Positions 1 to 64,000 of a stretch of DNA of 64,000 nt are shown one piece after another. The DNA lies in contig NZ_CP109796.1 of NCBI RefSeq assembly GCF_038725785.1, positions 1,984,001-2,048,000 on the forward strand, given 5' to 3'. The stretch is from Termitidicoccus mucosus. Its GTDB lineage: Bacteria; Verrucomicrobiota; Verrucomicrobiia; Opitutales; Opitutaceae. Numbering within the stretch: the first letter of the stretch is position 1; each line of letters opens with the position of its first letter. The position numbers and the translations under genes are program-made. The notes under the pieces are model-generated. The model did no database searches and was not told the origin of the DNA. It was given only the letters and a program-made list of their open reading frames with translations.

Positions 1-2
1 CG

Positions 3-557
3 GTCAACCATCTCAGCTACTGCCTGCTCGCGCTCTTCGCCATCTGCGCCGGCGGCGGCACCCGCGCCTTTGCGCAGGCCGACGTGGATTCCGCCTACAC
101 CGGCATCCTCCTGCAAATGTTCAACCACGGTCTCTCCGCCGCCGCGCTCTTCTATTGTATCGGGATTCTGGAGACACGCACCGGCGGCCTGCGCGGCATC
201 GGCGATTTCGGCGGCCTGCGCAAGGTCGCCCCGGTCTTCGCGCTCTTTTGCGGCGTCGCCATGTTCTCCTCGCTCGGCCTGCCCGGCCTGAATGGTTTCG
301 TCGGCGAGTTCCTCATTTTCCGCGGCGTCTTCGGCATCGTCCCCTGGGCGGCGTCCGTCGCCTGCGTCGGCCTGCTCATCACCGCGCTTTTCCTGCTGAC
401 CTTCTGGCAGCGCGTCTTCCACGGCCCCGTCGCCGGCGCGACGGAGAAAGTCACCGACCTCACCGCCCGCGAACTCGTCGTCCTCGCCCCCGCCGCCGCC
501 CTCATGCTCCTCCTCGGCGTCTGGCCGCAACTTCTCATCAACCTCTTCTCCCGGTAA
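3..557 (+). CDS. nuoM: NADH-quinone oxidoreductase subunit M, first paralogue (3' part, left copy)
   Basis: This is the last ~184 residues of a proton-pumping antiporter-like membrane subunit of complex I; the 5' part lies outside the window. The frame is open from base 3 and carries the typical QMFNHGLSAAALF helix and the GLPGLNGFVGEFL segment of NuoM proteins. It matches the C-terminal part of the gene at 14,011-15,495, with a one-codon insertion near base 84. It is followed by a GxxExxY gene and then a second nuoM, as in the right copy. Confidence 0.85.
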   Translation, partial: VNHLSYCLLALFAICAGGGTRAFAQADVDSAYTGILLQMFNHGLSAAALFYCIGILETRTGGLRGIGDFGGLRKVAPVFALFCGVAMFSSLGLPGLNGFVGEFLIFRGVFGIVPWAASVACVGLLITALFLLTFWQRVFHGPVAGATEKVTDLTARELVVLAPAAALMLLLGVWPQLLINLFSR

Positions 558-601
558 AGACATTCCCGCCGCCGCGACAATCTTTGCGCTCAAACCTTTC
601 C

Positions 602-985
602 ATGACAGAAAACGAAATTGGCAAAATCGTTGTGAATGAAGCAATGCGGCTCCACATGGAATTGGGGCCGGGATTGCTGGAGACGGTTTACGAAGTCCTG
701 CTTGCCAAAATACTCGAAAAGCAAGGATTGGCCGTCCAACGCCAAGTCCTCGTCCCAATTCGTTTTCACGGGATGAGTTTCGACGAAGGGTTTCGGGCAG
801 ACATCATTGTCGGGGAAAAAGTCATTCTTGAGTTAAAATCAGTCGAGCGACCAAACCCCGCCCATAAGAAACAAGTTCTCACCTATTTGAAGCTGACCGG
901 ATTGAAACTCGGTTTCTTGCTGAATTTCGGGGAGGAGCTCATGAAAAACGGCATCACTCGCGTCATAAACGGACAACTGGAATAA
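602..985 (+). CDS. GxxExxY protein, PD-(D/E)XK nuclease-like (intact copy)
   Basis: This 127-residue protein belongs to the GxxExxY family (PDDEXK_3). The name-giving motif GLLETVY spans residues 24-30. Predicted nuclease residues are D67, E77-L-K79 and the following Q91xxxY95. The biochemical role of the family is not settled; a nuclease fold is inferred from the motifs. It sits between two nuoM genes, which is not a normal complex I position, so it looks like an insertion. Its stop codon is 6 bp from a perfect 34-bp inverted repeat. The second copy at 15,540-15,909 is frameshifted. Confidence 0.85.
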   Translation: MTENEIGKIVVNEAMRLHMELGPGLLETVYEVLLAKILEKQGLAVQRQVLVPIRFHGMSFDEGFRADIIVGEKVILELKSVERPNPAHKKQVLTYLKLTGLKLGFLLNFGEELMKNGITRVINGQLE

Positions 986-991
986 AACATG

Positions 992-1080
992 AGGATTCTC
1001 ACACAAAGGCACGGAGGCACAAAGGAGGAGGGGAATATTTTCCATTCCTTTGTGCCTCCGTGCCTTTGTGTGAGAATCCT
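992..1080. repeat. Perfect 34-bp inverted repeat (hairpin) after the GxxExxY gene
   Basis: The arms at 992-1025 and 1047-1080 are exact reverse complements, separated by a 21-base loop rich in A and T. The arm contains the CACAAAGGCACGGAGGCAC type of sequence seen repeatedly between genes in many environmental bacteria. It could act as a transcription terminator or be a non-autonomous mobile element. The duplicate at 15,914-15,985 has lost the outer half of its right arm. Confidence 0.9.
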
Positions 1081-1159
1081 GAAAACGCAGCCGAATCACC
1101 ATTGAGTTAAAACCTCCCTCGCGCCGGCGCCGACAAATTCAAAATCAAAAACTTTCACC

Positions 1160-2639
1160 ATGCCACTCCTGCCCTGGACCATTTACCTGACCTTTGCCGG
1201 CGCGCTGCTCGCTTATCTCGCGGGCCGTCAATCGCCCGGCGCGGCCCGCTGCGTCGCGCTCCTCACCGCGCTCGCGGGCTGGGGAGTCGCGCTGGCCGCC
1301 GCCGCCGGCTTCACGCCCGCCGCCGCGCTGGCTGACCTCGTCAACTGCCCTTGGATTCCGCAACTCGGCATCCGCTACCACCTCGCGGCGGACGGCATCA
1401 GCATGACGCTCGTCGTCCTCACCGGGCTCGCCGCCACCGCCGGCATCCTTTTTTCGTGGAACATCGACGAGCGCGCCGGCGAGTTCTTCGCGCTCTACCT
1501 CGCGCTCATCGGCGGCGTTTACGGCGTGTTTCTCAGCGCGGATGTTTTCCTGTTCTTCGTCTTCTACGAAATCGCCATCGTCCCAAAATATTTCCTCATC
1601 GCGAAATGGGGCTCCACCAACCGCGAATACGGCGCGATGAAACTCGTGCTCTACTCGTTCGCGGGCAGCGCCTCGTCCTTGCCGGGTGCTCTGGGCCTAC
1701 GCCGCCAGCGGCGCGCGGGCTTCGGACTCGCGCAACTCGCGGTCGCGGCGGCCAATTTCACCCCGGTGCAGCAAACCGGCATGTTCGCGCTCGTGTTCAC
1801 CGGCTTCGCCGTGCTCGCGGCATGTTTCCTTCCACACGGCGCCGACCGGCGTGGCCGCGCCCACCGGAGCGTCGATGCTGCTGGCCGGCGTCGTCATGAA
1901 ACTCGGCGCCTACGGCTGCCTCCGCGTCGGCATCGGACTGTTCCCGGCGGGGCTGGAATTTTTCCAGCCCGTGCTCATCGCGCTCGCCCTCATCGGCATC
2001 GTTTACGCCGGCCTGGTCGCGCTCGTGCAGGAGGATTTGAAGTTCGTCATCGGTTATTCGAGCGTCAGCCACGGGTTTCGTGATGCTCGGCTCGCCGTCG
2101 CCAGCCCGCGCGCGGTGAGCGGCGCGGTGCTGCAAATGTTTTCGCACGGCGTCATCGCGGGACTGCTCTTCGCCGTGGTCGGGCGCATGATTTACGAGCG
2201 CACGCACACTCGCCAGATTTCCGCGCTGCGCGCGCTGCCGCTCTTCCGCCTGCTGCCGTTCGCGGCCGTCGCGTTTGTCCTCGCCGGGCTCGCCTCGATG
2301 GGCATGCCGGGCTTCAGCGGCTTCCCCGCCGAGCTCACCATCCTCGTCGGCGCGTGGCAGTTTTCGCCGCTGGTCACGCTCGCGGCCGTCGTCGGCGTGC
2401 TGGTCGCCGCCGCCTTCACGCTGCGCGCCGTGCAGCTCTCTTTCTTCGGCACCACCTCCGAGAAAGCCATGCCCGACCATCCCCTGCCGCCCATCACGTG
2501 GCCCGAAAAAGCCGGCGCGCTCCTGCTGCTCGCCGCGACCATTTTCGTCGGCCTGCGTCCCGGCTTCCTGTTTCACTGGATAAATACCGCGCTTGAGTCG
2601 CCGCTCTTCCAGGCGGCGCTGAAAGGAGGCGCGCTGTGA
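1160..2639 (+). CDS. nuoM: NADH-quinone oxidoreductase subunit M, second paralogue (left copy, frameshifted)
   Basis: This is the left copy of the gene at 16,060-17,551. The first ~170 codons are identical. Deletions then break the frame around 1,669-1,715, 1,820-1,850 and 2,070-2,090, while the 3' part including the stop at 2,637-2,639 is intact. The family role is a proton-translocating membrane arm subunit. The stop overlaps the nuoN start (TGATG). The breaks are scattered short deletions in GC-rich runs, so sequencing error is more likely than true decay. Confidence 0.85.
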
Positions 2640-4116
2640 TGAACATGCTCCCCGCCACTCTTTCCGATTCCTACTCCGGCCTCGCCCGCGCGCTCGCGCC
2701 CGAAGCGGTCCTCGTCATCGGCGCGCTCCTCGTGCTCGGCTTCGATTTGTTTGCCGGCAAACGGCAAAGCGGCCCGCGCGCGGCCGTCTCCGCCCTCATC
2801 GGCATCGCCGCCCTCGCCGGCGCGGCCTGGCTGACCGCCTGCGCCGGCCCGTCCGGCTTCGCCCTCCAGCGCGCCCTCGACATCGACAAACTCGCCGTCG
2901 GCGCGCGTCTCGGCGTATGCGTTGTCAGCGTTCACACTCCTGCTCCTGCCCGGCTCGTCGCGCCTGCGCCATCCGGCGGAATACGTCGCCATCATCCTCT
3001 TCGCCACCGTGGGCTTCTCGCTCATGGCCGCGGCCAACAACCTCCTGCTCGGCTTCCTCGCCATCGAGCTGGCCAGCCTGTCGCTCTATATCCTTGTCGG
3101 CTTCGACAAGACCCGCCCCGACTCCGCCGAGGCCGGCCTGAAATATTTCCTGTTCGGCGGCACGTCGGCCGCGTTCATGCTCTTCGGCTTCAGCCTGCTC
3201 TACGGCTCGCCGGCACCATCGACCTCACTTCGCTCAGTTCATGCTCCGCGACAGCTTTTCGCCAGTCGTCCTCGTCGCGCTCGTGATGGTGCTCGTCGGT
3301 TTCGGCTTCAAGGTCGCCGCCGTGCCTTTCCATCTCTGGGCGCCCGACGCCTACCAAGGCGCGCCCTCCTCCGCGGCCGCGCTGGTCGCATCGGCCTCGA
3401 AGCTCGCCGGCTTTGCCTTTTTCCTGCGCCTGCTCTGGCCCGGGCTCCACAGCCTCGCCGGTGACGCGGCCGCGCTTCCGCTCGCCGCCGGCTGGATGCC
3501 CGTGGTGGCTGTCCTCTCGCTCGGCTCGTTGTTCGTCGGCAACCTCGGCGCGCTTGCCCAGACCAACGTCCGCCGCCTGCTCGCCTACTCGGCCATCGCG
3601 CACGCGGGCGTGATGCTCCTCGGCATCATCGCCGCGGGCGAGGCCGGCGTCGGTCCGCTGTTCTATTATGCCGCGACCTACGGACTGGCGACCGTGGGGG
3701 CGTTTGGCGTCGTCTCGGTCATCGAACGCGACGCGCCCTGCCAGAAACTCACCGATCTCGCCGGCCTTTGGAAGCGCTCGCCGTTGCTGGCGCTGACGCT
3801 TTTTGTCTTTGTGCTCTCGCTCGCGGGCGTGCCGCCGCTGGCCGGCTTTTTCGGCAAATTCGCCGTCTTCGCCGCCGTCCTGAAACTCAACGGCCTCGGC
3901 GGTCCCGCCGGCTGGCTCGCGATCCTGGCCATCGCCTTCAGCGCCGTCGCGCTTTATTACTACCTCGCGATTCTGAAACAGGCCCTGGTCGCCGGCCCGG
4001 CCAAGGACGCAAAGCGGATTCCCGTCCCGGCGCTGCCCGCGCTCTCCTTGGTGCTCTGCGCCGCGCTGCTTGTGGTCCTCGGTGTGTTTCCCTCGCTGAT
4101 TCTCTCGCGATTGTAG
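2639..4116 (+). CDS. nuoN: NADH-quinone oxidoreductase subunit N (left copy, frameshifted in the middle)
   Basis: NuoN is the antiporter-like subunit of the membrane arm that sits near the A/J/K subunits. The reading frame is interrupted by small indels near 2,915 and 3,205-3,240, but from 3,241 to the stop it is intact and gives the proper C-terminus ending in a hydrophobic helix. The right copy (17,551-19,021) is intact where this one is broken and broken where this one is intact, so a full nuoN can be built only by combining both. Confidence 0.85.
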
Positions 4117-4321
4117 AGCCTTGGATCTCCCACGGGCGGAGACATTTCAATTTCGGAGAGGCCGGACATTGCGGTTTGCGCAGTCGCGCAAGCCTTTCGC
4201 ATTTTCGTAGAAAAATTGCTTTTGCCCCGGCGGGCCGTCCCGTAGCCGCAACAGGTTCATGTCCGTTTGCTCATGGCGACGCAATCCCGCGGGCGGCGGA
4301 CGCGGGGCGGGCCGCTTTTTG

Positions 4322-4349
4322 TTGAACGCTTCAACATGCGGCGCGTTGC
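4322..4349 (+). promoter_or_regulatory. LacI-type operator plus TTGC element upstream of alpha-mannosidase (left copy)
   Basis: A perfect palindrome TTGAACGCTTCAA lies at 4,322-4,334. Exactly 11 bp later comes TTGC (4,346-4,349). This is the duplicate of the site at 19,225-19,252 and shares its layout with four other promoters in the window. Confidence 0.6.
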
Positions 4350-4384
4350 GCTCCGCAGGGAGCCGGGCGAGAAGAAACGCCCTG

Positions 4385-6628
4385 ATGACCCGCTTTCATA
4401 TTATCACCAACGCCCACCTCGATCCCGTCTGGCTATGGGACTGGCGCGAGGGCTTGAACGAAGGCATCGCCACCTGCCGCGCGGTGCTCGATTTGATGAA
4501 TGAGTTTCCCGAGCTGAAATTCACGCGCGGCGAGGCGTCGGTTTACGAGCACATCGAGCGGCACGCCCCGGAGACGTTCGCGCGCATCCGGGAAAAAATC
4601 GCGGAGGGGCGCTGGGAGGTGGCGGGCGGGAACTACGTGCAGCCCGACACGAACCTGCCGGCGACGGAGGTGCTCGCGCGCCAGTTCCGGCGCGGACTCG
4701 GCTACTTCCGGCGCGCGCTCGGCGTGCGCCCGGTCGCGGCGTGGGCGGCAGACTCATTCGGGCACAGCGCGGGCTGTCCCGCGATTTACGCGGCGGCGGG
4801 CATGAAGTATTTTGCGTTCTGGCGGCCGTTCGCGTCGGAGCTCGCGCTGCCCGGGCCCGCGTTCTGGTGGGAGGCGGCGGGCGGCGAACGCGTATTGTCA
4901 TGGCGGATACAGGTCGGCTGGTATGGCTCGACGCGCGCGGAAATCCCGGGGCGGCTCGACGCCTACCGCGAGGAGTCCGCACAATGGGGGGTTGAAAACG
5001 TGATGGTGCCGCTCGGGCTGGGCAACCACGGCGGCGGGCCGTCGCGCGCGCAGATCGAGGCGGGCTGGCGCGGGCAAAATCGCGACGTGGAGGTGGTGTT
5101 CTCGACGCTGCACGGATTTTTCGAGGCGCTCTCGGCGGAAGCGGCGCGGCTGCCGGTATTCAGGGGGGAGTTGAATTTTACGCTGCGCGGCTGCTACGCA
5201 TCCGCCGCGTCAGTGAAGTTCGCCTACCGGCGCGCGGAAAACGCGCCCTGCAAGCCGAGCGCACAGTGTCCGCCGTCGCGCGCTGCGCGAGGCGGAAAAC
5301 ATCGGCACGGCCCGCCCGCGCCGGATCTGGGCGAGGCGTGGGACGCGGTGCTTTTCACACCTTTCACGACGTGCTGCCCGGCACGGCCATCGAGCAGGCG
5401 CTGGCGGGCAGCGCGCGGATCGGCTCGGCGCAACACCACGCGCGCGCGCGGAGAACGACGCGCTGAACGCGCTGGCGTCGCGGTGGACACAGCCTCGCGC
5501 CACGGGCGACCGGCCCGCCGTCGCGCCCGTGCTGTTGTGGAACCGAATCCGCATCCTTCGACGGGCCGGTGGAGTTTGAGGCGCCGCTGGACATCGCCCG
5601 CTGGACGCGTTCAAAACAAACCCGACGCCGTGCGCTCGCGGTGCGCGACGGGCGGGCGCGCTGCCGTTCCAGTGCGTCGTGGAAAACAATTTCGCGCTTG
5701 AGACACCGTGGCGCAAACGCTTCGTCACGCGGGTGAAAATCCCGCCATGTGGCTGGCATGTGCTAACGGCGGGCTGGCGGACGCGCCGGTGAAAACACCT
5801 CGTGTGAAACCGACCTTCGCGGGCGCGGGCGCATCGCGAACGCGTGAGATCCGCGCCGCGGGCGCCAGGCGCGTCGTGATTTCGCGCAAGGAAAACAGGC
5901 GCGCCGCCTCGGGCGTGCACGGTGGACGACCCCGGGATCGTGGGGCGGGCATAACGGCGAGCCGGAGGCAAATCATGTCAACCACGTGAAAGACGCCTGA
6001 AAATCGAGGCGGTCGACGCTTGAACGCGGACCGGAACGGGCTTCGCTCTGGATTCGGCTGACGGCGCGGGCGGGGCGTCGTGGATCGAACTGACCTTGCG
6101 GCTTTGGCGCGATGATGCGGTCGTGGTGAAAACGCGCGCGTTTTGGGCCGAAAAATCGGCGCGCTTGAAACTGGAGTTTTCCGGCATCGGCGGCGCGGCG
6201 GAGTTCGAGGCGCCGGCGGCAGCGTCCGGCGCGAGCCATGCGGCGACGTGCCGCGGGCGCTGGTGTGCTGGGGGGCGCGACGCTTTCGTTTTCGCGAGCG
6301 ACGCGCTGTATTGTTTTGACACCACCGCGACCACCTTTGGCGCGACGATTGCGAGGAGCGCGCCTATGCGTCGCTTGGCGGCGCGCGTCCCGCGTCGAGA
6401 CTTGGCGGCCGTGCATGGACTTAGGCGAGCACTTGTTCCAGTTCGCGCTGGGCGCTGACGCCGACGCGCTGGCGCGCTGGCTGGAATCGCCGCCGGTCGC
6501 ATTGCTGACGGCGGCGCACGAGGCGCTGCCGCGCACGGGCGGCGTGCTGCGCGCCGGGCCGGGCTTGCGGTTGCTGGCGTTCGCGCGGGCGGCGGACGGC
6601 GGCTGGATGCTGGCGTAAAGCAGCGCGG
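4385..6628 (+). pseudogene. GH38 alpha-mannosidase, left copy: frameshifted and truncated at the duplication join
   Basis: This begins like the intact-looking gene at 19,288 (MTRFHIITNAHLDPVWLW) and stays in frame to about 5,060, including the DSFGHS nucleophile region. After that there are dozens of small deletions. Similarity to the right copy ends at about 6,628, where the sequence runs into a metallo-beta-lactamase-fold fragment. It cannot make a full enzyme as written. The error pattern points to poor consensus quality rather than an old pseudogene, because substitutions are rare. Confidence 0.8.
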
Positions 6629-6945
6629 CATCGAGGCCGTCCTCACTCCCGGCCATACCCCGGCCACGTCAGCTACTTGTTGAATTCCTCGATGAATGCT
6701 GGTCTGGGAGACATCATTCACAGCCACGCCGCTGTAATTTGCCCATCCGAGGTCGCGGTCACCTTTGATTCCGACGCCGGGCAGGCCGTCGCCACCCGCC
6801 AGAAAATCTGCCTGTGCCGCGGCCGACAGGCTCTGGATCGCCGGCGCGCATCTGCCTTTTCCCGGCATCGCCATGTCGCCACCGAGGGCAAGGCGTATGC
6901 GGTGCCCATCGAGTATGCCCCGGTTGAACCCGCGCTAATCCATTC
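6629..6945 (+). pseudogene. Metallo-beta-lactamase-fold hydrolase, C-terminal fragment
   Basis: Joined frames read GIEAVLTPGHTPGHVSYLL near the start, then GDIIHSHA, VAVTFDSD, AVATRQKI and a FPGIGHV-like segment before VPIEYAPVEP. This is the order seen in MBL-fold hydrolases, where the HTPGH histidine is a metal ligand. The N-terminal half with the HxHxDH motif is missing because the sequence switches from mannosidase at about 6,628. Several frameshifts are present. The natural upstream context of this fragment cannot be seen. Confidence 0.65.
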
Positions 6946-6970
6946 ACACCGCCACTTACCGACCTCTCTC

Positions 6971-7625
6971 GTGGAAACCCTTGAACAACTTCGCGACGGC
7001 TCATCGCGGCCTTCCGGCCCCGGATGCCGTCACCAAATCCCGGCCCCGCCGCGCAGCACTCCTGCTTCTCGCCCACGCGCATGCCCGAGATCGCCCGCTT
7101 CCTGCGCGACGACCCCGCTCCGCCTCGATTTCTGCTCCAATGTCAGCGGCGTCGACTGGCCCGACAAGGAAATCACCGAGACCGTGAATCACCACGCCCG
7201 ACCCCGCCGGCGGCCGGACAAAGTCACCGAGCAAAACCAAGCGCCTCCAGCCCGGTTATCTCGAAGTCGTTTACCACCTCTACTCCATGGCGCTCAAAAC
7301 CACCGCGCCCGTCGTCCTCCGCCTCCGCACCGCCAACCGCGCCGACGACGTGACCGTGCCCTCGCTCACCCCGGTCTGGCGCTCTTGCGAGTTTCAGGAA
7401 CGCGAGGTCTTCGATCTCTTCGGCGTCCGCTTCGAAGGCCACCCGATCTCCGCCGCATCCTCGGGACGAATTCAGGACCACCCCATGCGCAAAGACTACG
7501 TTTCCCCGACGACTACGATAGCCCACCGCACGACGAAGTGCTGGCGCGCGCGAAAACGCACTATCGCGCCGCCGGCGCTGACGCCGTCACCCGCCGTCAC
7601 CACGAAACAGGAGGCCGCCAAATGA
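6971..7625 (+). CDS. nuoC: NADH-quinone oxidoreductase subunit C (frameshifted)
   Basis: NuoC is the 30 kDa peripheral-arm subunit of complex I. The signature EREVFDLFGVRFEGHP is readable around 7,400-7,445, preceded by VVYHLYSMALKTT. The start is probably the GTG at 6,971 (ETLEQLRDG). Several indels between 7,000 and 7,500 split the frame. The end appears to be the TGA at 7,623-7,625, overlapping the nuoD start as ATGA. No nuoA or nuoB is visible upstream, because the MBL-fold fragment and the duplication join lie there. Confidence 0.8.
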
Positions 7626-8782
7626 GCGCTTCCGCTGCCACGCCCGACACCTTCACGCCCGGCGCCACCTCGGTCCGCGCCGTTCACGACGACTTCCACG
7701 GCGACCTTCTCGAGGTCTCGATGGGGCCGCACCACCCTCGACCCACGGCGTCTTCCATGAACGTCGTCCTCGACGGCGAGATCATCGTCAAGCTCCAGCC
7801 CGTTTTCGGCTACCTGCATCGCAACCACGAAAACTGGCCGAAGCATTTCCTACCTCGCCAGCATCCCCTACCGACCGACCTCCGACTACCTCGCCTCCCT
7901 CACCAACAACTGGGCCTGTCATCATCGCGGTCGAGAAACTGGCCGGTTTCACCGTCCCCGAGCGCGGCGAATACATCCGCGTCATCGTCGGCGAACTCGC
8001 CCGCCTCATCAACCACTGCTGCCTCGTCGGCTTCCTGCTCAACGACCTCGGCACCTCCTTCACTCCCCTGCTCTACTCCCTGCGCGAACGCGAACGCATG
8101 CTCGACCTCGTCGAGGAGCTCACCGGCTCCCGCATGATGTGCAACTACATGCGTTTCGGCGGCGTCCGCGTCGATCCCTCGCCCGACTGGCTCGCCCGCC
8201 TGAAAGACTACCTCGAGGGCGACTTCCCAAAATTCCTCGACGAGCAGGACGCCCTCCTCACCGGCAACGAAATCCTCCTCGCCCGCACCCAGGGCACCGG
8301 CATCCTCAAACCCGATCTCGCCATCAACGCCGGCATCACCGGCCCCATGCTGCGCGCCTCCGGCGTGGATTACGACATCCGCAAAGTCGAGCGCTACTCC
8401 ATCTACGACCGCTTCGACTTCCGCGTCCCCCTTGGCGACCACGGCGACACCTACGACCGCTACATGATGCGCATGCTCGAAATGCACGAGTCGCTCAAAA
8501 TCCTCCGCCAGGCCCTCCGCGACATCCCTGGCGGCCCCGCCACCGATCCCAAGGCCAAATCCCGCGGACTCCGCGGCGAAACCACGGGACGCATCAGAGG
8601 CCCCCAAGGGCGAACTCGGCTTCTACCTCATCAGCGACGGCGGCCCGCAGCCCTACTGCTACCGCATCCGTCCGCCCTCCTTCATCAACCTCACCATCCT
8701 CGAAGACATGTGCGTCGGCCAGACCGTCGCCGACGCCGTCATCACCTCAGCGTGGACATCGTCCGGCGAAGTGGACCGCTGA
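7622..8782 (+). CDS. nuoD: NADH-quinone oxidoreductase subunit D (frameshifted)
   Basis: NuoD is the 49 kDa subunit that forms part of the quinone site. Recognisable segments are EVSMGPHHP near the N-terminus, [20 protein letters not shown] in the middle, and a C-terminal region reading [15 protein letters not shown], then [10 protein letters not shown] and SVDIV in shifted frames. The central part (8,098-8,590) is one clean frame. Indels lie near 7,735, 7,850-7,925, 8,095, 8,595 and 8,745. It follows nuoC by a 4-base overlap, so co-translation is likely. Confidence 0.85.
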
Positions 8783-8787
8783 AACCA

Positions 8788-8945
8788 ATCACGAATTACA
8801 AATGACGAATTACGAATTAAACCAACCACCGGCATCCCGCCCTTGCCCATTCGCCCGAATCCGCCCGCGCTCATTCGCGGCCGGCCACGCGTCCCCCGCC
8901 ATTCGTCATTCGTAATTCGTCATTCGTAATTCGTCATTCGTAATT
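8788..8945. repeat. AT-rich composite inverted repeat between nuoD and nuoI
   Basis: A left arm built from ACGAATTAC/ATGACGAATT units (8,790-8,820) is followed by about 80 bp of GC-rich sequence and a right arm of tandem ATTCGTCATTCGTA units (8,900-8,945) in opposite orientation. The arms can pair. Related elements occur at 10,811, 11,772 and 13,961 in the same operon. Confidence 0.85.
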
Positions 8946-8956
8946 AATTTTCTCCC

Positions 8957-9589
8957 ATGCTCGGCACCGGCATCATCAAAGGACTCCTCGTCACCGCGAA
9001 AAATCTCGTCGGCAGCTACCACGACCCCAAGCGCCTGCCCACCATCGAGTATCCGGAAAAACGATACAAACTCCCGGAAAACTTCCGCAGCTTCCCCTTC
9101 CTCGTTTACGACGGCGACGGCGAACGCCGGCCTGCGCTGCGTCGCCTGCCGCATCTGCGAGAAGGAATGCCCGCCGCAGTGCATCTACATCGTCCCCGAG
9201 CGCGACGAAAAGGCCGCGTGCAGGAAACCCAAGATCTTCGACATCGACTTCTCCGTCTGCGGGCTGCCAGATCTGCGTCGAGGCCTGCCTTCGACTCCAT
9301 CAAGATGGATCACCACTGAGATCACGGCCACCAACCGCTTCGAGGGCCTGCTCGTCCACCTCGACCAGCTCGCGAAACCCAACAGCTATTTTCACCAAAT
9401 CCACCGCCGACGCCGCCGAAATCGACGCCCGCCTCGCCGAGGACAAACGCAAGGCCGAGGAAAAGCCAAGGCCGCTGCCGCTGCTGCGGCCAAAGCCGCC
9501 GCGCCGCCGCCAAGTCTGCCGCCGTTCCGCCCGCCTGCAACCGCTCCCGCTCCGAAACCCGACGTCCTGACCCAAGGGCCTGCCAATGA
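8957..9589 (+). CDS. nuoI: NADH-quinone oxidoreductase subunit I, 2x[4Fe-4S] (frameshifted)
   Basis: NuoI is a ferredoxin-like subunit carrying clusters N6a and N6b. The N-terminus MLGTGIIKGLLVTAKNL is clear. Joining frames gives two cluster motifs: CVACRICEKECPPQC around 9,138-9,182, and a CxxCQICVEACP-type motif around 9,255-9,295, followed by DSIKMDHH. The C-terminus is an alanine/lysine/proline-rich tail (about 9,430-9,560), longer than usual for NuoI. The stop appears to overlap the nuoH start (ATGA at 9,586). nuoI precedes nuoH here, the reverse of the E. coli order. Confidence 0.75.
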
Positions 9590-10894
9590 CCTTCGCCACC
9601 GTGAATCCCGCCGATAATTTTCTCGAACGCCTTCCCGGCCTCGCGCTCGACTGGGTGCTTGGCCTTCTCCCCGACAACGATTTCGTCCGCTGGCTGGTCG
9701 CTTCCGTGCTCGCCGTTGCCGTCATCCTCGCCGTGTTCGGGCTGCTCTTCGCCTTCACCACCGTCACCGAGCGCAAGCTCCTCGGCCCTTCAAAACCGGC
9801 CCGGCCCCAACCGCGTCCGCATCCTCGGCATCCGCTTCTTCGGCTTTTTCCAGCCCTTTGCCGACGCGGTCAAGGCCCTGACCAAGGAAGACCTCGTGCC
9901 CGCCGCCGCCGACAAAATCCTGCACTTCCTCGCCCCCGCCGCGCGGTCTTCTTCACGCTGCTCGGCTTCGCCGTCATCCCTACGCCGCCACCTGACGCCG
10001 CTCGACCTCGATGCCGGCGTGCTCTATTTCTTCGCCGCCGGCGCCGCCTCCGAGCTCGTCATCTTCATGGCCGGCTGGTCGAGCCAGAACAAGTATTCGC
10101 TCCTCTCCGCCATGCGCGCCCTCGCGCAGCTCATTTCCTTCGAACTCCCGCTGCTCCTCGTCGTCGTCCCCGTCGTCCTCGCCGCCGGCACCCTCGGCAC
10201 CTCCTCCATCGTCACCGCCCAGGGCGGCTGGTCGCTCGGCGGGCTCATCCCGCACTGGAACGTGCTCACGCCCGGGGCCTCGCTGGTTCGTCATCTTCGT
10301 CATCGCCGCGCTGGCGAGACCAACCGCTGCCCTTCATCTCCCCGAGGGCGAAAGCGAGATCATCGCCGGGCACCTAACCGAGTATTCGGGATTCAAATAC
10401 GCGCTCTTCTTCATGGGTGAGTATTTCGGCATCATCGGCCTGTGCGGACTCGGCGTGACGCTCTTCCTCGGCGGCTGGCAGGCCCCGTGCGAGTTCCTCC
10501 AGTTCATCCCGTCCTACCTCTGGTTCGGCCTCAAGCTCATCGCGCTCATCCTCTTCTTCATCTGGATACGCGCCACGCTCCTGCGCCTGCGCATCGACCA
10601 GCTCACCGCCTCGCGTGGAAACTCCTTGTCCCGCTCGGCCTCATCAACCTCGGCGTGGCCGCCTTCTGGATGCTCACCGCGTCGTGGGACGGCCCCGTCC
10701 TGCTGGCCGTCCGCTGGGCGGTCGGCCTCGCGCTCATTCTCATCCCCTACGTGCTCCTCGGTCGCAGCCTCGGCTCCGGCCTCGGCCCCCGCAACTACCG
10801 CTACGCTGTTAAATTAAAAATTAAAATGAAAGATCCCACTGCAAACCCGACGCGGCAGCGCCCGTCTCCCCCATTCTTAATTTTTAATTCTTAA
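9586..10894 (+). CDS. nuoH: NADH-quinone oxidoreductase subunit H (frameshifted)
   Basis: NuoH links the peripheral and membrane arms and helps form the quinone cavity. Recognisable parts are VTERKLLG, NRPGPNRVRILG, ASELVIFMAGWSSQNKYSLL, and EGESEIIAGHLTEYSGFKYA, which carries the conserved acidic residues. Indels are near 9,790, 9,945, 9,985, 10,280, 10,335 and 10,615. The last part reads through an AT-rich repeat to the TAA at 10,892-10,894, giving an unusual tail after NYRYAV. The true stop may lie about 80 bp earlier if a base is missing there. Confidence 0.8.
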
Positions 10895-10906
10895 TTATTA
10901 ATTTCC
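10811..10906. repeat. AT-rich composite inverted repeat at the nuoH/nuoJ junction
   Basis: The left arm is TTAAATTAAAAATTAAAAT (10,809-10,827). The right arm is ATTCTTAATTTTTAATTC followed by more AT sequence (10,873-10,902), in inverted orientation. The centre is GC-rich and includes GCGGCAGCGCCC, a core shared with the element at 11,772. In the sequence as given it supplies the last ~28 codons of nuoH. Confidence 0.8.
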
Positions 10907-10910
10907 ACCC

Positions 10911-11441
10911 ATGCCCGACCTCTCCCTTCTCTCGTTTCTGGCCATCGCGCTCGTCACCATCGGTGCGTCCGCCGTGGCCATTACGCGGCGCAACATCATT
11001 CACAGCGCCCTCCTCCTCGTCGCCGGCTGGGTGGGCATCGCCGCCTACTACCTCTGGGCCGGCGCCGAGTTTGTCGCCTTCGCGCAAATCCTCGTTTACG
11101 TCGGCGCGGTCTCGATGGTCGTGCTCTTCGCCGTGCTGCTCACGCGCCTCGGTCCCGGCGACACCGCCCCTGCGCCCGGGCCTTCCAGCGCGCCGCCGCG
11201 CTCGTCGCGGCGGAGCCTGCTTCGGCGCGCTTTCCGGGGCCATCCTCACCTCGCCCTTCAAAACCGGCGCCGAAACGCCTGCCGCCGCCCCGGCGTCCGC
11301 CAGCTCGGCCTCGCGCTCATGGAGCCCGCCAATGCCGCCGCGCTCCTTGTCATCATTCTCCTCACCGTCGCGCTCATCGGCGCCATCGTCATCGCATCCA
11401 TCGACCGCCGCGGGGCGGACAACTGGGAGGCCGCGTCATGA
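10911..11441 (+). CDS. nuoJ: NADH-quinone oxidoreductase subunit J
   Basis: NuoJ is a membrane-arm subunit whose third helix switches between alpha and pi form in coupling. ITRRNIIHSALLLVAGW and AEFVAFAQILVYVGAVSMVVLFAVLL are typical. The frame is open end to end, but residues ~80-135 are read out of frame (arginine/proline-rich stretch) because of compensating indels near 11,180 and 11,300. The C-terminus then returns to normal transmembrane sequence. The stop overlaps the nuoK start. Confidence 0.8.
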   Translation: MPDLSLLSFLAIALVTIGASAVAITRRNIIHSALLLVAGWVGIAAYYLWAGAEFVAFAQILVYVGAVSMVVLFAVLLTRLGPGDTAPAPGPSSAPPRSSRRSLLRRAFRGHPHLALQNRRRNACRRPGVRQLGLALMEPANAAALLVIILLTVALIGAIVIASIDRRGADNWEAAS

Positions 11442-11768
11442 TGAATCTCCGAAAACATAAGCCCGCTGCACCTCAGCCTGCTCTTTTCGAGCGCGCTTTT
11501 CTGCCTGGGCCTCGTCACTGCGCTCGCCCGCAGCAACACCATCCTCGTGCTTCTCGGCGTCGAGCTCATGCTCAACGCCGCCAACATCAACTTCATCGCT
11601 TTCGCGGGCCGCTCGCAGGGCGCGGCGGCCTCGACCGGCGTGCTCTTCGCGATTTTCTCCATTGCCGTGGCCGCCGCCGAGGCCGCCGTGGGCCTCGCGC
11701 TCATCATCGCGATCTACCGGCACCGCCGCAGCGTCCGCCTCCAGGACGCGAACGAATTGAAAGGCTGA
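11438..11768 (+). CDS. nuoK: NADH-quinone oxidoreductase subunit K (frameshifted near the start)
   Basis: NuoK is a small three-helix membrane subunit. [20 protein letters not shown] carries the conserved glutamate of the second helix, and [19 protein letters not shown] the third. The main frame runs from about 11,470 to the TGA at 11,766-11,768. The start ATG at 11,438 (overlapping the nuoJ stop) is in another frame, so an indel at about 11,455-11,470 is needed. Confidence 0.8.
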
Positions 11769-11771
11769 CCA

Positions 11772-11916
11772 TGAACATGGAATTACGAATGACGAATTAC
11801 AAATTACGGCACCGCCGCGCCATTTGTCCCTCGCGTTCCTGTCTTTCAGGCAGCCTCCCTGTTTTCGCCGCCGGCGCGGCAGCGCCCTCCATTCGTAATT
11901 CGTAATTCGTAATTTC
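11772..11916. repeat. AT-rich composite inverted repeat between nuoK and nuoL
   Basis: The left arm carries ATTACGAATGACGAATTAC units (11,781-11,806) and the right arm inverted ATTCGTAATTCGTAATTC units (11,890-11,914). The core contains GCGGCAGCGCCCTCC next to the right arm, matching the core in the 10,811 element. Confidence 0.85.
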
Positions 11917-11920
11917 CGCC

Positions 11921-13933
11921 ATGACCAAACTCCTCTGGCTCATCCCCGCGCTTCCGCTTGCCGCCGCCGCCATCGGCGCGGTCACGCCGCGCCGCTCCCG
12001 CGCGCTTTCCTCCACGCTCGCGCTCGTCGCCATGGCCGCCGGCTTCGTCCTCTCCTGCCTCGCCCTCCGCGACGCGCTCGCCGGCCCCGCCGCGCACCAG
12101 AGCTTCAACTTCACCTGGCTCGAATCCGGCGGGTTCCACGTCGAACTCGGCTTCCTGCTCGACCCGCTCACCGCGTTCATGCTCGTGATGGTCACCTTCG
12201 TCGGCTTCCTGATCTTTCTTTTCAGCACCGGCTACATGAAGGAGGACGAAAACTACGCGAAGTTTTTCTGCTACCTCAGTTTCTTCGCCGCCTCGATGCT
12301 CGGCCTGATCGTCTCCAACAGCCTCCTGCTCACCTTCATCTGTTGGGAACTCGTCGGCCTCGCTTCCTACCTGCTCATCGGCTTCTGGTTCACCAAACCG
12401 TCCGCCGCCGCCGCCGCGAAGAAGGCCTTCATCACCACGCGCATCGGAGACCTGGGTTTCCTGATTGGCATGCTCTGGCTGCACGGCGCGACCGACACGC
12501 TGCTGTTCTATGACGGCGGCGCGGGTTTCCTCGAAACCGCGGCCCTTTCCAAACTCGCATTCCTGCTTCCCTGCGGGCTGGCGGTTTCGACCGGCATCGG
12601 TCTCCTGGTTTTCTGCGGCGCGGTCGGCAAATCCGGCCAGTTCCCGCTCCATGTCTGGCTCCCCGACGCGATGGAAGGCCCCACACCCGTGTCCGCGCTC
12701 ATCCACGCCGCCACGATGGTGGCCGCGGGCGTGTTCCTCATCGCGCGCGTTTATCCGCTCATGGCTGTGGACCAAGCCGGCGCGCACTTCCACGCCCTCA
12801 CCGTCGTCGCCTTCATCGGCGCCATCACCGCGCTTTTCGGCGCGGTCGTCGCCGTCGCGCAAAACGACATCAAGCGCATCCTCGCCTTCTCGACCGTATC
12901 ACAACTCGGATACATGATGCTCGCCATCGGCGTCGGCGCGTGGCCTGTCGCGATCTTCCATCTCCTCACCCACGCCTTTTTCAAGGCGCTGCTCTTCGGC
13001 GCGGGCTCCGTCATCCACGCCGCACCACGAGCAGGACATCCGCCTGCTCGGCGGGCTTTCGCGCCGCATGAAAGCCACCTTTGCCGCCTTTCCATCGGCA
13101 TGATGGCGCTCGCGGCGTGCCGTTCGTGTTTTCCGGCTTCTACTCGAAGGAGGGCATCCTCCACGCCGCGCACCACTGGCCTGTCTCGCACCTCCCGCTC
13201 TGCGTCGGACTCGTCGCCGTCGTGCTCACCGCGTTCTACATGCGCGCGCCTCGCAGGCAACGTCTTTTTCGGAAAACCCCGTTCGCACGCCGCGGAGCAC
13301 GCGCATGAGAACCCGCCCGCGATGACGCTCCCGCTCACCCTCCTCGCCGCCTGCTCCATCCTCGTCGGCTTCCTCGGCACGCCCGCCTGGCCCTGGCTCC
13401 AGCAAACCCTCGCCGGCCAGCCCGCCGCCGCGCACGGCCTCGCGGCCATCTTCACCGAGGGCGGCGGGCTCATGTGGCTCTCCATCGCGCTCGTCGCGCT
13501 CGGCATCGGCGCGGGCGCCGCGCTCTACATCCGCCGTCCGCGTGTTTCCGCCACCGCCGCCGACCCGCTCGAAAAAACCTTCCCCGCGCTCTGGCGCGCG
13601 CTCGCCAACCGCCTCTGGTTCGACGAACTCTACGCCGCCACCTTCGGACGCCTCACAAACCTCCTCGCCGCGTTTGCCGACATCCTTGACCGCTGCATCA
13701 TCGACGGCCTCGTGCGTCTCCTCGCCCTCCTCGGGCGCGGCATCGGTTTCATCAACCGCGAAGGCGACGAGGACGTGCTCAACGGCGGCTTTGACCGCAC
13801 CAGCGAGGCCCTTCGCGGCACCGGCAAGGCCTACTCCCGCGCCCAGACGGGCGACGCCCACGACAACCTCGGCGCCATCGCCCTCGGCTTCGTCGCCCTC
13901 ATGGTCGTCATCATGATCGCCGGCATCTGGTGA
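11921..13933 (+). CDS. nuoL: NADH-quinone oxidoreductase subunit L
   Basis: NuoL is the distal antiporter-like pump with the long lateral helix. Typical segments include TFICWELVGLASYLLIGFW (conserved Glu), LHVWLPDAMEGPTPVSALIHAATMV and HLLTHAFFKALLFGAGSVIHA (conserved Lys). The 670-codon frame is continuous, but residues ~368-445 (about 13,020-13,260) are read in wrong frames owing to compensating indels; the correct frame there gives FSGFYSKEGIL. The C-terminal part, with the lateral helix and final helix, is intact. It starts right after an AT-rich repeat. Confidence 0.85.
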   Translation: MTKLLWLIPALPLAAAAIGAVTPRRSRALSSTLALVAMAAGFVLSCLALRDALAGPAAHQSFNFTWLESGGFHVELGFLLDPLTAFMLVMVTFVGFLIFLFSTGYMKEDENYAKFFCYLSFFAASMLGLIVSNSLLLTFICWELVGLASYLLIGFWFTKPSAAAAAKKAFITTRIGDLGFLIGMLWLHGATDTLLFYDGGAGFLETAALSKLAFLLPCGLAVSTGIGLLVFCGAVGKSGQFPLHVWLPDAMEGPTPVSALIHAATMVAAGVFLIARVYPLMAVDQAGAHFHALTVVAFIGAITALFGAVVAVAQNDIKRILAFSTVSQLGYMMLAIGVGAWPVAIFHLLTHAFFKALLFGAGSVIHAAPRAGHPPARRAFAPHESHLCRLSIGMMALAACRSCFPASTRRRASSTPRTTGLSRTSRSASDSSPSCSPRSTCARLAGNVFFGKPRSHAAEHAHENPPAMTLPLTLLAACSILVGFLGTPAWPWLQQTLAGQPAAAHGLAAIFTEGGGLMWLSIALVALGIGAGAALYIRRPRVSATAADPLEKTFPALWRALANRLWFDELYAATFGRLTNLLAAFADILDRCIIDGLVRLLALLGRGIGFINREGDEDVLNGGFDRTSEALRGTGKAYSRAQTGDAHDNLGAIALGFVALMVVIMIAGIW

Positions 13934-13960
13934 TCCAGACAAACCTCCGCCACCGCCCTC

Positions 13961-14002
13961 TTCATTCGTAATTTGGCATTCGTCATTCGTAATTTTCCGT
14001 CC
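13961..14002. repeat. Partial AT-rich repeat between nuoL and nuoM
   Basis: A short block of ATTCGTAATTTGG and ATTCGTCATTCGTAATT units matches the right arm of the elements at 8,788 and 11,772. No left arm is present, so this is a degraded or solo arm. Confidence 0.7.
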
Positions 14003-14010
14003 TCCCGCTC

Positions 14011-15495
14011 ATGCCTTTTCTCTCCTCCATCATCTTCGTCCCCTGGCTCGGCGCGCTGCTGCTCGCGTTTTTCCCGCGCGGAGACAACCGCCTCAGCCGT
14101 CCCGTCGCGCTCCTCTTCAGCGCCTCCACGCTCGTCCTCGCGCTCATCGCCTGCGCCTCCTACGACAGCGCCAAAGGCGGGCTCCAGTTCGTCGAGCAAC
14201 ACGCCTGGATCGACGCGCTCAACATCCAGTATCACCTCGGGCTCGACGGACTCAGCCTGTTGCTCGTGCTCCTGACCGGCCTCGTCGCCCCCGCCGCGCT
14301 TTACGCGACTTGGAGCATCGGGCGCGACGGACGCCTCATCGGCATCCTCTTTCTCCTTCTCCAAGGCGCGGCGCTCGGCGTGTTTCTCGCGCTCGATTTC
14401 TTCCACTGGTTCATCTTCTGGGAACTCAGCCTCGTGCCCGCGTTTTTCCTCATCCGGCTCTGGGGCGGAAAAGGCGCGCCGCGCGCGGCCTATCAATTTG
14501 TCATCTACACCATGGGCGGCGGCGTGTTCATGCTGCTTGCCTTCGCCGCGCTCTACGCGGCCACCGGCACGTTTGACTTCGTGGCGCTCGAGCGCATGGC
14601 CGCCGAAGGCTCGCTGCAAGCCGCGCTGGGCAGCCTCGGCGCCAGCCTGCCGTGGCTGATTTTCGGCGGAGTGCTCCTCGGCCGGCGGTGAAGGTTCCGC
14701 TCTTTCCCTTCCACGGCTGCCCTCCGCCTACGCCGAGGCTCCGGCGGTGCGTCGATGTTCCTCACCGGCGTCATGTCGAAGATGGGCGTTTATGGATTCC
14801 TGCGCATCCTCGCGCCGCTCTTCCCCGGGCAGCTTCACGCCGCCGCGCCCTGCCTGCTCAGCCTCGCGCTCTGCGGCGTCGTGCTCGGCGCGTTTGCCGC
14901 GCTGCGCCAGACCGACCTCAAGCGCATGATCGCCTACTCGTCGGTCAACCATCTCAGCTACTGCCTGCTCGCGCTCTTCGCCATCTGCGCCGGCGGCGCA
15001 CCGCGCGCCTTTGCGCAGGCCGACGTTTCCGCCTACACCGGCATCCTCCTGCAAATGTTCAACCACGGTCTCTCCGCCGCCGCGCTCTTCTATTGTATCG
15101 GGATTCTGGAGACACGCACCGGCGGCCTGCGCGGCATCGGCGATTTCGGCGGCCTGCGCAAGGTCGCCCCGGTCTTCGCGCTCTTTTGCGGCGTCGCCAT
15201 GTTCTCCTCGCTCGGCCTGCCCGGCCTGAATGGTTTCGTCGGCGAGTTCCTCATTTTCCGCGGCGTCTTCGGCATCGTCCCCTGGGCGGCGTCCGTCGCC
15301 TGCGTCGGCCTGCTCATCACCGCGCTTTTCCTGCTGACCTTCTGGCAGCGCGTCTTCCACGGCCCCGTCGCCGGCGCGACGGAGAAAGTCACCGACCTCA
15401 CCGCCCGCGAACTCGTCGTCCTCGCCCCCGCCGCCGCCCTCATGCTCCTCCTCGGCGTCTGGCCGCAACTTCTCATCAACCTCTTCTCCCGGTAA
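14011..15495 (+). CDS. nuoM: NADH-quinone oxidoreductase subunit M, first paralogue (frameshift at ~14,690)
   Basis: This encodes a membrane-arm proton pump of about 495 residues when the frame is repaired. The N-terminal part ends in frame at 14,691; sequence then continues as VKVPLFPFHG, an AEAP-like segment, and GASMFLTGVMSKMGVYGFLRI. FIFWELSLVPAFFLI holds the conserved Glu and the SKMGVYG helix the conserved Lys. The frame breaks at about 14,688 and again at 14,720-14,750. It lies directly after nuoL and is only distantly similar to the second nuoM at 16,060. Confidence 0.85.
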
Positions 15496-15539
15496 AGACA
15501 TTCCCGCCGCCGCGACAATCTTTGCGCTCAAACCTTTCC

Positions 15540-15909
15540 ATGACAGAAAACGAAATTGGCAAAATCGTTGTGAATGAAGCAATGCGGCTCCACATGGAAT
15601 TGGGGCCGGGATTGCTGGAGACGGTTTACGAAGTCCTGCTTGCCAAAATACTCGAAAAGCAATTGGCCGTCCAACGCCAAGTCCTCGTCCCAATTCGTTT
15701 TCACGGGATGAGTTTCGACGAAGGGTTTCGGGCAGACATCATTGTCGGGGAAAAGTCATTCTTGAGTTAAAATCAGTCGAGCGACCAAACCCCGCCCGCA
15801 AGTTTCTCACCTATTTGAAGCTGACCGGATTGAAACTCGGTTTCTTGCTGAATTTCGGGAGGAGCTCGAAAACGGCATCACTCGCGTCATAAACGGACAA
15901 CTGGAATAA
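15540..15909 (+). pseudogene. GxxExxY protein, right copy (frameshifted)
   Basis: This is the duplicate of the intact gene at 602-985. It has lost a GGA near 15,662, an A in the GGGGAAAA run near 15,752, several bases near 15,798 and bases near 15,860, so the frame stops at 15,770. The missing bases are all present in the left copy, which argues for consensus errors here. Confidence 0.85.
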
Positions 15910-15913
15910 AACG

Positions 15914-15985
15914 AGGATTCTCACACAAAGGCACGGAGGCACAAAGGAGGAGGAATATTTTCCATTCCTTTGTGCCTCCGTGCCT
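15914..15985. repeat. Damaged copy of the hairpin repeat after GxxExxY
   Basis: The left arm starts at 15,914 and matches 992-1025. The right arm (15,967-15,985) lacks the outer ~15 bases present at 1,066-1,080. Confidence 0.85.
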
Positions 15986-16059
15986 AACAACCGAATCACC
16001 ATTGAGTTAAAACCTCCCTCGCGCCGGCGCCGACAAATTCAAAATCAAAAACTTTCACC

Positions 16060-17551
16060 ATGCCACTCCTGCCCTGGACCATTTACCTGACCTTTGCCGG
16101 CGCGCTGCTCGCTTATCTCGCGGGCCGTCAATCGCCCGGCGCGGCCCGCTGCGTCGCGCTCCTCACCGCGCTCGCGGGCTGGGGAGTCGCGCTGGCCGCC
16201 GCCGCCGGCTTCACGCCCGCCGCCGCGCTGGCTGACCTCGTCAACTGCCCTTGGATTCCGCAACTCGGCATCCGCTACCACCTCGCGGCGGACGGCATCA
16301 GCATGACGCTCGTCGTCCTCACCGGGCTCGCCGCCACCGCCGGCATCCTTTTTTCGTGGAACATCGACGAGCGCGCCGGCGAGTTCTTCGCGCTCTACCT
16401 CGCGCTCATCGGCGGCGTTTACGGCGTGTTTCTCAGCGCGGATGTTTTCCTGTTCTTCGTCTTCTACGAAATCGCCATCGTCCCAAAATATTTCCTCATC
16501 GCGAAATGGGGCTCCACCAACCGCGAATACGGCGCGATGAAACTCGTGCTCTACTCGTTCGCGGGCAGCGCGCTCGTCCTTGCCGGGGTGCTCTGGGCCT
16601 ACGCCGCCAGCGGCGGCGCGGGCTTCGGACTCGCGCAACTCGCGGTCGCGGCGGCCAATTTCACCCCGGTGCAGCAAACCGGCATGTTCGCGCTCGTGTT
16701 CACCGGCTTCGCCGTGCTCGCGGGCATGTTTCCCTTCCACACCTGGGCGCCGACCGGCCACGTGGCCGCGCCCACCGGAGCGTCGATGCTGCTGGCCGGC
16801 GTCGTCATGAAACTCGGCGCCTACGGCTGCCTCCGCGTCGGCATCGGACTGTTCCCGGCGGGGCTGGAATTTTTCCAGCCCGTGCTCATCGCGCTCGCCC
16901 TCATCGGCATCGTTTACGCCGGCCTGGTCGCGCTCGTGCAGGAGGATTTGAAGTTCGTCATCGGTTATTCGAGCGTCAGCCACATGGGTTTCGTGATGCT
17001 CGGGCTCGCCGTCGCCAGCCCGCGCGCGGTGAGCGGCGCGGTGCTGCAAATGTTTTCGCACGGCGTCATCGCGGGACTGCTCTTCGCCGTGGTCGGGCGC
17101 ATGATTTACGAGCGCACGCACACTCGCCAGATTTCCGCGCTGCGCGCGCTGCCGCTCTTCCGCCTGCTGCCGTTCGCGGCCGTCGCGTTTGTCCTCGCCG
17201 GGCTCGCCTCGATGGGCATGCCGGGCTTCAGCGGCTTCCCCGCCGAGCTCACCATCCTCGTCGGCGCGTGGCAGTTTTCGCCGCTGGTCACGCTCGCGGC
17301 CGTCGTCGGCGTGCTGGTCGCCGCCGCCTTCACGCTGCGCGCCGTGCAGCTCTCTTTCTTCGGCACCACCTCCGAGAAAGCCATGCCCGACCATCCTGCC
17401 GCCCATCACGTGGCCCGAAAAAGCCGGCGCGCTCCTGCTGCTCGCCGCGACCATTTTCGTCGGCCTGCGTCCCGGCTTCCTGTTTCACTGGATAAATACC
17501 GCGCTTGAGTCGCCGCTCTTCCAGGCGGCGCTGAAAGGAGGCGCGCTGTGA
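16060..17551 (+). CDS. nuoM: NADH-quinone oxidoreductase subunit M, second paralogue
   Basis: This is a second NuoM-type pump. Its family signatures are strong: FVFYEIAIVPKYFLIAKWG (conserved Glu), FPFHTWAPTGHVAAPTGASM, VVMKLGAYGCLRV (conserved Lys) and QMFSHGVIAGLLFAVVGRM. The frame is intact to about 17,395, where CC is missing relative to the left copy; as written the frame runs on to 17,508 with a false tail, while the true C-terminus ends at the TGA 17,549-17,551. It lies between the GxxExxY gene and nuoN. Confidence 0.9.
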
Positions 17552-19021
17552 TGAACATGCTCCCCGCCACTCTTTCCGATTCCTACTCCGGCCTCGCCCG
17601 CGCGCTCGCGCCCGAAGCGGTCCTCGTCATCGGCGCGCTCCTCGTGCTCGGCTTCGATTTGTTTGCCGGCAAACGGCAAAGCGGCCCGCGCGCGGCCGTC
17701 TCCGCCCTCATCGGCATCGCCGCCCTCGCCGGCGCGGCCTGGCTGACCGCCTGCGCCGGCCCGTCCGGCTTCGCCCTCCAGCGCGCCCTCGACATCGACA
17801 AACTCGCCGTCGGCGCGCGTCTCGGCGCGTATGCGTTGTCAGCGTTCACACTCCTGCTCCTGCCCGGCTCGTCGCGCCTGCGCCATCCGGCGGAATACGT
17901 CGCCATCATCCTCTTCGCCACCGTGGGCTTCTCGCTCATGGCCGCGGCCAACAACCTCCTGCTCGGCTTCCTCGCCATCGAGCTGGCCAGCCTGTCGCTC
18001 TATATCCTTGTCGGCTTCGACAAGACCCGCCCCGACTCCGCCGAGGCCGGCCTGAAATATTTCCTGTTCGGCGGCACGTCGGCCGCGTTCATGCTCTTCG
18101 GCTTCAGCCTGCTCTACGGGCTCGCCGGCACCATCGACCTCACTTCGCTCGGATTCATGCTCCGCGACAGCTTTTCGCCGGTCGTCCTCGTCGCGCTCGT
18201 GATGGTGCTCGTCGGTTTCGGCTTCAAGGTCGCCGCCGTGCCTTTCCATCTCTGGGCGCCCGACGCCTACCAAGGCGCGCCCTCCTCCGCGGCCGCGCTG
18301 GTCGCATCGGCCTCGAAGCTCGCCGGCTTTGCCTTTTTCCTGCGCCTGCTCTGGCCCGGGCTCCACAGCCTCGCCGGTGACGCGGCCGCGCTTCCGCTCG
18401 CCGCCGGCTGGATGCCCGTGGTGGCTGTCCTCTCGCTCGGCTCGTTGTTCGTCGGCAACCTCGGCGCGCTTGCCCAGACCAACGTCCGCCGCCTGCTCGC
18501 CTACTCGGCCATCGCGCACGCGGGCGTGATGCTCCTCGGCATCATCGCGCGAGGCGGCGTCGGTCCGCTGTTCTATTATGCCGCGACCTACGGACTGGCG
18601 ACCGTGGGGGCGTTTGGCGTCGTCTCGGTCATCGAACGCGACGCGCCCTGCCAGAAACTCACCGATCTCGCCGGCCTTTGGAAGCGCTCGCCGTTGCTGG
18701 CGCTGACGCTTTTTGTCTTTGTGCTCTCGCTCGCGGGCGTGCCGCCGCTGGCCGGCTTTTTCGGCAAATTCGCCGTCTTCGCCGCCGTCCTGAAACTCAA
18801 CGGCCTCGGCGGTCCCGCCGGCTGGCTCGCGATCCTGGCCATCGCCTTCAGCGCCGTCGCGCTTTATTACTACCTCGCGATTCTGAAACAGGCCCTGGTC
18901 GCCGGCCCGGCCAAGGACGCAAAGCGGATTCCCGTCCGGCGCTGCCCGCGCTCTCCTTGGTGCTCTGCGCCGCGCTGCTTTGGTCCTCGGTGTGTTTCCC
19001 TCGATTCTCTCGCGATTGTAG
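17551..19021 (+). CDS. nuoN: NADH-quinone oxidoreductase subunit N
   Basis: NuoN is an antiporter-like membrane subunit of about 490 residues. Segments such as YILVGFDKTRPDSAEAGLKY, FKVAAVPFHLWAPDAYQGAP, RRLLAYSAIAHAG and PLAGFFGKFAVF are typical. The start is the ATG at 17,551 (GTG at 17,548 is possible), overlapping the preceding stop. The frame is damaged near 18,548 and after 18,935; the left copy shows the correct C-terminus. The proper stop would be TAG at 19,019-19,021. Confidence 0.9.
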
Positions 19022-19224
19022 AGCCTTGGATCTCCACGGGCGGAGACATTTCAATTTCGGAGGGCCGGACATTGCGGTTTGCGCAGTCGCGCAAGCCTTT
19101 CGCATTTTCGTAGAAAAATTGCTTTTGCCCCGGCGGGCCGTCCCGTAGCCGCAACAGGTTCATGTCCGTTTGCTCATGGCGACGCAATCCCGCGGGCGGC
19201 GGACGCGGGGCGGGCCGCTTTTTG

Positions 19225-19252
19225 TTGAACGCTTCAACATGCGGCGCGTTGC
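19225..19252 (+). promoter_or_regulatory. LacI-type operator plus TTGC element upstream of alpha-mannosidase
   Basis: A perfect 13-bp palindrome TTGAACGCTTCAA with a central CGC lies at 19,225-19,237. TTGC follows at 19,249, exactly 11 bp after the site. The mannosidase ATG is 50 bp downstream of the operator. Central CG symmetry is usual for LacI-family operators. Confidence 0.65.
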
Positions 19253-19287
19253 GCTCCGCAGGGAGCCGGGCGAGAAGAAACGCCCTG

Positions 19288-21800
19288 ATGACCCGCTTTC
19301 ATATTATCACCAACGCCCACCTCGATCCCGTCTGGCTATGGGACTGGCGCGAGGGCTTGAACGAAGGCATCGCCACCTGCCGCGCGGTGCTCGATTTGAT
19401 GAATGAGTTTCCCGAGCTGAAATTCACGCGCGGCGAGGCGTCGGTTTACGAGCACATCGAGCGGCACGCCCCGGAGACGTTCGCGCGCATCCGGGAAAAA
19501 ATCGCGGAGGGGCGCTGGGAGGTGGCGGGCGGGAACTACGTGCAGCCGACACGAACCTGCCGGCGACGGAGGTGCTCGCGCGCCAGTTCCGGCGCGGACT
19601 CGGCTACTTCCGGCGCGCGCTCGGCGTGCGCCCGGTCGCGGCGTGGGCGGCAGACTCATTCGGGCACAGCGCGGGCTGTCCCGCGATTTACGCGGCGGCG
19701 GGCATGAAGTATTTTGCGTTCTGGCGGCCGTTCGCGTCGGAGCTCGCGCTGCCCGGGCCCGCGTTCTGGTGGGAGGCGGCGGGCGGCGAACGCGTATTGT
19801 CATGGCGGATACAGGTCGGCTGGTATGGCTCGACGCGCGCGGAAATCCCGGGGCGGCTCGACGCCTACCGCGAGGAGTCCGCACAATGGGGGGTTGAAAA
19901 CGTGATGGTGCCGCTCGGGCTGGGCAACCACGGCGGCGGGCCGTCGCGCGCGCAGATCGAGGCGGTGCTGCGCTGGCGCGGGCAAAATCGCGACGTGGAG
20001 GTGGTGTTCTCGACGCTGCACGGATTTTTCGAGGCGCTCTCGGCGGAAGCGGCGCGGCTGCCGGTATTCAGGGGGGAGTTGAATTTTACGCTGCGCGGCT
20101 GCTACGCATCCGCCGCGTCAGTGAAGTTCGCCTACCGGCGCGCGGAAAACGCGCTCCTGCAAGCCGAGCGCACAGTGTCCGCCGTCGGCGCGCTGCGCGA
20201 GGCGGAAAACATCGGCACGGCCCCGCCCGCGCCGGATCTGGGCGAGGCGTGGGACGCGGTGCTTTTCAACACCTTTCACGACGTGCTGCCCGGCACGGCC
20301 ATCGAGCGGGCGCTGGCGGGGCAGCGCGCGTGGATCGGCCTGGCGCAACACCACGCGGCGCGCGCGGAGAACGACGCGCTGAACGCGCTGGCGTCGCGGG
20401 TGGACACAAGCGTGCCTCGCGCCACGGGCGACCGGCCCGCCGTCGCGCCCGTGCTGTTGTGGAACCCGAATCCGCATCCCTTCGACGGGCCGGTGGAGTT
20501 TGAGGCGCCGCTGGACTATCGCCCGCTGGACGCGTTCAAAAACAAACCCGACGCCGTGCCGCTCGCGGTGCGCGACGGCGCGGGGCGCGCGCTGCCGTTC
20601 CAGTGCGTGGCCGTGGAAAACAATTTCGCGCTTGAGACACCGTGGCGCAAACGCTTCGTCACGCGGGTGAAAATCCCGCCATGTGGCTGGCATGTGCTAA
20701 CGGCGGGGCTGGCGGACGCGCCGGTGAAAACACCTCGTGTGAAAACCGACCTTCGCGCGGGCGCCGGGCGCATCGCGAACCGCGTGTGGGAGATCCGCGC
20801 CGCCGCGGGCGCCGGGCGCGTCGTGATTTCGCGCAAGGGAAAACAGGCGCGCCGCCTCGGGCTGCGCGTGCTCACGGTGGACGACCCCTGGGGATCGTGG
20901 GGCGGGCACAACGGCGAGCCGGAGGCAAATCATGTCAACCACGTGAAAGACGCCTGGAAAATCGAGGCGGTCGAGACGCTTGAACGCGGACCGGAACGGG
21001 CTTCGCTCTGGATTCGGCTGACGGGCGCGGGCGGGGCGTCGTGGATCGAACTGACCTTGCGGCTTTGGCGCGATGATGACGCGGTCGTGGTGAAAACGCG
21101 CGCGTTTTGGGCCGAAAAATCGGCGCGCTTGAAACTGGAGTTTTCCGGCATCGGCGGCGCGGCGGAGTTCGAGGCGCCCGGCGGCAGCGTCCGGCGCGAG
21201 CCATGCGGCGACGTGCCGGGCGGGCGCTGGGTGCGCTTTGGCGGGGGGCGCGACGCTTTCGTTTTCGCGAGCGACGCGCTGTATTGTTTTGACACCACCG
21301 CGACCACCTTTGGCGCGACGATTGCGAGGAGCGCGCCCTATGCGTCGCTTGGCGGCGCGCGTCCCGGCGTCGAGACTTGGCGGCCGTGCATGGACTTGGG
21401 CGAGCACTTGTTCCAGTTCGCGCTGGGCGCTGACGCCGACGCGCTGGCGCGCCGGCTGGAATCGCCGCCGGTCGCATTGCTGACGGCGGCGCACGAGGGC
21501 GCGCTGCCGCGCACGGGCGGCGTGCTGCGCGCCGGGCCGGGCTTGCGGTTGCTGGCGTTCGCGCGGGCGGCGGACGGCGGCTGGATGCTGCGCGTGCAAA
21601 GCAGCGCGGGCCGCGCGGCGGACGCGACAGTCGAGCTTTTGGGCGGGCGCATCGCGCTCGGGCGGCTCGCGCCGGGCCGGATACGCACCGTGATTCTGCG
21701 GCATGCCGCGGACGGCGGCGGACGGGGCGCCGGCGCGTGGACATGCGCCACGGTGAACTGCGCGGAAGAAACGGCGGCACCGGAGGGTAACAAGTCATGA
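19288..21800 (+). CDS. GH38 alpha-mannosidase (one frameshift at ~19,547)
   Basis: This hydrolyses terminal alpha-mannosides and is about 837 residues long after repairing one missing C (the left copy has CCC at 4,644-4,646). HLDPVWLW at residues 11-18 supplies zinc ligands His11 and Asp13. DSFGHS near residue 123 carries the catalytic Asp nucleophile. NTFHDVLPGTAIE is another GH38 segment. No signal peptide is seen, so it probably works in the cytoplasm on imported oligosaccharides. The start ATG follows an operator-containing leader. The stop overlaps the next gene as ATGA, marking an operon. Confidence 0.85.
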
Positions 21801-22963
21801 ACCCCGCCATGCCGGGCACAGCGCAGACGGCGGCGGCGCTTGAGCAAAGCGAGTTGTTCACGCGATGGCGCGATCCCGTGTCGGGCGTGGAAAGCTTCAT
21901 CCTCAACAAGCGAAGGGCCGCGCCGTTGCAGCTCTCGTTTTATTTCGTGAACTCCGGCTTCTCGGACGACGGGCGCTTCCTCTGGATGTATTGCGCGTTT
22001 CCGCCGGGCGGCGACGCGTATTACGGACGCCAGCTCGCGGTTGCGGATTTTGAGAGGCAGACCGTGCGGCATTTTCCGGAGACGCAGTTCATGGACGCCT
22101 CGCCCTACGTCGATGCCGCGACCGGCGAGGTTTACTGGACAACGGGGCTGGAGGTCTGGAAACGCGGTCCGCTGCCGGGCGACACGGCGGCGCAGATCGG
22201 AGCGTTTCCCGCCGAACTGGCGCGCAACCGTCGCCCGCTGCGCATCGCCACGCACCTGAGCCGCTCCGCCGACGGGCGCGCGTTCGCCATCGATGCTCAA
22301 ATCGGCGCGGACTGGTTCGCGGGCGAGCTGCCGCTGGCGACCGGCGGCGCGGTGGACGCAGGTGCGTTCCGGCTGTGGCGGCGCTTTGACATTTGCCATA
22401 ACCACGCGCAGCTCAGCCCCGTTGACCCGGGGCTGATGCTGATCGCACAGGATGGCTGGAACGACCCGACAACCGGCGAGGAGGGCGTGACGCGGGACCG
22501 CCTGTGGCTGCTGCGACGCGACGGAGCGCTCACGCAACTCGTGCCGGACGACCCGCTGCCCTCGTCATTGCGCGGCCACGAGTGGTGGGACGCCGGCGGC
22601 GAGCACGTGTGGTATATCGATTACAGGCGCGGGACGGCGAAAATCAACTTGCGCACCGGGCGCCGCGAGCTCGTGTGGCCGAACGGCCACACCCATTCGC
22701 ATTGCGACCGCGCCGGGCGCTGGCTCGCGGGCGACGCGAACCCGGACGACGGGAGCTGGCGCGTCTTGTTTTTCAACATAAAAACGGGGCGCGAGATTGG
22801 CATCGTTTCAAAACTGCCGCCGCTGGACCGGCGGCCCTACCATGTCCATCCGCACCCGCGGTTCTGCCTGCACGACCGCTACATTTGCTACACGACAAAC
22901 GTGCTCGGCACCGTGGATGTCGCCATCACGTCTGTGGAGCAACTGGCCGCTCTGACAAGCTGA
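21797..22963 (+). CDS. PL22-like (oligogalacturonate lyase family) propeller protein
   Basis: This 388-residue protein resembles the oligogalacturonide lyase family PL22, a seven-bladed beta-propeller. Supporting features are repeated blade-like segments (FSDDGRFLWMYC, HLSRSADGRAF, GEHVWYIDY) and the C-terminal HVHPHPRFCLHD, comparable to the His-rich metal site of that family. No signal peptide is visible. It overlaps the mannosidase stop by 4 bases. A paralogue lies at 29,717. True substrate is unknown: an oligogalacturonide seems odd in a mannoside locus, so a different uronate-containing or unrelated substrate is possible. Confidence 0.6.
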   Translation: MNPAMPGTAQTAAALEQSELFTRWRDPVSGVESFILNKRRAAPLQLSFYFVNSGFSDDGRFLWMYCAFPPGGDAYYGRQLAVADFERQTVRHFPETQFMDASPYVDAATGEVYWTTGLEVWKRGPLPGDTAAQIGAFPAELARNRRPLRIATHLSRSADGRAFAIDAQIGADWFAGELPLATGGAVDAGAFRLWRRFDICHNHAQLSPVDPGLMLIAQDGWNDPTTGEEGVTRDRLWLLRRDGALTQLVPDDPLPSSLRGHEWWDAGGEHVWYIDYRRGTAKINLRTGRRELVWPNGHTHSHCDRAGRWLAGDANPDDGSWRVLFFNIKTGREIGIVSKLPPLDRRPYHVHPHPRFCLHDRYICYTTNVLGTVDVAITSVEQLAALTS

Positions 22964-23049
22964 CGTGAGCCGGGCACGCGTCTCGACATCCCCGCCCTTT
23001 TTCCAAGAATCACCACACCGCGAAACCCCGAAACCTCCCGCAACCGCCC

Positions 23050-24477
23050 ATGCAGACAAACCCACCCGGCATCCCCGGTGCGGCACCGGCCGCGCCCGTC
23101 CGAAAAATATACACCGCCGGCACGCTGCGCTACACGACGGGCGGCGTCGTGATGCTGTTCCTGTGGCTTTTGTGGGGCGATTTTTGCTTTTCGATTTTCG
23201 AGGAGATTTTCTCAAAGTTCCTGCCGCTTTACATGAAGGATCTCAACGCCTCCAGCACGCTGGTCGGCGTGCTGACGGGCAGCCTGGGCGGCATCGTGAA
23301 CGTGCTTTTCATGCCCGGCATCAGCATGGCCAGCGACCGGCATCGCGGGCCGCGCGGGCGGCGCATTCCGTTTCTGCTTTGGTCCACGCCGTGCGCGGTC
23401 GGCTCGCTGATTTTGATCGGGTTTTCGTCGGAGCTTGGCGGCTGGCTGCACGCGCTGCTGGGCGGCGCGTCGCCGGGCATGACGGCGGCGGGCGTGACGC
23501 TCGCGCTGCTCTGCGTGTTCGTGGCGATGTATCATTTTTTCAACATGGTGCTGGTGAATCTCTACCAGTGCCTGTTGCGCGACGTGGTGCCGCCGGCGCT
23601 CATGGCGCGCTTTCTGGCGCTGTTCCGCGTGGTGAGCACGGGCGGCAGGTTTGTGTTCTCGTGGTATGTGCTTCCGAATGTGCTCCTGCATCGCGAGGCG
23701 GTGTTCCTGGGCGTCGGGCTGATCTATGTGGCGGCGTTTTTGCTGATGTGCTGGCGGGTGAAGGAGGGCGCGTATCCGCCGCCGCGGCAGCCAGCGGGGG
23801 AAAAGGCGCCGAGGTACCTGGCCACCTACATCGTGTATTTCCGCGAGTGCCTGACGGTGCCCATCTACCGCAATTTCGTTTTCATGTATGCGTGCGTGAC
23901 GGCGGCCTCGACGTGCGCGATGCCATTCGTGACCCTCTTCACGCGGGACACGCTCGGGCTGTCGATGGAGGACATCGGACGTGTGTTCGCGTGGGGCTGG
24001 CTGGCGGCGGCGCTCACCTACGTGCCGTTCGGGTACCTGTGCGACAAGGTTTCGCCGATGCGGGTGGCGTGCTGCGCGCTGGCGGGGTTGATGCTCTCAT
24101 GGGGCATCGGTTATTTCGCGATTCAGGACCGCACGTCGTGGCTGGTTTATTGGGTCGTCGTGGCGATGCTGCCGAGCACTGCCTGGAACCTCGGACTGAC
24201 CGCGCTTACAATGCAGTTGTTTCACCAGGAAAAATTCGCCCAGCTTTCGTCCGGTCTCAACGTGCTCGGCTATGGGAGCAGCATTCTGGGCAGCTTCCTG
24301 ATCGGGCTGTTCATCGATCTGACGGGCCAGAATTACCGCATGATTTTTTTGTGGTCGTTCTGCTGGTTCGCACTGGCGGTCGCATGCATGGCGCTGGTTT
24401 ACCGCGACTGGAAACGGCTCGGCGGCCCGGACAACTACGCGGCGCCGCTGCCGGGAAAACCCGCCTCCGCAATCTAG
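23050..24477 (+). CDS. Major facilitator superfamily transporter
   Basis: This 475-residue protein is a multi-pass inner-membrane protein with about 12 hydrophobic segments. SDRHRGPRGRRIPFLLWSTP in the loop after helix 2-3 resembles the MFS/GPH sugar-transporter signature. It probably carries a mono- or oligosaccharide, or a glycoside, across the inner membrane. It lies 86 bp after the PL22-like gene and 15 bp before the first oxidoreductase, within the mannosidase operon. Confidence 0.8.
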   Translation: MQTNPPGIPGAAPAAPVRKIYTAGTLRYTTGGVVMLFLWLLWGDFCFSIFEEIFSKFLPLYMKDLNASSTLVGVLTGSLGGIVNVLFMPGISMASDRHRGPRGRRIPFLLWSTPCAVGSLILIGFSSELGGWLHALLGGASPGMTAAGVTLALLCVFVAMYHFFNMVLVNLYQCLLRDVVPPALMARFLALFRVVSTGGRFVFSWYVLPNVLLHREAVFLGVGLIYVAAFLLMCWRVKEGAYPPPRQPAGEKAPRYLATYIVYFRECLTVPIYRNFVFMYACVTAASTCAMPFVTLFTRDTLGLSMEDIGRVFAWGWLAAALTYVPFGYLCDKVSPMRVACCALAGLMLSWGIGYFAIQDRTSWLVYWVVVAMLPSTAWNLGLTALTMQLFHQEKFAQLSSGLNVLGYGSSILGSFLIGLFIDLTGQNYRMIFLWSFCWFALAVACMALVYRDWKRLGGPDNYAAPLPGKPASAI

Positions 24478-24492
24478 CCGCAAACATCGGGA

Positions 24493-25545
24493 ATGAACGC
24501 GCCATTGAACATCGGTTTTGTCGGCCTCGGCTGGGGCGCTCACATCGCCGGCACGCTTGCGTCCGGCCCCGCATCGCGCCTCTTCACGGTCGCCGCCGTG
24601 TGCGACACGGACGCGCGACGGCGCGCGGAATTCTCCGCGCGCCACCGCGTGAAAGCCTACACCGGCCTCGACGATTTGCTCGCCGACCGCGATGTGCCCG
24701 TGATCGGCCTCTTCAGCGGCCCGGCGGGGCGCGCGGAGTTGCTGCGCCGCATCATCCGCGCCGGCAAGGACGTGATGACGACCAAGCCCTTTGAACTCGA
24801 TCCCGCCGCCGCGCGCAGCGTGCTTGAGGAAGCGCGCGCGCTGGGCCGCGTCATCCATGTCAACTCGCCTCCGCCGGAGCCGCCGCGCTACATCGCGCAA
24901 ATCCTCCAGTGGCGGCGCGAGCACGACCTCGGCCGCCCCGTTGGTTGTCACGGCGAAAATCTCACCACCTACCACGAAAAAGCCGACGGGCGCTGGCTCG
25001 ACGATCCCGCGCTCTGCCCCGCCGCGCCCGTTTTTCGAATCGGCATCTACACGCTCAACGACCTGCTGCGACTCTTCGGCCCGGTCAGCGCCGTGAACGT
25101 GATGACCAGCCGCATCCGCACCGGGCGCCCGACGCCCGACAACGCGCAGCTCGGCCTGTTCTTCGCCAGCGGCGCGATCGGCAGCGTGCACGCGAGCTTT
25201 TGCGTGGACGACGGCCAGCACTATGCGAACGCGCTCACGCTGCACTACGAGCGCGGCACGATCACCCGCAACATCCTCCCCGCCGGCTACGGAAAAGCCG
25301 AGCAGCGCACGCACTTGCGGCTCGTGCGCTCCACTGTGACGAAGGACGGCCCGGAGGTTGTCGTCGAGAACTGGGAGTCCGGGGAGCCGTCGGGCAGCTA
25401 CGAATGGCAGGCATTTCACGATGCCGTCACCGGACGGCGAAAAATCGAAATGCCCGTCGATGAAATCGTGAACGCGACCGCGGTGGTCGCGGCGATGGCG
25501 CGCGCCGAACGCTCGGGAGCGACGGAGCGTGTATTCCTGCCATGA
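24493..25545 (+). CDS. Gfo/Idh/MocA family oxidoreductase
   Basis: This is a 350-residue NAD(P)-dependent sugar oxidoreductase. The Rossmann motif is GFVGLGWGAH at residues 8-17. The usual EKP motif is TKPFEL here, keeping the catalytic-site Lys but not the Glu. HHD-type residues of the second domain are not obvious. Family members oxidise sugars or sugar acids, and some cleave glycosides by a redox route. It overlaps the next gene by 4 bases. Substrate not predictable from sequence alone. Confidence 0.8.
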   Translation: MNAPLNIGFVGLGWGAHIAGTLASGPASRLFTVAAVCDTDARRRAEFSARHRVKAYTGLDDLLADRDVPVIGLFSGPAGRAELLRRIIRAGKDVMTTKPFELDPAAARSVLEEARALGRVIHVNSPPPEPPRYIAQILQWRREHDLGRPVGCHGENLTTYHEKADGRWLDDPALCPAAPVFRIGIYTLNDLLRLFGPVSAVNVMTSRIRTGRPTPDNAQLGLFFASGAIGSVHASFCVDDGQHYANALTLHYERGTITRNILPAGYGKAEQRTHLRLVRSTVTKDGPEVVVENWESGEPSGSYEWQAFHDAVTGRRKIEMPVDEIVNATAVVAAMARAERSGATERVFLP

Positions 25546-26546
25546 ATACAAATGCTCCGGCGCCGGATTTTGTCCCGCAGCCCGTCGGCGTCGCGCTTTA
25601 CGGCGCGAACGGCCACCAGATTCACGGGTTGCTCGCGGCGCGGCGCGACATGGCGCGGCTTTGTGCCGTGGCCGGGTTTCCTCCGGAAAAACTGCCGCCC
25701 GGCCTGCGTGCGCGCGACGGCGCGCGCGTGTGCGCCAACCTCGACGATCTGCTCGCCGACCCGCGCGTGGAGCTGGTGTCGCTGTGCTCGCCGCGCCGCC
25801 GCGACCAGGCGCTCGACGCCATCCGCGCCCTGCGCGCGGGCAAACATGTTTACGCGGAAAAACCGTGCGCCTTCAGCGAGCCGGAGCTTGATGCGATTCT
25901 GGACGCGGCGCGCGAAAACGGCAGGGTGTTTCGCGAAATGGCCGGCACGGCGTTTCTCCAGCCGTATCTTGAGATGCGCCGCATCGTCCTCTCGGGGATC
26001 CTCGGGCGCGTCGTGCAGGTGGTCGCTGAAAAGTCCTACCCGTGGCACGACGCCCGCCCGCAGGATGAGGACATCGACGGCGGGCTCATCCGCCAGTGCG
26101 CCATCCACGCGCTGCGCTTTGTCGAGCATGTGGCCTGCGAGCGCATCGTCTCCGCCGGCGCGATTGAGACCCGCGCGGGCAACCCGGTCGCGGGCGGCGG
26201 CTCGCGCATCGCGGCGTGCCTGATGCTCGGCCTCGCATCGGGGGGCGTGGCGGGCATCGCGGCGAACTACCTCAACCCGAAGGGCACCGGCGAGTGGGGC
26301 TACGAGACGCTGCGCATCCTTGGCGAAAAAGGCATGGTCGAGTCAACCCAGGGCGGTGCTCACACGCGCCTAGTGGTGGGCGACCGCGACCTGGGGCCGC
26401 TGGACACCTCGCAGCCTGGTATCGAGTATCTGGATACATTTCTCGCCCAAATTCGCGGGCGCGGCGCCATGCCGCTTTCGTCCGAGGAAGAGCTAAGCCC
26501 GACGCGCTGGGTCATCCGCGCCAAACAATCCCCACAATCCCCATGA
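25542..26546 (+). CDS. Gfo/Idh/MocA family oxidoreductase
   Basis: This is a 334-residue second member of the family, only distantly similar to its neighbour. The N-terminal Rossmann region reads VALYGANGHQIHG, and the conserved AEKPCAF holds the EKP motif. IRQCAIHALRFVEHV gives the second-domain helix with a His. Start and stop both overlap their neighbours as ATGA, so it is translationally coupled. Two different family members side by side suggest successive or paired redox steps on one sugar. Confidence 0.8.
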   Translation: MNTNAPAPDFVPQPVGVALYGANGHQIHGLLAARRDMARLCAVAGFPPEKLPPGLRARDGARVCANLDDLLADPRVELVSLCSPRRRDQALDAIRALRAGKHVYAEKPCAFSEPELDAILDAARENGRVFREMAGTAFLQPYLEMRRIVLSGILGRVVQVVAEKSYPWHDARPQDEDIDGGLIRQCAIHALRFVEHVACERIVSAGAIETRAGNPVAGGGSRIAACLMLGLASGGVAGIAANYLNPKGTGEWGYETLRILGEKGMVESTQGGAHTRLVVGDRDLGPLDTSQPGIEYLDTFLAQIRGRGAMPLSSEEELSPTRWVIRAKQSPQSP

Positions 26547-27207
26547 GCCAGGCAAAAAAACATTTGCGAAGAAAATCACCGTCCGCGCGGCGTGCCGCTA
26601 CCTGCTGCACCTGCCGCCCGGTTACGACCAGGGCGGGCGCGCCGCTGGAAAACGCTGGCCGCTGATCCTCTTCCTGCACGGCGCGGGCGAGCGCGGGAAC
26701 GACCTCGAACTCCTCAAGCGGCACGGCATCCCGAAAATCGCGGAGGCCCGCCCCGGTTTGCCCTTCATCGCCGTCTCGCCGCAATGCCCCGCCGAGGGCT
26801 GGTGGGCGAGCGCGCCGCTCATCGCGCTGCTCGACGAAATCGAGCGGCGCCATCGCGTTGACAAGGACCGCGTTTACGCGACCGGCATCAGCATGGGCGG
26901 CTTCGGCACGTGGCAGCTTGCGCTCGACCAGCCGCGCCGCTTCGCGGCCATTGCGCCGATTTGCGGACGCGGCAACCCGCTGCTCGCGCATCGCATAAGA
27001 CACCTGCCCGTCTGGGCGTTTCACGGCGCGAAGGACAGGGTCGTGCCGCTTTCCGCTTCCGCCGACATGGTGCGCGCGCTGCGCAAGCTCGGCGCCAGGC
27101 CGCGCTTCACCATCTACCCCGATGCCGGGCACGACTCATGGACGCGCACCTACGAAAACCCGCGGCTCTACGCATGGCTGTTGAAGCACGCGCGGCAGCC
27201 TCGGTGA
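26543..27207 (+). CDS. Alpha/beta-hydrolase (esterase), frameshifted at a poly-A run
   Basis: This is a predicted serine esterase of about 220 residues, similar to PHB-depolymerase or dienelactone-hydrolase-like esterases. RWPLILFLHGAGERGND is the oxyanion strand, GISMGGFGTW the nucleophile elbow (Ser in GxSxG), and YPDAGHDSW carries the catalytic His. The ATG at 26,543 overlaps the preceding stop but is out of frame with the body. Adding one A to the 7-A run at 26,554-26,560 restores the frame as KKTFAKKITVRAACRYLLHL. It may deacylate glycans. No signal peptide is seen. Confidence 0.75.
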
Positions 27208-27280
27208 CACGTTTCCAGTTATCGCGCCGCCCCACCCGTCCTCCTCCGCATCGCCTCTTCCCTCATTTCCCCCCATCCGC

Positions 27281-28306
27281 ATGACCTCCCGCGAACTCGT
27301 CAAACGCACCTTGGAATTTTCCAACAAAACCAGGCGCGCCCCGCGCCAGATATGGTTCCTCCCGTGGGCGGAAAAGCGCTTTCCCGCCGAGGTGAAATCC
27401 CTCCGCGAGGATTTTCCGGCGGACATCGTCACCGCGCCGTCGGTGTTCGCCACGCCGCCCCTCAACAAGGGCGACCCCTACGAAATCGGCGATTCCACGG
27501 ACGCCTGGGGCGCCGTCTTCACCAACGCCCAGCGCGGCGTCATCGGCGAGGTCAAGCATCCCCTCGTCGCGCCCGGCGACGACGGATGGGACGACACCAG
27601 CCGCGTCCACTTCCCCGTCGAATGGCTCACGTTCGACCGCGACGCCGTCAACCGTTTCTGCGCCTCGACGGACAAGTTCGTGATGGGCGACTGCTGCCCG
27701 CGCCCTTTCGAGCAACTGCAATTCCTGCGCGGCTCGCCCGAGCTTTACATGGACCTCGTCACGCGCCCCGCCGGCCTGTCCGCGTTTTTGGAAAAAATGC
27801 ACGCCTTCTACTGTGACCTTCTGGAGCGATGGGCGAAGACCGATGTGGACGGCCTGATGATGATGGACGACTGGGGCTCGCAGCAAAACCTCCTCATCAA
27901 CCCCCGGCTGTGGGAGGAAATTTTCAAGCCCCTTTACCGCGACTACATCGCCATCGCGCGCGGCCGCGGGAAAAAAATCTTCATGCACTCCGACGGCATG
28001 AACCTCGCCATCTACCCGCACCTCGTCGAACTCGGGCTGGACGCGATCAACTCCCAGATTTTCTGCATCGGCCTCGACAGGCTCGCGCCGTTTCGCGGGA
28101 AAATCTCCTTCTGGGGCGAGATCGACCGCCAGCAGATGCTGCCGCACGGGACGCCTGCCGGCATAGACGCGGCGGTGCGCCGCGTGCGCGACACCCTGTG
28201 GGCTGGCGGCGGCTGCATCGCCCAATGCGAGTTCGGCCCCGGCGCCAGGCCGGAAAACGTGCGCCAGGTTTTTCAGAGCTGGGAGGACATCGCGCGCGAA
28301 GCATAA
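27281..28306 (+). CDS. Uroporphyrinogen decarboxylase-like (UroD superfamily) protein
   Basis: This 341-residue protein belongs to the UroD/methyltransferase superfamily (PF01208). DGLMMMDDWGSQQNLLINPRLW and FMHSDGMNLAIYPHLVELGL are typical of members in carbohydrate loci. It has HSD where corrinoid methyltransferases have HxC, and Cys residues in GGCIAQCEFG near the C-terminus, so the classical zinc triad is incomplete. It is not a haem-pathway HemE by context. A second member lies at 53,222. Function unknown; methyl transfer or sugar decarboxylation are guesses. Confidence 0.75.
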   Translation: MTSRELVKRTLEFSNKTRRAPRQIWFLPWAEKRFPAEVKSLREDFPADIVTAPSVFATPPLNKGDPYEIGDSTDAWGAVFTNAQRGVIGEVKHPLVAPGDDGWDDTSRVHFPVEWLTFDRDAVNRFCASTDKFVMGDCCPRPFEQLQFLRGSPELYMDLVTRPAGLSAFLEKMHAFYCDLLERWAKTDVDGLMMMDDWGSQQNLLINPRLWEEIFKPLYRDYIAIARGRGKKIFMHSDGMNLAIYPHLVELGLDAINSQIFCIGLDRLAPFRGKISFWGEIDRQQMLPHGTPAGIDAAVRRVRDTLWAGGGCIAQCEFGPGARPENVRQVFQSWEDIAREA

Positions 28307-28309
28307 AGA

Positions 28310-28450
28310 ACGCGGGAATTTTTGATTCCCGATTCTCGATCTGGCGGACTGCAGGCCCTCGGCCTCGAAACGATTGCGCGTCACCGCACGGTCGTGAATG
28401 CGAAAACAGAACGGCTGCATCCAATCAAAAATCAAAAATTCCCCTCTCGA
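28310..28450. repeat. AT-rich inverted repeat between UroD-like gene and lacI-type gene
   Basis: GGGAATTTTTGATTCCCGAT (from 28,315) and ATCAAAAATCAAAAATTCCC (ending ~28,445) are in inverted orientation around ~100 bp of GC-rich sequence. The gap before the regulator is filled by this element. No copy of the operator was found here. Confidence 0.7.
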
Positions 28451-28495
28451 TTTTTGCGTTGGACTCCTGCATGTCTTTTTCAATCACTCTGCGCC

Positions 28496-29578
28496 ATGCC
28501 CTCCGCCCCCGATGATCGCGCCACCCTGGTGAAAGTCGCCCGAGAGGCTGGCGTATCGCTGGCCACCGCCTCGATGGGCTTGCGCAACCACCCGCGCATC
28601 AGCCTCCAGACGCGCAAGCGCGTGCAGGTGGCCGCGAAGAAACTCGGTTACAAGCCCGATCCGCAAATCTCGCGGCTCATGTGGCACCTGCGCAACAGCA
28701 AGACCGTGAAATACCAGGAGACACTGGCGTTTCTCAGTGACAATGCGCAGCTCGCCGGCTGGGTGTCGTATTCGCAGGCCGACTACTATCTGGGCGCGGC
28801 GGACCGCGCCGGGGAGCTTGGCTACCGCATGGAGGTTTTCCATCTGCGGGCACCGGGCCTGACGCAGGCGGGACTCGGCCGCACGCTCCGCAATTGCGGC
28901 ATACGCGGCCTGATCACGAGCGCCTTTCGCGATCCGGGAGCCACGCTCTCGCTCGACTGGCAGCACTTCGCCACCGTCGCCTGCGGCTACTCGCTGGCCA
29001 ATCCCGAGGTGGACCGCGTGACGACGGACTATTACCGCGCCATGCTGGAGGCCACGGAGACGCTCGCCCGGTCGGGCTGCAAACGCATCGGGCTTTGCCT
29101 GAGCGTCAGCGACGACACCAAGGTGCTGCACCTCTGGCAGTCGGCCTTCCTGTATTTCCAGCACCGCCTGCCGCAAAAATCCCGGCTCCCCATCTATGAA
29201 CTTTCCTCCGGGGAAAACAACATCCGCGCCTGGCTGCGCGCCTCGCGTCCCGACGCGGTTATCAGCGCCGGCTGCGACTTTCCCCGCGAATACGAACAGG
29301 CCACCGGCTTGCGCGCGCCCCAAGGCGTGCGCTACTGCAACATGAACATCCACCACGCCGACGCGCGTTCGTGCGGCATCGACCAGGCGTCCTACCTCGT
29401 GGGCAGGCACGCGTGCAGTCATCTCGTGGCGTTGTTGACGCGCAACGAACTCGGCCTGCCCGAGCACCCGCAAACCACCCTTACCGAGTTCCGCTGGATC
29501 GACGACTGGAACGGGTGGCACGCCGGGTGGCTCAAACGCAACACCCGTTTGCAAAGCGGTGTCCGCGCCGCGAGATGA
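28496..29578 (+). CDS. LacI family transcriptional regulator
   Basis: This 360-residue DNA-binding regulator has an N-terminal helix-turn-helix, LVKVAREAGVSLATASMGLR (residues ~11-30), and a hinge segment LGYKPDPQISRLMWHLR. The rest is a periplasmic-binding-protein-like sensor domain. The ATG at 28,496 starts right before this domain. It lies between the mannosidase operon and the second PL22-like gene, and is the only regulator in the locus. It is the natural candidate to bind the CG-centred sites at 19,225, 29,652, 31,033, 48,869 and 48,899. The ligand is unknown. Confidence 0.9.
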   Translation: MPSAPDDRATLVKVAREAGVSLATASMGLRNHPRISLQTRKRVQVAAKKLGYKPDPQISRLMWHLRNSKTVKYQETLAFLSDNAQLAGWVSYSQADYYLGAADRAGELGYRMEVFHLRAPGLTQAGLGRTLRNCGIRGLITSAFRDPGATLSLDWQHFATVACGYSLANPEVDRVTTDYYRAMLEATETLARSGCKRIGLCLSVSDDTKVLHLWQSAFLYFQHRLPQKSRLPIYELSSGENNIRAWLRASRPDAVISAGCDFPREYEQATGLRAPQGVRYCNMNIHHADARSCGIDQASYLVGRHACSHLVALLTRNELGLPEHPQTTLTEFRWIDDWNGWHAGWLKRNTRLQSGVRAAR

Positions 29579-29651
29579 CCCCGCCGCCCGCGAAGGGGCG
29601 GCACGCTTTTTTCATGCGGAGAGAAATGGCATTCTATCTCCGCGTCCGCGC

Positions 29652-29678
29652 TTAACGTTTCAACACGCCCGCGGTTGC
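29652..29678 (+). promoter_or_regulatory. LacI-type operator plus TTGC element upstream of PL22-like gene 2
   Basis: TTAACGTTTCAA lies at 29,652-29,663, followed after 11 bp by TTGC at 29,675. The gene's ATG is 53 bp downstream of the operator. Layout is identical to the other sites. Confidence 0.65.
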
Positions 29679-29716
29679 CTGCGTGCCGCGCGGCGCGCAT
29701 CAATCCGCGCCGTCCA

Positions 29717-30988
29717 ATGCAAACCCACCTCCCGCCGTCCGTTTTGGAGGCCTGCGACTCCGGCGCCGCCAATGCGAGCGGCCCGATGATGAATTTTGGG
29801 CCCTTGGGCTCGCCCTTGCTTGCCGGATGGGAAGACCCGGTGTCGGGCGTCGAGAGCCGGCTGCTTTCGGCGCGGGTCGCGCCGCAGCAGCAGAGTTTCT
29901 ATTTTTGCAATCCGAGCATCTCCGCCGACGGGCGTTATTACTGGTTCTATTGTTTTTTCCCGCCGGCAGGCAGCGCCAACCAGGGCCGTTCGCTGGCTGT
30001 GGCCGATTTTTGGAAAAACCGGGTGACTCATTTTCCTGAGACCGCATTCACCGATGCCTCCCCGATGGTCGATCCCCGGACCGGCGAGACCTATTGGTGC
30101 GCGGGGCTGGAAATCTGGAGGCGCGGCCCGCAAGCGGAAAAGGCGCCGGTTCTGGTCAACCGGTTTCCCGAAAGCGTGGCGCGCAACCGCCGTCCGTGGC
30201 GTCTGGCAACTCACCTGAGCTTTTCCGCCGACGGAAAGGATTTGAACATTGACGCGGAGTTTGGCCGCCAGTGGTTCGTGGGGCACGCACCGGTCGATGG
30301 CGGCCCGGTGGTCATCTGGCAGAAGTCGGGGCATTGCCATAACCATTCACTGTTCAGCCCGGCGGATCCCGACCTCCAGTTGCTGTGCGAGAGCGCGTCG
30401 GTGCATCCGCTCACCGGCGCCATATCGGACAGCGACAATCCCCTGCGGTTGATTCGCCGCGGGGGCAGGGCGCGGCCCGTTTTCCCGGATCCGATCCCGA
30501 GCGGGCGCGCGGTTGTCAGGAAACCCTCCCACGGCGAATTGATTAAAAAACCCGCCGTTGCCACCGATTGCCGGGCTATGCATGGACATCACTTCTGGGG
30601 CGCCGACGGACGGCATGTCTGGTATGTCCATTACGAAACCGGGGTGGAGCGCGTCCGGCTCGGCTCCGAGGTTCCGGAGCTGGTCTGGCCGCACCGGACG
30701 GTCTCCCACGCGCACGCGAACGCGGACGGGACCTTGCTCGTGCTGGACAGCCTGCCGCCGGACCAGCCGGAGGACAGGCGCGTGACCTTTGTCAATGTCA
30801 GGACGGGCCGGACGATAGACATCGTCTCGCACATGCCGGATCTCCCGCGCGAATTCATGCGGTATCACGTCCATCCGCATCCCCAGTTCTGCCTGTCGGA
30901 CAGGCTTGTCTGCTACACGACGACGGTGAACGGCAGGGCGGATGTCGCGTTCGTTTCCGTGGATGCGCTGGTCGCCCGGACTTCGTGA
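29717..30988 (+). CDS. PL22-like (oligogalacturonate lyase family) propeller protein, second paralogue
   Basis: This 423-residue protein is clearly homologous to the protein at 21,797: shared DPVSGVES near the N-terminus, HFPETxFxDASP, GLExWxRGP, ATHLSxSADG, and HVHPHPQFCLSD near the C-terminus. The His-rich segment matches the expected metal-binding place of PL22 enzymes. The ATG at 29,717 is chosen because it follows the promoter element at a distance like that of the mannosidase. It stands alone as a single-gene transcript. Enzymatic role is inferred only. Confidence 0.6.
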   Translation: MQTHLPPSVLEACDSGAANASGPMMNFGPLGSPLLAGWEDPVSGVESRLLSARVAPQQQSFYFCNPSISADGRYYWFYCFFPPAGSANQGRSLAVADFWKNRVTHFPETAFTDASPMVDPRTGETYWCAGLEIWRRGPQAEKAPVLVNRFPESVARNRRPWRLATHLSFSADGKDLNIDAEFGRQWFVGHAPVDGGPVVIWQKSGHCHNHSLFSPADPDLQLLCESASVHPLTGAISDSDNPLRLIRRGGRARPVFPDPIPSGRAVVRKPSHGELIKKPAVATDCRAMHGHHFWGADGRHVWYVHYETGVERVRLGSEVPELVWPHRTVSHAHANADGTLLVLDSLPPDQPEDRRVTFVNVRTGRTIDIVSHMPDLPREFMRYHVHPHPQFCLSDRLVCYTTTVNGRADVAFVSVDALVARTS

Positions 30989-31032
30989 GTTGGGGCCAAC
31001 GCTCCAGTTCCTTTCATTGCGTGTGTGTGTGT

Positions 31033-31059
31033 TTAACGTTTCAGCATTGCGGCGATTGC
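31033..31059 (+). promoter_or_regulatory. LacI-type operator plus TTGC element upstream of the giant surface protein gene
   Basis: TTAACGTTTCAG lies at 31,033-31,044, then 11 bp, then TTGC at 31,056. Downstream sequence to about 31,100 also resembles the leader of the 29,717 gene. The chosen ATG (31,211) is 166 bp away, so the leader is long. Confidence 0.6.
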
Positions 31060-31210
31060 CGACGTGCGCGGATCCACGCATATGTCGCGTCGTTCAACGC
31101 AAACCCGCCCCCACCAGCCAGTCGCATCCCAAGAAACACCGTTCCTCCGCAATTGCATCGCATTTTCCTGCATTTGCCGTCGTCAAAAATTTTTCAACCA
31201 CCCGTCACCC

Positions 31211-34200
31211 ATGATCCCAAAAAACCACCACCCGTCCGTTCGTTCGCTTCCGCGCCTCGCGCCCTCCATGTTTGCCGCGCTGGTGTCAGGACTCGCGTTT
31301 TTGCTTCACCCGCTTGCCGCGCCGGCCGCGCGGGCCGCCGGGGTGACTGTCTCCTCAACCACGTCGCTGGGCGCGCAGATGGGCACGCTCACAAACGGCG
31401 GCACCGTGTCGTTCACCGGCGAGGGCGTGAACAGCGTGCTCGCATCCTCCATCACGCTCACGTCAGATCCCTACGTGCTTAATCCCGGCGGCGCGCAGCA
31501 CGTGACGATCACGGGGAACAACGCCGTGCGCGTGTTTGAGAACACCGGCGACATCGACCTCACGCTTTCCAACATCACCATCACCAAGGGCGTGAACATG
31601 GCAGTCAACTCCTCCGCGGGCGCCGTGAGCATAAAACTGGCGGGCGACAGCACGACAACGACCGAGTTCCTCAACAACGGCCCTGCCACCGCCAACGGTG
31701 GCGCGATCTACGGCGCGACCGGCATCGGCATTACCGGATCACAGGGCAATCTCCTCTTCACGGGCAACTATGCCAACAGTCGCGGCGGCGCGCTGTTTGT
31801 GGAAACAGGACACATCACCATCAACACGGTGATCACGGGCACATTCTCACTTGCAAACAACAGCTCCACCGGAGCCGGAATGGCGGTGTTCACCAACAGT
31901 GGAAGCGTCACGCTTTCGGGCACCTATGGCTCAATCATCATACAGGGCAACAAGGGCAATTCCAACAGCGTGCTGGGAACCAATGCCAATGGCGGAGTCG
32001 TCATCAATCCCTTCGTTTCCGAGACATTTCTCGTCACAAGCAACTCCATCAGGGGCGGCGGCGGCATGGTTTTCGCGCAGATTGGCGCGCTGAACCTCAC
32101 CGCGAATGGGCCGGCGGGTATCCTCATCGAAAACAATTTCGCCGACGCGGCGGGCGGGGTGTTCTGGCTGGGTGGCAACCCTTCCACCCTCACGGCAAAC
32201 TCGCCGGCCGGCATCCAAATCAAGAACAACACCGCCAAGGGCAACGGCGGAGCCATATATATCAACAACAGCAATGTGGCCCTGACCTTCGACGCCAAGG
32301 AGGGAAACATCGTCTTTCAGGGCAACAGGCACGCTGCCTCGGCGGAGCCCAACGCCATTTTCTCCAACGGCGGCGGCGGGGCCATACTCATCATCAAAGG
32401 AGACCACGACGTGCTGTTTTTCGACCCTGTCAACTCCTCCAAGGGCGCGCCCACCGGCGTGCCGGCAGGCTCGGGCATCGCGATCGGGTCCGCCCTCCTC
32501 AAAACCGGCGCCGGCTCCGTCCTTTTCAGCGGCAGCAGCTCCTTGCTCGGCTCCGGCTCCATCGGCCAGGGCGCGCTGCTGGTCAACAACGGCGCGCTTC
32601 TTGACATGACCGCCGCGGGCCAAAGCCTCGTCCTCCAGCCCGGCGCCATCATCGGCACCTACGCTGCCACGGGCAGCGGCGCGGTCAAGGCCGAGGCCCT
32701 CGACCTCTCCGGCATCCTCGACGCCGCCGGCACCTCTCAACTCCATCTCGCCGGCTCGGCCACGCTGAACAACATCACCATCCGCGCCGGACTCTCCACC
32801 GGCAACCAGTCCGGCCAGGTTGTCATCGACGACACCGCGATCTTCATCGGCACGGGCACCATTGACATCCCGTCCATCGGGTCGAGCAGCGGCACGTTCA
32901 ACGTGTTCAGCCTCGCGAACGGCACGATCCCCGGCGGTGCGTTCAGCCCCACTCTTCTCAGCGGAGGCGTCCCCTATACCACCGGCGGCGCGACCGTGCA
33001 GCTCTCCGCCGACTCGAAAAACGTGCAGGTGGTTCTCACCGGCACTGGTGGCGGAGGCGGCCCCGTCAACGTCACCGTGACCTTCGATCCACAAGGCGGC
33101 TCCGTCTCGCCGGCCACCAAGTCCGCAACCCCCGGCTCGCCCTACGGCCCGCTGCCCACGCCGGCCAAGGGCACCGACACCTTCGGCGGCTGGTGGACGA
33201 GCGCCGGCGGCGCCGGCTCGCAAGTCACCGCATCCACCACCGTGGCCGCGGCCGCCACCGACCACACGCTTTACGCCAAGTGGACGCCATACACGCCGCC
33301 CTCCGGCCCCGGCGTCACCGTCACCGCGACCGACACGCTGCGCGACCAAATGAACACCCTCACGGGCGGCGGCTCGGTGAATTTCACGGGCGACGGCCTG
33401 AACAGCGTGCTGGCGTCCGCCGTCACGCTCACCTCGAACACCTACGCACTCAACCCCGGCGGCGCGCAGCACGTCACCATTTCTGGCAACAACACCGTGC
33501 GCGCGTTTGACAACACCGGCGACATCAACCTCACGCTCTCCAACATTACCATCACCAGAGGCGTGGACATGGCCATCGCCTCCACCGCCGGCGCCGTGAA
33601 CATCACGCTCGCCGCCCCCGGCGCAGCGGTGGAGTTCCTTAACAACGGCCCCGCCACGAGTCACGGCGGCGCGATCTACGGCGCGACCGGCATCAGCATC
33701 ACCGGCACCCAGGACAATCTCCTGTTCACCGGCAACTTTGCCAACAGTCGCGGCAGCGCGATGTATGTGAACGGTGGGAACCTCACCATCAACACCTCCA
33801 TCACCGGCACCCTTTCGTTTGAGAACAACAGCGCCACCGCCGTCGGTGGCGCGGCCTATGCGAGCACCGGCACCTTTGTCCTGTCGGGCACCTACGGATC
33901 GATTGTCATTCAAGGAAACAAGAGCAAATCCAACAGCGTGATCGGGGGCGACAATGCGATCGTCATCAATCCCCATGTCACCGACACCTTCCTCATCACA
34001 AGCAACAGTGTCTCGGGCGGCGGCGGCGTGACCTATTCCAACGGCCCCCTGCTCCTGACGGCAAACGGCCCGGCGGGCATCATCGTCACGAGCAACACCG
34101 CGGGCAACGGCGGCGCGTTCTATCTGGCCAACGCGACGCATCACATCACGGCAAACAGCCCGGCGGGCATCCAGATCACAAATAACACAGCCACCGGCAA

Positions 34201-37200
34201 CGGCGGCGCCATCTACATGAACAACGGCGGCGCGCCGCTGAACCTCAACGCCGTCGCGGGCGACATTGTTTTCCAAGGCAACAAGCAGGGCGGTGCCTCC
34301 GGAACGCCCAACGCCATCCGCGCCAATAGCTCCGGCGGCAACCCGCTCAACATCAGCGGCAGCCACAACGTGCTGTTTTTCGACCCCGTTTATTCGCCCA
34401 GCGCCGACGCCGGCTCGATCAGCAAGACCGGCGACGGCTCCGTCCTCTTCAGCGGCAGCAACACTTGGCGCGGCAACACGGCCGTCAGCGCGGGCGCGCT
34501 CTTGGTCAACGACGGTGCGCTCCTCGACACCGCCGCCGCCGGGCGCAGCCTCACGCTCGCCCCCGGCGCCATCCTCGGCACCTACGCCACCGCCGGCAGC
34601 GGCACCATCAAGGCCGATGCCCTCGCCCTCTCCGGCATCCTTTACGCCACCGGCAGCGCCTCGCAGCTCCACCTCGCCGGCTCGTCCACGCTGAACAGCA
34701 TCACCCTTTTCGCCGACACCCACGCCGGCGACCAGTCCGGCCTGACCGTCATCGACAACACCGCGACCTTCGCCGGCACGGGCACCGTTGACCTTCAGAA
34801 CATGGCGGCGACCAGCGGCACGTTTAACGTGCTCCGCTACGAGGCCGGCGTGATCCCCGCCGGCGCATTCAGCGCCACGCTCCTCTACCAAGGCGCGCCC
34901 TACACCCTCAACGGCGCCGCCGTGCAGCTTTCCGCCGATTCGAAAACCGTGCAGGTCGTGCTCCCCGGCGGCAGCGCCAGCCCCGTCACCGTCACCCTCG
35001 ACACGGACGGCGGCACCGTCTCGCCGCCGACCCTGACCGTGACCCCCGGCACCGCCTACGGCGCGCTGCCCGTGCCCACCAAGGCCAACAACACCTTCGG
35101 CGGCTGGTGGACGCAAACCGGCGGCACCGGCACGCAAGTCATCGAGACCACCATCGTGGGCAACTCCTCCGACCACACCCTCTACGCCAAGTGGACGCAA
35201 AACCCGCAGGTTGTCACCGTGACCTTCGACGCGCAGGGCGGCTCCGTCTCGCCGGCCTCCCAGCCCGCGACCGTCGGCTCGGCCTACGGCACGCTGCCCG
35301 TGCCGTCCAAAACCGACCACACCTTCAACGGCTGGTTCACCGCCGACACCGGCGGCACGAAGATCGAGGCCACCACCACCGTGGCCACGGCAACCAACCA
35401 CACCCTCTACGCCCAGTGGACCGCGATCCCGCCCGCCACCACCGTCACCGTGACCTTCGATCCCCAGGGCGGCAGCGTCACGCCTCCAAGCATGACCGCG
35501 ACCGTCGGCGCCGCCTACGGCGCGCTGCCCATCCCCGTCAAGGCCGACAACCTCTTCGGCGGCTGGTTCACCGCCCCCGGCGGCGGCGGCTCGCAAGTCA
35601 TCGCCTCCACCACCGTGCCCGCCGGCGCCCACACGCTCTACGCTCAGTGGACCCCGGTTCCGCCGCCCGCCGGCACCACCGTCACCTTCGACGCGCAGGG
35701 CGGCATGATCAACGTCATGACCAAGCCCGTGACCCCCGGCCAGATTTATGGCCCGCTGCCCGCCCCCTCGAAGAGCGGCAGCCTCTTCGCCGGCTGGTGG
35801 ACGGCCCCGGACGGCGGCGGCACGCAAGTCGCCCCGATCACCGCCGTGCCCGCCGGCGCCGCCAGCCACACCCTCCACGCCAAGTGGATCGCGGCCCCGA
35901 CCGCCGCCGCCGCCGATTACCTCGTGATCGACCTCTCCGGCGGCCCCGCCGCGGCCGGCTACCCCGTGCGCACCGGCGCGACCCCGCCCGGTGACATTGC
36001 CATCAACGCCGACTGCCGCACCACCGAGCTCTGGCTGCGCCGTGTCCAGTCCGGCGCCTTCCAGATGGGCTCGCCCGACACCGAGCTTGGCCGCTCCCCC
36101 GACGAGCCCCGTCACAACGTCACGTTCACCGCCGCCTATTACATCGGCGTTTTTGAAATCACCCAGAGGCAATGGCAGCTCGTCATGGGCGCCAACCCCT
36201 CCTACCACGCCGGCGACACGCGCCCCGTCGAAGGCGTGTCGTATGAAAGCATCCGCGGCGGCGCCGCCGGTGCCGGCTGGCCGGACAACGACGCCGTGGA
36301 CGCGGACTCGTTCATCGGCAAACTCCGCGCCAAAACCGGCCTGCCCCTCGACCTGCCCACCGAGGCCCAATGGGAGCACGCCGCCCGCGCCGGCGCCACC
36401 ACCGCGCTCAACAGCGGCCAAAACCTCTCGACCACCCCCAGGGCCGACGCCGGCCTCGACGCGCTCGGCCGCTACTCGCTGAACCAGGACGACGGCCAGG
36501 GCGGTTCCGCCGCCAGGCACACCGCCGCCGGCTCCTACCTGCCCAATGCCTGGGGCCTCTACGACATGCACGGCAACGCGCGCGAATACTGCCTCGACTG
36601 GTATGGCAGCCTCGCCACGGCGGCGGCGACCGATCCGCTCGGCGCCGCCACCGGCACCAAGCGCGTGACCCGCGGCGGCGGCTGGGACGACGCCGCCGTC
36701 GACGCCCGCTCCGCCGCGCGCTTCTCCATCGAGCCCTACAACGACAGCCCCGGCACCGGCCTGCGCATCGCCTCCGCCATCCCGGAGAGCCGTCCTCCCG
36801 TGCTCTCGCTCTCCCCGTCCGCCACGCAAAGCGTCGGCGTCGCGCCCGGCACGCTGGTCTTCACCGTGACCAATACCGGCGGCGGCTCCATGCCGTGGTC
36901 GGCGGAGATCTCCGCCGGCATCGCCCGCTGGGCGCGCATCGCCTCCATCGTGAACGACGGCGACAGCGGGACCATCACGGTGGACTATGACGCGAACATG
37001 CCCGGCGGCGCCCTGCGCGCCGCGACACTTACGGTGACCGCCACCGGCGCGGACGGCGCCGCCGCCACCGTGACCATCGAGCAGGCCGGCAATCCCGACC
37101 CCAACAGCGGCGGCTCCGGCGGCGGTGCGCCTTCGCTGCCTGTCCTCGCCCTCCTCGCCGCGCTCGCCCTGCTGCGCGCCGTGAAAACACGGCGCGGAGC

Positions 37201-37210
37201 CGCCGCCTAG
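31211..37210 (+). CDS. Giant modular surface protein: two Pmp-like beta-helix modules, Listeria-Bacteroides repeats, FGE-sulfatase domain, BACON-like domain, sorting tail
   Basis: This 1,999-residue secreted protein has a signal peptide ending near AAPAARAAG. Residues ~45-615 form a beta-helix with GGAIY/GGALF repeats like chlamydial Pmp proteins. One Listeria-Bacteroides repeat (~620-693) follows, then a second homologous beta-helix (~700-1255), then four more such repeats (~1259-1558) ending in LYAKW or LYAQW. Next are a formylglycine-enzyme-like domain (~1572-1860; MGSPDTELGRSPDEPRHNV, GNAREYCLDWY), a BACON-like domain (~1863-1958) and a tail GGSGGGAPS, hydrophobic helix, KTRRG. It probably binds glycan at the cell surface. 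The ATG at 31,211 is chosen because it begins the signal peptide. Confidence 0.8.
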   Translation: MIPKNHHPSVRSLPRLAPSMFAALVSGLAFLLHPLAAPAARAAGVTVSSTTSLGAQMGTLTNGGTVSFTGEGVNSVLASSITLTSDPYVLNPGGAQHVTITGNNAVRVFENTGDIDLTLSNITITKGVNMAVNSSAGAVSIKLAGDSTTTTEFLNNGPATANGGAIYGATGIGITGSQGNLLFTGNYANSRGGALFVETGHITINTVITGTFSLANNSSTGAGMAVFTNSGSVTLSGTYGSIIIQGNKGNSNSVLGTNANGGVVINPFVSETFLVTSNSIRGGGGMVFAQIGALNLTANGPAGILIENNFADAAGGVFWLGGNPSTLTANSPAGIQIKNNTAKGNGGAIYINNSNVALTFDAKEGNIVFQGNRHAASAEPNAIFSNGGGGAILIIKGDHDVLFFDPVNSSKGAPTGVPAGSGIAIGSALLKTGAGSVLFSGSSSLLGSGSIGQGALLVNNGALLDMTAAGQSLVLQPGAIIGTYAATGSGAVKAEALDLSGILDAAGTSQLHLAGSATLNNITIRAGLSTGNQSGQVVIDDTAIFIGTGTIDIPSIGSSSGTFNVFSLANGTIPGGAFSPTLLSGGVPYTTGGATVQLSADSKNVQVVLTGTGGGGGPVNVTVTFDPQGGSVSPATKSATPGSPYGPLPTPAKGTDTFGGWWTSAGGAGSQVTASTTVAAAATDHTLYAKWTPYTPPSGPGVTVTATDTLRDQMNTLTGGGSVNFTGDGLNSVLASAVTLTSNTYALNPGGAQHVTISGNNTVRAFDNTGDINLTLSNITITRGVDMAIASTAGAVNITLAAPGAAVEFLNNGPATSHGGAIYGATGISITGTQDNLLFTGNFANSRGSAMYVNGGNLTINTSITGTLSFENNSATAVGGAAYASTGTFVLSGTYGSIVIQGNKSKSNSVIGGDNAIVINPHVTDTFLITSNSVSGGGGVTYSNGPLLLTANGPAGIIVTSNTAGNGGAFYLANATHHITANSPAGIQITNNTATGNGGAIYMNNGGAPLNLNAVAGDIVFQGNKQGGASGTPNAIRANSSGGNPLNISGSHNVLFFDPVYSPSADAGSISKTGDGSVLFSGSNTWRGNTAVSAGALLVNDGALLDTAAAGRSLTLAPGAILGTYATAGSGTIKADALALSGILYATGSASQLHLAGSSTLNSITLFADTHAGDQSGLTVIDNTATFAGTGTVDLQNMAATSGTFNVLRYEAGVIPAGAFSATLLYQGAPYTLNGAAVQLSADSKTVQVVLPGGSASPVTVTLDTDGGTVSPPTLTVTPGTAYGALPVPTKANNTFGGWWTQTGGTGTQVIETTIVGNSSDHTLYAKWTQNPQVVTVTFDAQGGSVSPASQPATVGSAYGTLPVPSKTDHTFNGWFTADTGGTKIEATTTVATATNHTLYAQWTAIPPATTVTVTFDPQGGSVTPPSMTATVGAAYGALPIPVKADNLFGGWFTAPGGGGSQVIASTTVPAGAHTLYAQWTPVPPPAGTTVTFDAQGGMINVMTKPVTPGQIYGPLPAPSKSGSLFAGWWTAPDGGGTQVAPITAVPAGAASHTLHAKWIAAPTAAAADYLVIDLSGGPAAAGYPVRTGATPPGDIAINADCRTTELWLRRVQSGAFQMGSPDTELGRSPDEPRHNVTFTAAYYIGVFEITQRQWQLVMGANPSYHAGDTRPVEGVSYESIRGGAAGAGWPDNDAVDADSFIGKLRAKTGLPLDLPTEAQWEHAARAGATTALNSGQNLSTTPRADAGLDALGRYSLNQDDGQGGSAARHTAAGSYLPNAWGLYDMHGNAREYCLDWYGSLATAAATDPLGAATGTKRVTRGGGWDDAAVDARSAARFSIEPYNDSPGTGLRIASAIPESRPPVLSLSPSATQSVGVAPGTLVFTVTNTGGGSMPWSAEISAGIARWARIASIVNDGDSGTITVDYDANMPGGALRAATLTVTATGADGAAATVTIEQAGNPDPNSGGSGGGAPSLPVLALLAALALLRAVKTRRGAAA

Positions 37211-37383
37211 GGCGTCCTCCCCCGGAGGTTTCGATGACTGCTTTTGGAACAGTTCCGGTCATGATGCCACGCGGAGCCGGATATATTCCCGGGATCGCGC
37301 GCGTCCCGCGTGCGATCCGGCATCATTCCGGAATGGCCCCGCAATCTCCCGACAAATAAAAACCTCAATCCCCCCCGATTCCC

Positions 37384-40300
37384 ATGACCTCGAAAAACAA
37401 ACCCTGCGTCCGCCCGTCCCTGCGCCGCCCGTTCGCCGCGTCGCTGGCGGGATTCGCGCTCTGCTTCCTGACCGCCGCCCCGCCCGCCCGCGCCGCCGAG
37501 GTGACCGTCTCCTCCGGCACGACGCTGCGCGACCAGCTGAACACCCTCGCGGGCGGCGGCACGGTGTCGTTCACGGGCGACGGGCTGAACAATCCGCTCC
37601 AGTCCGTTATCACGCTCACGTCGAACCTCTACGTGCTCAACCCCGGCGGCGCGGAGCACGTCACTATCATGGGGAGGACCGGTGTGGGCGCGTTTGCGAA
37701 TACCGGCGACATCAATCTCGCGCTTTCCAGCATTACCATCACCCGCGGCGAGGGCTCGGCCATCAAATCTTCCGCCGGAACGGTGAACCTCATGCTCGCT
37801 GGCAATGGCATGGCCGAGCTTGCCAACAACACCGCGTCCTCCCACGGCGGCGCGATTTACGGGCACACCGGCATCACCATCACCGGCTCGCAGGGCAGTC
37901 TTCGGATCACGGGCAACAACGCCAGCGGGCGCGCCGGCGCATTGTATGCGGAATCGGGAAACATCATCATCGACACAGTGGTGGCGGACACCTTCTTGCT
38001 CGCCAATAACACTTCACCCTACTCCGGCGGCGCCATCTATGCGCAGGGCGGCACCGTCGCGGTTTCGGGAACCTACGGTGCGATCCACATGCGCGGAAAT
38101 GTGAGCCGGGGCGGCGGTGGCGGCGCGCTGGGTGCCAACGGCACGCTCGTCGTCAACCCCTCTGTCTCAGGGGAGTTCCTCGTCACCAGCAACACCGCGG
38201 CCAGCGGTGCCGCGTTTTACGCGGCCCTCGACATGTCCATCACGGCGAACGGAGCGGCAGGCATCCGCATCGAAAACAACACCGCCACCGTTGATGGTGG
38301 CGCGCTTTGGTTGGGCAGCGTTCCGCATCACATTACGGCAAACAGCCCGGCGGGCATCCACTTCGAGAACAATACCGCCGCGGGCAGCGGCGGCGCCATC
38401 TTCATGAACAACGGCGGCGCGCCGTTGAACCTCGACGCCGCGCAGGGCGACATCGTTTTCCAAGGCAACAAGCATGGCGCCGCGCGCACGCCCAACGCAC
38501 TCTACGCCAACAGCGCCGGCGGCAACGCCCTAAACATCACCGGCGCGCGCGACGTGCTGTTTCTCGACCCCGTTCATTCCAACAGCGCCGACGCCAGTTC
38601 GATCTCCAAGACCGGCGCCGGCTCCGTCGTGTTCAGCGGCACCAGCGTCTGGCGCGGCAACGCCGCCGTCGCCGCCGGCGCGCTCCTCGTGAACAACGGC
38701 GCGCTCCTCGACACGGCCGCCGCGGGCAGAAGCCTCTCGCTCTCGCCGGGCGCCGTCCTCGGCACCTACGCCACCGCCGGCAGCGGCTCCATCAAGGCCG
38801 ACGCGCTCGCCCTCTCCGGCATCCTCTACGCCACCGGCACCTCGCAACTCCACCTCCACGGCGCGGCCACGCTCAACAGCGCCACCATCCGCGCCGACGT
38901 TTACCCCGGCAACCAGTCCGGCCGCACCGTCATCCACGACACGGCGACCTTCAACGGCGACGGCATCATCGACCTCTGGTCCATCGCGGCGGCCAGCGGC
39001 ACGTTCACCGTGTTCCGCTACGAGGCCGGCGTGATCCCCGCCGGCGCGTTCAGCGGCACGCTCCGCTACCAGGGCAACATCGTCGGCGGCGCCGGCGCGG
39101 CGCGCGTCTCCGGCTCCGTGCAACTCTCCGCCGACCAGAAAAGCGTGCTGGTCACCCTGCCCGGCGTCGTGAGCAACTACGTCACCTGGACCGGCTCCAC
39201 CGGCGCGAGCTGGGACCTCACCACGGAAAACTGGAGGATCGGCGCCATTGCCGCCACCGCCGCAATCGGCGACCACATCACCTTCGACGACACCGCGGAC
39301 CGCCAGGACGTCACCATCGAGGGCTCCCGCCTCGACGTGAGCGCCATGCTCGTCACCGGCACTCTCGACTATGCCTTCGCCGGCAGCGGCGGCGTGCGCG
39401 CCTCGGACTCCTCCATCGGCGGCGGCATCGTCGCCCCCGGCGGCCCCGGCATCGGCAAACTCGTGAAGGACGGCGCCGGCAAACTCTCCTTCGCCAACGC
39501 CGGCGCCAACACATTTGAGAACGGCATCGACTGGCACGCCGGCGTCATCGCCATCACCAGCGGCAGCCAGCTCGGCGTCGGCGCGGGCGCGGCCATCAAC
39601 CTCCTCGCCGCCGGCGGCACGCTCCAAGCCTCGGGCACCGTCGCCAGCACGCTCGCCTCGGACATCGTCTTCGCGCCCGGCGCCGTGCGCTCCCTCACCG
39701 TGGAAAACACCGGCGCCGCGCTCACCCTCGCCGGCGCCATCAGCGGCAACGGCGGCCTCGTCATCACCGGCACGGGCCTCACCGGGCTCAGCGGCACAAG
39801 CACCTTCGCCGGCGATGTGATCCTGCTGGAGGGCGGCGCGCTCGCGCTCGCCCACGACGAGGCGCTTGGCCAGGCCTCCAACACCCTCGTCCTCGCCGGC
39901 CACGCCCGCCTCGTCGCCACCGGCAGCTTCGCCACCTCCCGCGGCATCAACCTTGGCGCCCACGATCTCGACTTCTCCAGTGCCACCGGCGGCGAGCTCG
40001 TGCTCGCCGGAGCCGCCGGCCAGCTCTCCGGCTCCGGCACGATCAGGCTCGCCGGCAGGCTCCACGCCGCCGCCGCCGGCGTGCTCGGCGCGGCCACGAA
40101 CTGGGACATCGCCCCCGGCGGCCTCCTCGCCCTCGCCGGCAACCAGTCCGTCGCCGGCCTGCGCAACAATGGCGCGATCCAGTTCCGCGCCCGAGGCGCC
40201 GTCCTCACCGCCGCCTCGCTCGCCGGCTCCGGTACCATCGGCATGGAAATCGACCTCAACGGCGGCGACGCCAACAGCCGCCTCGTTATCACCGGCCAGG

Positions 40301-41445
40301 CCGACGGCCGGCACTACCTCGACATCACCGCCATCGGCGACCCCGGCTCGCCGCGCGACGTGGACATCCCGCTCGTCACCTTTGCCGGCGGCGACGCGAC
40401 CTTCTCCTCCAACACCATCGTCTCCGAGGACGGCATGAACGCCTACGAGGCCCGCCAGAACGGCGGCAACGTGAACCTCGTCTTCGCCGGCAACAGCGCC
40501 TCCGCCGACGTCATCCTCGTCACCGCCGGCGCGCTCGGCATGGACTGGCACTACAGCCTCGACAGCCTGCGCATGCGCATGGGCGAGGTGCGCAGCGCCG
40601 TCTCCCCCACCGGCCTCATCGCCGGCAGCGGCGAGATGAAGGGGGCGATGGGCGACGTCTGGTTCCGCACCAGCGTCTATCGCGTGGAAATCGAACCGAA
40701 TGTCGTCGGCGCCGCCTTTGACCAGACCTCCTACGACATTTCCGCGGGCGTTGACCGCGCCTTTGCCCTGGGCAATGCCTCGCTGCTCGTCGGCGGCTTC
40801 GCCACCATGACCCGCTCAAGCCGCGACCACGCCGCCAACGACAGCAAGAGCGACTCCGACGGCATCGGCGGCGGCCTTTACGCCTCCTGGCTGGCCAAAA
40901 ACGGCTGGTATCTGGACGCCGTCGCGAAATACCACCGCTATGAAAACACCATCGACGCGAGCAACGACGACCGCCGCATCACGCGCGGCGACTACGCCAG
41001 CAGCGCCCTCGGCGGCTCCGTCGAGCTTGGCCGCCGCTTCGTAAAAAGACGCCTCTGGCTCGAACCCTCCGCGCAGGCCGCGCTCGCCTGGTTCGACAGC
41101 GGCGAATACACCGCCACCAGCACCACGGGCAGGTCCATGCGCATCCGCGTGGACGACTCCACCTCGCTGCAACTGCGCGGGCAGCTCCGCGCCGGCGCCG
41201 ACTTCGGACGCTGGCAGCCCTACGCGCGCGTCGCCGGGGTCAGCCACACGACGGACGGCGGCACGATCCACGTCACGCCCTACGAATACGAGCCCGATTT
41301 TTCCGGCTGGCGTTTCGAGGCCGGCGCCGGCGTGACGTTGATGGTGGACGAACGCACGATCATGTATCTTGATTATGAATACAACAAGGCCGACGGCTAC
41401 CGGCGCCCCTGGGCGGTGTGCATCGGCATCCGCCGCACCTGGTGA
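37384..41445 (+). CDS. Autotransporter with Pmp-like beta-helix passenger
   Basis: This 1,353-residue protein has a signal peptide (residues ~1-37, cleaved after PARAA). The passenger (~38-600) is homologous to both beta-helix modules of the protein upstream, sharing LNPGGAEHVTI, ANTGDINLALS and HGGAIYG. Autotransporter-associated repeats follow (~600-1040; AGKLSFANAGANTFENG). The last ~300 residues form an outer-membrane beta-barrel ending in an aromatic residue (RRTW). It has its own export barrel, whereas the upstream homologue carries a C-terminal sorting tail instead. It probably displays a surface adhesin or glycan binder. Confidence 0.85.
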   Translation: MTSKNKPCVRPSLRRPFAASLAGFALCFLTAAPPARAAEVTVSSGTTLRDQLNTLAGGGTVSFTGDGLNNPLQSVITLTSNLYVLNPGGAEHVTIMGRTGVGAFANTGDINLALSSITITRGEGSAIKSSAGTVNLMLAGNGMAELANNTASSHGGAIYGHTGITITGSQGSLRITGNNASGRAGALYAESGNIIIDTVVADTFLLANNTSPYSGGAIYAQGGTVAVSGTYGAIHMRGNVSRGGGGGALGANGTLVVNPSVSGEFLVTSNTAASGAAFYAALDMSITANGAAGIRIENNTATVDGGALWLGSVPHHITANSPAGIHFENNTAAGSGGAIFMNNGGAPLNLDAAQGDIVFQGNKHGAARTPNALYANSAGGNALNITGARDVLFLDPVHSNSADASSISKTGAGSVVFSGTSVWRGNAAVAAGALLVNNGALLDTAAAGRSLSLSPGAVLGTYATAGSGSIKADALALSGILYATGTSQLHLHGAATLNSATIRADVYPGNQSGRTVIHDTATFNGDGIIDLWSIAAASGTFTVFRYEAGVIPAGAFSGTLRYQGNIVGGAGAARVSGSVQLSADQKSVLVTLPGVVSNYVTWTGSTGASWDLTTENWRIGAIAATAAIGDHITFDDTADRQDVTIEGSRLDVSAMLVTGTLDYAFAGSGGVRASDSSIGGGIVAPGGPGIGKLVKDGAGKLSFANAGANTFENGIDWHAGVIAITSGSQLGVGAGAAINLLAAGGTLQASGTVASTLASDIVFAPGAVRSLTVENTGAALTLAGAISGNGGLVITGTGLTGLSGTSTFAGDVILLEGGALALAHDEALGQASNTLVLAGHARLVATGSFATSRGINLGAHDLDFSSATGGELVLAGAAGQLSGSGTIRLAGRLHAAAAGVLGAATNWDIAPGGLLALAGNQSVAGLRNNGAIQFRARGAVLTAASLAGSGTIGMEIDLNGGDANSRLVITGQADGRHYLDITAIGDPGSPRDVDIPLVTFAGGDATFSSNTIVSEDGMNAYEARQNGGNVNLVFAGNSASADVILVTAGALGMDWHYSLDSLRMRMGEVRSAVSPTGLIAGSGEMKGAMGDVWFRTSVYRVEIEPNVVGAAFDQTSYDISAGVDRAFALGNASLLVGGFATMTRSSRDHAANDSKSDSDGIGGGLYASWLAKNGWYLDAVAKYHRYENTIDASNDDRRITRGDYASSALGGSVELGRRFVKRRLWLEPSAQAALAWFDSGEYTATSTTGRSMRIRVDDSTSLQLRGQLRAGADFGRWQPYARVAGVSHTTDGGTIHVTPYEYEPDFSGWRFEAGAGVTLMVDERTIMYLDYEYNKADGYRRPWAVCIGIRRTW

Positions 41446-41474
41446 GCCGCGCCGTGCCAGTCCCATTTCCCACC

Positions 41475-44114
41475 ATGAAAGGCCGACCATTTTCACCCGC
41501 GTGTTTTCTCGCCGCCCTGCTCGCACTCTCGCCCGCTCTCCTGCGCGCGGACGACGAGGCGGGGCCGAACCTGCTCCCCAACCCAAGCTTCGAGGCGCCC
41601 GACTACGCCCCGTGGGGCTGGGACGATTCCTACTACGGCAAGCCGGAGGGCCGCGCAAAACTCGTCACCGACAACCCGCATTCGGGAAAACAAAGCGTGT
41701 GGAACGGCGAGGGGCATTTCACGCACAAGAAAATCCCCGTGCGCAAGGGCACCGCCGTCGAACTGCGCTTCTGGGCGCGCGGCGTGGTCAACACCGCGCC
41801 CGTCACCATCATCATGCGCCAGTGGGAGCCGACCGACCGCGTGATCTTCCGCACCGAGCAGGCGTTTGGCGAACAGTGGCAGGAGTATGTTTTCCGCGCG
41901 CTCATACCGGCGGACACCCCGGCCAACGCCAGCATCTATCTTGGTTTCTGGCTGCACGCGCCCGGCGGCTACTGGCTCGACGACATCTCCCTGCGCGAGT
42001 TGCCCGCCGCCGAGGGCGGCGAGCCCCCGTCCGTCAATCCCATCCGCAACCCCTCCTTCGAGGCCGGCACGGACGGCTGGACGGCGATGATCCGCAAACC
42101 CGAGTTCAACGACACCTGGGAGTGGCAGCAGGAAAGCGGCAACGCCTACCCCTCGCAGGATTCCAGGCTGCTCTCGATGACCGGGGAAAAACTGCCGCAC
42201 GGACGCCGCCACCTGTCCTTCGTGGTGCAGCCGGGCGGCCAGGCCTTGGTCACCAGCGCGTATTTCCAGGCCCGATACGGACGGAAAAGCAACCTCGTCT
42301 TCTGGTGCCGCACCGACGTGCCGCACTCGTTCTTCGCCGGGATCGCGGGCGGAAAAAACCAGGGCGTGTTCTTCGAGTCCGAGCGCCAATACACATCGAA
42401 CAAGTGGCAGAAACACACGGTGCCCGTCCTGCTCAAGCCCTCCATCGGCGGGCTGTATGTGGTCAAGCTCCAGATTACGCAGCCCGGCGTTTACCAGTTC
42501 GACGACTTTTCGCTGGTCGAGACCGGCCAGCCGGAGCCGGTGCTCCACCCGCCGTCGATGTCCGTGCAAGCCGCGCCCGAGGGTCCGGAGGGAAACATGT
42601 TCTCGCGCGGCGACAAAGCTGTGTTCCGCCTCGTCGTCACCGACGAGAAACCCCAAACCCAATGCTCCTACCGGTTGACCGTGGTGGACTGGCAGGACAG
42701 GCGCGTCTCGGGCGGACGCATCAATGTGACCACCGACGCCGACGGCACCGCGGGCATGGAGTTCGCCGCGCCCACATCGAAATACGGCGCGTTTCGCATA
42801 AAAGTGCGCAAGGCCGATGCGCCCGAGACGGACGTGGATGCCGAGCAGATCTACACCGTGCTCCCCGATCTGCCGCCGCCCGCCGAGCGTCCTGACTCGT
42901 TTTTCGGCAACCACGTTGACCTCACGCCCTACAACCTCGAAGTCGCCCGCCGCGCCGGCTTCCGCTGGCTGCGGCTCTACCCGCCCTTGCTCACCAAGTG
43001 GATGGTGCTCGAGCCCAAGCCCGGCCAGTGGCGTTTCAAGACCGGGGACCTCGAGCGCGCCAAGGCCGCCGGCTTCCAAATCCTCGGCAGCTTCGACACC
43101 GCGCCCGACTGGGCCGCCGACACTGATTCCAAGAGTCCCGTCAAAAACCGTTGGAACCGCGCCTACCCGCCCGCCGACATGGCCGCGTGGAAAAACTACG
43201 TCACCCGCGCCTTCGAGACTCTCTCGCCCTACATCAGCGCATGGGAACTCTGGAACGAGCCCGACGGCGGTTACATGCAGGTCAGGCCGAACCTGAAAAA
43301 AGACGATGTCATGCTCTCGCTGCTCGGCGCCACGCGCGAGGCGCTCGACGCCACCGGCAAACCCTACCTGCTGCTCGCGCCCGCCGTCTCCCGCATCGAG
43401 GCCGACCTCGCCTTCAAAATCCTGGAACGCGGCGGCGGCGCGAAGATGGACGCGCTCTCGTTTCATTATTACAATTTCACCTCCACCAGTCCCGAGTCCG
43501 GTTTCCTGAAACAAATGCTCGCGCGCTACCGCTCGCACAAAAACCACGCCGGCGAGCCGATGCCCCTCTGGCAATCCGAGGGAGGCGTTTACATCTCGGG
43601 AGGACATAGCTGGCTTGAAACCTACCGCATCCCGCCGTCGAGCTCGATGAAACCCGCACAAGGCGCCGCCTCGATGGTGCGCGCCGCGCTCTTTTTCAAG
43701 TCGGAGGGCGTGAAACGCTACATCGGCTTCGCCGCCCATGCCGTCGAGACGGGCCGCAACACGCAGACCGACGAATGCACCGGCTACACCGAGGTCACCG
43801 GCGTGCCCAGCCTTGGCGTCGCCGCGCACGCCGCGATGGTCGCGCTCACCGAAGACGCCGCGTCGCGCGGCTTCGAGACAAGGGAGATGGACGGCGGGCT
43901 GGTCTCCATCGCGCGCTTCGCACAGCCCGATGGCCGCGCCCTGGACGTCTATTGGTCGGCTGCGCCGCTGCCCTTTGCCCGCGCGGTCAACCTGCGCGAG
44001 GGTGACGAGGTGCTCGACCTGATGGGCAACCTTATCGCGTCCGACAAACTCGCGACCGCGACCATTGGCGAATTGCCCCTCTACATCCGCCGCGCGGCAG
44101 GCGCGGCGGAGTAA
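41475..44114 (+). CDS. Secreted clan GH-A glycoside hydrolase (GH39-like) with two N-terminal CBM-like domains
   Basis: This 879-residue protein has a signal peptide ending at LLRAD. Two galactose-binding-like CBM domains follow, each opening with a NPSFEA motif (near residues 35 and 193). The catalytic barrel (~475-880) has SAWELWNEPDGG with likely acid/base Glu595 and LWQSEGG with likely nucleophile Glu702. The overall style matches GH39/GH5-like retaining enzymes. A longer paralogue is encoded at 44,767-48,789 on the other strand. It starts 29 bp after the autotransporter gene, so co-transcription is likely. Substrate unknown; a beta-mannoside is suggested only by context. Confidence 0.75.
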   Translation: MKGRPFSPACFLAALLALSPALLRADDEAGPNLLPNPSFEAPDYAPWGWDDSYYGKPEGRAKLVTDNPHSGKQSVWNGEGHFTHKKIPVRKGTAVELRFWARGVVNTAPVTIIMRQWEPTDRVIFRTEQAFGEQWQEYVFRALIPADTPANASIYLGFWLHAPGGYWLDDISLRELPAAEGGEPPSVNPIRNPSFEAGTDGWTAMIRKPEFNDTWEWQQESGNAYPSQDSRLLSMTGEKLPHGRRHLSFVVQPGGQALVTSAYFQARYGRKSNLVFWCRTDVPHSFFAGIAGGKNQGVFFESERQYTSNKWQKHTVPVLLKPSIGGLYVVKLQITQPGVYQFDDFSLVETGQPEPVLHPPSMSVQAAPEGPEGNMFSRGDKAVFRLVVTDEKPQTQCSYRLTVVDWQDRRVSGGRINVTTDADGTAGMEFAAPTSKYGAFRIKVRKADAPETDVDAEQIYTVLPDLPPPAERPDSFFGNHVDLTPYNLEVARRAGFRWLRLYPPLLTKWMVLEPKPGQWRFKTGDLERAKAAGFQILGSFDTAPDWAADTDSKSPVKNRWNRAYPPADMAAWKNYVTRAFETLSPYISAWELWNEPDGGYMQVRPNLKKDDVMLSLLGATREALDATGKPYLLLAPAVSRIEADLAFKILERGGGAKMDALSFHYYNFTSTSPESGFLKQMLARYRSHKNHAGEPMPLWQSEGGVYISGGHSWLETYRIPPSSSMKPAQGAASMVRAALFFKSEGVKRYIGFAAHAVETGRNTQTDECTGYTEVTGVPSLGVAAHAAMVALTEDAASRGFETREMDGGLVSIARFAQPDGRALDVYWSAAPLPFARAVNLREGDEVLDLMGNLIASDKLATATIGELPLYIRRAAGAAE

Positions 44115-44766
44115 CGCCGGCATTCCAAGGGAGCGGGCGGCCTTTTGACAGACCTGTTCGCTAGCGCAAACGAAGTCGTTTTTTGGAGTGCGGCGACAGG
44201 GGGCGCCGCCCGGCGACGCCGTTTTTCCATGCGGGACAAGTTTGCGAATCACTCAAAGCGGCGCGCCGCTTCGCCCTGCCATCCCATAACGCGTATTCTT
44301 GGATATACGGCACGGGGATTTCGCATTCATCCGGTTTGCCGGCTTGCGCGGACCCGACGCCAGAGGGGTTCATGTATTTGATAATCGAATACGAAGGCAG
44401 CCTTCGCGGACCCGGGCAACCGTGGGCTGCAAGACTGAAGCCCGCCGGGCTTTCTTGGCGGCATGACACGGATTACCAGATATCATGGGATCGTGTCACC
44501 GCACTCCAATAAAATGATAATACCAATTCCCAATGATAATTGGACAAATGGAGGGCCGAGCTCCTGCGAAAGGATATTTTTCATCGGGAATTGGTATAAT
44601 ATAATGTTTTCATTTAACATTGGCGCGGCAACGTCCGGTAGGGCCAAAGTTGAGAGAAAATACTATAAATAGGTTTGGCAAAATGACGACATGGCGGCCA
44701 TCTCTTTCCATCGGCGGAGAGCCGGCTCCTTCGGGACGCCGGCATCACCCGCCGCTTGTTACCTGA
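44115..44766. other. 652-bp gap filled with repeat sequence, no gene seen
   Basis: This lies between two convergent glycosidase genes. It contains the pair AATACCAATTCCCAATGAT (44,519-44,537) and ATCGGGAATTGGTAT (44,584-44,598), which can form a hairpin. There is also a GTTGAGAGAAAATACTATA block (44,650-44,668) repeated at ~60,728, and GC-rich GGCGCCGCCCGGCGACGCCG. The base composition drops to AT-rich in the second half. It may include transcription terminators for both genes. No convincing coding frame. Confidence 0.7.
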
Positions 44767-47700
44767 TCACTTGCCACTTCTTCCACGGGTCTGTTTTGCG
44801 AGCAACGCGAGGGTGGCGAGCGCCGCCAGGAACCACGGCGAGGCCGCGCCTCCTCCGCCACCATTGTTTCCATCGTTATTGTCGCCGGGGGGGCTTGTCG
44901 TGCCGGTGTTGGTGCCGCTTGGGGCGACGGTGGTGAGGAGCAGGGGAGTCTCGGTGCTTCCGATGGCGGCGTCCGTGATGATGCGGACGGTCTTGTTGCC
45001 GGTGTCGGCCACATAGAGCGCGCCGTCCGGACCGGCGACGATGTCGCGGGGGGCGCTAAAGCGGGTGCTCGCGCCCGTGGGACCGTCGGCCGTGCCGGAT
45101 ATGCCCACGGCGCCCGCGAGCGTGCGCATGGCGCCGTCGACCGGGACGGAACGGATGACCGAGTTGCCGGTGTCCGCCACATGGACGACACCGTCCAGCC
45201 AGGCCACGCCGGACGGCGAGGCGTAGCCCGCGGCGGAGAGCACCGTCATGGCGAAACCCGAGCCGGGTTGCGCGCCGGGGGTGATTTTGCGAATGGCGTT
45301 GTTGCCGGTGTCGGCCACGTAGAGCGCGCCGTCGCCGCCCCAAGTGATGTCGAGCGGCGTGTCGAGGTGGCCGGCATCGGCGCCGGGCTCGTCGCGCCAG
45401 CCCGCGATGGTGGTGACGGCGCCGTCGGGCGTGATGGCGCGCACGGTGTGGCTTTTCGAGTCGGCGACAAAGAGGTGGCCGCTGTCGTCGATGGCGAGGC
45501 CGGCGGGCGACTTGAGGCGGGCGGCGGCACCGGCACCGTCAGCGGCGGCATCGGCGGCCGGGGCGCTTGCGTTGCCGGCGAGCGTGGTGACCTTGCCGGT
45601 GGAGATTTCGACGGCGCGAATGACGTTGTTGCCGGTGTCGGCCACATAGGCGGTGCCGGAGCGAATGGCGAGGCCGCCGGGTTGCCTGAAGCGCGCGGCG
45701 GTGCCGGTGGCGTCGAGCCAGCCGGCGGCGCCGCCGGGGTCGCCGGCGAGAACTGTCGCCAAGCCGGCGGGGTCGATGAGGTCGATGGTGTTTTGCGCGG
45801 TATTGGCGATGTAGATGGCGCCGGTGGCGTCCACGGCGAGGGCGCGGACGCCGGGCTGGTAGAGGCGCGAGACAATGATGGCGGCGACGTTGCCGGGCAC
45901 GGGCGGAAGCGTGCCAATGGTGGCGACGTAACGGAATTGCAGGCGGGCGAGATCGGGGGTGACGCCGGGCAGCGTGAGCGTGGCGCCGCCGTTGGTGATT
46001 TGGTGGGCGAATGGCGCGCTCGAGTCGATGGCGCGCCATTCGGCGCCGTCGTGGTATTCCCAATGAATCGTCGGGGCGGGCTCGCCGGCGGCGGGTGCGT
46101 TGAAGGTGATGGTGTCACCCTCGATGACGGTGGTGGTCGCGGGGAGGTTCACGGCGTTGTCGGACGCGCGCAGGATATAGAGCGGAAACTCGCCGATCAT
46201 GGCGGTGGTGGCGGGGACGGTGTTGCTCATCATGTCGCGAACCACGTCGCCGGCGCGGAGGGCGGTGACATCGGTGAGGGCGACCGGCTTGGTTGACCAA
46301 TACACATCAACGTCGCCGGAGGCTTTCGTGAAGTGGAGGACGGAGAGGATGGATTCGCCGACGGTTTTTGTCTCAAAGCCGTTGGCCGCGGGCGCGGCGT
46401 CCTCGGTGAGCGAGACCATGGCGGCGTGCGCGGCGAGGCCGGGGCCGGGAATGCCGGTGACATCGACGCAGGCCGAGGTGCCGTCGGCCTGGATGTCGCG
46501 CCCGGTTTCGCTGGCGGCGACGACATAGAGGAAGTGCCGGAGCACGCCGTTGGCCTTGAAAAAGAGGGCGGTGCGCACGATGGCGGCGGCGGCCTGCGGG
46601 GGTGTCATGGAACTGGAGGCGGGCATGCGGCTGGTGGCGAGCCAGCTTTGCCCGCCGGACAGCCAAGGGCCGCCCTCGGTGTGCCATAGCGGGAGGGATT
46701 GGCCGAAGCGGTTGGTGTGAGTCTGGTAGCGGGCGAGGAGTTCCAGTGCCTGTGCGGAGCCGGGAATGGCGCCGGCGGCGGCGGTGCTGTAGAAGTGGAA
46801 AGAGAAAGCGTCGAGTTTCGCGCCCGCGCCAGCGTCGAGAACCTGCCAGCCGAGTTGGGCGTTGATTTCGGAGACGGCGGGGCCGACCAGCGTGAACGGC
46901 CTGCCCGTGGCGGCGAGGGCCTCGTGGGTGGCATCGAGGAGCGTGCGGATGACAGCATCCTTTTGCTGGCCGGGCTTGACTTGGAGGTAGCCGCCATCGG
47001 GCTCATTCCAGAGTTCCCAGGCATCGACGTGGGGCGAGAATTCGGTGAAGGCGCGCGTGACGTAGGTTTTCCACTGGTTGATATCCGCCGGCGGATATGA
47101 GTTGCTCCAGCGGTTGGCGACCGCGCCGGGCGCGGTGTTGATGTCGGCGGCCCAGTCGGGCGCGGTGTCGAAGCTGCCGAGGATGCTGAAACCGGCGGAC
47201 TTGGCCGCGGCAAGCTCGGTGGTGTTGAAGCGCCACTGCCCTTGCGCCGGCTCGACTGCCATCCACTTGGTGGTCATCGGCGGGTAGAGTCGCAGCCAGC
47301 GGAAGCCGCCGCGGCGCGCGATTTCGAGGTTGTAAGGCGTGAGGTCGATGTGCGCCCCGAAAAATGAATCGGGCCGGCTGCCCGGCGCGTCGAGTTCGGG
47401 GAGCACGCTGTAGAGTTGCTCGGCCAGCACGGTCTCCGCGCCGGCTCGGCGGGCCTCGATGCGAAACGCGCCGAGGGTCGTGGTCTGCATGGTGAACGCG
47501 GATTCGCCGAGGCCGTCCGCTCCGATGGCGACGGACACGTTTTGCTCATCGATTTTGCGTCCGAGAAAATCCACCGCGGCGACTTGGAACGCCAGCGTCG
47601 AGGAGGGCTGCTCGCCGGCGGCGACGAGCTTGAACGCCGCCGTGTCGCCGGGCGCGTAAAGGTTGCCCGCGGGCGCGCCGGAGCCGGGCTGGATGGCATG

Positions 47701-48789
47701 CGCGGGCGGGTTGGCCACGGGGCTGGTCTGCGCGGTTTCCACGAACGCAAAATCGTCGAAGTCGAACCTGCCGCTGCCAAGCTGAATCCTGACCACATAG
47801 ACGCCGTCGGCGGCCGGCTTGAGCGTGAGCGGCACCGTGTATTTTTGCCAGATGGTGGACAGCACCAGCGGCTGCGACTGGAGCAGGATGTCGCTGTTTT
47901 TCCCGCCGGCCACGCCCGCCGTGAGCGAGCGGGCGGTGCTGCAACGCGCCCAGAAAGTGAGCGCCGCGGGATGCCCGTAGCGCGCCGGGAAGTAGGCGCT
48001 GGTCAGCCAGCCCCAATTGCCGGCCTTCACCTCGACGGACAGATGGCGTTTGCCGTGCGGGGCGTCCGCCGCCTCGATCGATTCAAGCTTCGCGCCGGGC
48101 TGCGAGGGATAGCCGTTGCCGGTCTCGCCCGTGCTCCAGCCGGTGCCGAATTCGGGCGTGCGGATCGACGCCGTCCAGCCGTCGGCGCCGGCCTCGAAAG
48201 ACTGGTTGCGGATGGGGTTGAGCGACGGCATCCCGCCTCCCTCGGCCGCCGGCAGCTCCGCGAGCGAGACATCATCAATCCAATATCTGCCCGGCGCGTG
48301 CAGCCAGAAGCCGAGATAGACCTGCGCCCCGGCGGCGAGGTCCGCCGGCAGCGAGGTGCGGAAAACATACTCGCGCCACTCCTCCGTGAAAATCATCTCC
48401 ATGCGCAAAAGGACGCGGTCGCCCGGGCTCGACTGCCGGAGCAGGATGGTGACCGGCACACCCTCGGTATCGCCGCGCGCCCAGAAACGCAGTTCCACCG
48501 AGGTGTCCGCGCGCACACCCAGGCTGCGATAGGCGACATGCCCCGCTCCGGCGCTCAGCGAGTATTGGCCGGAGCGGGGATTCTGCGGGTCGCGCACCGC
48601 GGCGTCGCCCGCGCCGCCGTAGTTCGCCGCGTCGTAAACCCACGGCGTGAGGGACTGCTCAAAGCCGGGGTTGGAGATGAGGTTGGCCGAGGTCTGTGCC
48701 TCGGTCCGCGCGGTGACAAGGATGGTGGCCGCCAGCGCCAGCAGCAGGCGAACGGCAGTGTGTGTGATGCGATCGGGGATTTTTTTCAT
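44767..48789 (-). CDS. Secreted GH39-like glycoside hydrolase with Ig-like domain, NHL propeller and sorting tail
   Basis: This 1,340-residue paralogue of the protein at 41,475 extends much further. Order: signal peptide (to ~TEAQT), two CBM-like domains, catalytic barrel with ELWNEPDGG (Glu596) and LWHTEGG (Glu705), an Ig-like segment (~865-960; EPAPTIHWEYHDG), then five or more NHL blades (VADTGNNVIR, VADSKSHTVR, VADTGNNAIR, VADTGNSVIR, VADTGNKTVR). It ends with a Gly-rich GGGGGAASP, hydrophobic helix and KQTRGR tail. That tail resembles the one on the giant protein, so both may be surface-sorted the same way. It is transcribed divergently from the TonB receptor. Confidence 0.75.
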   Translation of the reverse strand: MKKIPDRITHTAVRLLLALAATILVTARTEAQTSANLISNPGFEQSLTPWVYDAANYGGAGDAAVRDPQNPRSGQYSLSAGAGHVAYRSLGVRADTSVELRFWARGDTEGVPVTILLRQSSPGDRVLLRMEMIFTEEWREYVFRTSLPADLAAGAQVYLGFWLHAPGRYWIDDVSLAELPAAEGGGMPSLNPIRNQSFEAGADGWTASIRTPEFGTGWSTGETGNGYPSQPGAKLESIEAADAPHGKRHLSVEVKAGNWGWLTSAYFPARYGHPAALTFWARCSTARSLTAGVAGGKNSDILLQSQPLVLSTIWQKYTVPLTLKPAADGVYVVRIQLGSGRFDFDDFAFVETAQTSPVANPPAHAIQPGSGAPAGNLYAPGDTAAFKLVAAGEQPSSTLAFQVAAVDFLGRKIDEQNVSVAIGADGLGESAFTMQTTTLGAFRIEARRAGAETVLAEQLYSVLPELDAPGSRPDSFFGAHIDLTPYNLEIARRGGFRWLRLYPPMTTKWMAVEPAQGQWRFNTTELAAAKSAGFSILGSFDTAPDWAADINTAPGAVANRWSNSYPPADINQWKTYVTRAFTEFSPHVDAWELWNEPDGGYLQVKPGQQKDAVIRTLLDATHEALAATGRPFTLVGPAVSEINAQLGWQVLDAGAGAKLDAFSFHFYSTAAAGAIPGSAQALELLARYQTHTNRFGQSLPLWHTEGGPWLSGGQSWLATSRMPASSSMTPPQAAAAIVRTALFFKANGVLRHFLYVVAASETGRDIQADGTSACVDVTGIPGPGLAAHAAMVSLTEDAAPAANGFETKTVGESILSVLHFTKASGDVDVYWSTKPVALTDVTALRAGDVVRDMMSNTVPATTAMIGEFPLYILRASDNAVNLPATTTVIEGDTITFNAPAAGEPAPTIHWEYHDGAEWRAIDSSAPFAHQITNGGATLTLPGVTPDLARLQFRYVATIGTLPPVPGNVAAIIVSRLYQPGVRALAVDATGAIYIANTAQNTIDLIDPAGLATVLAGDPGGAAGWLDATGTAARFRQPGGLAIRSGTAYVADTGNNVIRAVEISTGKVTTLAGNASAPAADAAADGAGAAARLKSPAGLAIDDSGHLFVADSKSHTVRAITPDGAVTTIAGWRDEPGADAGHLDTPLDITWGGDGALYVADTGNNAIRKITPGAQPGSGFAMTVLSAAGYASPSGVAWLDGVVHVADTGNSVIRSVPVDGAMRTLAGAVGISGTADGPTGASTRFSAPRDIVAGPDGALYVADTGNKTVRIITDAAIGSTETPLLLTTVAPSGTNTGTTSPPGDNNDGNNGGGGGAASPWFLAALATLALLAKQTRGRSGK

Positions 48790-48853
48790 GATGGGAACAG
48801 GGTGATGAGGGTTGTCGCGCCGGGCGGCATGACACGACGCCGGCCTGTCCTGG

Positions 48854-48880
48854 GCAACGCCGCGGGTGCTGAAACGTTAA
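48854..48880 (-). promoter_or_regulatory. LacI-type operator plus TTGC element for the - strand glycosidase
   Basis: Read on the - strand, TTAACGTTTCAG occupies 48,880-48,869, then 11 bp, then TTGC at 48,857-48,854. The start codon is 79 bp beyond the operator. Confidence 0.65.
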
Positions 48881-48898
48881 CCCATTCGATGCTTCTGT

Positions 48899-48925
48899 TT
48901 AACGCTTCAGCGCGGTGCGGCTTGC
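48899..48925 (+). promoter_or_regulatory. LacI-type operator plus TTGC element for the TonB receptor gene
   Basis: TTAACGCTTCAG lies at 48,899-48,910, then 11 bp, then TTGC at 48,922. It is back-to-back with the - strand site, 18 bp apart, in a 233-bp divergent promoter region. Confidence 0.65.
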
Positions 48926-49022
48926 CCCCGCCGCCCGCATCGCGGATGAAAACGCGCGCCGAAAGCGGCCCGTAGCCATCCCCACCGAGATTCCCGCAAC
49001 CTCAACCACAAAACCTCCGCCC

Positions 49023-51824
49023 ATGCCTTCATCATCCCTTTGCATTGCTCCCCGCTTGGCGCCGTTTGCGCTGGCGCTGGCCGCGTTCATCTGTGTCCGC
49101 CCCGTCTGTTCTGCCCAGGCAGTCTCCGCGCCCGGCGACGCACAAACGGACGATCAGGAGGAGGAGATCGTCGTCCTGAGTCCGTTTTCCGTGAACGCCG
49201 AGAAGGATCGCGGCTACCTCGCCGCCGACACGCTCACCGGCGGGCGCATGGCGACCAACCTGCTCACCACGCCCGGCGACATCACGGTGCAGACCCGCGA
49301 ATTCCTCAACGACATCGCCGCCAACACGCTCACCGACGCCTATAAATGGATGCCCAACGCCACCGTCGCCGACCCGCCCGGCGTCAGCGGCAGCGCCATC
49401 GACTCCGGGCAGACGTTCACCTTTCGCGGCCTGCCCTCCGGCGGCAACGCGCGCAATTATTTCGCCGGATACAATTTCAGCGTGAACGATTTTGTCGTCG
49501 AGCGCATTGAGCAGATACGCGGTCCGGCCAGCATCCTCTACGGCCAGTCCTGGTCGGGCGGTGCCGTCAACATCGTCACCAAGCGCCCCATCTTCGGCAA
49601 AAACGACGTCCGCCTGGGCATAAAGGGCGATGCCGAGGGCACCCAAGGCGTGTCGATCGACGCCAACTACGGACGCTCCAAATACCTTGCCCTCCGCGTC
49701 AATGCCACCGACCAGCGTCTCCGCAACTGGGTGAGCACCTATTTCGACGACCTCACCGCTGTTGACCTGAGCGCGACCGTGCGCCCGTGGAAAGGCGCGG
49801 AAATCCGCATCGAGGGCGAAACCGGCGTCCGCGAGATGACCGGCCAGCCCGGACCTTTCGTGCTCATGGACGCCGTGTCCGCATGGGACGGGCGCACCAT
49901 TTACGAGGGACGCCAGGCGGATGACTACAGCACCCTCGTGCCCGACAGCGGCACCTCGCTCATCCAGCCCGCCCAGGCGCACATGATTTACAGCCCGGTT
50001 CTCGGCGGCAAGGTGCTGGATTTCTCATATTTCGCCACGACCTACGGCACCGGCATGTCCGTCGTGGATCGCTCCAATTATTATTCCAACAGAATGCCCG
50101 TGCTGATGAACATGCCCACGCTGCCCTCCAAGGGCTTCAGCCCGCAGCCCACCAACAACAAATACGTGAACCACTACTCCTCCCTTCAGGCCTTCTGGAG
50201 CCAGACATGGGACAACGGCCTGGCGCTGGAGCTCTCCGCCTCGTTCAACGAAATCAGCCGCACCACCCCGAACGCGGGCCAGAGCCTTTGGGGCAACATG
50301 AAACTCGACATCAACCGCTATCTGCCCGACGGAGCCAACAACCCCGGCTTCATGAAATACTTCAGCGACACCACGATCGAAGGCGGCAACGTGGACAATT
50401 ACCAAAACGATGCGCAGGTCAGGCTCAACGCCCTCTACCCCATCAAGTTCGGCTGGGGCAGGCAAACCTTCGCGGTCATGCTCCAGAACGACCTCCAAAG
50501 CTACCGCTGGCGCGCCCACGCCTACGCCCGCCTCAACAACGGCAACCCCTACTCCACCTCCAATCTCGTCAGCTTCCGCCAGTATTGGGACAACCCAAAC
50601 CTGCCCCTCGTGCTTCCCTCCACCGACGCCGAGGGCAACCCCTATGGCTGGTCGCCCAGCGCCCACCGCGACCAGTCCACCAAGCTTCAGTCCATCCAAG
50701 TCGGCACCGTCGGCAGCTACTTCGACGACAGGTTTACCGTCATCGCCGGCGCCCGCCGCGACGTTTACCACTACAGCGAAAACAACCACAACATCGTCAA
50801 CGGCGTCATTGCCGGCGACCGGATCACCAGTTTCTCGCGCAGCGCCAACACCGCCTCCATCGGCGCCACCTACTTCCCCGTCAAGGCTCTCGGCGCCCTC
50901 GTCAATTACTCGGGCGGCTTCCAGCCCAACACCATCACTTACCCCTTCTTCCCCGGCTTCAAGGGCGACTACGTGACCACCAGCAAGGTGCTCACCCTCG
51001 GCATCCGCTTCAACCTCTTCAAAGGCGCCGTCGTCGGCTCCCTCGGCTATTACGCCTCCAAGGAGCAAAACCGCGTCCAGCGCTACGACTCCCTCAACAT
51101 CCGCTCCATCTGGGAAAACATGGGCGAGCTTGAAAGGTATCCGTTCCAAGGATACACGGCCTACAGCGACACCTTCGACCAGGAGGGCAGCGGCCTCGAG
51201 CTGGACCTTGTCGCCAACCCGACGAAAAACCTCCGCCTCACCGCCAACTTCAGCATCCCGCGCACCAAACAGTCCAACTCCATGCCCGGCTCGCGCGCCT
51301 ACCTCGCCGAGCACGAGCCCGAGTGGCGCGCCTGGATGCAGGCCCACCCGAACGACGCCTGGCGCGTTGAGCAGCAGCTCAGCTCATGGATAAACACCGT
51401 CTCCGACTCCGTGAACGGGCGCACGCTCAACGGCACCTTCGACTACCGCGCCAACTTCTATGGAGTCTACACCTTTTCCAAGGGCATCCTGAAGGGCTTT
51501 CGCATCGGCGGCGGCGGCAACCTCTACGGCAGGCGCGTCATCGGCAACGTCCTTGGCGATGGCAAGAATTATATAAAAGCCGACGCCTACGCCGTCTATA
51601 CGCTGATGACCGCCTACGCCTTCAAACTCGGCCGCACCTCGGTTTATATACAAGTGAACATCGACAATCTCTTCAATTACGACAAGCCCGTGTTCAACAA
51701 CGTGCAGCTTACGGGCGGACGCACCCCGTGGAACACCCCCGAGACCGCCAACACGGCGTATCCCTTCGGATACTATTACAACAACCCGCGCATGCTCCGC
51801 CTCGGCATGACGGTGAGCTTCTAA
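49023..51824 (+). CDS. TonB-dependent outer membrane receptor
   Basis: This is an outer membrane transporter of 933 residues. A signal peptide ends near VCSAQA. The segment EEEIVVLSPFSVNAEKDRGY holds the TonB-box-like sequence typical of verrucomicrobial receptors, followed by a plug domain (VERIEQIRGPASILYGQSWSGGAVNIVTK) and a 22-strand-type barrel ending in SF. No SusD-like partner is encoded nearby, so uptake does not follow the Bacteroidota SusC/D scheme. The ATG at 49,023 is chosen because it begins the signal peptide. It probably imports the oligosaccharides freed by the two GH39-like enzymes. Confidence 0.9.
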   Translation: MPSSSLCIAPRLAPFALALAAFICVRPVCSAQAVSAPGDAQTDDQEEEIVVLSPFSVNAEKDRGYLAADTLTGGRMATNLLTTPGDITVQTREFLNDIAANTLTDAYKWMPNATVADPPGVSGSAIDSGQTFTFRGLPSGGNARNYFAGYNFSVNDFVVERIEQIRGPASILYGQSWSGGAVNIVTKRPIFGKNDVRLGIKGDAEGTQGVSIDANYGRSKYLALRVNATDQRLRNWVSTYFDDLTAVDLSATVRPWKGAEIRIEGETGVREMTGQPGPFVLMDAVSAWDGRTIYEGRQADDYSTLVPDSGTSLIQPAQAHMIYSPVLGGKVLDFSYFATTYGTGMSVVDRSNYYSNRMPVLMNMPTLPSKGFSPQPTNNKYVNHYSSLQAFWSQTWDNGLALELSASFNEISRTTPNAGQSLWGNMKLDINRYLPDGANNPGFMKYFSDTTIEGGNVDNYQNDAQVRLNALYPIKFGWGRQTFAVMLQNDLQSYRWRAHAYARLNNGNPYSTSNLVSFRQYWDNPNLPLVLPSTDAEGNPYGWSPSAHRDQSTKLQSIQVGTVGSYFDDRFTVIAGARRDVYHYSENNHNIVNGVIAGDRITSFSRSANTASIGATYFPVKALGALVNYSGGFQPNTITYPFFPGFKGDYVTTSKVLTLGIRFNLFKGAVVGSLGYYASKEQNRVQRYDSLNIRSIWENMGELERYPFQGYTAYSDTFDQEGSGLELDLVANPTKNLRLTANFSIPRTKQSNSMPGSRAYLAEHEPEWRAWMQAHPNDAWRVEQQLSSWINTVSDSVNGRTLNGTFDYRANFYGVYTFSKGILKGFRIGGGGNLYGRRVIGNVLGDGKNYIKADAYAVYTLMTAYAFKLGRTSVYIQVNIDNLFNYDKPVFNNVQLTGGRTPWNTPETANTAYPFGYYYNNPRMLRLGMTVSF

Positions 51825-51960
51825 GACGGCTTTCGTCCAGGCGGACGGACGCGGCAGCACGGCACCGGAAAAGCTTGTGACGCAAAACGGCGCGCTGGCG
51901 CTTCCCTCCGATGGCTGGCACGAGGCCGAACGGGTTCGCGCGCCGGCAAATTAGTTTCTC

Positions 51961-53196
51961 ATGAAAATCAAAACGGTCACTACCAACAAGCAAGACCAGG
52001 TTGCCGTCGCGTCCCCGGCATGGCGCGCGCGGCTCAAAAAACTGCGCGCCGCGCACGCGCGTTTCCTCGGACGGAGGAACCGCGTTGACCGCGACTGGGA
52101 CAATGGCGTGTTCGAGCGCTTCGAGCACCCGGTGATCACCGGCGCCCACATCCCGCTGGAGTGGCGCTACGACCTCGACCCGACGGCAAACCCGTTCCTG
52201 ATGGAGCGGCTCGCCGTGAACTGCGCGTTCAATCCCGGCGCGTTTTTCTGGAAGGGAAAGGCGCACCTGGTCGTCCGTGTCGAGGGCAACGACCGCAAGA
52301 GTTTTTTTGCCATCGCCGAGAGTCCAAACGGCATCGACCGCTGGCGCTTCTGGGACGAGCCGCTCGACCTGCCGGAACTCAAGCCCGAGACCAACGTCTA
52401 TGACATGCGCGTGACGTTTCACGAGGACGGCTGGATCTACGGCGCGTTTTGCTCGGAGTCGCGCAACCCCGCCGCGGCCCCCGGCGACCTGTCCTCCGCC
52501 GTCGCGCAGGCCGGCATCGTGCGCACGCGGGATTTCCGCAAATGGGAGCGCCTGCCCAACCTCCGCACGCCCGCCTCGCAGCAGCGCAACGTCGTGCTGC
52601 ACCCCGAGTTCATCGGCGGGCAATATGCGTTTTATACAAGGCCGATGGACGGCTTTATAGATGTCGGCTCCGGCGGCGGCATCGGGTGGACATTGTGCAA
52701 GGACATCGCGACGGGCGTGACCGGCCCCGAGGCGATCATCGACACACGCGCCTATCATACGATCAAGGAAACCAAAAACGGCCAGGGGCCCGCGCCCATG
52801 AAAACCTCCTCGGGCTGGCTGCACCTCGCGCACGGCGTGCGCGCCTGCGCGTCGGGGCTGCGCTACGTGCTGTATATGTTCATGACCGCGCTCGACGCCC
52901 CTTCGCGCGTCATCGCGCGCCCGGGCGGGTTTTTCCTCGCGCCGCACGGCGGCGAGGGTTTCGGCGATGTGTCAAACGTCGCCTTTTCAAACGGCTGGCT
53001 CCAACTGCCGGACAAGGCCGGCACGGTGCTCATATACTACGGCGGCTCCGACAGCCGCTGCTATGTCGCGCGCTCGACCGTCGCCAGGCTTGTTGACTGG
53101 TGCCTCCGCACGCCGGAGGACGCGCTCACCACGCGCGGCTCGCTCGATCAACGGCTGGCATTGATCCGCGCAAACCGCGCGCTGGCAAAACGCTGA
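51961..53196 (+). CDS. GH130 glycosidase, 4-O-beta-D-mannosyl-D-glucose phosphorylase type
   Basis: This phosphorolyses beta-1,4-mannosyl-glucose (or related beta-mannosides) to mannose-1-phosphate. The 411-residue protein follows the family pattern closely: PLEWRYDLDPTANPFLMERL, VRVEGNDRKSFFAIAESPNG, ETNVYDMR (likely catalytic Asp148), HEDGWIYGAFCSES, QQRNVVLHPEFIGGQYAFYTRP and KTSSGWLHLAHGVR. No signal peptide, so cytoplasmic. It lies 136 bp after the TonB receptor gene and 25 bp before a UroD-like gene. It is the strongest sequence evidence that the locus handles beta-mannosides. Confidence 0.9.
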   Translation: MKIKTVTTNKQDQVAVASPAWRARLKKLRAAHARFLGRRNRVDRDWDNGVFERFEHPVITGAHIPLEWRYDLDPTANPFLMERLAVNCAFNPGAFFWKGKAHLVVRVEGNDRKSFFAIAESPNGIDRWRFWDEPLDLPELKPETNVYDMRVTFHEDGWIYGAFCSESRNPAAAPGDLSSAVAQAGIVRTRDFRKWERLPNLRTPASQQRNVVLHPEFIGGQYAFYTRPMDGFIDVGSGGGIGWTLCKDIATGVTGPEAIIDTRAYHTIKETKNGQGPAPMKTSSGWLHLAHGVRACASGLRYVLYMFMTALDAPSRVIARPGGFFLAPHGGEGFGDVSNVAFSNGWLQLPDKAGTVLIYYGGSDSRCYVARSTVARLVDWCLRTPEDALTTRGSLDQRLALIRANRALAKR

Positions 53197-53221
53197 ATGA
53201 TCTTCGAAACCCGCGCCACCC

Positions 53222-54343
53222 ATGACCTCCAAGGAACGACTCCTCCGCGCCCTCAACCTCGAAAAACCCGACCGCCTGCCCGCCACCGTGCACCAATGGC
53301 AGCCGTTTCATCTCGATGCATACATGGGCGGCATCACGCCGCTTGAGGCGTTCAAACACACCGGCCTCGACGCGCAAATCCAATACTACGCCGACATGGG
53401 CTTGTCGTGGACGACCGACGCCGGGCAAAACGCCGTGCAGGCGCCCGGCTGGCGCGAGGAAATTGAAATTATAAAAAACGAGCCCGACGACCGCATCCTC
53501 CACCACACCGTCACCACGCCGGGCGGCGTGCTCACCTATGCCACCGGCGGCGACCGCAAGACCACCTGGGTCAACGAATATATCATAAAAAAACACGACG
53601 ACATCGAACTCCTGCGCAAATACATGCCGGTGCCAAAACTCAATCGCGACAAAATCAGCGCGGAGTATGACGCCATCGGCGACGCCGGCATCCTGCGCGG
53701 ATTTGTCTGGGGCGACCAGGCCGGCTGTTGGCAGCATGCGTGCTGCCTGTATCCAGCCGAGGAGCTGATTGTCGAAGCCATGGAAAACCCGGACTGGGTG
53801 CACGCGCTCCTTGCGCTTCTGCTCGACAAAAAACTCCGCTTCATCGACGAGTCGCTCACCGGTGCGAAATTCGACCTCATCGAAACCGGCGGCGGCGCAT
53901 CCAGCGACACGCTCATCTCGCCAAGGCTTCACGCCGAGTTCTGCCTCCCCTATGACAGACGGATGCACGACGCCCTTCGCGCCATCGGCCAGCGCAGCAC
54001 CTATCATACCTGCGGCGGCATGATGTTCATCCTCGACCTGCTCCTGCAAAACGGCGCCGACGCATCCGAAACGCTCGCCCCGCCCGGGGTCGGCGGCAAT
54101 ATTACGGAGCCCGGGAAAGTGCGCGCGGTCTTCGGCGGCAGGCGGGCGATGATCGGCGGCTTGGATCAATTCAACATTCTCACGACCGGCACGCCCGCGC
54201 AAATTCGCGCCGAAACGCGCCGCCTCTTCGAAGGCTTCGGCAAGGACGGCGGCTACATCTGCGCCGCGTCTGATCACTTTTTCGAAACGCCGGTCGATAA
54301 TCTGAAAGCCTTCGCCGCCGCTGCTCGCGAATGCACCTATTGA
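53222..54343 (+). CDS. UroD superfamily protein with HxC...C zinc-type motif (methyltransferase-like)
   Basis: This 373-residue protein of PF01208 carries His262-Thr-Cys264 (in YHTCGGMMF) and a Cys near 347 (GGYICAASDH), then FFETPVDNL. This matches the zinc ligand pattern of corrinoid-dependent methyltransferases such as MtaA and MtbA, unlike the other UroD-like protein here (27,281), which has HSD. It is probably cytoplasmic. No corrinoid protein gene is visible in the window. It could act in demethylation of an O-methylated sugar, but this is inference. It follows the GH130 gene by 25 bp. Confidence 0.75.
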   Translation: MTSKERLLRALNLEKPDRLPATVHQWQPFHLDAYMGGITPLEAFKHTGLDAQIQYYADMGLSWTTDAGQNAVQAPGWREEIEIIKNEPDDRILHHTVTTPGGVLTYATGGDRKTTWVNEYIIKKHDDIELLRKYMPVPKLNRDKISAEYDAIGDAGILRGFVWGDQAGCWQHACCLYPAEELIVEAMENPDWVHALLALLLDKKLRFIDESLTGAKFDLIETGGGASSDTLISPRLHAEFCLPYDRRMHDALRAIGQRSTYHTCGGMMFILDLLLQNGADASETLAPPGVGGNITEPGKVRAVFGGRRAMIGGLDQFNILTTGTPAQIRAETRRLFEGFGKDGGYICAASDHFFETPVDNLKAFAAAARECTY

Positions 54344-54450
54344 TGCCGTCCTTCCGCGTCATGCCTGCCTGAGCGGAAGAGAGTCCACCGCCGTCTGCGC
54401 CCTGTTTTCGTCCTTTCCAAATCCCCGGTGCGCGCCACGATGCCGGCTTT

Positions 54451-54834
54451 ATGCAATCCAAGCCTCAAGTCCTCGCCTGGCTCACCTGCGACGGCGTCCA
54501 TATCGATCCCGGTTCGGGCAAACACACCATCCTCGGCGTTTTCTCCAATATCCGGGCGGCCAAGTTTCCCGTCGCCCACCCTTTCATGATCTGGTTCCTC
54601 ACCTTGAGCGATGTGCCGGCCGGCCAGCACAAGGTGCGCATCTCCATCGGCGTGGACCCGATGCAAATGACGCCCCTCATCGAGCGCCCCTTCGAATCGC
54701 AAAGCCCGCTCCAGCGCATCAACCTCATCAACGAAATCCGCAACCTCGCCTTCAACGGGCCCGGGGACCATTCCATCGTGGTCGAGGTCGACGACGAACC
54801 CCTCCTGGCCACCAGCATCACGGTGACCAACTGA
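54451..54834 (+). CDS. Small conserved protein, DUF6941-like
   Basis: This 127-residue soluble protein of unknown function contains CDGVHIDPGSGKHTILGVFSNI and a beta-rich C-terminus (GPGDHSIVVEVDDEPLL). The pattern resembles the DUF6941 family, which I recall only by style. No signal peptide or membrane segment. It stands 107 bp after the sugar locus and 16 bp before ung, and probably belongs with the housekeeping genes. Confidence 0.6.
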   Translation: MQSKPQVLAWLTCDGVHIDPGSGKHTILGVFSNIRAAKFPVAHPFMIWFLTLSDVPAGQHKVRISIGVDPMQMTPLIERPFESQSPLQRINLINEIRNLAFNGPGDHSIVVEVDDEPLLATSITVTN

Positions 54835-54850
54835 CACCGGACAAACCGCC

Positions 54851-55573
54851 ATGCTTCCCAAACTTCCCGCAGGCTGGCGCGAGCGGCTCCGCGATGTGAC
54901 GGGCCAGGCATGGTGGCGCGAACTCGATGCGTTTCTCGACGCGGAGGAGGCGGCCGGGCGCGAGATTCTGCCCGGGCGCAAGGACGTCTTCAACGCGCTG
55001 CGGCTCACCCCGCCGGACGCGGTGAAGGTCGTGCTGCTCGGGCAGGACCCGTATCCGACGCCGGGCCACGCGCATGGGCTGTGCTTCTCGGTGCCGATGG
55101 ACGTGCGGCCGCTTCCGCGCTCGCTGCGCAACATCTACCAGGAACTCCAGGCCGACCTCGGCCTGCCGCCGGCGGGGCACGGCTGCCTGGAATCCTGGGC
55201 GCGCAACGGTATCCTGATGTTGAATACCGTGCTGACCGTGCGCGCGGGCGAGGCCAACTCCCACAAGGATCGTGGCTGGGAAAACTTCACCGACCGCGTG
55301 CTGGAGATCGTCAACGCGGGGCCGCGGCCGGTGGTGTTTGTGCTCTGGGGGCGGCAGGCGCAGGCCAAGCGCGCGCTGGTGACCAACCCGCTGCACCGCG
55401 TGGTCGAGTGCGCGCATCCCTCGCCGCTGTCGGCGCGGCTGTTTTTCAGCTGCCGGTGTTTTTCCGCGGTGAACCGCCTGCTTGTCGAGGCCGGCCGCGA
55501 GCCGGTGGACTGGCGGCTGCCGCCCGCCCCGGTTTTTCGCAAGGGGGAGCTTTTTGCCGATTCCGATGCCTGA
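54851..55573 (+). CDS. ung: Uracil-DNA glycosylase
   Basis: This removes uracil from DNA as the first step in base-excision repair. The 240-residue protein has GQDPYPTPGHAHGLCFSVP with the catalytic Asp, LNTVLTVRAGEANSH, and the HPSPLSA loop near the C-terminus, all standard for family 1 UDG. The stop codon overlaps the next gene by 8 bases. Confidence 0.95.
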   Translation: MLPKLPAGWRERLRDVTGQAWWRELDAFLDAEEAAGREILPGRKDVFNALRLTPPDAVKVVLLGQDPYPTPGHAHGLCFSVPMDVRPLPRSLRNIYQELQADLGLPPAGHGCLESWARNGILMLNTVLTVRAGEANSHKDRGWENFTDRVLEIVNAGPRPVVFVLWGRQAQAKRALVTNPLHRVVECAHPSPLSARLFFSCRCFSAVNRLLVEAGREPVDWRLPPAPVFRKGELFADSDA

Positions 55574-55952
55574 CGAGCCGCGCCAGTTCAGCCGCCTCGC
55601 GGAGGAGATCATCGGGGATTTTCGCCAGATCCCGGGCGAGCAGCCGCAGCGCATGAAGAGGCGCGCGACCAGGCCGCTCGCGGAGCTGGTGGAGGCGCTG
55701 CTGGTGAAGCACCAGATCGGGCGCGACTCGCCCGAGCAGTCCATCCGCAGCCACTGGAGCGAAATCGTCGGCCCGGCCAACGCGCATTACTCGCACGCCG
55801 CGATGATCGATGTACGCGGGAAGCTCACCGTGCTCGCGTCGCACTCCGTGGTGCGCAACGAGCTTTTTCTCCACCGCAAGCTCATCGTCGAAAAGATCCG
55901 GAAACTCCCCGGCTGCGACCACGTGCGCGCGCTGCTCCTGCGGGCCGGCTGA
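55566..55952 (+). CDS. DUF721 / DciA-like protein
   Basis: This 128-residue protein has the DUF721 pattern: LVEALLVKHQIG, then WSEIVGPANAHYSHAAMI, then LTVLASHSVVRNELFLHRKLIVEKI. Members include DciA, which helps load the replicative helicase; whether this one does so is inference. The start ATG at 55,566 lies inside the end of ung, so the two are coupled. Confidence 0.8.
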   Translation: MPDEPRQFSRLAEEIIGDFRQIPGEQPQRMKRRATRPLAELVEALLVKHQIGRDSPEQSIRSHWSEIVGPANAHYSHAAMIDVRGKLTVLASHSVVRNELFLHRKLIVEKIRKLPGCDHVRALLLRAG

Positions 55953-55991
55953 GCGCGGCGGTCCCCGTTCCCCCTCCGTTTCCAGCCGGCC

Positions 55992-58529
55992 TCAACCCCT
56001 GGGCCTTGCTTCCCGCGCCAGCCGCACGCCCAGCCGTGTCAGCAGCGCGTCGGCCAGTAACAACGCCAGCCAGGCCGCGAGCAGCCAGACTCGCAGGCCG
56101 CGTTCGTTCACGGGGCGCGGCGCATCCCACACCGAGGCGAGATCGAGCCGCTCCATGCCGCCGCTGCGCGCGGAGAGCTGGCGCAGCTCCTGCATGCGTT
56201 CCCGCTCGAAACTCCACTCCGCCGAGCCGCCCGCCGTCACCGGGCCGAACGGCAGCGCCGCCGCGCCCAGCCGCGCCGCGCCGCGCGCGCGCCGGTCGGG
56301 CACGAGCAGCGTCTCGGCGTGAAAATGCCCCGGCTCGATTTTCTCCCACACCAAGGCGCGCACCTGTTCCTCGCCGCGTCCCCCGTCGCTTTCGGCCAGC
56401 GAGACGACCGGGCCGGACTGCGCCACGCGCGCGGCCCAGCTTTCGTCGTAAAACAAATCCAGCGTGAGCAGCCGCCCGCGCGTCTCCGTGCGCAGCGCCA
56501 GGCCCGGCGGCGTGTTCTCGCCCGCGAGCCAGCGCGCGAGGGTTTGCACGAAATCCCCGTAGTCCTCCCACCCGCGCACGCGCGCCGAATCCGCGCCGCC
56601 GAGCGGGAACGACACCGCCGCCACGCGGCCCGCGCCGCGGGACCACGACGCCACCAGCGGCGCCTGATACTCGTCGGTCGTCACCAGCGACGCCGTCGCG
56701 CCCGGGCGCAGGTAGCCCAGGTTGTATCCGTCAACCAATGACAGCCAGCGCGGCGTGCGCGCGGCGATCTCCGCCCAGCCGGGCGTCGCGGCGGCGCCCG
56801 TCTCCTCGCGCACGAAAGCCGAGCGCGCGACCGACACCGTCTCCTGCGCGAAAATCGCCGGCAGGTCGCCCGCGTTTTCGTTGAAAAAAATCCGCCCGCC
56901 CCCGAGCGCCGCGATTTCGCGCAGCAAATCCGCATCCGTGTCCCCCGGCGAGCCGAGCCCGATCACGCTCACCGTCGCGCCCGCCGCGCGCATCTCCGCG
57001 ATGATTTCCCTGTAATCCTCCGGCTGCTCCGCGTCGGCCGCGTCGGCAAACAAAATCAAGTGCATCTGCCCCGTCTGCGCCTTCCGCAACTGCTCCCAGC
57101 CCGCGCGCAGCCCGGCTCCGACGAAAATGCCGCCGCCCTCGCTGCGGATGCGGCGCACCGCGTCGGTCATGCGCGCGCGGTTCGGGCCGACCTGCGCGAG
57201 CGCCACGATCTCGTGCGCCGACGAGTCCACCGCGAACACCGCCACCGCGTCGAGGTCGCCGAGCAGCTCGATGGCGCGCGCCGCGCCGGTGTTGGCGAGG
57301 TCCATCTTGGTCTGCCAGCCCGCGCCCGCGCTCATCGCCATGCTGCCCGAACGGTCGAGGATGATGGCCATCGCAGTCGCGAGACGCCGGTGGTCGTTTT
57401 TCAACTCCATCGAGACCGGCAGCAGCGGGTCGATGGCCGACGCGAACCAGCCGCCCGAGCCGAAGCTGTTGCGCCCGCCCGCCATCAGCAGGCCGCCGCC
57501 CTGCTCGCGCACGAAGAAGTCCAGCGCGCCCAAAAACTCCGCCGGCACGCGGTGCGCGGGCACGTTGTTCAGCACCACCAGCCGCGCGCCGGCGAGCGAC
57601 GCCGCCGTGAGCGCGGCGGGGTCCGTCACGCGCTCCACGCGCAACCCCTGTGCGCCGAGCAAAGCCGCCAGCGGATCGTCGGGATAATTTGTCACCAGCA
57701 GCACGCGCGGCCCGCCTGCGACCTCCACCCACGCCGTCGCGTGATTGTTCTCCGGATGCGCGTCCTCCGCCGGGCGCACGCGCGCCTCGTAGCGCACCGC
57801 GCCGCTGCCGCCCAGCCGGTCGCCCAGCCGCACGCGCGCCGAGCCGCCTCGCACCTCCGCCTCGCCTTGCGCGGAGAGTTTCCCGTCGCGCCACACTTCC
57901 CACGGCACGGTGCCGTCGGTGTTTCCCGTCACGGAAAACTCCACCAAAAACGCCTCGCCCGGCAGCACGCGGTTCGCCATCGAAAGCCCGCCCACGCGAT
58001 AGTCCGCGCCGCGCGGCCCGCCGCCCAGCCGGTAGTCGAGCGGCACGCCCGCGCGCAGCACCTGCTCGGCGGCGCCGCCCAGCGGCTCGGTCGCGTAACC
58101 GTCGGTCAATACCAGCAGCCGCGCCGCGCGCCCCGGCTCCATCTGCGCGAGCGCGAATCCCAGCGCCGCGCCGGTGCGCGTCTCGTTGGTGCCGCGAAAC
58201 ACCGGGTCGCCGCGTTCGCGCCGCGTCGCGTCCACCGCGTAGTCGATCATGAACACCCGGTCGTCGCGTTTCTGCGAGCGCCGCAAAATCGCCTCCACCT
58301 CCCCCGCCTGTCCCTGCGCCTCGGCCGCGACGGAGTCGGAGCGGTCCATCAACACCCACAAATCCAGGCCTCCGCCGCCCATGCGTGCGCGCGGGTCGGC
58401 CAGCGCAAGGACGAGCACAAGCAACGCTAGCGCGCGCACCGGCTCGCGCAGCCGGAGCGAACGCGCGCGCCATCCCAGCACCGCCAGCGCGGGCAGCAGA
58501 AAAAACCATTCTGGCGCGGAGAAAGTCAT
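55992..58529 (-). CDS. BatA-domain and von Willebrand factor A membrane protein
   Basis: This 845-residue protein begins with two membrane helices of BatA type (FSAPEWFFLLPALAVLGWRA). A glutamine-amidotransferase-like region includes VLLVTNYPDDPLAALL. A VWA domain has the MIDAS motif DRSGSM at residue 392 and following. It ends in a membrane helix and basic tail. Family members sit in the inner membrane, often in aerotolerance (Bat) or MoxR-linked sets; no moxR is in the window. It overlaps the upstream - strand gene at its start (ATGA). Confidence 0.8.
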   Translation of the reverse strand: MTFSAPEWFFLLPALAVLGWRARSLRLREPVRALALLVLVLALADPRARMGGGGLDLWVLMDRSDSVAAEAQGQAGEVEAILRRSQKRDDRVFMIDYAVDATRRERGDPVFRGTNETRTGAALGFALAQMEPGRAARLLVLTDGYATEPLGGAAEQVLRAGVPLDYRLGGGPRGADYRVGGLSMANRVLPGEAFLVEFSVTGNTDGTVPWEVWRDGKLSAQGEAEVRGGSARVRLGDRLGGSGAVRYEARVRPAEDAHPENNHATAWVEVAGGPRVLLVTNYPDDPLAALLGAQGLRVERVTDPAALTAASLAGARLVVLNNVPAHRVPAEFLGALDFFVREQGGGLLMAGGRNSFGSGGWFASAIDPLLPVSMELKNDHRRLATAMAIILDRSGSMAMSAGAGWQTKMDLANTGAARAIELLGDLDAVAVFAVDSSAHEIVALAQVGPNRARMTDAVRRIRSEGGGIFVGAGLRAGWEQLRKAQTGQMHLILFADAADAEQPEDYREIIAEMRAAGATVSVIGLGSPGDTDADLLREIAALGGGRIFFNENAGDLPAIFAQETVSVARSAFVREETGAAATPGWAEIAARTPRWLSLVDGYNLGYLRPGATASLVTTDEYQAPLVASWSRGAGRVAAVSFPLGGADSARVRGWEDYGDFVQTLARWLAGENTPPGLALRTETRGRLLTLDLFYDESWAARVAQSGPVVSLAESDGGRGEEQVRALVWEKIEPGHFHAETLLVPDRRARGAARLGAAALPFGPVTAGGSAEWSFERERMQELRQLSARSGGMERLDLASVWDAPRPVNERGLRVWLLAAWLALLLADALLTRLGVRLAREARPRG

Positions 58530-60616
58530 GGGATTTTGGATTCTCGATTTTCGATTTTCGACTGGGTGCTCCCGTGCCGGTGAGAGATTTTCCGTTGGAA
58601 AAAATCTGCCCCGTCGCCAGCGACACCGGATTGCGTAACAGCGCCGGCGGCACCGGTCGGCGTGGCAGCGCCTTCAATCAAAAATCGAGAATCGAAAATC
58701 GAAAATTTCTCCCTCCAGCTCCACAACAACGCCGCGCCCATCAACAGCAGCCACAACGGCGCCAGCGGATCGGGCCGCGAATTGCGTTCCCACGCGGCCT
58801 CGCGCGCGGCGGCGGCGAGGGCGCCGGCGTTTTCGGAAAAAGTTTCCGCCGCGCTGAAATCGCCCTGGCGCGCGTCGGCGAACTGCGCCGCGCCGCGCAC
58901 CAGCACCTCGCCGCCGCGCGACACGGTGAAAAAGCCCGCCTCCTCCGGCGCGCGCAACACCGTCTCCCCGCTCGCCGGCACCTCGCGCGTCCAGCCGCCT
59001 TTGCCACCGTCCGCCGCCGGGCTGAACTCCACCGTCAATGTTTCGCCGCCCGCCACGCCCGCCGCGCTCCCCCGTCCTGCCGCGCCGACCGGGCGCGCAT
59101 CCACGCGCACCGGCGCGCCGGTGTCGAAATTTTCCGCGTAACCGCCGCGCTGGTGTTCCTGCACGCGCTTCGTGAAACGCCGCGCCAGCAGCACCATCGC
59201 GGGCAGGCGCGCCGCGTTGCTGCGGGTCCAGTCGAAATTCAAAAACAATTGCCCGCCGCGCGCGTCCTCCCGCCCCTCCGCGCCCCGGCGCAGCCACGCA
59301 AGCGCCTCGCCGCCCTGCCACAGCAGCACCTCGTCGCCCGGCTCGCGTTTCAATCCGCCCGCTCCCGTGCCGAGAAATCCCTGCCAGTTCAGGTCCGCCA
59401 CCAGCGGATGCCGTTCCGCCACGATGGCTTCCCGCCGCGCTTGCCTCACCTCGCCCGCGGCTTCGCGGGCCTCGCGTTGCGCGATCGTTTCCGCCGCCTC
59501 GCGCATCAAAAAAATCCCCGACACATCACCCGGCGGCTGCGGTTGAAACACGCCCCAGTCCGCGATGCGCAATCCGCCCGAGCCGCGCGGAGCGCGCTCC
59601 GTGCCGGCCACGCCCGCGACGATTTTTTGGAAAAACCCGCGCGTCTCGCGATCGGCGACTTCCACCGCGATGGTCAGCCGTTTCGGCGCCGGACGCACCA
59701 AGGGCAGCCGGTCGTCGAGCGCGAAGTCGTCCGGCGCGAGCACCAGCGTGAGCGCGTCGGCGCCGCCCGGAAAACGCCCCGCCAGCTCCGCCAGCCCGCC
59801 CGCGCCGATCTCCACCGTTTGCGCCGGCGTGCGCCCCGCGCCGGCCTCGATCCACCATTCGCGGCGGATGGGACCGCCGGAAAAATTGCGCACCAGCGCG
59901 CGCCACGCATGGCCGCGCCGCGCGGGTGTTTCCCCGTCCGCCGCCGCATCTTCCACGCCTGAAACCACCGCGCCCGCGAAACCCGCGTTGGCCAGCGCGC
60001 GGCCCACGCCGACGGCCGGCTGGTCGGGCGGCGTCTTCGCGCGCGAATCCGTGACGAACCACGTCGCGCCCGCGCCGCCCGCCAGCGAGCGGGCGAGCCG
60101 GATGGCCGGCCCGCAATCATGCGCGCCCATGCGCGGACGCCACGCCTCCGCCGCGCGCAACGCCGCCCGCCGGTCCGCCCCGCGATAAAGCGGCGGCTGG
60201 CGCGGGTCGCTTGACAGCACGATCCACTCCGTGCGCGCGGCGGCGCCCGCGCTCTCGGAAAACTTTTCCGCCACCGCGCGCACCGCCTCCTCGCGGAATG
60301 CCTCCATCGACGCCGAACTGTCGAGCACGGCGACGACGGTTTGCGACGACTCGTCGCGCAGCCAGCGCGGCCCGGCCAGCACCCAGGCGGCCAGCACGAC
60401 GGCGAGCAGTTGCAGCCACAACGCGCGCGAGGCGCGCAGCCGCTCCCAGCGCCGCCCGCCCTTGCTCTCCGGCGCGAGCGCGTCGAGCAGGAACAGCGTG
60501 CTCGTCACGACGCGCCGCGAGCGTTGCTGCAAGAAATGCACCGCCAGCACCGCCGGCACGCCGAGCAAGGCCCAAAGACCGGCGAGGTTCGAAAATGTCG
60601 GCAGCAGCGGGCTCAT
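58526..60616 (-). CDS. BatA-domain membrane protein with VWA-like region
   Basis: This 696-residue protein has an N-terminal BatA domain (LAGLWALLGVPAVLAVHFLQQRS) and then a VWA-like segment with VVAVLDSSASMEAF, i.e. DSSAS in place of DxSxS. A further membrane helix lies near residue 628 (LWLLLMGAALLWSW). The last ~60 residues (SIFDSRFLIEG through SKIENRESKIP) are encoded by an intergenic repeat element and are unlikely to be ancestral protein sequence. Its stop overlaps the start of the next gene, so the pair is coupled. Confidence 0.8.
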   Translation of the reverse strand: MSPLLPTFSNLAGLWALLGVPAVLAVHFLQQRSRRVVTSTLFLLDALAPESKGGRRWERLRASRALWLQLLAVVLAAWVLAGPRWLRDESSQTVVAVLDSSASMEAFREEAVRAVAEKFSESAGAAARTEWIVLSSDPRQPPLYRGADRRAALRAAEAWRPRMGAHDCGPAIRLARSLAGGAGATWFVTDSRAKTPPDQPAVGVGRALANAGFAGAVVSGVEDAAADGETPARRGHAWRALVRNFSGGPIRREWWIEAGAGRTPAQTVEIGAGGLAELAGRFPGGADALTLVLAPDDFALDDRLPLVRPAPKRLTIAVEVADRETRGFFQKIVAGVAGTERAPRGSGGLRIADWGVFQPQPPGDVSGIFLMREAAETIAQREAREAAGEVRQARREAIVAERHPLVADLNWQGFLGTGAGGLKREPGDEVLLWQGGEALAWLRRGAEGREDARGGQLFLNFDWTRSNAARLPAMVLLARRFTKRVQEHQRGGYAENFDTGAPVRVDARPVGAAGRGSAAGVAGGETLTVEFSPAADGGKGGWTREVPASGETVLRAPEEAGFFTVSRGGEVLVRGAAQFADARQGDFSAAETFSENAGALAAAAREAAWERNSRPDPLAPLWLLLMGAALLWSWREKFSIFDSRFLIEGAATPTGAAGAVTQSGVAGDGADFFQRKISHRHGSTQSKIENRESKIP
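58532..58707. repeat. AT-rich modular repeat inside the 3' end of the BatA gene
   Basis: TTCTCGATTTTCGATTTTCG (58,541-58,560) and inverted units AATCGAGAATCGAAAATCG (58,683-58,701) flank ~120 bp of GC-rich sequence. The core has GGCAGCGCC next to the right arm, as in the nuo-operon elements. In the - frame the arms read SIFDSRFLIEG and SKIENRESKIP. Confidence 0.8.
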
Positions 60617-60839
60617 CGTGAATTGTCGTTAAAAAGCACGCTCGCGCAGGTAGGGCGAGGCGTCCCGCCGAGCCGTTGGCGGCTTGCGGCTCGGCGGGGA
60701 CGCCTCGCCCTGCCATTTGGGACAAGGTTGAGAGAAATTACTATAGCCAAGCGCCATCCGCGTCCGCCCAAGGCAACAGGAGTGCCACGGGGCACGTCCT
60801 CCCACCGGCCAAGCGGACCTTGCGCGGGATTCATGGGAT
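60617..60839. repeat. Gap with long GC-rich palindrome and a shared AT block
   Basis: Arms at 60,650-60,675 and 60,687-60,713 (GTAGGGCGAGGCGTCCC and its complement) form a long near-perfect hairpin, a REP-like element. Just after it, GGTTGAGAGAAATTACTATA (60,725-60,744) nearly repeats a block at 44,650. The gap separates two - strand genes (60,840 and 58,526 sets). Confidence 0.75.
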
Positions 60840-61259
60840 TCAATCCGTCAATTTCCCCGCCAGTGCCATTTCGAAGGTCGCGAGCGACGATCTGATCGCC
60901 GAAAGCGAGCGCCCGAACACATCGGTCAGGCGCTCCGGTTCCGGCAAAAACAATTCGACCACGCACCAGGTGTCATCGCCCGTCGCATACATTTTCACGA
61001 CCTTGATCCGGCGCGTCACTTCCTGCGCGGCCACGGCGACCTTCTGGAAATCGTCCTCGTTTTCGACGGGGCGGAAATTCACCAGCGCGATGCGCACCAG
61101 TTGCGGGTCGCCTTCGTCCCACTGCAAAAAATACTCGCGCCCCTCGAAATGGAACACGATGTCGCCGTCGGCCATCAGCCGCGGGCGAAAGCCCTCGCGG
61201 ACAAGATAATCGAGAAAGTGCCGGCGCGCCGGCGGTTGTTCGGGGATTGGTTCGCTCAT
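60840..61259 (-). CDS. YbjN-like protein
   Basis: This 139-residue protein has a fold like YbjN / type III chaperone-like proteins. Features are HFLDYLVREGFRPRLMADGDIVFHFEG and YATGDDTWCVVELFLPEPERL. It is a paralogue of the neighbouring gene at 61,268 (shared GDDTWC/RGDTWC, VELFLP/VEMFLP). Function unknown. No signal peptide or membrane segment. Confidence 0.7.
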   Translation of the reverse strand: MSEPIPEQPPARRHFLDYLVREGFRPRLMADGDIVFHFEGREYFLQWDEGDPQLVRIALVNFRPVENEDDFQKVAVAAQEVTRRIKVVKMYATGDDTWCVVELFLPEPERLTDVFGRSLSAIRSSLATFEMALAGKLTD

Positions 61260-61267
61260 GATGCGCG

Positions 61268-61690
61268 TTATCTTGGGAAACTTTCGCGCATCAGCACGGT
61301 GAAATGGTTGACGGCCTGCTGGATGACGAGGAGGCAGCGGTTGAAGACCGGCTCAAACGACTCTTGGGCCGGCAGAAACATTTCCACCGCGCACCACGTG
61401 TCGCCCCGCAGCCCGAACACCTTTGCGACCGGGATGTCGCCGGTGACGGCGTTGGCCGCGCGGATGGCGCGGACATGCTCCTCCTCCGACTCGATCTCCC
61501 AAAAATTCGGCAGCACGACGCGGAAGAAAAACGGGTCATCCTCGCGCACTTCAATAAAATAGCTCTTGCCCTCGTGTTTGAAGCGCACGTCGCCATCCGC
61601 GTCCAATTCGGGCGCGTAGCCCTCGTCGGCCAGAACTCCAAGGTAGAGCTTCTGAAGCTCCTCTCGTGTGCGTTTCACTGTCTCAGACAT
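61268..61690 (-). CDS. YbjN-like protein, tandem paralogue
   Basis: This 140-residue protein contains LYLGVLADEGYAPELDADGDVRF, then EGKSYFIEVREDDPFFFRVVLPNF and GDTWCAVEMFLP. The start at 61,690 (MSETVKRTREEL) aligns with its paralogue; an earlier ATG-type start up to 61,747 is possible but adds unaligned residues. It lies 8 bp upstream of the paralogue on the same strand, so the two form an operon. Confidence 0.7.
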   Translation of the reverse strand: MSETVKRTREELQKLYLGVLADEGYAPELDADGDVRFKHEGKSYFIEVREDDPFFFRVVLPNFWEIESEEEHVRAIRAANAVTGDIPVAKVFGLRGDTWCAVEMFLPAQESFEPVFNRCLLVIQQAVNHFTVLMRESFPR

Positions 61691-61833
61691 GCGCGCCGTT
61701 TTAGGACAAACTTCGGGCATCGCAAAACCAAAGTTTGGTTCTTGCAATAAAGCGGGGGCGCGGGTTTTGCAGTTTCACAACCGGCATCGCGGCGTTGCTT
61801 GCGCCGCATCGAATCCTCGGCCATAGTTGCGCC

Positions 61834-62196
61834 ATGACCGGCGACGAACTTCAAAATCTCATCGAGGAGGCGACCTTCGACTATGCCATGGGCGATCACG
61901 CGGCCGCGCTGGCCAAGCTCGGCCGCGCCGCCGGGGCCGCGCCCGGCTCGTTCGAGGCATGGCACGCGCTGGCGGAGATCCATTTCAACCTGCGCCGTTT
62001 CGACGACGCGCTGGCCGCCGCCGAGAAAGCCCATGCATTGCGCCCCGACGACCTTTTTATCAACACCACGCTTTCCCGCGTGTGGATGGAAAAAGGCGAC
62101 AAGGCCGCCGCCGAAAAATTCGCGGCGCAGGCCCGCATTCTGGACTGGAAAGACCAGCTCAAAAACCCGGATGCACAAGCCAAAGGCATCGGCTGA
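61834..62196 (+). CDS. Tetratricopeptide repeat protein
   Basis: This 120-residue protein is built of about three TPR helices pairs: AATxxYAMGDHAAALAKLGRAA-like, WHALAEIHFNLRRFDDALAAAEKA and TLSRVWMEKGDKAAAEKFAAQA. It is small and soluble, so likely a protein-protein adapter. The ATG at 61,834 is preferred over an upstream start because it begins the repeat-bearing part. Confidence 0.8.
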   Translation: MTGDELQNLIEEATFDYAMGDHAAALAKLGRAAGAAPGSFEAWHALAEIHFNLRRFDDALAAAEKAHALRPDDLFINTTLSRVWMEKGDKAAAEKFAAQARILDWKDQLKNPDAQAKGIG

Positions 62197-62259
62197 CTCC
62201 ATGCCTGTCACCCCGCACCGCCGTCCCTCGAAACATGCTGGAAACTAGCAACTTGGGGA

Positions 62260-62336
62260 TGGTGGACGCTATTGGACTCGAACCAACGACCCCGTGCGTG
62301 TGAAGCACGTGCTCTAACCAACTGAGCTAAGCGTCC
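62260..62336 (-). tRNA. tRNA-Val (CAC)
   Basis: On the - strand the sequence folds as a cloverleaf: acceptor GGACGCT pairs with AGCGTCC, D-arm GCTC/GAGC, anticodon stem CGTGC/GCACG around loop TTCACAC (anticodon CAC), T-arm with TTCGAGT. An encoded ACCA end lies at 62,263-62,260. It reads GUG codons. Confidence 0.95.
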
Positions 62337-62383
62337 AAAACCAACAAGGTCCGCCACCGTGCCAGCTCGCGAGAGGAAATCAA

Positions 62384-63151
62384 TCAGTTTTTTCGTCCCC
62401 GCCTAGCCTTGCCTGCTTCCGGCGATGATGCACTCCCGCCAGCCGTCACGCCTTCCATCGGCTTCGCCGCCCGCCCGTCCCGCACCCGCGTCACACGCTT
62501 GGGGCTGCGTTGCTTTTCCGCCGCACCGCCGTTGAGCGCGCTGCATATCCCGCAGGTGTGCCCGTCGCAGCCTCGCGCCGTGCAATGCTCGCGGCCGTAA
62601 TAAATAATCCGCAGGTGCAGCGCGTTCCAGTGCTCGCGCGGAAACACCGCCTTCAAGTCCCGCTCCGTCTGCACCACGTTGCGCCCGTCGCTCAGCCGCC
62701 AGCGCGCCGCCAGCCGGTGGATGTGCGTATCCACCGGAAAGGCCGGCTCACCCCAGGCTTGCGACATCACGACCGACGCCGTCTTGTGCCCGACGCCGGG
62801 CAACGCCTCCAGCTCCTCAAACGTCCGCGGCACCTGCCCGCCGTGGCGCTCCACGATCAGCCGCGACAACTCCGAAATCGCCCGCGCCTTCTGCGGCGAC
62901 AAGCCGCACGGGCGGATGATGCCCTGGATTTTCGCCACCGGCGCGGCGGCCATCGCGGCGGGGTTGCCGGCCAGCGCAAACAATTCCGGCGTCACTTCGT
63001 TCACGCGCTTGTCCGTGCATTGCGCCGACAGCACCACCGCCACCAGCAACGTGTAGGCGTCCCTGTGGTCGAGCGGAATCGGAGGATTCGGATAAAGCTC
63101 GGCAAGCCTCTGGTCAACAAACGCCGCGCGCGCGGCCTTGGTCTTGAACAT
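62384..63151 (-). CDS. nth: Endonuclease III
   Basis: This DNA glycosylase/AP lyase removes oxidised pyrimidines. The 255-residue protein has the helix-hairpin-helix [12 protein letters not shown] with the catalytic Lys, and [14 protein letters not shown] with the catalytic Asp. The iron-sulphur cysteines occur as [15 protein letters not shown], i.e. spacing C-4-C-4-C-2-C, unlike the usual C-6-C-2-C-5-C. The C-terminus is extended by ~50 basic residues. The start at 63,151 ([11 protein letters not shown]) aligns with family starts; longer starts are possible. Confidence 0.9.
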
Positions 63152-63290
63152 GACGCCAGACACAAACACGCCGCCCCGGAGCCGCGAGCGCAAAAAATGC
63201 GCGCCGCCGTCGTTCAAGGCGGACACGGCGGCTTTTGGCCCCTTTCCCATTGCGCCGGTCAAACCCAGCCGCCTACGCTTGCGCGCAATC

Positions 63291-64000
63291 ATGCCCGAAA
63301 CGCACACCATGACGCCTTCCGCCGCCAATCCCAACGTTTTCGCCCCGCGCCACAATTCCGCCGGCCCGTCCGACATCACCGCGATGCTCGGCGCCTTGGG
63401 CGAGCCTTCCCTCGACGCGCTCATCGACGCGACCGTTCCCGCCGACATCCGCCTTCCCCGCCCTCTCGACCTCCCCGCGCCCGCCACGGAACCCGAGGCG
63501 CTCGCCGAACTCCGCGCCATCGCCGCCCAAAACGAACTCCATCGCTCATTCATCGGCCAGGGCTATCACGGCACGCACACCCCATCCGTCATCCGCCGCG
63601 CCATTTTGGAAAACCCCGCGTGGTACACCGCCTACACCCCCTACCAGTCTGAAATCTCCCAAGGCCGCCTTGAGGCGCTCCTCAACTTTCAGACCCTCGT
63701 CACCGATCTTACCGCCCTCGACATCGCCAATGCCTCCCTGCTCGACGAGGCCACCGCCGCCGCCGAGGCCATGGCCCTCTGCCGCCGCATGGCTGCCGGC
63801 TCCGCCCGGGACACCTTCTTCGTCGCCACGAGCTGCCACCCGCAAACCATCGACCTGCTCCACACCCGTGCCGCCCCGCTCGGCATCCGCATCCTGCTTG
63901 GCGACCCTGCCACCGCCGAGCCCGACGCCACGTGGTGCGGCCTCCTCGTCCAATACCCCGACACCTTCGGAAACATCCACGACTATGCCGGCCTCTTCGC
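63291..64000 (+). CDS. gcvP: Glycine dehydrogenase (decarboxylating), P-protein, 5' part
   Basis: The P-protein of the glycine cleavage system decarboxylates glycine with pyridoxal phosphate. Only ~236 N-terminal residues fit in the window. Features: [67 protein letters not shown] and [15 protein letters not shown], all standard. The start is the ATG at 63,291, or at 63,309. It is transcribed away from nth. Confidence 0.9.

Follow-up and report, generated by a model that had tools for sequence, protein, structure and literature searches.

Sus-type PULs bring together a TonB receptor, secreted glycosidases, cytoplasmic enzymes and one sensor-regulator around a SusC/SusD pair, and SusD, as far as we know, is characteristic of Bacteroidota. 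O-methylation of sugars can protect polysaccharides from ordinary glycosidases; demethylation is seldom considered for glycan-utilisation gene sets. We know of no corrinoid-dependent route for the removal of sugar methyl ethers, and none was among the matches listed in a literature search. For the individual proteins discussed below, the closest described relatives are 4-O-beta-mannosyl-glucose phosphorylase of family GH130, oligogalacturonate lyase (OGL) of family PL22, the GH39 enzyme PslG of Pseudomonas aeruginosa, an endo-beta-glucosidase that according to a passage of PMC11912335 acts on the producer's own Psl, and the UroD-type methyltransferases MtaA/CmuA and those of the mlp clusters described in PMC10418091. 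According to passages of that paper, O-type corrinoid methyltransferases have a zinc-site Cys replaced by a carboxylate or a non-coordinating residue.

The locus described here lies in a window of 64,000 nucleotides of Termitidicoccus mucosus (the whole stretch of DNA that was analysed; contig NZ_CP109796.1). It has the general outfit of a Sus-type PUL and a TonB receptor but no SusD among the ORFs scanned, and differs further by a LacI regulator, an autotransporter, a giant repeat protein and UroD-like proteins. On the basis of gene content, partial synteny, a shared operator, the presence of UroD1 orthologues in RACo clusters and an Asp-substituted zinc site, we tentatively read it, at somewhat less than an even chance, as a single LacI-controlled, SusD-less Opitutaceae locus for the use of a heteroglycan that contains mannose and probably also uronic acid and O-methyl groups.

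Gene content and sequence quality

The earlier note had listed a SusD-less mannoside utilisation locus at 19288-54343, and its gene list stands in outline, except that the GH38 and esterase genes are each broken by the loss of one base. On the plus strand, the split gene of a GH38 alpha-mannosidase (19288-21800; PF01074, PF09261) is followed by PL22-like protein A, a beta-propeller (21797-22963), an MFS transporter (23050-24477, not the longer ORF 22965-24794; PF07690) with a syntenic counterpart of 93% identity in the related draft G002, two Gfo/Idh/MocA oxidoreductases (24493-25545 and 25542-26546; both PF01408), an alpha/beta-hydrolase esterase (26543-27207), UroD1 (27281-28306) and the LacI-family regulator (28496-29578). 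Then come PL22-like protein B (PLB, 29717-30988), a giant surface protein of 2048 aa (31064-37210) with five Listeria-Bacteroides repeats and an FGE-sulfatase domain according to Pfam, an autotransporter (37384-41445; PF03797), the secreted enzyme GHA1 (41475-44114), its paralogue GHA2 on the minus strand (44767-48789) and, again on the plus strand, a TonB-dependent receptor (48915-51824; PF07715 plug), a GH130 enzyme (51961-53196; PF04041) and UroD2 (53222-54343). Pfam confirms the two UroD-like proteins, with PF01208 (URO-D) above cut-off in both, as well as the two Gfo/Idh enzymes, the single LacI, the esterase, the MFS and the TonB receptor. The description as SusD-less agrees with the Pfam scan, in which none of the locus ORFs matched SusD; as SusD is not known to us outside Bacteroidota, its absence does not set the locus apart.

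The GH38 gene is not one frame, its domain halves falling on ORF 19162-19707 and ORF 19572-21800. DNA alignment with two relatives indicates that one C is missing from CCCGACACG, near 19543-19545. Window positions 1-21590 are covered by a tandem duplicate of about 15 kb that starts upstream of the window and is rich in indels, which is why the 5' end of GH38 is found again as ORF 4259-5701. This copy and the two relatives are uninterrupted at the break point. Duplicate and original differ by 19 substitutions as against 71 gap openings, and in the other part by 16 as against 104. The esterase gene starts with the ATG at 26543 and shifts frame at an A7 run (26554-26560). Both breaks are probably sequence errors. 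A real pseudogene is less likely for GH38, because the second copy and both relatives read through and the duplicate is dominated by indels, and, judged by the relatives, also less likely for the esterase. Rfam and tRNA scans found a single tRNA-Val, which lies outside the locus.

A shared operator

A LacI-type operator, T[GT]AACG[CT]TTCA (TKAACGYTTCA), is found upstream of GH38 (19223-19239, TGTTGAACGCTTCAACA, a perfect palindrome with an equivalent site in loci L042 and L040), upstream of PLB (29652-29662), upstream of the first giant protein gene (31033-31043) and twice in the divergent promoter region that GHA2 shares with the gene of the TonB receptor (48870-48880 on the minus and 48899-48909 on the plus strand), where G002 (L166) also has two sites. 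Exact matches in the window number six, with 0.12 expected for a pattern that was drawn after inspection of these same promoters; five of them precede transcription units of the locus and one lies in the assembly duplicate. The whole genome of 7.9 Mb has 11 exact matches, five of which belong to this locus, as compared to two for the reversed pattern. The operator also recurs in the relatives L165, L167 and L107, which had played no part in drawing up the pattern, and exact matches occur as well in L049 and L051, both without a match to a LacI orthologue. LacI orthologues of about 50% identity adjoin PL22-like or GH39-like genes, and all three genes are adjacent in four further loci of Verrucomicrobiota (L043, L044, L045 and L097). 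The promoter sequences thus support the view that the 35 kb would behave as one regulon, delimited by the operator. That the genes lie together with one regulator, as had been proposed, is borne out: the LacI is the only regulator that was found in the locus, and the operator is common to five promoter sites.

UroD-like proteins as candidate O-demethylases

Are the UroD-like proteins methyltransferases and, if so, of which type? UroD2 matches the MtaA/CmuA model with an E value of 9e-20 and 71.2 bits, and UroD1 with 0.007 and 15.6 bits; since both scores are below the cut-off of 235.4 and the model covers one subfamily, no membership in MtaA/CmuA proper is claimed. The only PDB sequence match of UroD2 is the uroporphyrinogen decarboxylase 4wsh (E 1.5e-4), and UroD1 has none up to E 0.1. 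By alignment position, the zinc site reads His-Asp-Cys in all five rows of the UroD1 clade and His-Cys-Asp in all six rows of the UroD2 clade, in which the third ligand is not certain, because another Cys stands four residues before the aligned Asp. In both proteins one Cys position of the zinc site is Asp, in contrast to MtaA/CmuA and the mlp clusters, and both sit in a glycan regulon away from the only stand-alone corrinoid protein of the genome. Resemblance to these systems is found in the sub-cut-off match of UroD2 and in the surroundings of UroD1 orthologues in G017, G023 and G041: orthologues of about 60% identity adjoin RACo in the first two, in G041 a single further UroD gene separates the orthologue from RACo, and the RACo clusters of G023 and G041 contain a corrinoid protein.

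The link between UroD genes and RACo extends to whole genomes, 34 of 35 RACo-positive but 8 of 80 RACo-negative genomes having at least two UroD matches, although this correlation is partly built in, as RACo clusters themselves contain UroD genes. Nine genera have one species with and one without RACo, and in all nine the species with RACo is richer in UroD. Neither a corrinoid protein nor RACo was found in the locus itself; the sole matches in the genome are one RACo, near position 6049507, and one stand-alone B12-binding corrinoid protein, near 6058450, located in a UroD cluster at 6.05 Mb, which we infer to serve UroD1 and UroD2. UroD1 and UroD2 are best read as predicted corrinoid-dependent methyltransferases of the O-demethylase type. 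The earlier suggestion that redox, esterase and UroD-like functions point to a decorated glycan can hereby be narrowed down: with UroD-like proteins that look like corrinoid methyltransferases with O-type zinc ligands, the decoration would include O-methyl groups.

It could be imagined that verrucomicrobial glycan loci generally carry substrate-specific O-demethylases of the UroD family, which pass methyl groups to one shared, distant corrinoid protein and RACo, a proposal that we consider possible but doubtful. If true, a function could be assigned to many genes that are annotated as uroporphyrinogen decarboxylase, methyl groups of glycans would feed one-carbon metabolism, and the expansion of UroD genes, of which this genome has 24, would be explained by a modular system that demethylates O-methylated polysaccharides.

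Enzymes and transporters of the predicted pathway

How might such a heteroglycan be degraded? GHA1 and GHA2 would cut the polymer outside the cell, where the giant protein and the autotransporter probably sit at the surface, and the TonB receptor and the MFS transporter would bring the fragments inward. In the cytoplasm the PL22-like propellers, judged by fold and catalytic residues, may catalyze metal-dependent beta-elimination at a uronate-type linkage, GH38 would remove alpha-mannose, GH130, by analogy to its close relative of known function, would convert Man-beta-1,4-Glc to mannose-1-phosphate and glucose, and the esterase would take off acyl groups. UroD1 and UroD2 would transfer sugar O-methyl groups to the shared corrinoid protein, kept reduced by RACo, and the Gfo/Idh pair would oxidise or reduce a product.

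GH130, of the 4-O-beta-D-mannosyl-D-glucose phosphorylase type, matches the phosphorylase 3was over residues 24-408 (E 5e-157) and 5ay9 over nearly its whole length (E 2e-129). This places it close to mannosyl-glucose phosphorylase, and it is predicted to catalyze phosphorolysis of Man-beta-1,4-Glc. A route via mannobiose epimerase was rejected: a search of the own genome for the mannobiose 2-epimerase family (GlcNAc_2-epim, PF07221) gave no match, so that, despite the near full-length similarity to the 3was and 5ay9 enzymes, the usual feed from mannobiose seems to be absent. Of the earlier reading as a mannoside PUL the mannose chemistry is supported by GH38 and GH130, and the overall interpretation is supported in part.

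GHA1 consists of a CBM4/9-like module and a catalytic domain, with a signal peptide recognized by eye, and its paralogue GHA2 has in addition Ig and NHL repeats. That both are GH39-like, as proposed earlier, finds no echo in Pfam, where the catalytic domain is without match even at E up to 5, but is in line with the fold comparison. When unrelated rows drawn by the CBM-like part are disregarded, the GHA1 model, which is of low confidence (pLDDT 58), matches GH39 chains with Z scores of 14-17.5, and its catalytic domain best of all the PslG structure 5bx9 (Z 17.5, rmsd 4.6, 316 aligned residues). The pair of acid/base and nucleophile Glu residues expected of a GH-A TIM barrel is kept in six of six rows. 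GHA1 differs from PslG by an identity of 14% and the CBM4/9-like module. The low-confidence model therefore points to a GH39-like catalytic domain nearest to PslG and GH39. A plain Foldseek search with GHA1 returned mainly GH2 enzymes with query TM up to 0.21 and was set aside. Of the surface components, the autotransporter is paralogous to parts of the giant protein, and the latter ends in a C-terminal hydrophobic tail, seen by eye. Matches of the TonB receptor in NCBIfam are weak, all below cut-off and mostly to siderophore receptors.

The earlier label of two PL22-like proteins holds as kinship to oligogalacturonate lyase in profile and fold, while just one of them matches PF14583, with an E value of 6e-4 and a score below cut-off. 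An AlphaFold model (pLDDT 91) superimposes on the lyase 3pe7 over 337 residues (Z 33.4, rmsd 3.0, 17% identity). In OGL we take Arg217 and His242 to be the catalytic residues and His287, Gln350, His353 and His355 the Mn ligands. Of the 44 PL22-like rows, 43 have the equivalent of Arg217 and all have that of His242, while the equivalents of His287 and His355 are present in 43-44. In contrast to the lyases 3pe7 and 3c5m, which have the same fold, Gln350 is replaced by Tyr throughout (44/44), His353 by Asp in 32 rows with His in the other 12, and His349 is an extra invariant residue of the family. Since two Mn ligand positions are changed, the proteins are filed as relatives of PL22 and not as PL22 proper, and this altered family would be a second enzyme family of interest. 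It appears in records of several phyla. Among 115 relatives, 34 have a PL22-like match, many of them short and partial, and eight a strong one (E < 1e-25).

Pfam tallies of genes near PL22-like genes cover 184 (93 + 91) ORFs out of a list of 200, which was made up of ORFs of no more than 900 aa. No partner family dominates in L041-L070, where LacI and Peripla_BP_3 each account for 5 of 93 ORFs. GH88-type ORFs, none of which is found in the locus itself, occur in the retrieved stretch of 9 of 60 clustered named loci, two of them verified with Pfam.

Alternative readings of the locus

The UroD-like proteins could be UroD-fold enzymes unrelated to glycan demethylation, such as methyltransferases acting on S or Se, or proteins of some other chemistry recruited to sugar loci. 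A passage of PMC10418091 argues that known gene clusters in which UroD methyltransferases are combined with a corrinoid protein and an activase handle methyl-sulfur or methyl-selenium, UroD1 is highly divergent, its relatives at 44-45% identity in G034 and G035 lie on contigs other than that of RACo, and the same is true for all UroD2 orthologues listed (G041:C180, G001:C2, G094:C126, G034:C105 and G008:C21). The location inside a sugar regulon speaks against this reading, as does the Asp at one zinc-site Cys position, which is kept in 11 of 11 rows and, according to the same source, is linked to O-methyltransferases; we regard it as possible, though on the improbable side. For the PL22-like proteins it is conceivable that they are not uronate lyases and, jointly with the Gfo/Idh pair, act on glycosides oxidised to the keto form. 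Two of the four metal-ligand positions of OGL differ, Gfo/Idh genes come after those of the PL22-like protein and the MFS transporter in the window and after GH39-like genes in L045 and L165, and Gfo/Idh 1 faintly resembles a disaccharide 3-dehydrogenase (E 0.004). The preserved catalytic Arg and His of OGL and the genes of GH88 type, whose enzymes process what uronate lyases release and which make up 6 of 91 ORFs adjoining family members in L071-L098, probably from six clostridial loci, render this unlikely.

At the level of the whole locus, an ordinary beta-mannan or glucomannan system, in which GH130 would act on Man-Glc and GH38 would clip off alpha-mannose, with UroD-like and PL22-like proteins in accessory roles irrelevant to the substrate, would fit the kinship of GH130, and in G005, another genome of the Opitutaceae, a GH130 of this type has an epimerase and GH94 as neighbours. 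Such a system is nevertheless improbable given that the own genome has no match to PF07221, that no endo-mannanase family was found by Pfam among the locus ORFs scanned, that the secreted enzymes are GH39-like and that the partners recurring together in distant loci are PL22-like, LacI and GH39-like genes. The preferred heteroglycan reading also presumes one locus, and here partial synteny in relatives and the shared operator have to be set against an apparent assembly from two blocks, GH38 to LacI and PLB through the GHA genes and TonB to UroD2, which might be independent loci side by side. They are separate in G002, which like G001 is a draft (68% and 72% complete): block 1 has no PLB within about 2 kb downstream, suggesting a composite locus, and the autotransporter-GHA1 pair, which shares one contig, and the TonB-GHA2 pair lie on contigs other than that of block 1. 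Independence is nonetheless quite unlikely, as the same operator precedes block 1 and three units of block 2, precedes both GH38 and the TonB/GHA2 pair in G002 as well, and a single LacI gene was found.

Regulation, gene order and assembly of the locus

The locus (19288-54343) is probably one regulon for the use of a mannose-containing glycan that is putatively uronate-bearing and O-methylated, a reading of which no prior account was found among the papers listed by a search largely outside subscription journals. Inspection of palindromes revealed TGTTGAACGCTTCAACA upstream of the GH38 gene and similar sequences in other intergenic stretches. The pattern TKAACGYTTCA has six exact matches in the window versus 0.12 expected, a count that is partly circular because the pattern was derived from these same promoters together with fetched loci L040, L042, L043, L044 and L166; genome-wide there are 11 matches versus two for a reversed control pattern. 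Upstream operators were found for GH38 (19226), for the PL22-like B gene (29652) and for the gene of the giant protein (31033); the interval between GHA2 and the TonB receptor contains a pair (48870 and 48899), and a further copy (4323) is inside a duplicated stretch. Independent support comes from exact operators flanking the LacI orthologue on both sides in L107, upstream of the ORF that precedes GHA in L165, and upstream of GHA2 in L167. An operator with one mismatch is found in L045 and L097, and L164 has no match with up to one mismatch allowed. It is thus very likely that the locus is controlled as one regulon. Exact operators occur in 13 of the 201 loci scanned. Those at L049:18995-19005 and L051:10666-10676, though no LacI orthologue matches there, may reflect chance or another regulator. 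Of five off-locus operators in the own genome one is situated about 3 kb from a Cas1 gene near 2.77 Mb (L206:1595-2626).

The closest named relatives in protein searches are Opitutaceae (L039, L040, L042). One of them, G002 (L042/L100/L101), has GH38, PL22-like A, MFS, both Gfo/Idh genes, esterase, UroD1 and LacI in the same order, corresponding to the first block of the locus (19288-29578), and L040 contains GH38, PL22-like A, MFS, Gfo/Idh 1 and the esterase, reaching near the contig end, with an additional ORF interposed and no match to Gfo/Idh 2. On other contigs of G002 the autotransporter adjoins GHA1 (L164) and the TonB receptor adjoins GHA2 (L166); this genome, which is 68% complete, yielded no close orthologue of GH130 or of UroD2. 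LacI, PL22-like and GH39-like genes are adjacent in four more distant verrucomicrobial loci (L043, L044, L045, L097), and Gfo/Idh genes follow downstream of the GH39-like gene in L045 and L165. Because of these arrangements in G002 and the distant loci, the locus looks like a composite of two blocks under one regulator.

Most members of the gene list that the earlier note had drawn up were confirmed by Pfam, but the GH38 and esterase frames proved to be broken as assembled, the former by one C missing near 19543 and the latter by a frame shift within an A7 run (26554-26560). The own genome comprises 7.92 Mb in two contigs, the window covering positions 1,984,001-2,048,000 of C1. Window 1-6612 matches 14942-21590 at 97.5% (19 substitutions, 71 gap openings), and the sequence directly upstream of the window (L202:5544-14001) matches window 6623-14941 (16 substitutions, 104 gap openings). 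This tandem duplicate of about 15 kb, made up of window 1-21590 and G000:C1:1975543-1984000 and differing mainly by indels, is probably an untrimmed assembly overlap of noisy sequence; gene counts and frames within it are unreliable. Since the duplicate is indel-rich and its GH38 copy (4259-5701) is open at the break point, but broken further on, the broken frames are probably sequence errors, a reading that for the esterase, located outside the duplicate, comes from relatives alone.

Mannoside and uronate chemistry

What glycan could these enzymes act on? The best solved relatives of the GH130 protein are 4-O-beta-mannosyl-glucose phosphorylases (3was, E 5e-157; 5ay9, E 2e-129), and mannosyl-glucose phosphorolysis is predicted with high confidence as its function. 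A second copy with 76% identity is found at 474003-475181 of the own genome. The usual partner of GH130 is mannobiose 2-epimerase of the GlcNAc_2-epim family. Such a gene lies beside GH130 in G005 (L171), and ORFs clustering with it, assigned to the family from a scan of one member, occur near GH130 in three of 12 loci compared, two of which overlap; in the own genome the family was not found among 13 candidates scored. GH130 here may take Man-Glc directly from a heteropolymer. For GH38 the best NCBIfam match is mannosylglycerate hydrolase (E 1.5e-11), far under the cut-off.

The PL22-like proteins A (21797..22963) and B (29717..30988) share 49% identity. A profile search retrieved 61 loci, according to record titles from Verrucomicrobia, Lentisphaerae, Planctomycetota, Chloroflexi groups, Clostridia, Paenibacillus and others. 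Oligogalacturonate lyase is the best solved fold (Foldseek E 7e-17, profile E 5e-17), and the predicted structure (pLDDT 91) aligns with it over 337 residues (VIA Z 33.4, rmsd 3.0). Of the lyase residues we take Arg217 and His242 to be catalytic and His287, Gln350, His353 and His355 to be metal (Mn) ligands. In an alignment of 44 sequences the positions of Arg217, His242, His287 and His355 are retained in 43-44, whereas Gln350 is replaced by Tyr in all 44, and at the His353 position 32 have Asp and the other 12 keep His. GH88-type products act downstream of uronate lyases. GH88-type genes account for six of 91 ORFs adjoining family members in L071-L098, and their ORF cluster (two members verified) is present in nine of 60 named loci; none is prominent among the 25 families shown for L041-L070, and none was seen in the locus. 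Lyase chemistry is a moderately favored prediction for the PL22-like proteins.

The secreted GH39-like paralogues GHA1 (41475..44114) and GHA2 (44767..48789, minus strand) retain the Glu of WNEPD and that of W-x-x-EGG in all six aligned sequences. The catalytic domain of GHA1 has no Pfam match at E up to 5, and its weak model (pLDDT 58) aligns best with PslG (5bx9; Z 17.5, rmsd 4.6, 14% identity, 316 residues aligned), further chains of PslG tying and GH39 beta-xylosidases coming next. According to one study, PslG is an endo-beta-glucosidase of the retaining type; its substrate Psl is built from mannose, rhamnose and glucose and bears an alpha-1,2-mannose branch (PMC11912335). A Psl-like heteroglycan would fit the GH39-like, GH38 and GH130 enzymes jointly, which we regard as a lead, not a result. 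The giant protein (31064-37210) and the autotransporter (37384-41445) have long paralogous modules in common, visible as 212-300 nt direct repeats that are 65-81% identical. The giant protein also carries an FGE-sulfatase domain, although the locus showed no sulfatase.

UroD-like proteins and O-demethylation

UroD1 (27281..28306) and UroD2 (53222..54343) match MtaA/CmuA methyltransferases at E 0.007 and 9e-20, respectively, both below the curated cut-off; the sole PDB sequence match of UroD2 is a uroporphyrinogen decarboxylase (E 1.5e-4), and UroD1 has none. At the aligned zinc-site positions all five UroD1-clade rows have His-Asp-Cys and all six UroD2-clade rows His-Cys-Asp, UroD2 having an additional Cys four residues upstream of the Asp; a protein of another UroD cluster of the own genome (L191:7188-8183) has His-Cys-Cys. 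According to Kountz and Balskus, His-Cys-Cys marks S-methyltransferases, and O-methyltransferases have carboxylates or non-coordinating residues for one or both Cys (PMC10418091). Under this rule UroD1 and UroD2 are by sequence of the O-type, because one Cys position is Asp in each. We propose that both may demethylate the glycan through one shared corrinoid protein, though such O-demethylation is a tentative prediction, slightly more doubtful than probable.

Gene neighborhoods bear on this proposal in both directions. Orthologues of UroD1 with about 60% identity are found in G017, G023 and G041, adjoining RACo, the activase that keeps the corrinoid protein reduced, in the first two and separated from it by one further UroD gene in G041. 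The clusters of G023 and G041 include a stand-alone corrinoid protein, the candidate ORF in G017 (L183:6602-7252) having no match, and a UroD2-like gene (39-42%) is near UroD1 in all three. Against a demethylase speaks that the close UroD2 orthologues, among those listed, and the 44-45% UroD1 relatives in G034 and G035 are on contigs without a RACo match. Amid the UroD1-like and UroD2-like genes of RACo clusters are ORFs at L185:2485-3699, 3709-4980 (minus strand) and L184:8602-9873; the in-between ORFs, 424 aa in both loci and without Pfam match, are perhaps genes and perhaps not.

The own genome has 25 PF01208 matches, two being halves of one gene, HemE-like by its N-terminus, and therefore 24 genes. 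A UroD cluster near 6.05 Mb contains the single RACo of this genome as well as its single stand-alone corrinoid protein; the other B12-binding_2 match falls in a 1229-aa frame that is probably MetH. This corrinoid methyltransferase cluster (L191, G000:C1:6048000-6060000) comprises RACo, DUF1638, three UroD genes and the B12-binding corrinoid protein; a HemE-like gene is found at a distance of some kb. Among 115 relatives, at least two UroD matches occur in 34 of 35 RACo-positive versus eight of 80 RACo-negative genomes, and RACo is present in 22 of 23 genomes with at least four, numbers being among the matches listed (up to about 16 per genome). Nine of 24 two-species genera differ in RACo, the positive species having more UroD in all nine; this comparison left out five more such genera, RACo-negative on both sides. 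The correlation is suggestive only, because RACo clusters supply part of the UroD genes and the counts are at-least values.

Near 3.297 Mb of the own genome (L188:7542-14007) there are two more UroD-like genes, one of them with 34% identity to UroD1. They adjoin a sulfatase gene and a SASA-type esterase gene, a TonB-receptor-like ORF is in line with them, and the stretch may constitute another glycan locus with UroD genes.
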